From assembly GCA_964017235.1 (NCBI GenBank), contig OZ024935.1, forward strand, positions 37,250,125 through 37,314,124: a stretch of DNA of 64,000 bases, given 5' to 3'. Numbering within the stretch: position 1 is the stretch's first letter; each line of letters starts with the position of its first letter. The notes below the pieces were generated by a model that ran no database searches, was not told the origin of the DNA, and saw only the letters and a program-made list of their open reading frames with translations. Position numbers and translations under genes: made by a program. Below, piece after piece: positions 1 through 64,000 of the stretch. The stretch is from Sabellastarte sp. h YS-2021 (taxonomy: Eukaryota > Annelida > Polychaeta > Sabellida > Sabellidae).

Positions 1-3000
1 AAGGCTCCCCCCAGAAGGCGAATTACAGGCCTGCTGGGGCCCATATACCACACCAGTAATCACTGCTATACTGGATGTAATTCTAAAACCTATGCAGTCA
101 GATTTAGTAGGTTGCAGACTATTTTCTGGCCAAATTTCAGGATTATAGACCAACATTTACTACTCATTTGGGCTGATTTACATGTATTTTACACCATTTT
201 AACAGCAATATTCGGATTAAATAATTTCTGTTCAGACATGTAATGCTCTAATTTTGCCTAAAATGTCCTCATTTCTGATCAAAACATGTCTGAAATTAAA
301 TAAGTGCTGCAGATTGACCACAATATGATATACCTGAAATTACCCCTCATGAGGGGGGGCAGACCAGGCCCACACCCCGAAACTGAAATTCCAAATATGG
401 CCCTCGAGTTTGTCAGACAAATGCAATTTAATTCTATTCTGAAAACTGAGTTTCCTGTGAAAATTTGAGCCAGATCCAACCCATTTAAGGGGTGTTTTGA
501 GCTGAATTTAAAGTTTGTGGTACCCTCGCTACATGCACTCCCAGTACATGTATTTTGAGCTGGGTATGTATTTCTTAATGAATACACTACTTATTTCTCT
601 TTTAGTGGTGCCCACTCTCGCCAAAAATATGGTTTACAGCCTTACTTCTGCCTTATTGGTCAAAATATGAGCAAACCTTAAGGCTCCCCCCAGAAGGCGA
701 ATTACAGGCCTGCTGGGGCCCATATACCACACCAGTAATCACTGCTATACTGGATGTAATTCTAAAACCTATGCAGTCAGATTTAGTAGGTTGCAGACTA
801 TTTTCTGGCCAAATTTCAGGATTATAGACCAACATTTACTACTCATTTGGGCTGATTTACATGTATTTTACACCATTTTAACAGCAATATTCGGATTAAA
901 TAATTTCTGTTCAGACATGTAATGCTCTAATTTTGCCTAAAATGTCCTCATTTCTGATCAAAACATGTCTGAAATTAAATAAGTGCTGCAGATTGACCAC
1001 AATATGATATACCTGAAATTACCCCTCATGAGGGGGGGCAGACCAGGCCCACACCCCGAAACTGAAATTCCAAATATGGCCCTCGAGTTTGTCAGACAAA
1101 TGCAATTTAATTCTATGATGAAAACTGAGTTTCCTGTGAAAATTTGAGCCAGATCCAACCCATTTAAGGGGTGTTTTGAGCTGAATTTAAAGTTTGTGGT
1201 ACCCTCGCTACATGCACTCCCAGTACATGTATTTTGAGCTGGGTATGTATTTCTTAATGAATACACTACTTATTTCTCTTTTAGTGGTGCCCACTCTCGC
1301 CAAAAATATGGTTTACAGCCTTACTTCTGCCTTATTGGTCAAAATATGAGCAAACCTTAAGGCTCCCCCCAGAAGGCGAATTACAGGCCTGCTGGGGCCC
1401 ATATACCACACCAGTAATCACTGCTATACTGGATGTAATTGTAAAACCTATGCAGTCAGATTTAGTAGGTTGCAGACTATTTTCTGGCCAAATTTCAGGA
1501 TTATAGACCAACATTTACTACTCATTTGGGCTGATTTACATGTATTTTACACCATTTTAACAGCAATATTCGGATTAAATAATTTCTGTTCAGACATGTA
1601 ATGCTCCAATTTTGCCTAAAATGTCCTCATTTCTGATCAAAACATGTCTGAAATTAAATAAGTGCTGCAGATTGACCACAATATGATATACCTGAAATTA
1701 CCCCTCATGAGGGGGGGCAGACCAGGCCCACACCCCGAAACTGAAATTCCAAATATGGCCCTCGAGTTTGTCAGACAAATGCAATTTAATTCTATGATGA
1801 AAACTGAGTTTCCTGTGAAAATTTGAGCCAGATCCAACCCATTTAAGGGGTGTTTTGAGCTGAATTTAAAGTTTGTGGTACCCTCGCTACATGCACTCCC
1901 AGTACATGTATTTTGAGCTGGGTATGTATTTCTTAATGAATACACTACTTATTTCTCTTTTAGTGGTGCCCACTCTCGCCAAAAATATGGTTTACAGCCT
2001 TACTTCTGCCTTATTGGTCAAAATATGAGCAAACCTTAAGGCTCCCCCCAGAAGGCGAATTACAGGCCTGCTGGGGCCCATATACCACACCAGTAATCAC
2101 TGCTATACTGGATGTAATTCTAAAACCTATGCAGTCAGATTTAGTAGGTTGCAGACTATTTTCTGGCCAAATTTCAGGATTATAGACCAACATTTACTAC
2201 TCATTTGGGCTGATTTACATGTATTTTACACCATTTTAACAGCAATATTCGGATTAAATAATTTCTGTTCAGACATGTAATGCTCTAATTTTGCCTAAAA
2301 TGTCCTCATTTCTGATCAAAACATGTCTGAAATTAAATAAGTGCTGCAGATTGACCACAATATGATATACCTGAAATTACCCCTCATGAGGGGGGGCAGA
2401 CCAGGCCCACACCCCGAAACTGAAATTCCAAATATGGCCCTCGAGTTTGTCAGACAAATGCAATTTAATTCTATTCTGAAAACTGAGTTTCCTGTGAAAA
2501 TTTGAGCCAGATCCAACCCATTTAAGGGGTGTTTTGAGCTGAATTTAAAGTTTGTGGTACCCTCGCTACATGCACTCCCAGTACATGTATTTTGAGCTGG
2601 GTATGTATTTCTTAATGAATACACTACTTATTTCTCTTTTAGTGGTGCCCACTCTCGCCAAAAATATGGTTTACAGCCTTACTTCTGCCTTATTGGTCAA
2701 AATATGAGCAAACCTTAAGGCTCCCCCCAGAAGGCGAATTACAGGCCTGCTGGGGCCCATATACCACACCAGTAATCACTGCTATACTGGATGTAATTCT
2801 AAAACCTATGCAGTCAGATTTAGTAGGTTGCAGACTATTTTCTGGCCAAATTTCAGGATTATAGACCAACATTTACTACTCATTTGGGCTGATTTACATG
2901 TATTTTACACCATTTTAACAGCAATATTCGGATTAAATAATTTCTGTTCAGACATGTAATGCTCTAATTTTGCCTAAAATGTCCTCATTTCTGATCAAAA

Positions 3001-4082
3001 CATGTCTGAAATTAAATAAGTGCTGCAGATTGACCACAATATGATATACCTGAAATTACCCCTCATGAGGGGGGGCAGACCAGGCCCACACCCCGAAACT
3101 GAAATTCCAAATATGGCCCTCGAGTTTGTCAGACAAATGCAATTTAATTCTATGATGAAAACTGAGTTTCCTGTGAAAATTTGAGCCAGATCCAACCCAT
3201 TTAAGGGGTGTTTTGAGCTGAATTTAAAGTTTGTGGTACCCTCGCTACATGCACTCCCAGTACATGTATTTTGAGCTGGGTATGTATTTCTTAATGAATA
3301 CACTACTTATTTCTCTTTTAGTGGTGCCCACTCTCGCCAAAAATATGGTTTACAGCCTTACTTCTGCCTTATTGGTCAAAATATGAGCAAACCTTAAGGC
3401 TCCCCCCAGAAGGCGAATTACAGGCCTGCTGGGGCCCATATACCACACCAGTAATCACTGCTATACTGGATGTAATTGTAAAACCTATGCAGTCAGATTT
3501 AGTAGGTTGCAGACTATTTTCTGGCCAAATTTCAGGATTATAGACCAACATTTACTACTCATTTGGGCTGATTTACATGTATTTTACACCATTTTAACAG
3601 CAATATTCGGATTAAATAATTTCTGTTCAGACATGTAATGCTCCAATTTTGCCTAAAATGTCCTCATTTCTGATCAAAACATGTCTGAAATTAAATAAGT
3701 GCTGCAGATTGACCACAATATGATATACCTGAAATTACCCCTCATGAGGGGGGGGGGGGGGGCAGACCAGGCCCACACCCCGAAACTGAAATTCCAAATA
3801 TGGCCCTCGAGTTTGTCAGACAAATGCAATTTAATTCTATGATGAAAACTGAGTTTCCTGTGAAAATTTGAGCCAGATCCAACCCATTTAAGGGGTGTTT
3901 TGAGCTGAATTTAAAGTTTGTGGTACCCTCGCTACATGCACTCCCAGTACATGTATTTTGAGCTGGGTATGCATTTCTTAATGAATACACTACTTATTTC
4001 TCTTTTAGTGGTGCCCACTCTCGCCAAAAATATGGTTTACAGCCTTACTTCTGCCTTATTGGTCAAAATATGAGCAAACCTT
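1..4082. repeat. Tandem trimer duplication in zone 1
   Basis: Units 1, 680 and 1359 correspond to 2038, 2717 and 3396 at offset 2,037 (three times 679). Shared rare variants are ttctattctgaa in the first of each set, tgtaattgtaaa in the third, and tctaat/tctaat/tccaat across the three. The third unit of the second set differs by its 15 G tract and by tatgcatttc. Confidence 0.85.
3748..3762 (+). repeat. Expanded G-tract, 15 G
   Basis: Unit 3396 has 15 G instead of 7, so the unit is 687 bp. The next unit (4083) opens with the B-like aaggca. The same pairing recurs at 22,778. Confidence 0.9.
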
Positions 4083-5117
4083 AAGGCACCCCCCAGAAGG
4101 CGAATTACAGGCCTGCTGGGGCCCATATACCACACCAGTAATCACTGCTATACTGGATGTAATTCTAAAACCTATGCAGTCAGATTTAGTAGGTTGCAGA
4201 CTATTGTCTGGCCAAATTTCAGGATTATAGACCAACATTTACTACTCATTTGGGCTGATTTACATGTATTTTACACCATTTTAACAGCAATATTCGGATT
4301 AAATAATTTCTGTTCAGACATGTAATGCTCCAATTTTGCCTAAAATGTCCTCATTTCTGATCAAAACATGTCTGAAATTAAATTAGTGCTGCAGATTGAC
4401 CACAATATGATATACCTGAAATTACCCCTCATGAGGGGGGGCAGACCAGGCCCACACCCCGAAACTGAAATTCCAAATATGGCCCTCGAGTTTGTCAGAC
4501 AAATGCAATTTAATACTATGATGAAAACTGAGTTTCCTGTGAAAATTTGAGCCAGATCCAACCCATTTAAGGGGTGTTTTGAGCTGAATTTAAAGTTTGT
4601 GGTACCCTCGCTACATGCACTCCCAGTACATGTATTTTGAGCTGGGTATGTATTTCTTAATGAATACACTACTTATTTCTCTTTTGGTGGTGCCCACTCT
4701 CGCCAAAAATATGGTTTACAGCCTTACTTCTGCCTTATTGGTCAAGATATGAGCAAACCTTAAGGCTCCCCCCAGAAGGCGAATTACAGGCCTGCTGGGG
4801 CCCATATACCACACCAGTAATCACTGCTATACTGGATGTAATTCTAAAACCTATGCAGTCAGATTTAGTAGGTTGCAGACTATTTTCTGGCCAAATTTCA
4901 GGATTATAGACCAACATTTACTACTCATTTGGGCTGATTTACATGTATTTTACACCATTTTAACAGCAATATTCGGATTAAATAATTTCTGTTCAGACAT
5001 GTAATGCTCCAATTTTGCCTAAAATGTCCTCATTTCTGATCAAAACATGTCTGAAATTAAATAAGTGCTGCAGATTGACCACAATATGATATACCTGAAA
5101 TTACCCCTCATGAGGGG

Positions 5118-7835
5118 GGGGCACACCAGGCCCACACCCCGAAACTGAAATTCCAAATATGGCCCTCGAGTTTGTCAGACAAATGCAATTTAATTCTATG
5201 ATGAAAACTGAGTTTCCTGTGAAAATTTGAGCCAGATCCAACCCATTTAAGGGGTGTTTTGAGCTGAATTTAAAGTTTGTGGTACCCTCGCTACATGCAC
5301 TCCCAGTACATGTATTTTGAGCTGGGTATGTATTTCTTAATGAATACACTACTTATTTCTCTTTTAGTGGTGCCCACTCTCGCCAAAAATATGGTTTACA
5401 GCCTTACTTCTGCCTTATTGGTCAAAATATGAGGAAACCTTAAGGCTCCGCCCAGAAGGCGAATTACAGGCCTGCTGGGGCCCATATACCACACCAGTAA
5501 TCACTGCTATACTGGATGTAATTCTAAAACCTATGCAGTCAGATTTAGTAGGTTGCAGACTATTTTCTGGCCAAATTTCAGGATTATAGACCAACATTTA
5601 CTACTCATTTGGGCTGATTTACATGTATTTTACACCATTTTAACAGCAATATTCGGATTAAATAATTTCTGTTCAGACATGTAATGCTCCAATTTTGCCT
5701 AAAATGTCCTCATTTCTGATCAAAACATGTCTGAAATTAAATAAGTGCTGCAGATTGACCACAATATGATATACCTGAAATTACCCCTCATGAGGGGGGG
5801 CAGACCAGGCCCACACCCCGAAACTGAAATTCCAAATATGGCCCTCGAGTTTGTCAGACAAATGCAATTTATTTCTATGATGAAAACTGAGTTTCCTGTG
5901 AAAATTTGAGCCAGATCCAACCCATTTAAGGGGTGTTTTGAGCTGAATTTAAAGTTTGTGGTACCCTCGCTACATGCACTCCCAGTACATGTATTTTGAG
6001 CTGGGTATGTATTTCTTAATGAATACACTACTTATTTCTCTTTTAGTGGTGCCCACTCTCGCCAAAAATATGGTTTACAGCCTTACTTCTGCCTTATTGG
6101 TCAAAATATGAGCAAACCTTAAGGCTCCCCCCAGAAGGCGAATTACAGGCCTGCTGGGGCCCATATACCACACCAGTAATCACTGCTATACTGGATGTAA
6201 TTCTAAAACCTATGCAGTCAGATTTAGTAGGTTGCAGACTATTTTCTGGCCAAATTTCAGGATTATAGACCAACATTTACTACTCATTTGGGCTGATTTA
6301 CATGTATTTTACACCATTTTAACAGCAATATTCGGATTAAATAATTTCTGTTCAGACATGTAATGCTCCAATTTTGCCTAAAATGTCCTCATTTCTGATC
6401 AAAACATGTCTGAAATTAAATAAGTGCTGCAGATTGACAACAATATGATATACCTGAAATTACCCCTCATGAGGGGGGGGCACACCAGGCCCACACCCCG
6501 AAACTGAAATTCCAAATATGGCCCTCGAGTTTGTCAGACAAATGCAATTTAATTCTATGATGAAAACTGAGTTTCCTGTGAAAATTTGAGCCAGATCCAA
6601 CCCATTTAAGGGGTGTTTTGAGCTGAATTTAAAGTTTGTGGTACCCTCGCTACATGCACTCCCAGTACATGTATTTTGAGCTGGGTATGTATTTCTTAAT
6701 GAATACACTACTTATTTCTCTTTTAGTGGTGCCCACTCTCGCCAAAAATATGGTTTACAGCCTTACTTCTGCCTTATTGGTCAAAATATGAGGAAACCTT
6801 AAGGCTCCGCCCAGAAGGCGAATTACAGGCCTGCTGGGGCCCATATACCACACCAGTAATCACTGCTATACTGGATGTAATTCTAAAACCTATGCAGTCA
6901 GATTTAGTAGGTTGCAGACTATTTTCTGGCCAAATTTCAGGATTATAGACCAACATTTACTACTCATTTGGGCTGATTTACATGTATTTTACACCATTTT
7001 AACAGCAATATTCGGATTAAATAATTTCTGTTCAGACATGTAATGCTCCAATTTTGCCTAAAATGTCCTCATTTCTGATCAAAACATGTCTGAAATTAAA
7101 TAAGTGCTGCAGATTGACCACAATATGATATACCTGAAATTACCCCTCATGAGGGGGGGCAGACCAGGCCCACACCCCGAAACTGAAATTCCAAATATGG
7201 CCCTCGAGTTTGTCAGACAAATGCAATTTATTTCTATGATGAAAACTGAGTTTCCTGTGAAAATTTGAGCCAGATCCAACCCATTTAAGGGGTGTTTTGA
7301 GCTGAATTTAAAGTTTGTGGTACCCTCGCTACATGCACTCCCAGTACATGTATTTTGAGCTGGGTATGTATTTCTTAATGAATACACTACTTATTTCTCT
7401 TTTAGTGGTGCCCACTCTCGCCAAAAATATGGTTTACAGCCTTACTTCTGCCTTATTGGTCAAAATATGAGCAAACCTTAAGGCTCCCCCCAGAAGGCGA
7501 ATTACAGGCCTGCTGGGGCCCATATACCACACCAGTAATCACTGCTATACTGGATGTAATTCTAAAACCTATGCAGTCAGATTTAGTAGGTTGCAGACTA
7601 TTTTCTGGCCAAATTTCAGGATTATAGACCAACATTTACTACTCATTTGGGCTGATTTACATGTATTTTACACCATTTTAACAGCAATATTTGGATTAAA
7701 TAATTTCTGTTCAGACATGTAATGCTCCAATTTTGCCTAAAATGTCCTCATTTCTGATCAAAACATGTCTGAAATTAAATAAGTGCTGCAGATTGACCAC
7801 AATATGATATACCTGAAATTACCCCTCATGAGGGG
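5118..7835. repeat. Tandem dimer duplication in zone 1
   Basis: At offset 1,359 the same order repeats: 8 G with cacacc (units 4762 and 6121), then ctccgccc with gaggaaacc (5442 and 6801), then gcaatttatttc in the same units. The second copy has gattgacaac where the first has gattgaccac. These variants are otherwise rare or absent together. Confidence 0.85.
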
Positions 7836-9067
7836 GGGCAGACCAGGCCCACACCCCGAAACTGAAATTCCAAATATGGCCCTCGAGTTTGTCATACAAA
7901 TGCAATTTAATTCTATGGTGGAAACTGAGTTTCCTGTGAAAATTTGAGCCAGATCCAACCCATTTAAGGGGTGTTTTGAGCTGAATTTAAAGTTTGTGGT
8001 ACCCTCGCTACATGCACTCCCAGTACATGTATTTTGAGCTGGGTATGTATTTCTTAATGAATACACTACTTATTTCTCTTTTAGTGGTGCCCACTCTCGC
8101 CAAAAATATGGTTTACAGCCTTACTTCTGCCTTATTGGTCAAAATATGAGCAAACCTTAAGGCTCCCCCCAGAAGGCGAATTACAGGCCTGCTGGGGCCC
8201 ATATACCACACCAGTAATCACTGCTATACTGGATGTAATTCTAAAACCTATGCAGTCAGATTTAGTAGGTTGCAGACTATTTTCTGGCCAAATTTCAGGA
8301 TTATAGACCAACATTTACTACTCATTTGGGCTGATTTACATGTATTTTACACCATTTTAACAGCAATATTCGGATTAAATAATTTCTGTTCAGACATGTA
8401 ATGCTCCAATTTTGCCTAAAATGTCCTCATTTCTGATCAAAACATGTCTGAAATTAAATAAGTGCTGCAGATTGACCACAATATGATATACCTGAAATTA
8501 CCCCTCATGAGGGGGGGCAGACCAGGCCCACACCCCGAAACTGAAATTCCAAATATGGCCCTCGAGTTTGTCAGACAAATGCAATTTAATTCTATGATGA
8601 AAACTGAGTTTCCTGTGAAAATTTGAGCCAGATCCAACCCATTTAAGGGGTGTTTTGAGCTGAATTTAAAGTTTGTGGTACCCTCGCTACATGCACTCCC
8701 AGTACATGTATTTTGAGCTGGGTATGTATTTCTTAATGAATACACTACTTATTTCTCTTTTAGTGGTGCCCACTCTCGCCAAAAATATGGTTTACAGCCT
8801 TACTTCTGCCTTATTGGTCAAAATATGAGCAAACCTTAAGGCTCCCCCCAGAAGGCGAATTACAGGCCTGCTGGGGCCCATATACCACACCAGTAATCAC
8901 TGCTATACTGGATGTAATTCTAAAACCTATGCAGTCAGATTTAGTAGGTTGCAGACTATTTTCTGGCCAAATTTCAGGATTATAGACCAACATTTACTAC
9001 TCATTTGGGCTGATTTACATGTATTTTACACCATTTTAACAGCAATATTCGGATTAAATAATTTCTG

Positions 9068-9131
9068 TTCAGACATGTAATGCTCCAATTTTGCCTAAAA
9101 TGTCCTCATTTCTGATCAAAACATGTCTGAA
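9068..9131. repeat. Inverted repeat, 11-base arms, 42-base loop
   Basis: ttcagacatgt at 9,068-9,078 is the exact reverse complement of acatgtctgaa at 9,121-9,131. The pair sits at unit positions 231-241 and 284-294 in types A and B. A middles in zone 3 carry ttcaaacatgt in the left arm, breaking one pair. Its role is unknown; it could form a cruciform or an RNA hairpin. Confidence 0.75.
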
Positions 9132-9179
9132 ATTAAATAAGTGCTGCAGATTGACCACAATATGATATACCTGAAATTA

Positions 9180-9196
9180 CCCCTCATGAGGGGGGG
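9180..9196. repeat. Palindrome with variable G-tract (type-A reference)
   Basis: The bases cccctcatgagggg form a perfect 14-base palindrome (arms cccctca/tgagggg). The right arm continues into a G-tract, 7 G here at 9,190-9,196. The palindrome core is present in all A-type middles I checked, while the G-tract ranges from 6 to 16 G. In zone 1 nearly all units have 7 G. In zone 3, A middles have 8, 9, 10, 12 or 14 G and none has 7. Confidence 0.9.
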
Positions 9197-9331
9197 CAGA
9201 CCAGGCCCACACCCCGAAACTGAAATTCCAAATATGGCCCTCGAGTTTGTCAGACAAATGCAATTTAATTCTATGATGAAAACTGAGTTTCCTGTGAAAA
9301 TTTGAGCCAGATCCAACCCATTTAAGGGGTG

Positions 9332-9399
9332 TTTTGAGCTGAATTTAAAGTTTGTGGTACCCTCGCTACATGCACTCCCAGTACATGTATTTTGAGCTG
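9332..9399 (+). repeat. Short internal direct repeat ttttgagctg
   Basis: The ten-mer occurs at 9,332-9,341 and 9,390-9,399 (58 bases apart) in the reference A unit and at the same places in the other units inspected. A second short repeat, tacatgtatttt, lies at unit positions 179-190 and 545-556. They may be traces of an older internal duplication, or chance. Confidence 0.6.
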
Positions 9400-9400
9400 G

Positions 9401-9442
9401 GTATGTATTTCTTAATGAATACACTACTTATTTCTCTTTTAG
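9401..9442 (+). other. Intron-like 42-base GT...AG segment
   Basis: The segment begins gtatgt and ends in a pyrimidine-rich tract plus ttttag; a ttaat lies in between and could act as a branch site. In type B the end is ctctctcag, closer to the usual acceptor consensus. It is present in every unit on the + strand. No exon with a coding signal surrounds it, and 42 bases is near the lower size limit for introns, so this is a resemblance only. Confidence 0.2.
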
Positions 9443-9516
9443 TGGTGCCCACTCTCGCCAAAAATATGGTTTACAGCCTTACTTCTGCCTTATTGGTCAA
9501 AATATGAGCAAACCTT

Positions 9517-11553
9517 AAGGCTCCCCCCAGAAGGCGAATTACAGGCCTGCTGGAGCCCATATACCACACCAGTAATCACTGCTATACTGGATGTAATTCT
9601 AAAACCTATGCAGTCAGATTTAGTAGGTTGCAGACTATTTTCTGGCCAAATTTCAGGATTATAGACCAACATTTACTACTCATTTGGGCTGATTTACATG
9701 TATTTTACACCATTTTAACAGCAATATTCGGATTAAATAATTTCTGTTCAGACATGTAATGCTCCAATTTTGCCTAAAATGTCCTCATTTCTGATCAAAA
9801 CATGTCTGAAATTAAATAAGTGCTGCAGATTGACCACAATATGATATACCTGAAATTACCCCTCATGAGGGGGGGCACACCAGGCCCACACCCCGAAACT
9901 GAAATTCCAAATATGGCCCTCGAGTTTGTCAGACAAATGCAATTTAATTCTATGATGAAAACTGAGTTTCCTGTGAAAATTTGAGCCAGATCCAACCCAT
10001 TTAAGGGGTGTTTTGAGCTGAATTTAAAGTTTGTGGTACCCTCGCTACATGCACTCCCAGTACATGTATTTTGAGCTGGGTATGTATTTCTTAATGAATA
10101 CACTACTTATTTCTCTTTTAGTGGTGCCCACTCTCGCCAAAAATATGGTTTACAGCCTTACTTCTGCCTTATTGGTCAAAATATGAGGAAACCTTAAGGC
10201 TCCGCCCAGAAGGCGAATTACAGGCCTGCTGGGGCCCATATACCACACCAGTAATCACTGCTATACTGGATGTAATTCTAAAACCTATGCAGTCAGATTT
10301 AGTAGGTTGCAGACTATTTTCTGGCCAAATTTCAGGATTATAGACCAACATTTACTACTCATTTGGGCTGATTTACATGTATTTTACACCATTTTAACAG
10401 CAATATTCGGATTAAATAATTTCTGTTCAGACATGTAATGCTCCAATTTTGCCTAAAATGTCCTCATTTCTGATCAAAACATGTCTGAAATTAAATAAGT
10501 GCTGCAGATTGACCACAATATGATATACCTGAAATTACCCCTCATGAGGGGGGGCACACCAGGCCCACACCCCGAAACTGAAATTCCAAATATGGCCCTC
10601 GAGTTTGTCAGACAAATGCAATTTAATTCTATGATGAAAACTGAGTTTCCTGTGAAAATTTGAGCCAGATCCAACCCATTTAAGGGGTGTTTTGAGCTGA
10701 ATTTAAAGTTTGTGGTACCCTCGCTACATGCACTCCCAGTACATGTATTTTGAGCTGGGTATGTATTTCTTAATGAATACACTACTTATTTCTCTTTTAG
10801 TGGTGCCCACTCTCGCCAAAAATATGGTTTACAGCCTTACTTCAGCCTTATTGGTCAAAATATGAGCAAACCTTAAGGCTCCCCCCAGAAGGCGAATTAC
10901 AGGCCTGCTGGGGCCCATATACCACACCAGTAATCACTGCTATACTGGATGTAATTCTAAAACCTATGCAGTCAGATTTAGTAGGTTGCAGACTATTTTC
11001 TGGCCAAATTTCAGGATTATAGACCAACATTTACTACTCATTTGGGCTGATTTACATGTATTTTACACCATTTTAACAGCAATATTCGGATTAAATAATT
11101 TCTGTTCAGACATGTAATGCTCCAATTTTGCCTAAAATGTCCTCATTTCTGATCAAAACATGTCTGAAATTAAATAAGTGCTGCAGATTGACCACAATAT
11201 GATATACCTGAAATTACCCCTCATGAGGGGGGGCACACCAGGCCCACACCCCGAAACTGAAATTCCAAATATGGCCCTCGAGTTTGTCAGACAAATGCAA
11301 TTTAATTCTATGATGAAAACTGAGTTTCCTGTGAAAATTTGAGCCAGATCCAACCCATTTAAGGGGTGTTTTGAGCTGAATTTAAAGTTTGTGGTACCCT
11401 CGCTACATGCACTCCCAGTACATGTATTTTGAGCTGGGTATGTATTTCTTAATGAATACACTACTTATTTCTCTTTTAGTGGTGCCCACTCTCGCCAAAA
11501 ATATGGTTTACAGCCTTACTTCTGCCTTATTGGTCAAAATATGAGCAAACCTT
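9517..11553. repeat. Three-unit block, first copy (7-unit offset)
   Basis: Units 9517 (ctggagccc, cacacc), 10196 (ctccgccc, cacacc) and 10875 (preceded by cttcagcc) recur in the same order as 14270, 14949 and 15628 at offset 4,753, which is seven times 679. The copies diverge in the third unit, where the first has cacacc and the second has cagacc plus gttgtagac. Confidence 0.8.
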
Positions 11554-14269
11554 AAGGCTCCCCCCAGAAGGCGAATTACAGGCCTGCTGGGGCCCATATA
11601 CCACACCAGTAATCACTGCTATACTGGATGTAATTCTAAAACCTATGCAGTCAGATTTAGTAGGTTGCAGACTATTTTCTGGCCAAATTTCAGGATTATA
11701 GACCAACATTTACTACTCATTTGGGCTGATTTACATGTATTTTACACCATTTTAACAGCAATATTCGGATTAAATAATTTCTGTTCAGACATGTAATGCT
11801 CCAATTTTGCCTAAAATGTCCTCATTTCTGATCAAAACATGTCTGAAATTAAATAAGTGCTGCAGATTGACCACAATATGATATACCTGAAATTACCCCT
11901 CATGAGGGGGGGCAGACCAGGCCCACACCCCGAAACTGAAATTCCAAATATGGCCCTCGAGTTTGTCAGACAAATGCAATTTAATTCTATGATGAAAACT
12001 GAGTTTCCTGTGAAAATTTGAGCCAGATCCAACCCATTTAAGGGGTGTTTTGAGCTGAATTTAAAGTTTGTGGTACCCTCGCTACATGCACTCCCAGTAC
12101 ATGTATTTTGAGCTGGGTATGTATTTCTTAATGAATACACTACTTATTTCTCTTTTAGTGGTGCCCACTCTCGCCAAAAATATGGTTTACAGCCTTACTT
12201 CTGCCTTATTGGTCAAAATATGAGCAAACCTTAAGGCTCCCCCCAGAAGGCGAATTACAGGCCTGCTGGGGCCCATATACCACACCAGTAATCACTGCTA
12301 TACTGGATGTAATTCTAAAACCTATGCAGTCAGATTTAGTAGGTTGCAGACTATTTTCTGGCCAAATTTCAGGATTATAGACCAACATTTACTACTCATT
12401 TGGGCTGATTTACATGTATTTTACACCATTTTAACAGCAATATTCGGATTAAATAATTTCTGTTCAGACATGTAATGCTCCAATTTTGCCTAAAATGTCC
12501 TCATTTCTGATCAAAACATGTCTGAAATTAAATAAGTGCTGCAGATTGACCACAATATGATATACCTGAAATTACCCCTCATGAGGGGGGGCAGACCAGG
12601 CCCACACCCCGAAACTGAAATTCCAAATATGGCCCTCGAGTTTGTCAGACAAATGCAATTTAATTCTATGATGAAAACTGAGTTTCCTGTGAAAATTTGA
12701 GCCAGATCCAACCCATTTAAGGGGTGTTTTGAGCTGAATTTAAAGTTTGTGGTACCCTCGCTACATGCACTCCCAGTACATGTATTTTGAGCTGGGTATG
12801 TATTTCTTAATGAATACACTACTTATTTCTCTTTTAGTGGTGCCCACTCTCGCCAAAAATATGGTTTACAGCCTTACTTCTGCCTTATTGGTCAAAATAT
12901 GAGCAAACCTTAAGGCTCCCCCCAGAAGGCGAATTACAGGCCTGCTGGAGCCCATATACCACACCAGTAATCACTGCTATACTGGATGTAATTCTAAAAC
13001 CTATGCAGTCAGATTTAGTAGGTTGCAGACTATTTTCTGGCCAAATTTCAGGATTATAGACCAACATTTACTACTCATTTGGGCTGATTTACATGTATTT
13101 TACACCATTTTAACAGCAATATTCGGATTAAATAATTTCTGTTCAGACATGTAATGCTCCAATTTTGCCTAAAATGTCCTCATTTCTGATCAAAACATGT
13201 CTGAAATTAAATAAGTGCTGCAGATTGACCACAATATGATATACCTGAAATTACCCCTCATGAGGGGGGGCAGACCAGGCCCACACCCCGAAACTGAAAT
13301 TCCAAATATGGCCCTCGAGTTTGTCAGACAAATGCAATTTAATTCTATGATGAAAACTGAGTTTCCTGTGAAAATTTGAGCCAGATCCAACCCATTTAAG
13401 GGGTGTTTTGAGCTGAATTTAAAGTTTGTGGTACCCTCGCTACATGCACTCCCAGTACATGTATTTTGAGCTGGGTATGTATTTCTTAATGAATACACTA
13501 CTTATTTCTCTTTTAGTGGTGCCCACTCTCGCCAAAAATATGGTTTACAGCCTTACTTCTGCCTTATTGGTCAAAATATGAGCAAACCTTAAGGCTCCCC
13601 CCAGAAGGCGAATTACAGGCCTGCTGGAGCCCATATACCACACCAGTAATCACTGCTATACTGGATGTAATTCTAAAACCTATGCAGTCAGATTTAGTAG
13701 GTTGCAGACTATTTTCTGGCCAAATTTCAGGATTATAGACCAACATTTACTACTCATTTGGGCTGATTTACATGTATTTTACACCATTTTAACAGCAATA
13801 TTCGGATTAAATAATTTCTGTTCAGACATGTAATGCTCCAATTTTGCCTAAAATGTCCTCATTTCTGATCAAAACATGTCTGAAATTAAATAAGTGCTGC
13901 AGATTGACCACAATATGATATACCTGAAATTACCCCTCATGAGGGGGGGCAGACCAGGCCCACACCCCGAAACTGAAATTCCAAATATGGCCCTCGAGTT
14001 TGTCAGACAAATGCAATTTAATTCTATGATGAAAACTGAGTTTCCTGTGAAAATTTGAGCCAGATCCAACCCATTTAAGGGGTGTTTTGAGCTGAATTTA
14101 AAGTTTGTGGTACCCTCGCTACATGCACTCCCAGTACATGTATTTTGAGCTGGGTATGTATTTCTTAATGAATACACTACTTATTTCTCTTTTAGTGGTG
14201 CCCACTCTCGCCAAAAATATGGTTTACAGCCTTACTTCTGCCTTATTGGTCAAAATATGAGCAAACCTT

Positions 14270-16306
14270 AAGGCTCCCCCCAGAAGGCGAATTACAGGCC
14301 TGCTGGAGCCCATATACCACACCAGTAATCACTGCTATACTGGATGTAATTCTAAAACCTATGCAGTCAGATTTAGTAGGTTGCAGACTATTTTCTGGCC
14401 AAATTTCAGGATTATAGACCAACATTTACTACTCATTTGGGCTGATTTACATGTATTTTACACCATTTTAACAGCAATATTCGGATTAAATAATTTCTGT
14501 TCAGACATGTAATGCTCCAATTTTGCCTAAAATGTCCTCATTTCTGATCAAAACATGTCTGAAATTAAATAAGTGCTGCAGATTGACCACAATATGATAT
14601 ACCTGAAATTACCCCTCATGAGGGGGGGCACACCAGGCCCACACCCCGAAACTGAAATTCCAAATATGGCCCTCGAGTTTGTCAGACAAATGCAATTTAA
14701 TTCTATGATGAAAACTGAGTTTCCTGTGAAAATTTGAGCCAGATCCAACCCATTTAAGGGGTGTTTTGAGCTGAATTTAAAGTTTGTGGTACCCTCGCTA
14801 CATGCACTCCCAGTACATGTATTTTGAGCTGGGTATGTATTTCTTAATGAATACACTACTTATTTCTCTTTTAGTGGTGCCCACTCTCGCCAAAAATATG
14901 GTTTACAGCCTTACTTCTGCCTTATTGGTCAAAATATGAGGAAACCTTAAGGCTCCGCCCAGAAGGCGAATTACAGGCCTGCTGGGGCCCATATACCACA
15001 CCAGTAATCACTGCTATACTGGATGTAATTCTAAAACCTATGCAGTCAGATTTAGTAGGTTGCAGACTATTTTCTGGCCAAATTTCAGGATTATAGACCA
15101 ACATTTACTACTCATTTGGGCTGATTTACATGTATTTTACACCATTTTAACAGCAATATTCGGATTAAATAATTTCTGTTCAGACATGTAATGCTCCAAT
15201 TTTGCCTAAAATGTCCTCATTTCTGATCAAAACATGTCTGAAATTAAATAAGTGCTGCAGATTGACCACAATATGATATACCTGAAATTACCCCTCATGA
15301 GGGGGGGCACACCAGGCCCACACCCCGAAACTGAAATTCCAAATATGGCCCTCGAGTTTGTCAGACAAATGCAATTTAATTCTATGATGAAAACTGAGTT
15401 TCCTGTGAAAATTTGAGCCAGATCCAACCCATTTAAGGGGTGTTTTGAGCTGAATTTAAAGTTTGTGGTACCCTCGCTACATGCACTCCCAGTACATGTA
15501 TTTTGAGCTGGGTATGTATTTCTTAATGAATACACTACTTATTTCTCTTTTAGTGGTGCCCACTCTCGCCAAAAATATGGTTTACAGCCTTACTTCAGCC
15601 TTATTGGTCAAAATATGAGCAAACCTTAAGGCTCCCCCCAGAAGGCGAATTACAGGCCTGCTGGGGCCCATATACCACACCAGTAATCACTGCTATACTG
15701 GATGTAATTCTAAAACCTATGCAGTCAGATTTAGTAGGTTGTAGACTATTTTCTGGCCAAATTTCAGGATTATAGACCAACATTTACTACTCATTTGGGC
15801 TGATTTACATGTATTTTACACCATTTTAACAGCAATATTCGGATTAAATAATTTCTGTTCAGACATGTAATGCTCCAATTTTGCCTAAAATGTCCTCATT
15901 TCTGATCAAAACATGTCTGAAATTAAATAAGTGCTGCAGATTGACCACAATATGATATACCTGAAATTACCCCTCATGAGGGGGGGCAGACCAGGCCCAC
16001 ACCCCGAAACTGAAATTCCAAATATGGCCCTCGAGTTTGTCAGACAAATGCAATTTAATTCTATGATGAAAACTGAGTTTCCTGTGAAAATTTGAGCCAG
16101 ATCCAACCCATTTAAGGGGTGTTTTGAGCTGAATTTAAAGTTTGTGGTACCCTCGCTACATGCACTCCCAGTACATGTATTTTGAGCTGGGTATGTATTT
16201 CTTAATGAATACACTACTTATTTCTCTTTTAGTGGTGCCCACTCTCGCCAAAAATATGGTTTACAGCCTTACTTCTGCCTTATTGGTCAAAATATGAGCA
16301 AACCTT
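14270..16306. repeat. Three-unit block, second copy (7-unit offset)
   Basis: This is the downstream partner of the block at 9,517. It is preceded by two more ctggagccc units (12912 and 13591), suggesting that this variant also spread as a short run. Confidence 0.8.
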
Positions 16307-18016
16307 AAGGCTCCCCCCAGAAGGCGAATTACAGGCCTGCTGGGGCCCATATACCACACCAGTAATCACTGCTATACTGGATGTAATTCTAAAACCTATG
16401 CAGTCAGATTTAGTAGGTTGCAGACTATTTTCTGGCCAAATTTCAGGATTATAGACCAACATTTACTACTCATTTGGGCTGATTTACATGTATTTTACAC
16501 CATTTTAACAGCAATATTCGGATTAAATAATTTCTGTTCAGACATGTAATGCTCTAATTTTGCCTAAAATGTCCTCATTTCTGATCAAAACATGTCTGAA
16601 ATTAAATAAGTGCTGCAGATTGACCACAATATGATATACCTGAAATTACCCCTCATGAGGGGGGGCAGACCAGGCCCACACCCCGAAACTGAAATTCCAA
16701 ATATGGCCCTCGAGTTTGTCAGACAAATGCAATTTAATTCTATGATGAAAACTGAGTTTCCTGTGAAAATTTGAGCCAGATCCAACCCATTTAAGGGGTG
16801 TTTTGAGCTGAATTTAAAGTTTGTGGTACCCTCGCTACATGCACTCCCAGTACATGTATTTTGAGCTGGGTATGTATTTCTTAATGAATACACTACTTAT
16901 TTCTCTTTTAGTGGTGCCCACTCTCGCCAAAAATATGGTTTACAGCCTTACTTCTGCCTTATTGGTCAAAATATGAGCAAACCTTAAGGCTCCCCCCAGA
17001 AGGCGAATTACAGGCCTGCTGGGGCCCATATACCACACCAGTAATCACTGCTATACTGGATGTAATTCTAAAACCTATGCAGTCAGATTTAGTAGGTTGC
17101 AGACTATTTTCTGGCCAAATTTCAGGATTATAGACCAACATTTACTACTCATTTGGGCTGATTTACATGTATTTTACACCATTTTAACAGCAATATTCGG
17201 ATTAAATAATTTCTGTTCAGACATGTAATGCTCCAATTTTGCCTAAAATGTCCTCATTTCTGATCAAAACATGTCTGAAATTAAATAAGTGCTGCAGATT
17301 GACCACAATATGATATACCTGAAATTACCCCTCATGAGGGGGGGCAGACCAGGCCCACACCCCGAAACTGAAATTCCAAATATGGCCCTCGAGTTTGTCA
17401 GACAAATGCAATTTAATTCTATGATGAAAACTGAGTTTCCTGTGAAAATTTGAGCCAGATCCAACCCATTTAAGGGGTGTTTTGAGCTGAATTTAAAGTT
17501 TGTGGTACCCTCGCTACATGCACTCCCAGTACATGTATTTTGAGCTGGGTATGTATTTCTTAATGAATACACTACTTATTTCTCTTTTAGTGGTGCCCAC
17601 TCTCGCCAAAAATATGGTTTACAGCCTTACTTCTGCCTTATTGGTCAAAATATGAGCAAACCTTAAGGCTCCCCCCAGAAGGCGAATTACAGGCCTGCTG
17701 GGGCCCATATACCACACCAGTAATCACTGCTATACTGGATGTAATTCTAAAACCTATGCAGTCAGATTTAGTAGGTTGCAGACTATTTTCTGGCCAAATT
17801 TCAGGATTATAGACCAACATTTACTACTCATTTGGGCTGATTTACATGTATTTTACACCATTTTAACAGCAATATTCGGATTAAATAATTTCTGTTCAGA
17901 CATGTAATGCTCCAATTTTGCCTAAAATGTCCTCATTTCTGATCAAAACATGTCTGAAATTAAATAAGTGCTGCAGATTGACCACAATATGATATACCTG
18001 AAATTACCCCTCATGA

Positions 18017-18022
18017 GGGGGG
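18017..18022 (+). repeat. Shortest G-tract, 6 G
   Basis: Unit 17665 has only 6 G and is 678 bp. It is the only contraction below 7 that I found, and it lies directly before the unit with the longest tract. Confidence 0.9.
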
Positions 18023-18694
18023 CAGACCAGGCCCACACCCCGAAACTGAAATTCCAAATATGGCCCTCGAGTTTGTCAGACAAATGCAATTTAATTCTAT
18101 GATGAAAACTGAGTTTCCTGTGAAAATTTGAGCCAGATCCAACCCATTTAAGGGGTGTTTTGAGCTGAATTTAAAGTTTGTGGTACCCTCGCTACATGCA
18201 CTCCCAGTACATGTATTTTGAGCTGGGTATGTATTTCTTAATGAATACACTACTTATTTCTCTTTTAGTGGTGCCCACTCTCGCCAAAAATATGGTTTAC
18301 AGCCTTACTTCTGCCTTATTGGTCAAAATATGAGCAAACCTTAAGGCTCCCCCCAGAAGGCGAATTACAGGCCTGCTGGAGCCCATATACCACACCAGTA
18401 ATCACTGCTATACTGGATGTAATTCTAAAACCTATGCAGTCAGATTTAGTAGGTTGCAGACTATTTTCTGGCCAAATTTCAGGATTATAGACCAACATTT
18501 ACTACTCATTTGGGCTGATTTACATGTATTTTACACCATTTTAACAGCAATATTCGGATTAAATAATTTCTGTTCAGACATGTAATGCTCCAATTTTGCC
18601 TAAAATGTCCTCATTTCTGATCAAAACATGTCTGAAATTAAATAAGTGCTGCAGATTGACCACAATATGATATACCTGAAATTACCCCTCATGA

Positions 18695-18710
18695 GGGGGG
18701 GGGGGGGGGG
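18695..18710 (+). repeat. Longest G-tract, 16 G
   Basis: Unit 18343 carries 16 consecutive G and is 688 bp, the longest unit in the window. It neighbours the 6 G unit. Confidence 0.9.
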
Positions 18711-21700
18711 CAGACCAGGCCCACACCCCGAAACTGAAATTCCAAATATGGCCCTCGAGTTTGTCAGACAAATGCAATTTAATTCTATGATGAAAACTGA
18801 GTTTCCTGTGAAAATTTGAGCCAGATCCAACCCATTTAAGGGGTGTTTTGAGCTGAATTTAAAGTTTGTGGTACCCTCGCTACATGCACTCCCAGTACAT
18901 GTATTTTGAGCTGGGTATGTATTTCTTAATGAATACACTACTTATTTCTCTTTTAGTGGTGCCCACTCTCGCCAAAAATATGGTTTACAGCCTTACTTCT
19001 GCCTTATTGGTCAAAATATGAGCAAACCTTAAGGCTCCCCCCAGAAGGCGAATTACAGGCCTGCTGGGGCCCATATACCACACCAGTAATCACTGCTATA
19101 CTGGATGTAATTCTAAAACCTATGCAGTCAGATTTAGTAGGTTGCAGACTATTTTCTGGCCAAATTTCAGGATTATAGACCAACATTTACTACTCATTTG
19201 GGCTGATTTACATGTATTTTACACCATTTTAACAGCAATATTCGGATTAAATAATTTCTGTTCAGACATGTAATGCTCTAATTTTGCCTAAAATGTCCTC
19301 ATTTCTGATCAAAACATGTCTGAAATTAAATAAGTGCTGCAGATTGACCACAATATGATATACCTGAAATTACCCCTCATGAGGGGGGGCAGACCAGGCC
19401 CACACCCCGAAACTGAAATTCCAAATATGGCCCTCGAGTTTGTCAGACAAATGCAATTTAATTCTATGATGAAAACTGAGTTTCCTGTGAAAATTTGAGC
19501 CAGATCCAACCCATTTAAGGGGTGTTTTGAGCTGAATTTAAAGTTTGTGGTACCCTCGCTACATGCACTCCCAGTACATGTATTTTGAGCTGGGTATGTA
19601 TTTCTTAATGAATACACTACTTATTTCTCTTTTAGTGGTGCCCACTCTCGCCAAAAATATGGTTTACAGCCTTACTTCTGCCTTATTGGTCAAAATATGA
19701 GCAAACCTTAAGGCTCCCCCCAGAAGGCGAATTACAGGCCTGCTGGGGCCCATATACCACACCAGTAATCACTGCTATACTGGATGTAATTCTAAAACCT
19801 ATGCAGTCAGATTTAGTAGGTTGCAGACTATTTTCTGGCCAAATTTCAGGATTATAGACCAACATTTACTACTCATTTGGGCTGATTTACATGTATTTTA
19901 CACCATTTTAACAGCAATATTCGGATTAAATAATTTCTGTTCAGACATGTAATGCTCCAATTTTGCCTAAAATGTCCTCATTTCTGATCAAAACATGTCT
20001 GAAATTAAATAAGTGCTGCAGATTGACCACAATATGATATACCTGAAATTACCCCTCATGAGGGGGGGCAGACCAGGCCCACACCCCGAAACTGAAATTC
20101 CAAATATGGCCCTCGAGTTTGTCAGACAAATGCAATTTAATTCTATGATGAAAACTGAGTTTCCTGTGAAAATTTGAGCCAGATCCAACCCATTTAAGGG
20201 GTGTTTTGAGCTGAATTTAAAGTTTGTGGTACCCTCGCTACATGCACTCCCAGTACATGTATTTTGAGCTGGGTATGTATTTCTTAATGAATACACTACT
20301 TATTTCTCTTTTAGTGGTGCCCACTCTCGCCAAAAATATGGTTTACAGCCTTACTTCTGCCTTATTGGTCAAAATATGAGCAAACCTTAAGGCTCCCCCC
20401 AGAAGGCGAATTACAGGCCTGCTGGGGCCCATATACCACACCAGTAATCACTGCTATACTGGATGTAATTCTAAAACCTATGCAGTCAGATTTAGTAGGT
20501 TGCAGACTATTTTCTGGCCAAATTTCAGGATTATAGACCAACATTTACTACTCATTTGGGCTGATTTACATGTATTTTACACCATTTTAACAGCAATATT
20601 CGGATTAAATAATTTCTGTTCAGACATGTAATGCTCCAATTTTGCCTAAAATGTCCTCATTTCTGATCAAAACATGTCTGAAATTAAATAAGTGCTGCAG
20701 ATTGACCACAATATGATATACCTGAAATTACCCCTCATGAGGGGGGGCAGACCAGGCCCACACCCCGAAACTGAAATTCCAAATATGGCCCTCGAGTTTG
20801 TCAGACAAATGCAATTTAATTCTATGATGAAAACTGAGTTTCCTGTGAAAATTTGAGCCAGATCCAACCCATTTAAGGGGTGTTTTGAGCTGAATTTAAA
20901 GTTTGTGGTACCCTCGCTACATGCACTCCCAGTACATGTATTTTGAGCTGGGTATGTATTTCTTAATGAATACACTACTTATTTCTCTTTTAGTGGTGCC
21001 CACTCTCGCCAAAAATATGGTTTACAGCCTTACTTCTGCCTTATTGGTCAAAATATGAGCAAACCTTAAGGCTCCCCCCAGAAGGCGAATTACAGGCCTG
21101 CTGGGGCCCATATACCACACCAGTAATCACTGCTATACTGGATGTAATTCTAAAACCTATGCAGTCAGATTTAGTAGGTTGCAGACTATTTTCTGGCCAA
21201 ATTTCAGGATTATAGACCAACATTTACTACTCATTTGGGCTTATTTACATGTATTTTACACCATTTTAACAGCAATATTCGGATTAAATAATTTCTGTTC
21301 AGACATGTAATGCTCCAATTTTGCCTAAAATGTCCTCATTTCTGATCAAAACATGTCTGAAATTAAATAAGTGCTGCAGATTGACCACAATATGATATAC
21401 CTGAAATTACCCCTCATGAGGGGGGGCAGACCAGGCCCACACCCCGAAACTGAAATTCCAAATATGGCCCTCGAGTTTGTCAGACAAATGCAATTTAATT
21501 CTATGATGAAAACTGAGTTTCCTGTGAAAATTTGAGCCAGATCCAACCCATTTAAGGGGTGTTTTGAGCTGAATTTAAAGTTTGTGGTACCCTCGCTACA
21601 TGCACTCCCAGTACATGTATTTTGAGCTGGGTATGTATTTCTTAATGAATACACTACTTATTTCTCTTTTAGTGGTGCCCACTCTCGCCAAAAATATGGT

Positions 21701-22777
21701 TTACAGCCTTACTTCTGCCTTATTGGTCAAAATATGAGCAAACCTTAAGGCTCCCCCCAGAAGGCGAATTACAGGCCTGCTGGGGCCCATATACCACACC
21801 AGTAATCACTGCTATACTGGATGTAATTCTAAAACCTATGCAGTCAGATTTAGTAGGTTGCAGACTATTTTCTGGCCAAATTTCAGGATTATAGACCAAC
21901 ATTTACTACTCATTTGGGCTGATTTACATGTATTTTACACCATTTTAACAGCAATATTCGGATTAAATAATTTCTGTTCAGACATGTAATGCTCCAATTT
22001 TGCCTAAAATGTCCTCATTTCTGATCAAAACATGTCTGAAATTAAATAAGTGCTGCAGATTGACCACAATATGATATACCTGAAATTACCCCTCATGAGG
22101 GGGGGCAGACCAGGCCCACACCCCGAAACTGAAATTCCAAATATGGCCCTCGAGTTTGTCAGACAAATGCAATTTAATTCTATGATGAAAACTGAGTTTC
22201 CTGTGAAAATTTGAGCCAGATCCAACCCATTTAAGGGGTGTTTTGAGCTGAATTTAAAGTTTGTGGTACCCTCGCTACATGCACTCCCAGTACATGTATT
22301 TTGAGCTGGGTATGTATTTCTTAATGAATACACTACTTATTTCTCTTTTAGTGGTGCCCACTCTCGCCAAAAATATGGTTTACAGCCTTACTTCTGCCTT
22401 ATTGGTCAAAATATGAGCAAACCTTAAGGCTCCCCCCAGAAGGCGAATTACAGGCCTGCTGGAGCCCATATACCACACCAGTAATCACTGCTATACTGGA
22501 TGTAATTCTAAAACCTATGCAGTCAGATTTAGTAGGTTGCAGACTATTTTCTGGCCAAATTTCAGGATTATAGACCAACATTTACTACTCATTTGGGCTG
22601 ATTTACATGTATTTTACACCATTTTAACAGCAATATTCGGATTAAATAATTTCTGTTCAGACATGTAATGCTCCAATTTTGCCTAAAATGTCCTCATTTC
22701 TGATCAAAACATGTCTGAAATTAAATAAGTGCTGCAGATTGACCACAATATGATATACCTGAAATTACCCCTCATGA

Positions 22778-22792
22778 GGGGGGGGGGGGGGG
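22778..22792 (+). repeat. Expanded G-tract, 15 G (second occurrence)
   Basis: Unit 22426 has 15 G, and the following unit (23113) opens with aaggca, as at 3,748. The two pairs are 19,030 bases apart. Confidence 0.9.
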
Positions 22793-25148
22793 CAGACCAG
22801 GCCCACACCCCGAAACTGAAATTCCAAATATGGCCCTCGAGTTTGTCAGACAAATGCAATTTAATTCTATGATGAAAACTGAGTTTCCTGTGAAAATTTG
22901 AGCCAGATCCAACCCATTTAAGGGGTGTTTTGAGCTGAATTTAAAGTTTGTGGTACCCTCGCTACATGCACTCCCAGTACATGTATTTTGAGCTGGGTAT
23001 GTATTTCTTAATGAATACACTACTTATTTCTCTTTTAGTGGTGCCCACTCTCGCCAAAAATATGGTTTACAGCCTTACTTCTGCCTTATTGGTCAAAATA
23101 TGAGCAAACCTTAAGGCACCCCCCAGAAGGCGAATTACAGGCCTGCTGGGGCCCATATACCACACCAGTAATCACTGCTATACTGGATGTAATTCTTAAA
23201 CCTATGCAGTCAGATTTAGTAGGTTGCAGACTATTTTCTGGCCAAATTTCAGGATTATAGACCAACATTTACTACTCATTTGGGATGATTTACATGTATT
23301 TTACACCATTTTAACAGCAATATTCGGATTAAATAATTTCTGTTCAGACATGTAATGCTCCAATTTTGCCTAAAATGTCCTCATTTCTGATCAAAACATG
23401 TCTGAAATTAAATAAGTGCTGCAGATTGACCACAATATGATATACCTGAAATTACCCCTCATGAGGGGGGGCAGACCAGGCCCACACCCCGAAACTGAAA
23501 TTCCAAATATGGCCCTCGAGTTTGTCAGACAAATGCAATTTAATTCTATGATGAAAACTGAGTTTCCTGTGAAAATTTGAGCCAGATCCAACCCATTTAA
23601 GGGGTGTTTTGAGCTGAATTTAAAGTTTGTGGTACCCTCGCTACATGCACTCCCAGTACATGTATTTTGAGCTGGGTATGTATTTCTTAATGAATACACT
23701 ACTTATTTCTCTTTTAGTGGTGCCCACTCTCGCCAAAAATATGGTTTACAGCCTTACTTCAGCCATATTGGTCAAAATATGAGCAAAACTTAAGGCTCCC
23801 CCCAGAAGGCGAATTACAGGCCTGCTGGGGCCCATATACCACACCAGTAATCACTGCTATACTGGATGTAATTCTAAAACCTATGCAGTCAGATTTAGTA
23901 GGTTGCAGACTATTTTCTGGCCAAATTTCAGGATTATAGACCAACATTTACTACTCATTTGGGCTGATTTACATGTATTTTACACCATTTTAACAGCAAT
24001 ATTCGGATTAAATAATTTCTGTTCAGACATGTAATGCTCCAATTTTGCCTAAAATGTCCTCATTTCTGATCAAAACATGTCTGAAATTAAATAAGTGCTG
24101 CAGATTGACCACAATATGATATACCTGAAATTACCCCTCATGAGGGGGGGCAGACCAGGCCCACACCCCGAAACTGAAATTCCAAATATGGCCCTCGAGT
24201 TTGTCAGACAAATGCAATTTAATTCTATGATGAAAACTGAGTTTCCGGTGAAAATTTGAGCCAGATCCAACCCATTTAAGGGGTGTTTTGAGCTGAATTT
24301 AAAGTTTGTGGTACCCTCGCTACATGCACTCCCAGTACATGTATTTTGAGCTGGGTATGTATTTCTTAATGAATACACTACTTATTTCTCTTTTAGTGGT
24401 GCCCACTCTCGCCAAAAATATGGTTTACAGCCTTACTTCAGCCTTATTGGTCAAAATATGAGCAAACCTTAAGGCTCCCCCCAGAAGGCGAATTACAGGC
24501 CTGCTGGGGCCCATATACCACACCAGTAATCACTGCTATACTGGATGTAATTCTAAAACCTATGCAGTCAGATTTAGTAGGTTGCAGACTATTTTCTGGC
24601 CAAATTTCAGGATTATAGACCAACATTTACTACTCATTTGGGCTGATTTACATGTATTTTACACAATTTTAACAGCAATATTCGGATTAAATAATTTCTG
24701 TTCAGACATGTAATGCTCCAATTTTGCCTAAAATGTCCTCATTTCTGATCAAAACATGTCTGAAATTAAATAAGTGCTGCAGATTGACCACAATATGATA
24801 TACCTGAAATTACCCCTCATGAGGGGGGGCAGACCAGGCCCACACCCCGAAACTGAAATTCCAAATATGGCCCTCGAGTTTGTCAGACAAATGCAATTTA
24901 ATTCTATGATGAAAACTGAGTTTCCTGTGAAAATTTGAGCCAGATCCAACCCATTTAAGGGGTGTTTTGAGCTGAATTTAAAGTTTGTGGTACCCTCGCT
25001 ACATGCACTCCCAGTACATGTATTTTGAGCTGGGTATGTATTTCTTAATGAATACACTACTTATTTCTCTTTTAGTGGTGCCCACTCTCGCCAAAATATG
25101 GTTTACAGCCTTACTTCTGCCTTATTGGTCAAGATATGAGCAAACCTT

Positions 25149-28100
25149 AAGGCTCCCCCCAGAAGGCGAATTACAGGCCTGCTGGGGCCCATATACCACA
25201 CCAGTAATCACTGCTATACTGGATGTAATTCTAAAAGCTATGCAGTCAGATTTAGTAGGTTGCAGACTATTTTCTAGCCGAATTTCAGGATTATAGACCA
25301 ACATTTACTACTCATTTGGGCTGATTTACATGTATTTTACACCATTTTAACAGCAATATTCGGATTAAATAATTTCTGTTCAAACATGTAATGCTCCAAT
25401 TTTGCCTAAAATGTCCTCATTTCTGATCAAAACATGTCTGAAATTAAATAAGTGCTGCAGATTGACCACAATATGATATACCTGAAATTACCCCTCATGA
25501 GGGGGGGCAGACCAGGCCCACACCCCGAAACTGAAATTCCAAATATGGCCCTCGAGTTTGTCAGACAAATGCAATTTAATTCTATGATGAAAACTGAGTT
25601 TCCTGTGAAAATTTGAGCCAGATCCAACCCATTTAAGAGGTGTTTTGAGCTGAATTTAAAGTTTGTGGTACCCTCGCTACATGCACTCCCAGTACATGTA
25701 TTTTGAGCTGGGTATGTATTTCTTAATGAATACACTACTTATTTCTCTTTTAGTGGTGCCCACTCTCGCCAAAAATATGGTTTACAGCCTTACTTCAGCC
25801 TTATTGGTCAAAATATGAGCAAACCTTAAGGCTCCCCCCAGAAGGCGAATTACAGGCCTGCTGGGGCCCATATACCACACCAGTAATCACTGCTATACTG
25901 GATGTAATTCTAAAACCTATGCAGTCAGATTTAGTAGGTTGCAGACTATTTTCTGGCCAAATTTCAGGATTATAGACCAACATTTACTACTCATTTGGGC
26001 TGATTTACATGCATTTTACACCATTTTAACAGCAATATTCGGATTAAATAATTTCTGTTCAGACATGTAATGCTCCAATTTTGCCTAAAATGTCCTCATT
26101 TCTGATCAAAACATGTCTGAAATTAAATAAGTGCTGCAGATTGACCACAATATGATATACCTGAAATTACCCCTCATGAGGGGGGGCAGACCAGGCCCAC
26201 ACCCCGAAACTGAAATTCCAAATATGGCCCTCGAGTTTGTCAGACAAATGCAATTTAATTCTATGATGAAAACTGAGTTTCCGGTGAAAATTTGAGCCAG
26301 ATCCAACCCATTTAAGGGGTGTTTTGAGCTGAATTTAAAGTTTGTGGTACCCTCGCTACATGCACTCCCAGTACATGTATTTTGAGCTGGGTATGTATTT
26401 CTTAATGAATACACTACTTATTTCTCTTTTAGTGGTGCCCACTCTCGCCAAAAATATGGTTTACAGCCTTACTTCAGCCTTATTGGTCAAAATATGAGCA
26501 AACCTTAAGGCTCCCCCCAGAAGGCGAATTACAGGCCTGCTGGGGCCCATATACCACACCAGTAATCACTGCTATACTGGATGTAATTCTAAAACCTATG
26601 CAGTCAGATTTAGTAGGTTGCAGACTATTTTCTGGCCAAATTTCAGGATTATAGACCAACATTTACTACTCATTTGGGCTGATTTACATGTATTTTACAC
26701 CATTTTAACAGCAATATTCGGATTAAATAATTTCTGTTCAGACATGTAATGCTCCAATTTTGCCTAAAATGTCCTCATTTCTGATCAAAACATGTCTGAA
26801 ATTAAATAAGTGCTGCAGATTGACCACAATATGATATACCTGAAATTACCCCTCATGAGGGGGGGGCAGACCAGGCCCACACCCCGAAACTGAAATTCCA
26901 AATATGGCCCTCGAGTTTGTCAGACAAATGCAATTTAATTCTATGATGAAAACTGAGTTTCCTGTGAAAATTTGAGCCAGATCCAACCCATTTAAGGGGT
27001 GTTTTGAGCTGAATTTAAAGTTTGTGGTACCCTCGCTACATGCACTCCCAGTACATGTATTTTGAGCTGGGTATGTATTTCTTAATGAATACACTACTTA
27101 TTTCTCTTTTAGTGGTGCCCACTCTCGCCAAAAATATGGTTTACAGCCTTACTTCTGCCTTATTGGTCAAGATATGAGCAAACCTTAAGGCTCCCCCCAG
27201 AAGGCGAATTACAGGCCTGCTGGGGCCCATATACCACACCAGTAATCACTGCTATACTGGATGTAATTCTAAAAGCTATGCAGTCAGATTTAGTAGGTTG
27301 CAGACTATTTTCTAGCCGAATTTCAGGATTATAGACCAACATTTACTACTCATTTGGGCTGATTTACATGTATTTTACACCATTTTAACAGCAATATTCG
27401 GATTAAATAATTTCTGTTCAGACATGTAATGCTCCAATTTTGCCTAAAATGTCCTCATTTCTGATCAAAACATGTCTGAAATTAAATAAGTGCTGCAGAT
27501 TGACCACAATATGATATACCTGAAATTACCCCTCATGAGGGGGGGCAGACCAGGCCCACACCCCGAAACTGAAATTCCAAATATGGCCCTCGAGTTTGTC
27601 AGACAAATGCAATTTAATTCTATGATGAAAACTGAGTTTCCTGTGAAAATTTGAGCCAGATCCAACCCATTTAAGGGGTGTTTTGAGCTGAATTTAAAGT
27701 TTGTGGTACCCTCGCTACATGCACTCCCAGTACATGTATTTTGAGCTGGGTATGTATTTCTTAATGAATACACTACTTATTTCTCTTTTAGTGGTGCCCA
27801 CTCTCGCCAAAAATATGGTTTACAGCCTTACTTCTGCCTTATTGGTCAAGATATGAGCAAACCTTAAGGCTCCCCCCAGAAGGCGAATTACAGGCCTGCT
27901 GGGGCCCATATACCACACCAGTAATCACTGCTATACTGGATGTAATTCTAAAACCTATGCAGTCAGATTTAGTAGGTTGCAGACTATTTTCTGGCCAAAT
28001 TTCAGGATTATAGACCAACATTTACTACTCATTTGGGCTGATTTACATGTATTTTACACCATTTTAACAGCAATATTCGGATTAAATAATTTCTGTTCAG

Positions 28101-30797
28101 ACATGTAATGCTCCAATTTTGCCTAAAATGTCCTCATTTCTGATCAAAACATGTCTGAAATTAAATAAGTGCTGCAGATTGACCACAATATGATATACCT
28201 GAAATTACCCCTCATGAGGGGGGGCAGACCAGGCCCACACCCCGAAACTGAAATTCCAAATATGGCCCTCGAGTTTGTCAGACAAATGCAATTTAATTCT
28301 ATGATGAAAACTGAGTTTCCTGTGAAAATTTGAGCCAGATCCAACCCATTTAAGGGGTGTTTTGAGCTGAATTTAAAGTTTGTGGTACCCTCGCTACATG
28401 CACTCCCAGTACATGTATTTTGAGCTGGGTATGTATTTCTTAATGAATACACTACTTATTTCTCTTTTAGTGGTGCCCACTCTCGCCAAAATATGGTTTA
28501 CAGCCTTACTTCTGCCTTATTGGTCAAGATATGAGCAAACCTTAAGGCTCCCCCCAGAAGGCGAATTACAGGCCTGCTGGGGCCCATATACCACACCAGT
28601 AATCACTGCTATACTGGATGTAATTCTAAAAGCTATGCAGTCAGATTTAGTAGGTTGCAGACTATTTTCTAGCCGAATTTCAGGATTATAGACCAACATT
28701 TACTACTCATTTGGGCTGATTTACATGTATTTTACACCATTTTAACAGCAATATTCGGATTAAATAATTTCTCTTCAAACATGTAATGCTCCAATTTTGC
28801 CTAAAATGTCCTCATTTCTGATCAAAACATGTCTGAAATTAAATAAGTGCTGCAGATTGACCACAATATGATATACCTGAAATTACCCCTCATGAGGGGG
28901 GGGGCAGACCAGGCCCACACCCCGAAACTGAAATTCCAAATATGGCCCTCGAGTTTGTCAGACAAATGCAATTTAATTCTATGATGAAAACTGAGTTTCC
29001 TGTGAAAATTTGAGCCAGATCCAACCCATTTAAGGGGTGTTTTGAGCTGAATTTAAAGTTTGTGGTACCCTCGCTACATGCACTCCCAGTACATGTATTT
29101 TGAGCTGGGTATGTATTTCTTAATGAATACACTACTTATTTCTCTTTTAGTGGTGCCCACTCTCGCCAAAAATATGGTTTGCAGCCTTACTTCTGCCTTA
29201 TTGGTCAAGATATGAGCAAACCTTAAGGCTCCCCCCAGAAGGCGAATTACAGGCCTGCTGGGGCCCATATACCACACCAGTAATCACTGCTATACTGGAT
29301 GTAATTCTAAAACCTATGCAGTCAGATTTAGTAGGTTGCAGACTATTTTCTGGCCAAATTTCAGGATTATAGACCAACATTTACTACTCATTTGGGCTGA
29401 TTTACATGTATTTTACACCATTTTAACAGCAATATTCGGATTAAATAATTTCTGTTCAGACATGTAATGCTCCAATTTTGCCTAAAATGTCCTCATTTCT
29501 GATCAAAACATGTCTGAAATTAAATAAGTGCTGCAGATTGACCACAATATGATATACCTGAAATTACCCCTCATGAGGGGGGGCAGACCAGGCCCACACC
29601 CCGAAACTGAAATTCCAAATATGGCCCTCGAGTTTGTCAGACAAATGCAATTTAATTCTATGATGAAAACTGAGTTTCCTGTGAAAATTTGAGCCAGATC
29701 CAACCCATTTAAGGGGTGTTTTGAGCTGAATTTAAAGTTTGTGGTACCCTCGCTACATGCACTCCCAGTACATGTATTTTGAGCTGGGTATGTATTTCTT
29801 AATGAATACACTACTTATTTCTCTTTTAGTGGTGCCCACTCTCGCCAAAATATGGTTTACAGCCTTACTTCTGCCTTATTGGTCAAGATATGAGCAAACC
29901 TTAAGGCTCCCCCCAGAAGGCGAATTACAGGCCTGCTGGGGCCCATATACCACACCAGTAATCACTGCTATACTGGATGTAATTCTAAAAGCTATGCAGT
30001 CAGATTTAGTAGGTTGCAGACTATTTTCTAGCCGAATTTCAGGATTATAGACCAACATTTACTACTCATTTGGGCTGATTTACATGTATTTTACACCATT
30101 TTAACAGCAATATTCGGATTAAATAATTTCTGTTCAAACATGTAATGCTCCAATTTTGCCTAAAATGTCCTCATTTCTGATCAAAACATGTCTGAAATTA
30201 AATAAGTGCTGCAGATTGACCACAATATGATATACCTGAAATTACCCCTCATGAGGGGGGGGCAGACCAGGCCCACACCCCGAAACTGAAATTCCAAATA
30301 TGGCCCTCGAGTTTGTCAGACAAATGCAATTTAATTCTATGATGAAAACTGAGTTTCCTGTGAAAATTTGAGCCAGATCCAACCCATTTAAGGGGTGTTT
30401 TGAGCTGAATTTAAAGTTTGTGGTACCCTCGCTACATGCACTCCCAGTACATGTATTTTGAGCTGGGTATGTATTTCTTAATGAATACACTACTTATTTC
30501 TCTTTTAGTGGTGCCCACTCTCGCCAAAAATATGGTTTACAGCCTTACTTCTGCCTTATTGGTCAAGATATGAGCAAACCTTAAGGCTCCCCCCAGAAGG
30601 CGAATTACAGGCCTGCTGGGGCCCATATACCACACCAGTAATCACTGCTATACTGGATGTAATTCTAAAACCTATGCAGTCAGATTTAGTAGGTTGCAGA
30701 CTATTTTCTGGCCAAATTTCAGGATTATAGACCAACATTTACTACTCATTTGGGCTGATTTACATGTATTTTACACCATTTTAACAGCAATATTCGG
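25149..30797. repeat. Zone 2: type-A units with RL subtype, RL/W dimers
   Basis: Unit starts are 25149, 25828, 26507, 27187, 27866, 28544, 29225, 29903 and 30583. Four of them (25149, 27187, 28544, 29903) are the RL subtype, defined by aaagctatg instead of aaacctatg and ctagccgaat instead of ctggccaaat. RL units other than 27187 are preceded by a four-A run (ccaaaatatgg) where other units have five A, which shortens the unit before them by one base. From 27187 the order is strictly RL, W, RL, W, RL, W, where W is the ordinary A start. The variant ttcaaacatg, replacing ttcagacatg, also appears in this zone and later marks A-type middles of zone 3. This is the first stage of higher-order structure before B-type sequence enters in the last unit. 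Confidence 0.9.
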
Positions 30798-31264
30798 GTT
30801 AAATAATTTCGGTTCAGACATGTAATGCTCCAATTGTGCCTAAAATGTCCTCATTTATGATCAAAACATGTCTGAAATTAAATAGGGGCTTCAAATTATT
30901 AACATTATGATATATCTGACATCTTCCTCCCATCAGGGGGAGCCAGACCAGCCCCACACCCCGAAACTGAAATTCCAAAATATGGCCCTCGAGTTTGTCA
31001 GACAAATGCAATTTAATTCTATGGTGGAAACTGAGTTTCCTGTGAAAATTTGAGCCAGATCCAACCCATTTAAGGGGTGTTTTGAGCTGAATTTCCGGTT
31101 TATGGTAGCCTCGCTACATGCACTCCCAATACATGTATTTTGAGCTGGGTATGTATTTCTTAATGAATACACTACTTATTTCTCTCTCAGTGGTGCCCAC
31201 TCTCGCCAAAAATATGGTTTACAGCCTTACTTCTGCCTTATTGGTCAAAATATGAGCAAACCTT
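30583..31264. repeat. First W/B chimera: entry of type-B sequence
   Basis: This unit begins as ordinary A (aaggct, ctggcc, caggatt) and switches to type B at cgggttaa near 30,798. It carries a private variant, tttccggtttatgg, where all other B middles have tttccag. It is followed by a full B/B unit at 31265. It marks the left limit of B-type middles in this window. Confidence 0.88.
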
Positions 31265-31945
31265 AAGGCACCCCCCAGAAGGCGAATTACAGGCCTGCTG
31301 GGGCCCATATACCACACCAGTAATCACTGCTATACTGGATGTAATTCTAAAACCTATGCAGTCAGATTTAGTAGGTTACAGACTATTTCCTGGCCAAATT
31401 TCAGTATTATAGACCAACATTTACTACTCATTTGGGCTGATTTACATGTATTTTACACCATTTTAACAGCAATATTCGGGTTAAATAATTTCGGTTCAGA
31501 CATGTAATGCTCCAATTGTGCCTAAAATGTCCTCATTTATGATCAAAACATGTCTGAAATTAAATAGGGGCTTCAAATTATTAACATTATGATATATCTG
31601 ACATCTTCCTCCCATCAGGGGGAGCCAGACCAGCCCCACACCCCGAAACTGAAATTCCAAAATATGGCCCTCGAGTTTGTCAGAAAAATGCAATTTAATT
31701 CTATGGTGGAAACTGAGTTTCCTGTGAAAATTTGAGCCAGATCCAACCCATTTAAGGGGTGTTTTGAGCTGAATTTCCAGTTTATGGTAGCCTCGCTACA
31801 TGCACTCCCAATACATGTATTTTGAGCTGGGTATGTATTTCTTAATGAATACACTACTTATTTCTCTTTTAGTGGTGCCCACTCTCGCCAAAATATGGTT
31901 TACAGCCTTACTTCTGCCTTATTGGTCAAGATATGAGCAAACCTT

Positions 31946-34900
31946 AAGGCTCCCCCCAGAAGGCGAATTACAGGCCTGCTGGGGCCCATATACCACACCA
32001 GTAATCACTGCTATACTGGATGTAATTCTAAAAGCTATGCAGTCAGATTTAGTAGGTTGCAGACTATTTTCTAGCCGAATTTCAGGATTATAGACCAACA
32101 TTTACTACTCATTTGGGCTGATTTACATGTATTTTACACCATTTTAACAGCAATATTCGGATTAAATAATTTCTGTTCAAACATGTAATGCTCCAATTTT
32201 GCCTAAAATGTCCTCATTTCTGATCAAAACATGTCTGAAATTAAATAAGTGCTGCAGATTGACCACAATATGATATACCTGAAATTACCCCTCATGAGGG
32301 GGGGGGCAGACCAGGCCCACACCCCGAAACTGAAATTCCAAATATGGCCCTCGAGTTTGTCAGACAAATGCAATTTAATTCTATGATGAAAACTGAGTTT
32401 CCTGTGAAAATTTGAGCCAGATCCAACCCATTTAAGGGGTGTTTTGAGCTGAATTTAAAGTTTGTGGTACCCTCGCTACATGCACTCCCAGTACATGTAT
32501 TTTGAGCTGGGTATGTATTTCTTAATGAATACACTACTTATTTCTCTTTTAGTGGTGCCCACTCTCGCCAAAAATATGGTTTACAGCCTTACTTCTGCCT
32601 TATTGGTCAAGATATGAGCAAACCTTAGGGCTCCCCCCAGAAGGCGAATTACAGGCCTGCTGGGGCCCATATACCACACCAGTAATCACTGCTATACTGG
32701 ATGTAATTCTAAAACCTATGCAGTCAGATTTAGTAGGTTGCAGACTATTTTCTGGCCAAATTTCAGGATTATAGACCAACATTTACTACTCATTTGGGCT
32801 GATTTACATGTATTTTACACCATTTTAACAGCAATATTCGGGTTAAATAATTTCGGTTCAGACATGTAATGCTCCAATTGTGCCTAAAATGTCCTCATTT
32901 ATGATCAAAACATGTCTGAAATTAAATAGGGGCTTCAAATTATTAACATTATGATATATCTGACATCTTCCTCCCATCAGGGGGAGCCAGACCAGCCCCA
33001 CACCCCGAAACTGAAATTCCAAAATATGGCCCTCGAGTTTGTCAGAAAAATGCAATTTAATTCTATGGTGGAAACTGAGTTTCCTGTGAAAATTTGAGCC
33101 AGATCCAACCCATTTAAGGGGTGTTTTGAGCTGAATTTCCAGTTTATGGTAGCCTCGCTACATGCACTCCCAATACATGTATTTTGAGCTGGGTATGTAT
33201 TTCTTAATGAATACACTACTTATTTCTCTTTTAGTGGTGCCCACTCTCGCCAAAATATGGTTTACAGCCTTACTTCTGCCTTATTGGTCAAGATATGAGC
33301 AAACCTTAAGGCTCCCCCCAGAAGGCGAATTACAGGCCTGCTGGGGCCCATATACCACACCAGTAATCACTGCTATACTGGATGTAATTCTAAAAGCTAT
33401 GCAGTCAGATTTAGTAGGTTGCAGACTATTTTCTAGCCGAATTTCAGGATTATAGACCAACATTTACTACTCATTTGGGCTGATTTACATGTATTTTACA
33501 CCATTTTAACAGCAATATTCGGATTAAATAATTTCTGTTCAAACATGTAATGCTCCAATTTTGCCTAAAATGTCCTCATTTCTGATCAAAACATGTCTGA
33601 AATTAAATAAGTGCTGCAGATTGACCACAATATGATATACCTGAAATTACCCCTCATGAGGGGGGGGGGCAGACCAGGCCCACACCCCGAAACTGAAATT
33701 CCAAATATGGCCCTCGAGTTTGTCAGACAAATGCAATTTAATTCTATGATGAAAACTGAGTTTCCTGTGAAAATTTGAGCCAGATCCAACCCATTTAAGG
33801 GGTGTTTTGAGCTGAATTTAAAGTTTGTGGTACCCTCGCTACATGCACTCCCAGTACATGTATTTTGAGCTGGGTATGTATTTCTTAATGAATACACTAC
33901 TTATTTCTCTTTTAGTGGTGCCCACTCTCGCCAAAAATATGGTTTACAGCCTTACTTCTGCCTTATTGGTCAAGATATGAGCAAACCTTAGGGCTCCCCC
34001 CAGAAGGCGAATTACAGGCCTGCTGGGGCCCATATACCACACCAGTAATCACTGCTATACTGGATGTAATTCTAAAACCTATGCAGTCAGATTTAGTAGG
34101 TTGCAGACTATTTTCTGGCCAAATTTCAGGATTATAGACCAACATTTACTACTCATTTGGGCTGATTTACATGTATTTTACACCATTTTAACAGCAATAT
34201 TCGGGTTAAATAATTTCGGTTCAGACATGTAATGCTCCAATTGTGCCTAAAATGTCCTCATTTATGATCAAAACATGTCTGAAATTAAATAGGGGCTTCA
34301 AATTATTAACATTATGATATATCTGACATCTTCCTCCCATCAGGGGGAGCCAGACCAGCCCCACACCCCGAAACTGAAATTCCAAAATATGGCCCTCGAG
34401 TTTGTCAGAAAAATGCAATTTAATTCTATGGTGGAAACTGAGTTTCCTGTGAAAATTTGAGCCAGATCCAACCCATTTAAGGGGTGTTTTGAGCTGAATT
34501 TCCAGTTTATGGTAGCCTCGCTACATGCACTCCCAATACATGTATTTTGAGCTGGGTATGTATTTCTTAATGAATACACTACTTATTTCTCTTTTAGTGG
34601 TGCCCACTCTCGCCAAAATATGGTTTACAGCCTTACTTCTGCCTTATTGGTCAAGATATGAGCAAACCTTAAGGCTCCCCCCAGAAGGCGAATTACAGGC
34701 CTGCTGGGGCCCATATACCACACCAGTAATCACTGCTATACTGGATGTAATTCTAAAAGCTATGCAGTCAGATTTAGTAGGTTGCAGACTATTTTCTAGC
34801 CGAATTTCAGGATTATAGACCAACATTTACTACTCATTTGGGCTGATTTACATGTATTTTACACCATTTTAACAGCAATATTCGGATTAAATAATTTCTG

Positions 34901-37900
34901 TTCAAACATGTAATGCTCCAATTTTGCCTAAAATGTCCTCATTTCTGATCAAAACATGTCTGAAATTAAATAAGTGCTGCAGATTGACCACAATATGATA
35001 TACCTGAAATTACCCCTCATGAGGGGGGGGGGGGGGCAGACCAGGCCCACACCCCGAAACTGAAATTCCAAATATGGCCCTCGAGTTTGTCAGACAAATG
35101 CAATTTAATTCTATGATGAAAACTGAGTTTCCTGTGAAAATTTGAGCCAGATCCAACCCATTTAAGGGGTGTTTTGAGCTGAATTTAAAGTTTGTGGTAC
35201 CCTCGCTACATGCACTCCCAGTACATGTATTTTGAGCTGGGTATGTATTTCTTAATGAATACACTACTTATTTCTCTTTTAGTGGTGCCCACTCTCGCCA
35301 AAAATATGGTTTACAGCCTTACTTCTGCCTTATTGGTCAAGATATGAGCAAACCTTAGGGCTCCCCCCAGAAGGCGAATTACAGGCCTGCTGGGGCCCAT
35401 ATACCACACCAGTAATCACTGCTATACTGGATGTAATTCTAAAACCTATGCAGTCAGATTTAGTAGGTTGCAGACTATTTTCTGGCCAAATTTCAGGATT
35501 ATAGACCAACATTTACTACTCATTTGGGCTGATTTACATGTATTTTACACCATTTTAACAGCAATATTCGGGTTAAATAATTTCGGTTCAGACATGTAAT
35601 GCTCCAATTGTGCCTAAAATGTCCTCATTTATGATCAAAACATGTCTGAAATTAAATAGGGGCTTCAAATTATTAACATTATGATATATCTGACATCTTC
35701 CTCCCATCAGGGGGAGCCAGACCAGCCCCACACCCCGAAACTGAAATTCCAAAATATGGCCCTCGAGTTTGTCAGAAAAATGCAATTTAATTCTATGGTG
35801 GAAACTGAGTTTCCTGTGAAAATTTGAGCCAGATCCAACCCATTTAAGGGGTGTTTTGAGCTGAATTTCCAGTTTATGGTAGCCTCGCTACATGCACTCC
35901 CAATACATGTATTTTGAGCTGGGTATGTATTTCTTAATGAATACACTACTTATTTCTCTTTTAGTGGTGCCCACTCTCGCCAAAATATGGTTTACAGCCT
36001 TACTTCTGCCTTATTGGTCAAGATATGAGCAAACCTTAAGGCTCCCCCCAGAAGGCGAATTACAGGCCTGCTGGGGCCCATATACCACACCAGTAATCAC
36101 TGCTATACTGGATGTAATTCTAAAAGCTATGCAGTCAGATTTAGTAGGTTGCAGACTATTTTCTAGCCGAATTTCAGGATTATAGACCAACATTTACTAC
36201 TCATTTGGGCTGATTTACATGTATTTTACACCATTTTAACAGCAATATTCGGATTAAATAATTTCTGTTCAAACATGTAATGCTCCAATTTTGCCTAAAA
36301 TGTCCTCATTTCTGATCAAAACATGTCTGAAATTAAATAAGTGCTGCAGATTGACCACAATATGATATACCTGAAATTACCCCTCATGAGGGGGGGGGCA
36401 GACCAGGCCCACACCCCGAAACTGAAATTCCAAATATGGCCCTCGAGTTTGTCAGACAAATGCAATTTAATTCTATGATGAAAACTGAGTTTCCTGTGAA
36501 AATTTGAGCCAGATCCAACCCATTTAAGGGGTGTTTTGAGCTGAATTTAAAGTTTGTGGTACCCTCGCTACATGCACTCCCAGTACATGTATTTTGAGCT
36601 GGGTATGTATTTCTTAATGAATACACTACTTATTTCTCTTTTAGTGGTGCCCACTCTCGCCAAAAATATGGTTTACAGCCTTACTTCTGCCTTATTGGTC
36701 AAGATATGAGCAAACCTTAGGGCTCCCCCCAGAAGGCGAATTACAGGCCTGCTGGGGCCCATATACCACACCAGTAATCACTGCTATACTGGATGTAATT
36801 CTAAAACCTATGCAGTCAGATTTAGTAGGTTGCAGACTATTTTCTGGCCAAATTTCAGGATTATAGACCAACATTTACTACTCATTTGGGCTGATTTACA
36901 TGTATTTTACACCATTTTAACAGCAATATTCGGGTTAAATAATTTCGGTTCAGACATGTAATGCTCCAATTGTGCCTAAAATGTCCTCATTTATGATCAA
37001 AACATGTCTGAAATTAAATAGGGGCTTCAAATTATTAACATTATGATATATCTGACATCTTCCTCCCATCAGGGGGAGCCAGACCAGCCCCACACCCCGA
37101 AACTGAAATTCCAAAATATGGCCCTCGAGTTTGTCAGAAAAATGCAATTTAATTCTATGGTGGAAACTGAGTTTCCTGTGAAAATTTGAGCCAGATCCAA
37201 CCCATTTAAGGGGTGTTTTGAGCTGAATTTCCAGTTTATGGTAGCCTCGCTACATGCACTCCCAATACATGTATTTTGAGCTGGGTATGTATTTCTTAAT
37301 GAATACACTACTTATTTCTCTTTTAGTGGTGCCCACTCTCGCCAAAATATGGTTTACAGCCTTACTTCTGCCTTATTGGTCAAGATATGAGCAAACCTTA
37401 AGGCTCCCCCCAGAAGGCGAATTACAGGCCTGCTGGGGCCCATATACCACACCAGTAATCACTGCTATACTGGATGTAATTCTAAAAGCTATGCAGTCAG
37501 ATTTAGTAGGTTGCAGACTATTTTCTAGCCGAATTTCAGGATTATAGACCAACATTTACTACTCATTTGGGCTGATTTACATGTATTTTACACCATTTTA
37601 ACAGCAATATTCGGATTAAATAATTTCTGTTCAAACATGTAATGCTCCAATTTTGCCTAAAATGTCCTCATTTCTGATCAAAACATGTCTGAAATTAAAT
37701 AAGTGCTGCAGATTGACCACAATATGATATACCTGAAATTACCCCTCATGAGGGGGGGGGGCAGACCAGGCCCACACCCCGAAACTGAAATTCCAAATAT
37801 GGCCCTCGAGTTTGTCAGACAAATGCAATTTAATTCTATGATGAAAACTGAGTTTCCTGTGAAAATTTGAGCCAGATCCAACCCATTTAAGGGGTGTTTT

Positions 37901-38763
37901 GAGCTGAATTTAAAGTTTGTGGTACCCTCGCTACATGCACTCCCAGTACATGTATTTTGAGCTGGGTATGTATTTCTTAATGAATACACTACTTATTTCT
38001 CTTTTAGTGGTGCCCACTCTCGCCAAAAATATGGTTTACAGCCTTACTTCTGCCTTATTGGTCAAGATATGAGCAAACCTTAGGGCTCCCCCCAGAAGGC
38101 GAATTACAGGCCTGCTGGGGCCCATATACCACACCAGTAATCACTGCTATACTGGATGTAATTCTAAAACCTATGCAGTCAGATTTAGTAGGTTGCAGAC
38201 TATTTTCTGGCCAAATTTCAGGATTATAGACCAACATTTACTACTCATTTGGGCTGATTTACATGTATTTTACACCATTTTAACAGCAATATTCGGGTTA
38301 AATAATTTCGGTTCAGACATGTAATGCTCCAATTGTGCCTAAAATGTCCTCATTTATGATCAAAACATGTCTGAAATTAAATAGGGGCTTCAAATTATTA
38401 ACATTATGATATATCTGACATCTTCCTCCCATCAGGGGGAGCCAGACCAGCCCCACACCCCGAAACTGAAATTCCAAAATATGGCCCTCGAGTTTGTCAG
38501 ACAAATGCAATTTAATTCTATGGTGGAAACTGAGTTTCCTGTGAAAATTTGAGCCAGATCCAACCCATTTAAGGGGTGTTTTGAGCTGAATTTCCAGTTT
38601 ATGGTAGCCTCGCTACATGCACTCCCAATACATGTATTTTGAGCTGGGTATGTATTTCTTAATGAATACACTACTTATTTCTCTCTCAGTGGTGCCCACT
38701 CTCGCCAAAAATATGGTTTACAGCCTTACTTCTGCCTTATTGGTCAAAATATGAGCAAACCTT
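31946..38763. repeat. Run of five RL/A + W/B dimers
   Basis: Ten units alternate without exception: RL start with A middle, then agggct W start with B middle. The period is ~1,362 bp, with small changes from G-tracts of 9, 10, 14, 9 and 10 G. The first four B middles carry gaaaaatgc in place of gacaaatgc; the fifth (38082) does not and ends in ctctctcag. Confidence 0.88.
35023..35036 (+). repeat. Expanded G-tract, 14 G, in superblock copy 1
   Basis: Unit 34671 (RL start, A middle) has 14 G. Its counterpart in superblock copy 2 is unit 47619, which has 12 G. Confidence 0.88.
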
Positions 38764-40806
38764 AAGGCACCCCCCAGAAGGCGAATTACAGGCCTGCTGG
38801 GGCCCATATACCACACCAGTAATCACTGCTATACTGGATGTAATTCTAAAACCTATGCAGTCAGATTTAGTAGGTTACAGACTATTTCCTGGCCAAATTT
38901 CAGTATTATAGACCAACATTTACTACTCATTTGGGCTGATTTACATGTATTTTACACCATTTTAACAGCAATATTCGGGTTAAATAATTTCGGTTCAGAC
39001 ATGTAATGCTCCAATTGTGCCTAAAATGTCCTCATTTATGATCAAAACATGTCTGAAATTAAATAGGGGCTTCAAATTATTAACATTATGATATATCTGA
39101 CATCTTCCTCCCATCAGGGGGAGCCAGACCAGCCCCACACCCCGAAACTGAAATTCCAAAATATGGCCCTCGAGTTTGTCAGACAAATGCAATTTAATTC
39201 TATGGTGGAAACTGAGTTTCCTGTGAAAATTTGAGCCAGATCCAACCCATTTAAGGGGTGTTTTGAGCTGAATTTCCAGTTTATGGTAGCCTCGCTACAT
39301 GCACTCCCAATACATGTATTTTGAGCTGGGTATGTATTTCTTAATGAATACACTACTTATTTCTCTTTTAGTGGTGCCCACTCTCGCCAAAATATGGTTT
39401 ACAGCCTTACTTCTGCCTTATTGGTCAAGATATGAGCAAACCTTAAGGCTCCCCCCAGAAGGCGAATTACAGGCCTGCTGGGGCCCATATACCACACCAG
39501 TAATCACTGCTATACTGGATGTAATTCTAAAAGCTATGCAGTCAGATTTAGTAGGTTGCAGACTATTTTCTAGCCGAATTTCAGGATTATAGACCAACAT
39601 TTACTACTCATTTGGGCTGATTTACATGTATTTTACACCATTTTAACAGCAATATTCGGATTAAATAATTTCTGTTCAAACATGTAATGCTCCAATTTTG
39701 CCTAAAATGTCCTCATTTCTGATCAAAACATGTCTGAAATTAAATAAGTGCTGCAGATTGACCACAATATGATATACCTGAAATTACCCCTCATGAGGGG
39801 GGGGCAGACCAGGCCCACACCCCGAAACTGAAATTCCAAATATGGCCCTCGAGTTTGTCAGACAAATGCAATTTAATTCTATGATGAAAACTGAGTTTCC
39901 TGTGAAAATTTGAGCCAGATCCAACCCATTTAAGGGGTGTTTTGAGCTGAATTTAAAGTTTGTGGTACCCTCGCTACATGCACTCCCAGTACATGTATTT
40001 TGAGCTGGGTATGTATTTCTTAATGAATACACTACTTATTTCTCTTTTAGTGGTGCCCACTCTCGCCAAAAATATGGTTTACAGCCTTACTTCTGCCTTA
40101 TTGGTCAAGATATGAGCAAACCTTAGGGCTCCCCCCAGAAGGCGAATTACAGGCCTGCTGGGGCCCATATACCACACCAGTAATCACTGCTATACTGGAT
40201 GTAATTCTAAAACCTATGCAGTCAGATTTAGTAGGTTGCAGACTATTTTCTGGCCAAATTTCAGGATTATAGACCAACATTTACTACTCATTTGGGCTGA
40301 TTTACATGTATTTTACACCATTTTAACAGCAATATTCGGGTTAAATAATTTCGGTTCAGACATGTAATGCTCCAATTGTGCCTAAAATGTCCTCATTTAT
40401 GATCAAAACATGTCTGAAATTAAATAGGGGCTTCAAATTATTAACATTATGATATATCTGACATCTTCCTCCCATCAGGGGGAGCCAGACCAGCCCCACA
40501 CCCCGAAACTGAAATTCCAAAATATGGCCCTCGAGTTTGTCAGACAAATGCAATTTAATTCTATGGTGGAAACTGAGTTTCCTGTGAAAATTTGAGCCAG
40601 ATCCAACCCATTTAAGGGGTGTTTTGAGCTGAATTTCCAGTTTATGGTAGCCTCGCTACATGCACTCCCAATACATGTATTTTGAGCTGGGTATGTATTT
40701 CTTAATGAATACACTACTTATTTCTCTCTCAGTGGTGCCCACTCTCGCCAAAAATATGGTTTACAGCCTTACTTCTGCCTTATTGGTCAAAATATGAGCA
40801 AACCTT

Positions 40807-41486
40807 AAGGCACCCCCCAGAAGGCGAATTACAGGCCTGCTGGGGCCCATATACCACACCAGTAATCACTGCTATACTGGATGTAATTCTAAAACCTATG
40901 CAGTCAGATTTAGTAGGTTACAGACTATTTCCTGGCCAAATTTCAGTATTATAGACCAACATTTACTACTCATTTGGGCTGATTTACATGTATTTTACAC
41001 CATTTTAACAGCAATATTCGGATTAAATAATTTCTGTTCAAACATGTAATGCTCCAATTTTGCCTAAAATGTCCTCATTTCTGATCAAAACATGTCTGAA
41101 ATTAAATAAGTGCTGCAGATTGACCACAATATGATATACCTGAAATTACCCCTCATGAGGGGGGGGCAGACCAGGCCCACACCCCGAAACTGAAATTCCA
41201 AATATGGCCCTCGAGTTTGTCAGACAAATGCAATTTAATTCTATGATGAAAACTGAGTTTCCTGTGAAAATTTGAGCCAGATCCAACCCATTTAAGGGGT
41301 GTTTTGAGCTGAATTTAAAGTTTGTGGTACCCTCGCTACATGCACTCCCAGTACATGTATTTTGAGCTGGGTATGTATTTCTTAATGAATACACTACTTA
41401 TTTCTCTTTTAGTGGTGCCCACTCTCGCCAAAAATATGGTTTACAGCCTTACTTCTGCCTTATTGGTCAAGATATGAGCAAACCTT
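40807..41486. repeat. Reciprocal chimera: B start, A middle
   Basis: The start has aaggca, ggttacag, tttcctgg and cagtatt (type B). From cggattaa onward the unit is type A with ttcaaacatg and an 8 G tract. The other units of this structure start at 43531, 45575, 55793, 58517 and 60561. The change from B to A lies between unit positions 142 and 215, a segment without A/B differences. Confidence 0.88.
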
Positions 41487-42848
41487 AAGGCTCCCCCCAG
41501 AAGGCGAATTACAGGCCTGCTGGGGCCCATATACCACACCAGTAATCACTGCTATACTGGATGTAATTCTAAAACCTATGCAGTCAGATTTAGTAGGTTG
41601 CAGACTATTTTCTGGCCAAATTTCAGGATTATAGACCAACATTTACTACTCATTTGGGCTGATTTACATGTATTTTACACCATTTTAACAGCAATATTCG
41701 GGTTAAATAATTTCGGTTCAGACATGTAATGCTCCAATTGTGCCTAAAATGTCCTCATTTATGATCAAAACATGTCTGAAATTAAATAGGGGCTTCAAAT
41801 TATTAACATTATGATATATCTGACATCTTCCTCCCATCAGGGGGAGCCAGACCAGCCCCACACCCCGAAACTGAAATTCCAAAATATGGCCCTCGAGTTT
41901 GTCAGACAAATGCAATTTAATTCTATGGTGGAAACTGAGTTTCCTGTGAAAATTTGAGCCAGATCCAACCCATTTAAGGGGTGTTTTGAGCTGAATTTCC
42001 AGTTTATGGTAGCCTCGCTACATGCACTCCCAATACATGTATTTTGAGCTGGGTATGTATTTCTTAATGAATACACTACTTATTTCTCTTTTAGTGGTGC
42101 CCACTCTCGCCAAAATATGGTTTACAGCCTTACTTCTGCCTTATTGGTCAAGATATGAGCAAACCTTAAGGCTCCCCCCAGAAGGCGAATTACAGGCCTG
42201 CTGGGGCCCATATACCACACCAGTAATCACTGCTATACTGGATGTAATTCTAAAAGCTATGCAGTCAGATTTAGTAGGTTGCAGACTATTTTCTAGCCGA
42301 ATTTCAGGATTATAGACCAACATTTACTACTCATTTGGGCTGATTTACATGTATTTTACACCATTTTAACAGCAATATTCGGATTAAATAATTTCTGTTC
42401 AAACATGTAATGCTCCAATTTTGCCTAAAATGTCCTCATTTCTGATCAAAACATGTCTGAAATTAAATAAGTGCTGCAGATTGACCACAATATGATATAC
42501 CTGAAATTACCCCTCATGAGGGGGGGGGCAGACCAGGCCCACACCCCGAAACTGAAATTCCAAATATGGCCCTCGAGTTTGTCAGACAAATGCAATTTAA
42601 TTCTATGATGAAAACTGAGTTTCCTGTGAAAATTTGAGCCAGATCCAACCCATTTAAGGGGTGTTTTGAGCTGAATTTAAAGTTTGTGGTACCCTCGCTA
42701 CATGCACTCCCAGTACATGTATTTTGAGCTGGGTATGTATTTCTTAATGAATACACTACTTATTTCTCTTTTAGTGGTGCCCACTCTCGCCAAAAATATG
42801 GTTTACAGCCTTACTTCTGCCTTATTGGTCAAGATATGAGCAAACCTT

Positions 42849-45800
42849 AGGGCTCCCCCCAGAAGGCGAATTACAGGCCTGCTGGGGCCCATATACCACA
42901 CCAGTAATCACTGCTATACTGGATGTAATTCTAAAACCTATGCAGTCAGATTTAGTAGGTTGCAGACTATTTTCTGGCCAAATTTCAGGATTATAGACCA
43001 ACATTTACTACTCATTTGGGCTGATTTACATGTATTTTACACCATTTTAACAGCAATATTCGGGTTAAATAATTTCGGTTCAGACATGTAATGCTCCAAT
43101 TGTGCCTAAAATGTCCTCATTTATGATCAAAACATGTCTGAAATTAAATAGGGGCTTCAAATTATTAACATTATGATATATCTGACATCTTCCTCCCATC
43201 AGGGGGAGCCAGACCAGCCCCACACCCCGAAACTGAAATTCCAAAATATGGCCCTCGAGTTTGTCAGACAAATGCAATTTAATTCTATGGTGGAAACTGA
43301 GTTTCCTGTGAAAATTTGAGCCAGATCCAACCCATTTAAGGGGTGTTTTGAGCTGAATTTCCAGTTTATGGTAGCCTCGCTACATGCACTCCCAATACAT
43401 GTATTTTGAGCTGGGTATGTATTTCTTAATGAATACACTACTTATTTCTCTCTCAGTGGTGCCCACTCTCGCCAAAAATATGGTTTACAGCCTTACTTCT
43501 GCCTTATTGGTCAAAATATGAGCAAACCTTAAGGCACCCCCCAGAAGGCGAATTACAGGCCTGCTGGGGCCCATATACCACACCAGTAATCACTGCTATA
43601 CTGGATGTAATTCTAAAACCTATGCAGTCAGATTTAGTAGGTTACAGACTATTTCCTGGCCAAATTTCAGTATTATAGACCAACATTTACTACTCATTTG
43701 GGCTGATTTACATGTATTTTACACCATTTTAACAGCAATATTCGGATTAAATAATTTCTGTTCAAACATGTAATGCTCCAATTTTGCCTAAAATGTCCTC
43801 ATTTCTGATCAAAACATGTCTGAAATTAAATAAGTGCTGCAGATTGACCACAATATGATATACCTGAAATTACCCCTCATGAGGGGGGGGGCAGACCAGG
43901 CCCACACCCCGAAACTGAAATTCCAAATATGGCCCTCGAGTTTGTCAGACAAATGCAATTTAATTCTATGATGAAAACTGAGTTTCCTGTGAAAATTTGA
44001 GCCAGATCCAACCCATTTAAGGGGTGTTTTGAGCTGAATTTAAAGTTTGTGGTACCCTCGCTACATGCACTCCCAGTACATGTATTTTGAGCTGGGTATG
44101 TATTTCTTAATGAATACACTACTTATTTCTCTTTTAGTGGTGCCCACTCTCGCCAAAAATATGGTTTACAGCCTTACTTCTGCCTTATTGGTCAAGATAT
44201 GAGCAAACCTTAAGGCTCCCCCCAGAAGGCGAATTACAGGCCTGCTGGGGCCCATATACCACACCAGTAATCACTGCTATACTGGATGTAATTCTAAAAC
44301 CTATGCAGTCAGATTTAGTAGGTTGCAGACTATTTTCTAGCCGAATTTCAGGATTATAGACCAACATTTACTACTCATTTGGGCTGATTTACATGTATTT
44401 TACACCATTTTAACAGCAATATTCGGATTAAATAATTTCTGTTCAAACATGTAATGCTCCAATTTTGCCTAAAATGTCCTCATTTCTGATCAAAACATGT
44501 CTGAAATTAAATAAGTGCTGCAGATTGACCACAATATGATATACCTGAAATTACCCCTCATGAGGGGGGGGGCAGACCAGGCCCACACCCCGAAACTGAA
44601 ATTCCAAATATGGCCCTCGAGTTTGTCAGACAAATGCAATTTAATTCTATGATGAAAACTGAGTTTCCTGTGAAAATTTGAGCCAGATCCAACCCATTTA
44701 AGGGGTGTTTTGAGCTGAATTTAAAGTTTGTGGTACCCTCGCTACATGCACTCCCAGTACATGTATTTTGAGCTGGGTATGTATTTCTTAATGAATACAC
44801 TACTTATTTCTCTTTTAGTGGTGCCCACTCTCGCCAAAAATATGGTTTACAGCCTTACTTCTGCCTTATTGGTCAAGATATGAGCAAACCTTAGGGCTCC
44901 CCCCAGAAGGCGAATTACAGGCCTGCTGGGGCCCATATACCACACCAGTAATCACTGCTATACTGGATGTAATTCTAAAACCTATGCAGTCAGATTTAGT
45001 AGGTTGCAGACTATTTTCTGGCCAAATTTCAGGATTATAGACCAACATTTACTACTCATTTGGGCTGATTTACATGTATTTTACACCATTTTAACAGCAA
45101 TATTCGGGTTAAATAATTTCGGTTCAGACATGTAATGCTCCAATTGTGCCTAAAATGTCCTCATTTATGATCAAAACATGTCTGAAATTAAATAGGGGCT
45201 TCAAATTATTAACATTATGATATATCTGACATCTTCCTCCCATCAGGGGGAGCCAGACCAGCCCCACACCCCGAAACTGAAATTCCAAAATATGGCCCTC
45301 GAGTTTGTCAGACAAATGCAATTTAATTCTATGGTGGAAACTGAGTTTCCTGTGAAAATTTGAGCCAGATCCAACCCATTTAAGGGGTGTTTTGAGCTGA
45401 ATTTCCAGTTTATGGTAGCCTCGCTACATGCACTCCCAATACATGTATTTTGAGCTGGGTATGTATTTCTTAATGAATACACTACTTATTTCTCTCTCAG
45501 TGGTGCCCACTCTCGCCAAAAATATGGTTTACAGCCTTACTTCTGCCTTATTGGTCAAAATATGAGCAAACCTTAAGGCACCCCCCAGAAGGCGAATTAC
45601 AGGCCTGCTGGGGCCCATATACCACACCAGTAATCACTGCTATACTGGATGTAATTCTAAAACCTATGCAGTCAGATTTAGTAGGTTACAGACTATTTCC
45701 TGGCCAAATTTCAGTATTATAGACCAACATTTACTACTCATTTGGGCTGATTTACATGTATTTTACACCATTTTAACAGCAATATTCGGATTAAATAATT

Positions 45801-46255
45801 TCTGTTCAAACATGTAATGCTCCAATTTTGCCTAAAATGTCCTCATTTCTGATCAAAACATGTCTGAAATTAAATAAGTGCTGCAGATTGACCACAATAT
45901 GATATACCTGAAATTACCCCTCATGAGGGGGGGGGCAGACCAGGCCCACACCCCGAAACTGAAATTCCAAATATGGCCCTCGAGTTTGTCAGACAAATGC
46001 AATTTAATTCTATGATGAAAACTGAGTTTCCTGTGAAAATTTGAGCCAGATCCAACCCATTTAAGGGGTGTTTTGAGCTGAATTTAAAGTTTGTGGTACC
46101 CTCGCTACATGCACTCCCAGTACATGTATTTTGAGCTGGGTATGTATTTCTTAATGAATACACTACTTATTTCTCTTTTAGTGGTGCCCACTCTCGCCAA
46201 AAATATGGTTTACAGCCTTACTTCTGCCTTATTGGTCAAGATATGAGCAAACCTT
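42849..46255. repeat. HOR trimers: W/B, B/A, RL'/A
   Basis: Units 42849, 43531 and 44212 are W/B, B/A and RL'/A. They are repeated as 44893, 45575 and 46256 at offset 2,044; the last of these (46,256-46,937) lies just outside this span and is the junction unit. The same trimer recurs in copy 2 at 57835, 58517 and 59198. Both RL' units lack the four-A variant that precedes full RL units. Confidence 0.85.
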
Positions 46256-46937
46256 AAGGCTCCCCCCAGAAGGCGAATTACAGGCCTGCTGGGGCCCATA
46301 TACCACACCAGTAATCACTGCTATACTGGATGTAATTCTAAAACCTATGCAGTCAGATTTAGTAGGTTGCAGACTATTTTCTAGCCGAATTTCAGGATTA
46401 TAGACCAACATTTACTACTCATTTGGGCTGATTTACATGTATTTTACACCATTTTAACAGCAATATTCGGATTAAATAATTTCTGTTCAAACATGTAATG
46501 CTCCAATTTTGCCTAAAATGTCCTCATTTCTGATCAAAACATGTCTGAAATTAAATAAGTGCTGCAGATTGACCACAATATGATATACCTGAAATTACCC
46601 CTCATGAGGGGGGGGGGCAGACCAGGCCCACACCCCGAAACTGAAATTCCAAATATGGCCCTCGAGTTTGTCAGACAAATGCAATTTAATTCTATGATGA
46701 AAACTGAGTTTCCTGTGAAAATTTGAGCCAGATCCAACCCATTTAAGGGGTGTTTTGAGCTGAATTTAAAGTTTGTGGTACCCTCGCTACATGCACTCCC
46801 AGTACATGTATTTTGAGCTGGGTATGTATTTCTTAATGAATACACTACTTATTTCTCTTTTAGTGGTGCCCACTCTCGCCAAAAATATGGTTTACAGCCT
46901 TACTTCTGCCTTATTGGTCAAGATATGAGCAAACCTT
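46256..46937. repeat. Chimeric unit at the superblock junction
   Basis: Its start is RL' (aaacctatg with ctagccgaat, five-A run before it), as in units 44212 and 59198, which follow the same B/A neighbour. Its middle has a 10 G tract followed by a W/B unit with the gaaaaatgc variant, as in unit 33308 at the head of copy 1. The unit therefore joins the end pattern of copy 1 to the beginning pattern of copy 2, with the switch somewhere between about 46,386 and 46,608. Confidence 0.7.
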
Positions 46938-49900
46938 AGGGCTCCCCCCAGAAGGCGAATTACAGGCCTGCTGGGGCCCATATACCACACCAGTAATCAC
47001 TGCTATACTGGATGTAATTCTAAAACCTATGCAGTCAGATTTAGTAGGTTGCAGACTATTTTCTGGCCAAATTTCAGGATTATAGACCAACATTTACTAC
47101 TCATTTGGGCTGATTTACATGTATTTTACACCATTTTAACAGCAATATTCGGGTTAAATAATTTCGGTTCAGACATGTAATGCTCCAATTGTGCCTAAAA
47201 TGTCCTCATTTATGATCAAAACATGTCTGAAATTAAATAGGGGCTTCAAATTATTAACATTATGATATATCTGACATCTTCCTCCCATCAGGGGGAGCCA
47301 GACCAGCCCCACACCCCGAAACTGAAATTCCAAAATATGGCCCTCGAGTTTGTCAGAAAAATGCAATTTAATTCTATGGTGGAAACTGAGTTTCCTGTGA
47401 AAATTTGAGCCAGATCCAACCCATTTAAGGGGTGTTTTGAGCTGAATTTCCAGTTTATGGTAGCCTCGCTACATGCACTCCCAATACATGTATTTTGAGC
47501 TGGGTATGTATTTCTTAATGAATACACTACTTATTTCTCTTTTAGTGGTGCCCACTCTCGCCAAAATATGGTTTACAGCCTTACTTCTGCCTTATTGGTC
47601 AAGATATGAGCAAACCTTAAGGCTCCCCCCAGAAGGCGAATTACAGGCCTGCTGGGGCCCATATACCACACCAGTAATCACTGCTATACTGGATGTAATT
47701 CTAAAAGCTATGCAGTCAGATTTAGTAGGTTGCAGACTATTTTCTAGCCGAATTTCAGGATTATAGACCAACATTTACTACTCATTTGGGCTGATTTACA
47801 TGTATTTTACACCATTTTAACAGCAATATTCGGATTAAATAATTTCTGTTCAAACATGTAATGCTCCAATTTTGCCTAAAATGTCCTCATTTCTGATCAA
47901 AACATGTCTGAAATTAAATAAGTGCTGCAGATTGACCACAATATGATATACCTGAAATTACCCCTCATGAGGGGGGGGGGGGCAGACCAGGCCCACACCC
48001 CGAAACTGAAATTCCAAATATGGCCCTCGAGTTTGTCAGACAAATGCAATTTAATTCTATGATGAAAACTGAGTTTCCTGTGAAAATTTGAGCCAGATCC
48101 AACCCATTTAAGGGGTGTTTTGAGCTGAATTTAAAGTTTGTGGTACCCTCGCTACATGCACTCCCAGTACATGTATTTTGAGCTGGGTATGTATTTCTTA
48201 ATGAATACACTACTTATTTCTCTTTTAGTGGTGCCCACTCTCGCCAAAAATATGGTTTACAGCCTTACTTCTGCCTTATTGGTCAAGATATGAGCAAACC
48301 TTAGGGCTCCCCCCAGAAGGCGAATTACAGGCCTGCTGGGGCCCATATACCACACCAGTAATCACTGCTATACTGGATGTAATTCTAAAACCTATGCAGT
48401 CAGATTTAGTAGGTTGCAGACTATTTTCTGGCCAAATTTCAGGATTATAGACCAACATTTACTACTCATTTGGGCTGATTTACATGTATTTTACACCATT
48501 TTAACAGCAATATTCGGGTTAAATAATTTCGGTTCAGACATGTAATGCTCCAATTGTGCCTAAAATGTCCTCATTTATGATCAAAACATGTCTGAAATTA
48601 AATAGGGGCTTCAAATTATTAACATTATGATATATCTGACATCTTCCTCCCATCAGGGGGAGCCAGACCAGCCCCACACCCCGAAACTGAAATTCCAAAA
48701 TATGGCCCTCGAGTTTGTCAGAAAAATGCAATTTAATTCTATGGTGGAAACTGAGTTTCCTGTGAAAATTTGAGCCAGATCCAACCCATTTAAGGGGTGT
48801 TTTGAGCTGAATTTCCAGTTTATGGTAGCCTCGCTACATGCACTCCCAATACATGTATTTTGAGCTGGGTATGTATTTCTTAATGAATACACTACTTATT
48901 TCTCTTTTAGTGGTGCCCACTCTCGCCAAAATATGGTTTACAGCCTTACTTCTGCCTTATTGGTCAAGATATGAGCAAACCTTAAGGCTCCCCCCAGAAG
49001 GCGAATTACAGGCCTGCTGGGGCCCATATACCACACCAGTAATCACTGCTATACTGGATGTAATTCTAAAAGCTATGCAGTCAGATTTAGTAGGTTGCAG
49101 ACTATTTTCTAGCCGAATTTCAGGATTATAGACCAACATTTACTACTCATTTGGGCTGATTTACATGTATTTTACACCATTTTAACAGCAATATTCGGAT
49201 TAAATAATTTCTGTTCAAACATGTAATGCTCCAATTTTGCCTAAAATGTCCTCATTTCTGATCAAAACATGTCTGAAATTAAATAAGTGCTGCAGATTGA
49301 CCACAATATGATATACCTGAAATTACCCCTCATGAGGGGGGGGGCAGACCAGGCCCACACCCCGAAACTGAAATTCCAAATATGGCCCTCGAGTTTGTCA
49401 GACAAATGCAATTTAATTCTATGATGAAAACTGAGTTTCCTGTGAAAATTTGAGCCAGATCCAACCCATTTAAGGGGTGTTTTGAGCTGAATTTAAAGTT
49501 TGTGGTACCCTCGCTACATGCACTCCCAGTACATGTATTTTGAGCTGGGTATGTATTTCTTAATGAATACACTACTTATTTCTCTTTTAGTGGTGCCCAC
49601 TCTCGCCAAAAATATGGTTTACAGCCTTACTTCTGCCTTATTGGTCAAGATATGAGCAAACCTTAGGGCTCCCCCCAGAAGGCGAATTACAGGCCTGCTG
49701 GGGCCCATATACCACACCAGTAATCACTGCTATACTGGATGTAATTCTAAAACCTATGCAGTCAGATTTAGTAGGTTGCAGACTATTTTCTGGCCAAATT
49801 TCAGGATTATAGACCAACATTTACTACTCATTTGGGCTGATTTACATGTATTTTACACCATTTTAACAGCAATATTCGGGTTAAATAATTTCGGTTCAGA

Positions 49901-52900
49901 CATGTAATGCTCCAATTGTGCCTAAAATGTCCTCATTTATGATCAAAACATGTCTGAAATTAAATAGGGGCTTCAAATTATTAACATTATGATATATCTG
50001 ACATCTTCCTCCCATCAGGGGGAGCCAGACCAGCCCCACACCCCGAAACTGAAATTCCAAAATATGGCCCTCGAGTTTGTCAGAAAAATGCAATTTAATT
50101 CTATGGTGGAAACTGAGTTTCCTGTGAAAATTTGAGCCAGATCCAACCCATTTAAGGGGTGTTTTGAGCTGAATTTCCAGTTTATGGTAGCCTCGCTACA
50201 TGCACTCCCAATACATGTATTTTGAGCTGGGTATGTATTTCTTAATGAATACACTACTTATTTCTCTTTTAGTGGTGCCCACTCTCGCCAAAATATGGTT
50301 TACAGCCTTACTTCTGCCTTATTGGTCAAGATATGAGCAAACCTTAAGGCTCCCCCCAGAAGGCGAATTACAGGCCTGCTGGGGCCCATATACCACACCA
50401 GTAATCACTGCTATACTGGATGTAATTCTAAAAGCTATGCAGTCAGATTTAGTAGGTTGCAGACTATTTTCTAGCCGAATTTCAGGATTATAGACCAACA
50501 TTTACTACTCATTTGGGCTGATTTACATGTATTTTACACCATTTTAACAGCAATATTCGGATTAAATAATTTCTGTTCAAACATGTAATGCTCCAATTTT
50601 GCCTAAAATGTCCTCATTTCTGATCAAAACATGTCTGAAATTAAATAAGTGCTGCAGATTGACCACAATATGATATACCTGAAATTACCCCTCATGAGGG
50701 GGGGGGGCAGACCAGGCCCACACCCCGAAACTGAAATTCCAAATATGGCCCTCGAGTTTGTCAGACAAATGCAATTTAATTCTATGATGAAAACTGAGTT
50801 TCCTGTGAAAATTTGAGCCAGATCCAACCCATTTAAGGGGTGTTTTGAGCTGAATTTAAAGTTTGTGGTACCCTCGCTACATGCACTCCCAGTACATGTA
50901 TTTTGAGCTGGGTATGTATTTCTTAATGAATACACTACTTATTTCTCTTTTAGTGGTGCCCACTCTCGCCAAAAATATGGTTTACAGCCTTACTTCTGCC
51001 TTATTGGTCAAGATATGAGCAAACCTTAGGGCTCCCCCCAGAAGGCGAATTACAGGCCTGCTGGGGCCCATATACCACACCAGTAATCACTGCTATACTG
51101 GATGTAATTCTAAAACCTATGCAGTCAGATTTAGTAGGTTGCAGACTATTTTCTGGCCAAATTTCAGGATTATAGACCAACATTTACTACTCATTTGGGC
51201 TGATTTACATGTATTTTACACCATTTTAACAGCAATATTCGGGTTAAATAATTTCGGTTCAGACATGTAATGCTCCAATTGTGCCTAAAATGTCCTCATT
51301 TATGATCAAAACATGTCTGAAATTAAATAGGGGCTTCAAATTATTAACATTATGATATATCTGACATCTTCCTCCCATCAGGGGGAGCCAGACCAGCCCC
51401 ACACCCCGAAACTGAAATTCCAAAATATGGCCCTCGAGTTTGTCAGACAAATGCAATTTAATTCTATGGTGGAAACTGAGTTTCCTGTGAAAATTTGAGC
51501 CAGATCCAACCCATTTAAGGGGTGTTTTGAGCTGAATTTCCAGTTTATGGTAGCCTCGCTACATGCACTCCCAATACATGTATTTTGAGCTGGGTATGTA
51601 TTTCTTAATGAATACACTACTTATTTCTCTTTTAGTGGTGCCCACTCTCGCCAAAATATGGTTTACAGCCTTACTTCTGCCTTATTGGTCAAGATATGAG
51701 CAAACCTTAAGGCTCCCCCCAGAAGGCGAATTACAGGCCTGCTGGGGCCCATATACCACACCAGTAATCACTGCTATACTGGATGTAATTCTAAAAGCTA
51801 TGCAGTCAGATTTAGTAGGTTGCAGACTATTTTCTAGCCGAATTTCAGGATTATAGACCAACATTTACTACTCATTTGGGCTGATTTACATGTATTTTAC
51901 ACCATTTTAACAGCAATATTCGGATTAAATAATTTCTGTTCAAACATGTAATGCTCCAATTTTGCCTAAAATGTCCTCATTTCTGATCAAAACATGTCTG
52001 AAATTAAATAAGTGCTGCAGATTGACCACAATATGATATACCTGAAATTACCCCTCATGAGGGGGGGGCAGACCAGGCCCACACCCCGAAACTGAAATTC
52101 CAAATATGGCCCTCGAGTTTGTCAGACAAATGCAATTTAATTCTATGATGAAAACTGAGTTTCCTGTGAAAATTTGAGCCAGATCCAACCCATTTAAGGG
52201 GTGTTTTGAGCTGAATTTAAAGTTTGTGGTACCCTCGCTACATGCACTCCCAGTACATGTATTTTGAGCTGGGTATGTATTTCTTAATGAATACACTACT
52301 TATTTCTCTTTTAGTGGTGCCCACTCTCGCCAAAAATATGGTTTACAGCCTTACTTCTGCCTTATTGGTCAAGATATGAGCAAACCTTAGGGCTCCCCCC
52401 AGAAGGCGAATTACAGGCCTGCTGGGGCCCATATACCACACCAGTAATCACTGCTATACTGGATGTAATTCTAAAACCTATGCAGTCAGATTTAGTAGGT
52501 TGCAGACTATTTTCTGGCCAAATTTCAGGATTATAGACCAACATTTACTACTCATTTGGGCTGATTTACATGTATTTTACACCATTTTAACAGCAATATT
52601 CGGGTTAAATAATTTCGGTTCAGACATGTAATGCTCCAATTGTGCCTAAAATGTCCTCATTTATGATCAAAACATGTCTGAAATTAAATAGGGGCTTCAA
52701 ATTATTAACATTATGATATATCTGACATCTTCCTCCCATCAGGGGGAGCCAGACCAGCCCCACACCCCGAAACTGAAATTCCAAAATATGGCCCTCGAGT
52801 TTGTCAGACAAATGCAATTTAATTCTATGGTGGAAACTGAGTTTCCTGTGAAAATTTGAGCCAGATCCAACCCATTTAAGGGGTGTTTTGAGCTGAATTT

Positions 52901-55110
52901 CCAGTTTATGGTAGCCTCGCTACATGCACTCCCAATACATGTATTTTGAGCTGGGTATGTATTTCTTAATGAATACACTACTTATTTCTCTTTTAGTGGT
53001 GCCCACTCTCGCCAAAATATGGTTTACAGCCTTACTTCTGCCTTATTGGTCAAGATATGAGCAAACCTTAAGGCTCCCCCCAGAAGGCGAATTACAGGCC
53101 TGCTGGGGCCCATATACCACACCAGTAATCACTGCTATACTGGATGTAATTCTAAAAGCTATGCAGTCAGATTTAGTAGGTTGCAGACTATTTTCTAGCC
53201 GAATTTCAGGATTATAGACCAACATTTACTACTCATTTGGGCTGATTTACATGTATTTTACACCATTTTAACAGCAATATTCGGATTAAATAATTTCTGT
53301 TCAAACATGTAATGCTCCAATTTTGCCTAAAATGTCCTCATTTCTGATCAAAACATGTCTGAAATTAAATAAGTGCTGCAGATTGACCACAATATGATAT
53401 ACCTGAAATTACCCCTCATGAGGGGGGGGCAGACCAGGCCCACACCCCGAAACTGAAATTCCAAATATGGCCCTCGAGTTTGTCAGACAAATGCAATTTA
53501 ATTCTATGATGAAAACTGAGTTTCCTGTGAAAATTTGAGCCAGATCCAACCCATTTAAGGGGTGTTTTGAGCTGAATTTAAAGTTTGTGGTACCCTCGCT
53601 ACATGCACTCCCAGTACATGTATTTTGAGCTGGGTATGTATTTCTTAATGAATACACTACTTATTTCTCTTTTAGTGGTGCCCACTCTCGCCAAAAATAT
53701 GGTTTACAGCCTTACTTCTGCCTTATTGGTCAAGATATGAGCAAACCTTAGGGCTCCCCCCAGAAGGCGAATTACAGGCCTGCTGGGGCCCATATACCAC
53801 ACCAGTAATCACTGCTATACTGGATGTAATTCTAAAACCTATGCAGTCAGATTTAGTAGGTTGCAGACTATTTTCTGGCCAAATTTCAGGATTATAGACC
53901 AACATTTACTACTCATTTGGGCTGATTTACATGTATTTTACACCATTTTAACAGCAATATTCGGGTTAAATAATTTCGGTTCAGACATGTAATGCTCCAA
54001 TTGTGCCTAAAATGTCCTCATTTATGATCAAAACATGTCTGAAATTAAATAGGGGCTTCAAATTATTAACATTATGATATATCTGACATCTTCCTCCCAT
54101 CAGGGGGAGCCAGACCAGCCCCACACCCCGAAACTGAAATTCCAAAATATGGCCCTCGAGTTTGTCAGACAAATGCAATTTAATTCTATGGTGGAAACTG
54201 AGTTTCCTGTGAAAATTTGAGCCAGATCCAACCCATTTAAGGGGTGTTTTGAGCTGAATTTCCAGTTTATGGTAGCCTCGCTACATGCACTCCCAATACA
54301 TGTATTTTGAGCTGGGTATGTATTTCTTAATGAATACACTACTTATTTCTCTTTTAGTGGTGCCCACTCTCGCCAAAATATGGTTTACAGCCTTACTTCT
54401 GCCTTATTGGTCAAGATATGAGCAAACCTTAAGGCTCCCCCCAGAAGGCGAATTACAGGCCTGCTGGGGCCCATATACCACACCAGTAATCACTGCTATA
54501 CTGGATGTAATTCTAAAAGCTATGCAGTCAGATTTAGTAGGTTGCAGACTATTTTCTAGCCGAATTTCAGGATTATAGACCAACATTTACTACTCATTTG
54601 GGCTGATTTACATGTATTTTACACCATTTTAACAGCAATATTCGGATTAAATAATTTCTGTTCAAACATGTAATGCTCCAATTTTGCCTAAAATGTCCTC
54701 ATTTCTGATCAAAACATGTCTGAAATTAAATAAGTGCTGCAGATTGACCACAATATGATATACCTGAAATTACCCCTCATGAGGGGGGGGCAGACCAGGC
54801 CCACACCCCGAAACTGAAATTCCAAATATGGCCCTCGAGTTTGTCAGACAAATGCAATTTAATTCTATGATGAAAACTGAGTTTCCTGTGAAAATTTGAG
54901 CCAGATCCAACCCATTTAAGGGGTGTTTTGAGCTGAATTTAAAGTTTGTGGTACCCTCGCTACATGCACTCCCAGTACATGTATTTTGAGCTGGGTATGT
55001 ATTTCTTAATGAATACACTACTTATTTCTCTTTTAGTGGTGCCCACTCTCGCCAAAAATATGGTTTACAGCCTTACTTCTGCCTTATTGGTCAAGATATG
55101 AGCAAACCTT
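46938..55110. repeat. Run of six W/B + RL/A dimers
   Basis: Units from 46938 to 54431 alternate W/B and RL/A. The first three B middles carry gaaaaatgc and the last three gacaaatgc. G-tracts of the A middles are 12, 9, 10, 8, 8 and 8. The last three dimers look like local amplification of one dimer, since their period is a constant 1,361 bp. Confidence 0.88.
47971..47982 (+). repeat. Expanded G-tract, 12 G, in superblock copy 2
   Basis: Unit 47619 occupies the same place in the unit order as 34671 in copy 1. The two-base difference in G-tract length exactly accounts for the offset between the copies changing from 12,948 to 12,946. Confidence 0.88.
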
Positions 55111-58100
55111 AGGGCTCCCCCCAGAAGGCGAATTACAGGCCTGCTGGGGCCCATATACCACACCAGTAATCACTGCTATACTGGATGTAATTCTAAAACC
55201 TATGCAGTCAGATTTAGTAGGTTGCAGACTATTTTCTGGCCAAATTTCAGGATTATAGACCAACATTTACTACTCATTTGGGCTGATTTACATGTATTTT
55301 ACACCATTTTAACAGCAATATTCGGGTTAAATAATTTCGGTTCAGACATGTAATGCTCCAATTGTGCCTAAAATGTCCTCATTTATGATCAAAACATGTC
55401 TGAAATTAAATAGGGGCTTCAAATTATTAACATTATGATATATCTGACATCTTCCTCCCATCAGGGGGAGCCAGACCAGCCCCACACCCCGAAACTGAAA
55501 TTCCAAAATATGGCCCTCGAGTTTGTCAGACAAATGCAATTTAATTCTATGGTGGAAACTGAGTTTCCTGTGAAAATTTGAGCCAGATCCAACCCATTTA
55601 AGGGGTGTTTTGAGCTGAATTTCCAGTTTATGGTAGCCTCGCTACATGCACTCCCAATACATGTATTTTGAGCTGGGTATGTATTTCTTAATGAATACAC
55701 TACTTATTTCTCTCTCAGTGGTGCCCACTCTCGCCAAAAATATGGTTTACAGCCTTACTTCTGCCTTATTGGTCAAAATATGAGCAAACCTTAAGGCACC
55801 CCCCAGAAGGCGAATTACAGGCCTGCTGGGGCCCATATACCACACCAGTAATCACTGCTATACTGGATGTAATTCTAAAACCTATGCAGTCAGATTTAGT
55901 AGGTTACAGACTATTTCCTGGCCAAATTTCAGTATTATAGACCAACATTTACTACTCATTTGGGCTGATTTACATGTATTTTACACCATTTTAACAGCAA
56001 TATTCGGATTAAATAATTTCTGTTCAAACATGTAATGCTCCAATTTTGCCTAAAATGTCCTCATTTCTGATCAAAACATGTCTGAAATTAAATAAGTGCT
56101 GCAGATTGACCACAATATGATATACCTGAAATTACCCCTCATGAGGGGGGGGCAGACCAGGCCCACACCCCGAAACTGAAATTCCAAATATGGCCCTCGA
56201 GTTTGTCAGACAAATGCAATTTAATTCTATGATGAAAACTGAGTTTCCTGTGAAAATTTGAGCCAGATCCAACCCATTTAAGGGGTGTTTTGAGCTGAAT
56301 TTAAAGTTTGTGGTACCCTCGCTACATGCACTCCCAGTACATGTATTTTGAGCTGGGTATGTATTTCTTAATGAATACACTACTTATTTCTCTTTTAGTG
56401 GTGCCCACTCTCGCCAAAAATATGGTTTACAGCCTTACTTCTGCCTTATTGGTCAAGATATGAGCAAACCTTAAGGCTCCCCCCAGAAGGCGAATTACAG
56501 GCCTGCTGGGGCCCATATACCACACCAGTAATCACTGCTATACTGGATGTAATTCTAAAACCTATGCAGTCAGATTTAGTAGGTTGCAGACTATTTTCTG
56601 GCCAAATTTCAGGATTATAGACCAACATTTACTACTCATTTGGGCTGATTTACATGTATTTTACACCATTTTAACAGCAATATTCGGGTTAAATAATTTC
56701 GGTTCAGACATGTAATGCTCCAATTGTGCCTAAAATGTCCTCATTTATGATCAAAACATGTCTGAAATTAAATAGGGGCTTCAAATTATTAACATTATGA
56801 TATATCTGACATCTTCCTCCCATCAGGGGGAGCCAGACCAGCCCCACACCCCGAAACTGAAATTCCAAAATATGGCCCTCGAGTTTGTCAGACAAATGCA
56901 ATTTAATTCTATGGTGGAAACTGAGTTTCCTGTGAAAATTTGAGCCAGATCCAACCCATTTAAGGGGTGTTTTGAGCTGAATTTCCAGTTTATGGTAGCC
57001 TCGCTACATGCACTCCCAATACATGTATTTTGAGCTGGGTATGTATTTCTTAATGAATACACTACTTATTTCTCTTTTAGTGGTGCCCACTCTCGCCAAA
57101 ATATGGTTTACAGCCTTACTTCTGCCTTATTGGTCAAGATATGAGCAAACCTTAAGGCTCCCCCCAGAAGGCGAATTACAGGCCTGCTGGGGCCCATATA
57201 CCACACCAGTAATCACTGCTATACTGGATGTAATTCTAAAAGCTATGCAGTCAGATTTAGTAGGTTGCAGACTATTTTCTAGCCGAATTTCAGGATTATA
57301 GACCAACATTTACTACTCATTTGGGCTGATTTACATGTATTTTACACCATTTTAACAGCAATATTCGGATTAAATAATTTCTGTTCAAACATGTAATGCT
57401 CCAATTTTGCCTAAAATGTCCTCATTTCTGATCAAAACATGTCTGAAATTAAATAAGTGCTGCAGATTGACCACAATATGATATACCTGAAATTACCCCT
57501 CATGAGGGGGGGGGCAGACCAGGCCCACACCCCGAAACTGAAATTCCAAATATGGCCCTCGAGTTTGTCAGACAAATGCAATTTAATTCTATGATGAAAA
57601 CTGAGTTTCCTGTGAAAATTTGAGCCAGATCCAACCCATTTAAGGGGTGTTTTGAGCTGAATTTAAAGTTTGTGGTACCCTCGCTACATGCACTCCCAGT
57701 ACATGTATTTTGAGCTGGGTATGTATTTCTTAATGAATACACTACTTATTTCTCTTTTAGTGGTGCCCACTCTCGCCAAAAATATGGTTTACAGCCTTAC
57801 TTCTGCCTTATTGGTCAAGATATGAGCAAACCTTAGGGCTCCCCCCAGAAGGCGAATTACAGGCCTGCTGGGGCCCATATACCACACCAGTAATCACTGC
57901 TATACTGGATGTAATTCTAAAACCTATGCAGTCAGATTTAGTAGGTTGCAGACTATTTTCTGGCCAAATTTCAGGATTATAGACCAACATTTACTACTCA
58001 TTTGGGCTGATTTACATGTATTTTACACCATTTTAACAGCAATATTCGGGTTAAATAATTTCGGTTCAGACATGTAATGCTCCAATTGTGCCTAAAATGT

Positions 58101-61100
58101 CCTCATTTATGATCAAAACATGTCTGAAATTAAATAGGGGCTTCAAATTATTAACATTATGATATATCTGACATCTTCCTCCCATCAGGGGGAGCCAGAC
58201 CAGCCCCACACCCCGAAACTGAAATTCCAAAATATGGCCCTCGAGTTTGTCAGACAAATGCAATTTAATTCTATGGTGGAAACTGAGTTTCCTGTGAAAA
58301 TTTGAGCCAGATCCAACCCATTTAAGGGGTGTTTTGAGCTGAATTTCCAGTTTATGGTAGCCTCGCTACATGCACTCCCAATACATGTATTTTGAGCTGG
58401 GTATGTATTTCTTAATGAATACACTACTTATTTCTCTCTCAGTGGTGCCCACTCTCGCCAAAAATATGGTTTACAGCCTTACTTCTGCCTTATTGGTCAA
58501 AATATGAGCAAACCTTAAGGCACCCCCCAGAAGGCGAATTACAGGCCTGCTGGGGCCCATATACCACACCAGTAATCACTGCTATACTGGATGTAATTCT
58601 AAAACCTATGCAGTCAGATTTAGTAGGTTACAGACTATTTCCTGGCCAAATTTCAGTATTATAGACCAACATTTACTACTCATTTGGGCTGATTTACATG
58701 TATTTTACACCATTTTAACAGCAATATTCGGATTAAATAATTTCTGTTCAAACATGTAATGCTCCAATTTTGCCTAAAATGTCCTCATTTCTGATCAAAA
58801 CATGTCTGAAATTAAATAAGTGCTGCAGATTGACCACAATATGATATACCTGAAATTACCCCTCATGAGGGGGGGGGCAGACCAGGCCCACACCCCGAAA
58901 CTGAAATTCCAAATATGGCCCTCGAGTTTGTCAGACAAATGCAATTTAATTCTATGATGAAAACTGAGTTTCCTGTGAAAATTTGAGCCAGATCCAACCC
59001 ATTTAAGGGGTGTTTTGAGCTGAATTTAAAGTTTGTGGTACCCTCGCTACATGCACTCCCAGTACATGTATTTTGAGCTGGGTATGTATTTCTTAATGAA
59101 TACACTACTTATTTCTCTTTTAGTGGTGCCCACTCTCGCCAAAAATATGGTTTACAGCCTTACTTCTGCCTTATTGGTCAAGATATGAGCAAACCTTAAG
59201 GCTCCCCCCAGAAGGCGAATTACAGGCCTGCTGGGGCCCATATACCACACCAGTAATCACTGCTATACTGGATGTAATTCTAAAACCTATGCAGTCAGAT
59301 TTAGTAGGTTGCAGACTATTTTCTAGCCGAATTTCAGGATTATAGACCAACATTTACTACTCATTTGGGCTGATTTACATGTATTTTACACCATTTTAAC
59401 AGCAATATTCGGATTAAATAATTTCTGTTCAAACATGTAATGCTCCAATTTTGCCTAAAATGTCCTCATTTCTGATCAAAACATGTCTGAAATTAAATAA
59501 GTGCTGCAGATTGACCACAATATGATATACCTGAAATTACCCCTCATGAGGGGGGGGGCAGACCAGGCCCACACCCCGAAACTGAAATTCCAAATATGGC
59601 CCTCGAGTTTGTCAGACAAATGCAATTTAATTCTATGATGAAAACTGAGTTTCCTGTGAAAATTTGAGCCAGATCCAACCCATTTAAGGGGTGTTTTGAG
59701 CTGAATTTAAAGTTTGTGGTACCCTCGCTACATGCACTCCCAGTACATGTATTTTGAGCTGGGTATGTATTTCTTAATGAATACACTACTTATTTCTCTT
59801 TTAGTGGTGCCCACTCTCGCCAAAAATATGGTTTACAGCCTTACTTCTGCCTTATTGGTCAAGATATGAGCAAACCTTAGGGCTCCCCCCAGAAGGCGAA
59901 TTACAGGCCTGCTGGGGCCCATATACCACACCAGTAATCACTGCTATACTGGATGTAATTCTAAAACCTATGCAGTCAGATTTAGTAGGTTGCAGACTAT
60001 TTTCTGGCCAAATTTCAGGATTATAGACCAACATTTACTACTCATTTGGGCTGATTTACATGTATTTTACACCATTTTAACAGCAATATTCGGGTTAAAT
60101 AATTTCGGTTCAGACATGTAATGCTCCAATTGTGCCTAAAATGTCCTCATTTATGATCAAAACATGTCTGAAATTAAATAGGGGCTTCAAATTATTAACA
60201 TTATGATATATCTGACATCTTCCTCCCATCAGGGGGAGCCAGACCAGCCCCACACCCCGAAACTGAAATTCCAAAATATGGCCCTCGAGTTTGTCAGACA
60301 AATGCAATTTAATTCTATGGTGGAAACTGAGTTTCCTGTGAAAATTTGAGCCAGATCCAACCCATTTAAGGGGTGTTTTGAGCTGAATTTCCAGTTTATG
60401 GTAGCCTCGCTACATGCACTCCCAATACATGTATTTTGAGCTGGGTATGTATTTCTTAATGAATACACTACTTATTTCTCTCTCAGTGGTGCCCACTCTC
60501 GCCAAAAATATGGTTTACAGCCTTACTTCTGCCTTATTGGTCAAAATATGAGCAAACCTTAAGGCACCCCCCAGAAGGCGAATTACAGGCCTGCTGGGGC
60601 CCATATACCACACCAGTAATCACTGCTATACTGGATGTAATTCTAAAACCTATGCAGTCAGATTTAGTAGGTTACAGACTATTTCCTGGCCAAATTTCAG
60701 TATTATAGACCAACATTTACTACTCATTTGGGCTGATTTACATGTATTTTACACCATTTTAACAGCAATATTCGGATTAAATAATTTCTGTTCAAACATG
60801 TAATGCTCCAATTTTGCCTAAAATGTCCTCATTTCTGATCAAAACATGTCTGAAATTAAATAAGTGCTGCAGATTGACCACAATATGATATACCTGAAAT
60901 TACCCCTCATGAGGGGGGGGCAGACCAGGCCCACACCCCGAAACTGAAATTCCAAATATGGCCCTCGAGTTTGTCAGACAAATGCAATTTAATTCTATGA
61001 TGAAAACTGAGTTTCCTGTGAAAATTTGAGCCAGATCCAACCCATTTAAGGGGTGTTTTGAGCTGAATTTAAAGTTTGTGGTACCCTCGCTACATGCACT

Positions 61101-62906
61101 CCCAGTACATGTATTTTGAGCTGGGTATGTATTTCTTAATGAATACACTACTTATTTCTCTTTTAGTGGTGCCCACTCTCGCCAAAAATATGGTTTACAG
61201 CCTTACTTCTGCCTTATTGGTCAAGATATGAGCAAACCTTAAGGCTCCCCCCAGAAGGCGAATTACAGGCCTGCTGGGGCCCATATACCACACCAGTAAT
61301 CACTGCTATACTGGATGTAATTCTAAAACCTATGCAGTCAGATTTAGTAGGTTGCAGACTATTTTCTGGCCAAATTTCAGGATTATAGACCAACATTTAC
61401 TACTCATTTGGGCTGATTTACATGTATTTTACACCATTTTAACAGCAATATTCGGGTTAAATAATTTCGGTTCAGACATGTAATGCTCCAATTGTGCCTA
61501 AAATGTCCTCATTTATGATCAAAACATGTCTGAAATTAAATAGGGGCTTCAAATTATTAACATTATGATATATCTGACATCTTCCTCCCATCAGGGGGAG
61601 CCAGACCAGCCCCACACCCCGAAACTGAAATTCCAAAATATGGCCCTCGAGTTTGTCAGACAAATGCAATTTAATTCTATGGTGGAAACTGAGTTTCCTG
61701 TGAAAATTTGAGCCAGATCCAACCCATTTAAGGGGTGTTTTGAGCTGAATTTCCAGTTTATGGTAGCCTCGCTACATGCACTCCCAATACATGTATTTTG
61801 AGCTGGGTATGTATTTCTTAATGAATACACTACTTATTTCTCTCTCAGTGGTGCCCACTCTCGCCAAAAATATGGTTTACAGCCTTACTTCTGCCTTATT
61901 GGTCAAAATATGAGCAAACCTTAAGGCACCCCCCAGAAGGCGAATTACAGGCCTGCTGGGGCCCATATACCACACCAGTAATCACTGCTATACTGGATGT
62001 AATTCTAAAACCTATGCAGTCAGATTTAGTAGGTTACAGACTATTTCCTGGCCAAATTTCAGTATTATAGACCAACATTTACTACTCATTTGGGCTGATT
62101 TACATGTATTTTACACCATTTTAACAGCAATATTCGGGTTAAATAATTTCGGTTCAGACATGTAATGCTCCAATTGTGCCTAAAATGTCCTCATTTATGA
62201 TCAAAACATGTCTGAAATTAAATAGGGGCTTCAAATTATTAACATTATGATATATCTGACATCTTCCTCCCATCAGGGGGAGCCAGACCAGCCCCACACC
62301 CCGAAACTGAAATTCCAAAATATGGCCCTCGAGTTTGTCAGACAAATGCAATTTAATTCTATGGTGGAAACTGAGTTTCCTGTGAAAATTTGAGCCAGAT
62401 CCAACCCATTTAAGGGGTGTTTTGAGCTGAATTTCCAGTTTATGGTAGCCTCGCTACATGCACTCCCAATACATGTATTTTGAGCTGGGTATGTATTTCT
62501 TAATGAATACACTACTTATTTCTCTCTCAGTGGTGCCCACTCTCGCCAAAAATATGGTTTACAGCCTTACTTCTGCCTTATTGGTCAAAATATGAGCAAA
62601 CCTTAAGGCACCCCCCAGAAGGCGAATTACAGGCCTGCTGGGGCCCATATACCACACCAGTAATCACTGCTATACTGGATGTAATTCTAAAACCTATGCA
62701 GTCAGATTTAGTAGGTTACAGACTATTTCCTGGCCAAATTTCAGTATTATAGACCAACATTTACTACTCATTTGGGCTGATTTACATGTATTTTACACCA
62801 TTTTAACAGCAATATTCGGGTTAAATAATTTCGGTTCAGACATGTAATGCTCCAATTGTGCCTAAAATGTCCTCATTTATGATCAAAACATGTCTGAAAT
62901 TAAATA

Positions 62907-62974
62907 GGGGCTTCAAATTATTAACATTATGATATATCTGACATCTTCCTCCCATCAGGGGGAGCCAGACCAGC
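62907..62974. repeat. A/B divergent block (type-B version)
   Basis: In this block types A and B disagree at about twenty positions, plus small indels, so identity falls to roughly 70%. The flanking several hundred bases are about 97% identical. The corresponding A block in the reference A unit is about 9,140-9,205. Every middle in the window is clearly one version or the other; I saw no intermediate block. Confidence 0.85.
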
Positions 62975-63047
62975 CCCACACCCCGAAACTGAAATTCCAA
63001 AATATGGCCCTCGAGTTTGTCAGACAAATGCAATTTAATTCTATGGT

Positions 63048-63062
63048 GGAAACTGAGTTTCC
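63048..63062. repeat. Odd palindrome specific to type B
   Basis: ggaaact-g-agtttcc has seven-base arms around one central base. Type A has gaaaact at the same place, which leaves only five paired bases. Confidence 0.7.
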
Positions 63063-64000
63063 TGTGAAAATTTGAGCCAGATCCAACCCATTTAAGGGGT
63101 GTTTTGAGCTGAATTTCCAGTTTATGGTAGCCTCGCTACATGCACTCCCAATACATGTATTTTGAGCTGGGTATGTATTTCTTAATGAATACACTACTTA
63201 TTTCTCTCTCAGTGGTGCCCACTCTCGCCAAAAATATGGTTTACAGCCTTACTTCTGCCTTATTGGTCAAAATATGAGCAAACCTTAAGGCACCCCCCAG
63301 AAGGCGAATTACAGGCCTGCTGGGGCCCATATACCACACCAGTAATCACTGCTATACTGGATGTAATTCTAAAACCTATGCAGTCAGATTTAGTAGGTTA
63401 CAGACTATTTCCTGGCCAAATTTCAGTATTATAGACCAACATTTACTACTCATTTGGGCTGATTTACATGTATTTTACACCATTTTAACAGCAATATTCG
63501 GGTTAAATAATTTCGGTTCAGACATGTAATGCTCCAATTGTGCCTAAAATGTCCTCATTTATGATCAAAACATGTCTGAAATTAAATAGGGGCTTCAAAT
63601 TATTAACATTATGATATATCTGACATCTTCCTCCCATCAGGGGGAGCCAGACCAGCCCCACACCCCGAAACTGAAATTCCAAAATATGGCCCTCGAGTTT
63701 GTCAGACAAATGCAATTTAATTCTATGGTGGAAACTGAGTTTCCTGTGAAAATTTGAGCCAGATCCAACCCATTTAAGGGGTGTTTTGAGCTGAATTTCC
63801 AGTTTATGGTAGCCTCGCTACATGCACTCCCAATACATGTATTTTGAGCTGGGTATGTATTTCTTAATGAATACACTACTTATTTCTCTCTCAGTGGTGC
63901 CCACTCTCGCCAAAAATATGGTTTACAGCCTTACTTCTGCCTTATTGGTCAAAATATGAGCAAACCTTAAGGCACCCCCCAGAAGGCGAATTACAGGCCT

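Follow-up and report, generated by a model that had tools for sequence, protein, structure and literature searches.

Satellite borders and hybrid monomers in other genomes

The start of new satellite higher-order repeats (HORs) is usually inferred from finished arrays. The closest described systems include the mixed SF1/SF5 and SF2/SF5 alpha-satellite domains of hg38, in which two lineages alternate and are partly amplified as HORs. In the passages of that work on mixed domains, recombination across an array border is one of three possible origins, with HOR amplification as a possible sequel (PMC4496801). Human centromeres also contain hybrid monomers, which are joins of parts of monomers and which, by hypothesis, drive the formation of new ones (CentromereArchitect, PMC8336445; hybrids also PMC9549924). 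In addition, new HORs of single origin have been amplified there in a saltatory manner and are intermixed with older ones (PMC11062924). In the mouse, junction arrays between the minor and the major satellite provide long sequences that span two satellites (PMC10880262).

The locus described here lies within a window of 64,000 bp, which is the whole stretch of DNA that was analysed. It is similar to the hg38 mixed domains in the alternation of two satellite lineages that are partly HOR-amplified. However, the amplified mixes of human chromosomes 3 and 20 were judged 'apparent' and not products of a border in the passages concerned (PMC4496801), whereas here parents that fit exactly adjoin the mosaic. 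Hybrid monomers are described as relatively infrequent in human arrays, the cenX cases being explained by deletions within one HOR array (PMC8336445), whereas here 28 of the 45 monomers of a 30.7-kb stretch are hybrid and join two subfamilies. The saltatory human HORs are reported on a megabase scale and in many haplotypes (PMC11062924), in contrast to one 64-kb window in one sequence. Finally, the mouse junctions join two different satellites, and amplified chimaeric dimers at the junction are not described in the passages considered, 12 out of 52 matching places (PMC10880262). The process is known in outline and the value of the present locus is that of a clear case. Because one sequence displays candidate parents, three kinds of junction, the products of amplification and a later duplication of a block, the window can serve as a test case for models of unequal exchange, conversion and amplification.

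The array and its monomers

The whole window is a head-to-tail satellite with a monomer of ~680 bp. Cutting at an exact 24-mer that occurs 94 times gives 94 complete monomers (m01–m94) of 678–688 bp, the number expected from an earlier sequence-only reading of the same DNA. Typical monomers are 679–682 bp long and the hybrid monomers 680–682 bp. The window ends with a full 682-bp monomer, m94, and the initial 23 bases of another; m94 has the same sequence as m92 and m93. The alignment contains 93 monomers in 689 columns, 63 of which have a minor count of at least 3, and m94 was compared separately. A run of G (columns 344–356) was masked in haplotype, lag and clustering comparisons. The mean occurrence of 21-mers is 52–75 in each 2-kb bin, and in no bin does the share of single-occurrence 21-mers exceed about 4%.

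The monomers are non-coding and arranged head-to-tail in a long array, as in satellite DNA, most likely that of a eukaryote and, judging by the CpG depletion described below, perhaps of a vertebrate. The window contains no ORF of 120 aa, no tRNA was found in it, and it has no Rfam match at gathering score. Five of the 16 listed ORFs were tried against Pfam with no match above the cut-off, one weak match reaching 13.2 bits against a cut-off of 27. TRF found nothing in the window because its longest period is 500. A conserved 23-mer had no match in the viral contigs or genome contigs searched, and one monomer compared with phages by distant blastn gave no match. The satellite was not found among the matches listed in open-licence literature for six window strings of 18–20 bases and for term searches; no claim is made that it is absent from print.

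Two core types

For clustering, each monomer was divided into a left part (columns 1–206), a core (207–545) and a right part (546–689). The cores form two well separated groups, A with 68 and B with 25 of the 93 monomers (silhouette 0.97). The left parts split best into three (62 A, 21 W and 10 B; silhouette 0.88), and in the right part 11 B-type monomers are set apart (silhouette 0.64). With two clusters the three partitions disagree, the adjusted Rand index being 0.05 for left and core, 0.07 for left and right and 0.41 for core and right, and left block and core are combined in all four possible ways (62, 21, 6 and 4 of 93). Recombination is therefore needed unless linked sites repeatedly changed together. 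Since the segments cluster differently, the monomers are chimaeric. The separate A and B groups had been anticipated by the sequence-only reading, which proposed separate clustering of start, middle and end parts.

The A consensus and B (m92) differ in 41 columns outside the G-run. Of these, 35 lie in columns 207–545, with 23 concentrated in columns 294–368, and only 6 lie outside the core. Because the flanks are nearly identical, A and B are, judged from their sequences, versions of one satellite. The earlier description of two homogenised families overstates their independence, as the flanks hardly differ and the parents that fit the hybrids (see below) are not bulk A and B.

Within 36 A monomers, variation is found at 28 sites, 11 of which are in columns 207–545 and 2 in columns 294–368. 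This differs from the placing of the A/B differences (Fisher p 9.5e-5 and 2.8e-5, respectively). As A-internal variation is not concentrated in the core, the divergence of A and B is accounted for neither by a mutation hot spot, which is unsupported as its source in the core, nor by any evident constraint on the flanks. The pattern would fit best with an earlier exchange of flanks around an older core.

The idea that the B core was copied from elsewhere in the monomer is unsupported, since 163 of 300 shuffles score at least as high. The ancestral-core test gave 12 against 5 when based on A (p 0.14), with an alignment chosen on A and hence a lean to A, and 2 against 5 when based on B (p 0.45), in the opposite direction.

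B might also be a derived variant born inside the array, in which case the mosaic would be a stage of replacement and not the meeting of two arrays. Nearly identical flanks, with their 6 differences out of 41, speak for such an origin in that they make A and B versions of one satellite. However, 35 columns differ in the core, and 23 of these fall in a segment that holds just 2 of the 28 A-internal sites. In addition, beyond m10 and m12, the only monomers of m01–m45 with B matches at the 31 core-diagnostic columns (1 and 2 matches, respectively), no intermediate core is observed among the 93 monomers. An origin of B inside the array is regarded as unlikely. It is compatible with unequal exchange, and the likelihood given to it does not exclude that given to the preferred explanation, a border of two variants.

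Organisation of the window

The window consists of the following parts:

1..24479: A array, m01–m36, after 9 bases from the end of an earlier monomer; monomer length mostly 679 bp
24480..30591: edge zone, m37–m45; A mixed with R1 and W0, ending in two R1–W0 dimers (m42–m45)
30592..61249: mosaic plateau, m46–m90; W–D dimers and X–Y–W trimers; mean B fraction 0.46, without trend
61932..64000: B monomers m92–m94 and 23 bases of the next; mutually identical

The class letters are our own. R1 is marked by 624- and 665G, and W0 by 80G, 119A and 123G; together W and R1 represent a third lineage that takes part beside A and B. D and Z carry 419A, which D' and Z' do not. The order of classes is:

m37–m45: R1 W0 A A W0 R1 W0 R1 W0
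m46–m68: X Z W D W D W D W D W X Z' W X Y D' W X Y w X Y
m69–m90: w, then D W D W D W D' W D' W D' W X Y D' W X Y w X Y
m91–m94: X B B B

The sequence-only reading had described pure A, then A with dimers of variants (here R1/W0), then a graded mosaic and finally pure B. This order is confirmed, the gradient is not. Across m46–m90 the B fraction is flat (Spearman rho -0.07, p 0.67, 45 monomers), and across m46–m93 rho is 0.12 (p 0.44). The value of 0.72 over all 93 monomers arises because of a step at m46, and the mosaic is thus a step followed by a plateau. The two ends are also less pure than was proposed. At the left no B core is present in m01–m45, but the 36 monomers of the A array represent 19 haplotypes outside the G-run with mean differences of 3.04, and m06 and m34 carry one base typical of the B right part (column 686). 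At the right, 'pure B' amounts to three monomers and 23 nt, which is not proof of a B array.

Small local duplications are observed within the A array (1–24479), where m01–m02 equal m04–m05, m09 equals m11, and m15–m16 equal m22–m23. Monomer m12 (7489–8167), an A monomer far from the border, carries its two B-diagnostic bases in neighbouring columns (440 and 443); these may be either a short conversion tract or chance.

Junctions and hybrid monomers

In m46–m91 there are 41 points at which the sequence switches between A and B. At marker resolution they are of three kinds (J1, 21; J2, 14; J3, 6):

30724..30797: J1, first copy, A/R1 left part to B; columns 133–206; 21 copies in m46–m91
31812..31867: J2, first copy, B core to R1 right part; columns 546–601; 14 copies
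40948..41040: J3, first copy, B left part to W0 core; columns 133–225; 6 copies
61382..61455: J1, last copy (m91); A to B switch, then B only to the end of the window

J1 and J2 fall where A and B agree, and the J3 interval begins with such a stretch. The exact switch point is invisible inside all three intervals.

Three classes contain monomers that are exactly a prefix of one monomer joined to a suffix of another with the length kept. X (m60) equals R1 (m44) followed by B, Y (m61) equals B followed by W0 (m45), and Z' (m58) equals B followed by R1 (m44), in each case with 0 differences including the G-run. The parents m44 and m45 are the last two monomers before the mosaic. When 46 candidate parents are compared (m01–m45 and m92), Y is obtained only from B and m45, and Z' from three pairs, B with m37, m42 or m44. 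For X, 30 pairs fit and these include bulk A, so that X alone does not name R1 as its left parent. By sequence, the basic hybrid classes are recombinants of three parent types that the window still contains, R1 (like m44), W0 (like m45) and B (like m92).

No pair among the 46 parents yields D', the best leaving 3 mismatches, and so both J1 and J2, that is two switches, are needed. D' (m62) is R1 with a B core. D' (m76) equals X (m57) joined to Z' (m58) exactly, and similarly D (m49) equals X (m46) joined to Z (m47) exactly. Pure recombination does not account for every class. Column 682 and the G-run distinguish W (m48) from W0 (m45), and column 513 distinguishes X (m46) from R1 joined to B; w differs from W at column 80, and 419A is confined to some D and Z.

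Amplification as dimers and trimers

The sequence-only reading had proposed that chimaeric monomers were amplified as dimers and trimers, which agrees with the exact fit of X, Y and Z' in the copies tested and with the near-zero diversity of the W–D and X–Y–W units. Outside the G-run a single haplotype is found in each of W (14 copies), w (3), D with 419A (7), D' (5) and Y (6), and two haplotypes are found among the 9 copies of X. The G-run is the only varying part within W (8–14 G) and Y (8–9 G). From m47 onwards, with the G-run masked, monomers at lag 2 have a mean difference of 10.8 and 38% are identical, compared with 37.4 and 2% at lag 1. Copies of the multi-monomer units are thus more alike than the monomers of which they consist, as in HORs. 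Dimers and trimers alternate in short runs and there is no single long HOR array within the window. The near-zero diversity of the hybrid classes, set against the 19 haplotypes of the A array, suggests that the hybrids multiplied more recently than the last homogenisation of that array, if mutation rates are equal. This near-zero diversity, the third lineage, the nearly identical flanks of A and B and the block duplication described next are additional to the earlier reading.

Block duplication

Part of the mosaic is present twice:

38905..45934: identical stretch, copy 1; 7,030 bp, within m58 to within m68; offset 14,986 bp
53891..60920: identical stretch, copy 2; 7,030 bp, exact
33999..38090: m51–m56, part of the duplicated block, copy 1; 99.95% identical to 46947–51036, with one gap and no mismatch
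46947..51036: m70–m75, copy 2 of m51–m56; offset 12,948 bp
46265..46946: m69; exactly w (m66) then W (m50), as expected at the junction of a block duplication

Outside the G-run m59–m68 equal m81–m90. The two offsets correspond to 19 monomers (12,948 bp) and 22 monomers (14,986 bp), and the growth from 19 to 22 would be accounted for by X Z' (2 monomers) in copy 1 against D' W D' W D' (5 monomers) in copy 2. G-run lengths match in 7 of 9 paired monomers, which is reached by 19 of 20,000 within-class shuffles. The class order alone is weak evidence, as 64 of 2,000 transition-preserving shuffles match the block duplication by class order; the exact identity and the G-runs carry the case. A block of ~13 kb is thus duplicated, although the duplication could be an artefact.

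More generally, reads from at least two similar arrays or haplotypes may have been joined in the assembly, or the block duplication may be false. Very high identity over long stretches, as in the exact 7,030 bp, and the scarcity of single-occurrence 21-mers, which leaves few anchors for reads, are both conditions in which such errors could arise. However, the switches lie inside monomers at three fixed places, and a wrong join would hardly repeat 41 times; an artefact behind the hybrid monomers is therefore unlikely. The block copies also differ in some G-run lengths and in the insert of 2 or 5 monomers. Overall, an assembly artefact is considered very improbable as the explanation of the locus.

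Origin of the mosaic

The window is probably the border of two variants of one ~680-bp satellite, produced by one A/B fusion and subsequently by unequal exchange and amplification. In this scheme, one crossover (J1) would have joined a B array to an A-type array that ended in R1–W0 dimers. Copies of this fused edge would then have exchanged unequally, which would have cut B back to W0 (J3) or to R1 (J2) and given X–Y and X–Z. Loss of one monomer from X–Z would produce D, which may alternatively have formed by direct conversion of the core, and rapid local amplification would lead to the dimers and trimers. A 12.9-kb unequal exchange between W-type monomers, with m69 as its product, would have duplicated the 19-monomer block, after which X Z' in one copy would have come to stand against D' W D' W D' in the other. 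No sequence-specific function need be assumed.

Alternatively, tracts of B core may have been copied independently and many times into an R1/W0 dimer array by recurrent gene conversion, which is one presumed mechanism of satellite homogenisation in a passage of PMC9549924. The structure of D', in which only the core of R1 is replaced by B, and the shared register of the R1–W0 and D–W dimers are both consistent with conversion. However, the 41 switch points are of only three kinds and the copies of the hybrid classes are nearly all identical. Recurrent conversion is regarded as improbable, while the formation of D by a single founding conversion is possible.

The two mechanisms were also compared by toy simulations that started from an A/B fusion and allowed exchange only in stretches identical in A and B, runs with 30–55 switch points being kept. 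Under unequal exchange 489 of 4,800 runs qualify, of which about 25 have three kinds of junction or fewer and about 219 have a rho of 0.1 or less. Under conversion 733 of 4,800 runs qualify, with three kinds or fewer in none and a rho of 0.1 or less in about 6. With free breakpoints, four kinds or fewer are seen in 0–20% of the qualifying unequal-exchange runs per setting and in none of the qualifying conversion runs. Uniform placement, chosen size limits and the 30–55 junction filter make the simulations crude, and they are given little weight. As far as such models go, unequal exchange is preferred over recurrent conversion. Three kinds of junction are few even under unequal exchange, and an amplification burst or favoured breakpoints would therefore be needed as well.

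More speculatively, the border may be a birthplace of new HORs, with the heterologous fusion making the edge monomers, types like m44 and m45, the seed of a burst, and with a mosaic that is younger than the A array and may replace its parents. This wider proposal is doubtful. If it is true, a single sequence contains an HOR birth from its parents through its founding junctions to its products.

Internal features of the monomer

Alpha satellite has a monomer of ~171 bp and carries the CENP-B box in a subset of monomers. The present satellite differs in its typical monomer length. A repeat of quarter length is absent, since 195 of 300 shuffles reach the A score and 197 of 300 the B score, and the best match to the CENP-B box has 2 mismatches.

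The G-run contains 6–16 G in A-core monomers, for example in m06, m28 and m34 (3405, 18352 and 22435) and in W monomers, and 5 G in all 25 aligned B-core monomers. The run may act as a fast clock, or its variation may come from sequencing errors.

The two halves of an A monomer are alike, with 68% identity over 185 aligned positions in m03 (1368–2046). This score is reached by 0 of 300 dinucleotide shuffles, and by 1 of 200 in a cruder test. In B (m93, 62614–63295) the resemblance of the halves is not significant, as 43 of 300 shuffles score at least as high. A ~340-bp unit, dimerised long ago, may be the source of the monomer.

In the same two monomers CpG is depleted, with observed/expected ratios of 0.23 (m03) and 0.27 (m93), and CHG is found without depletion (1.59 and 1.47, respectively). 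This combination would fit CpG-methylated DNA.
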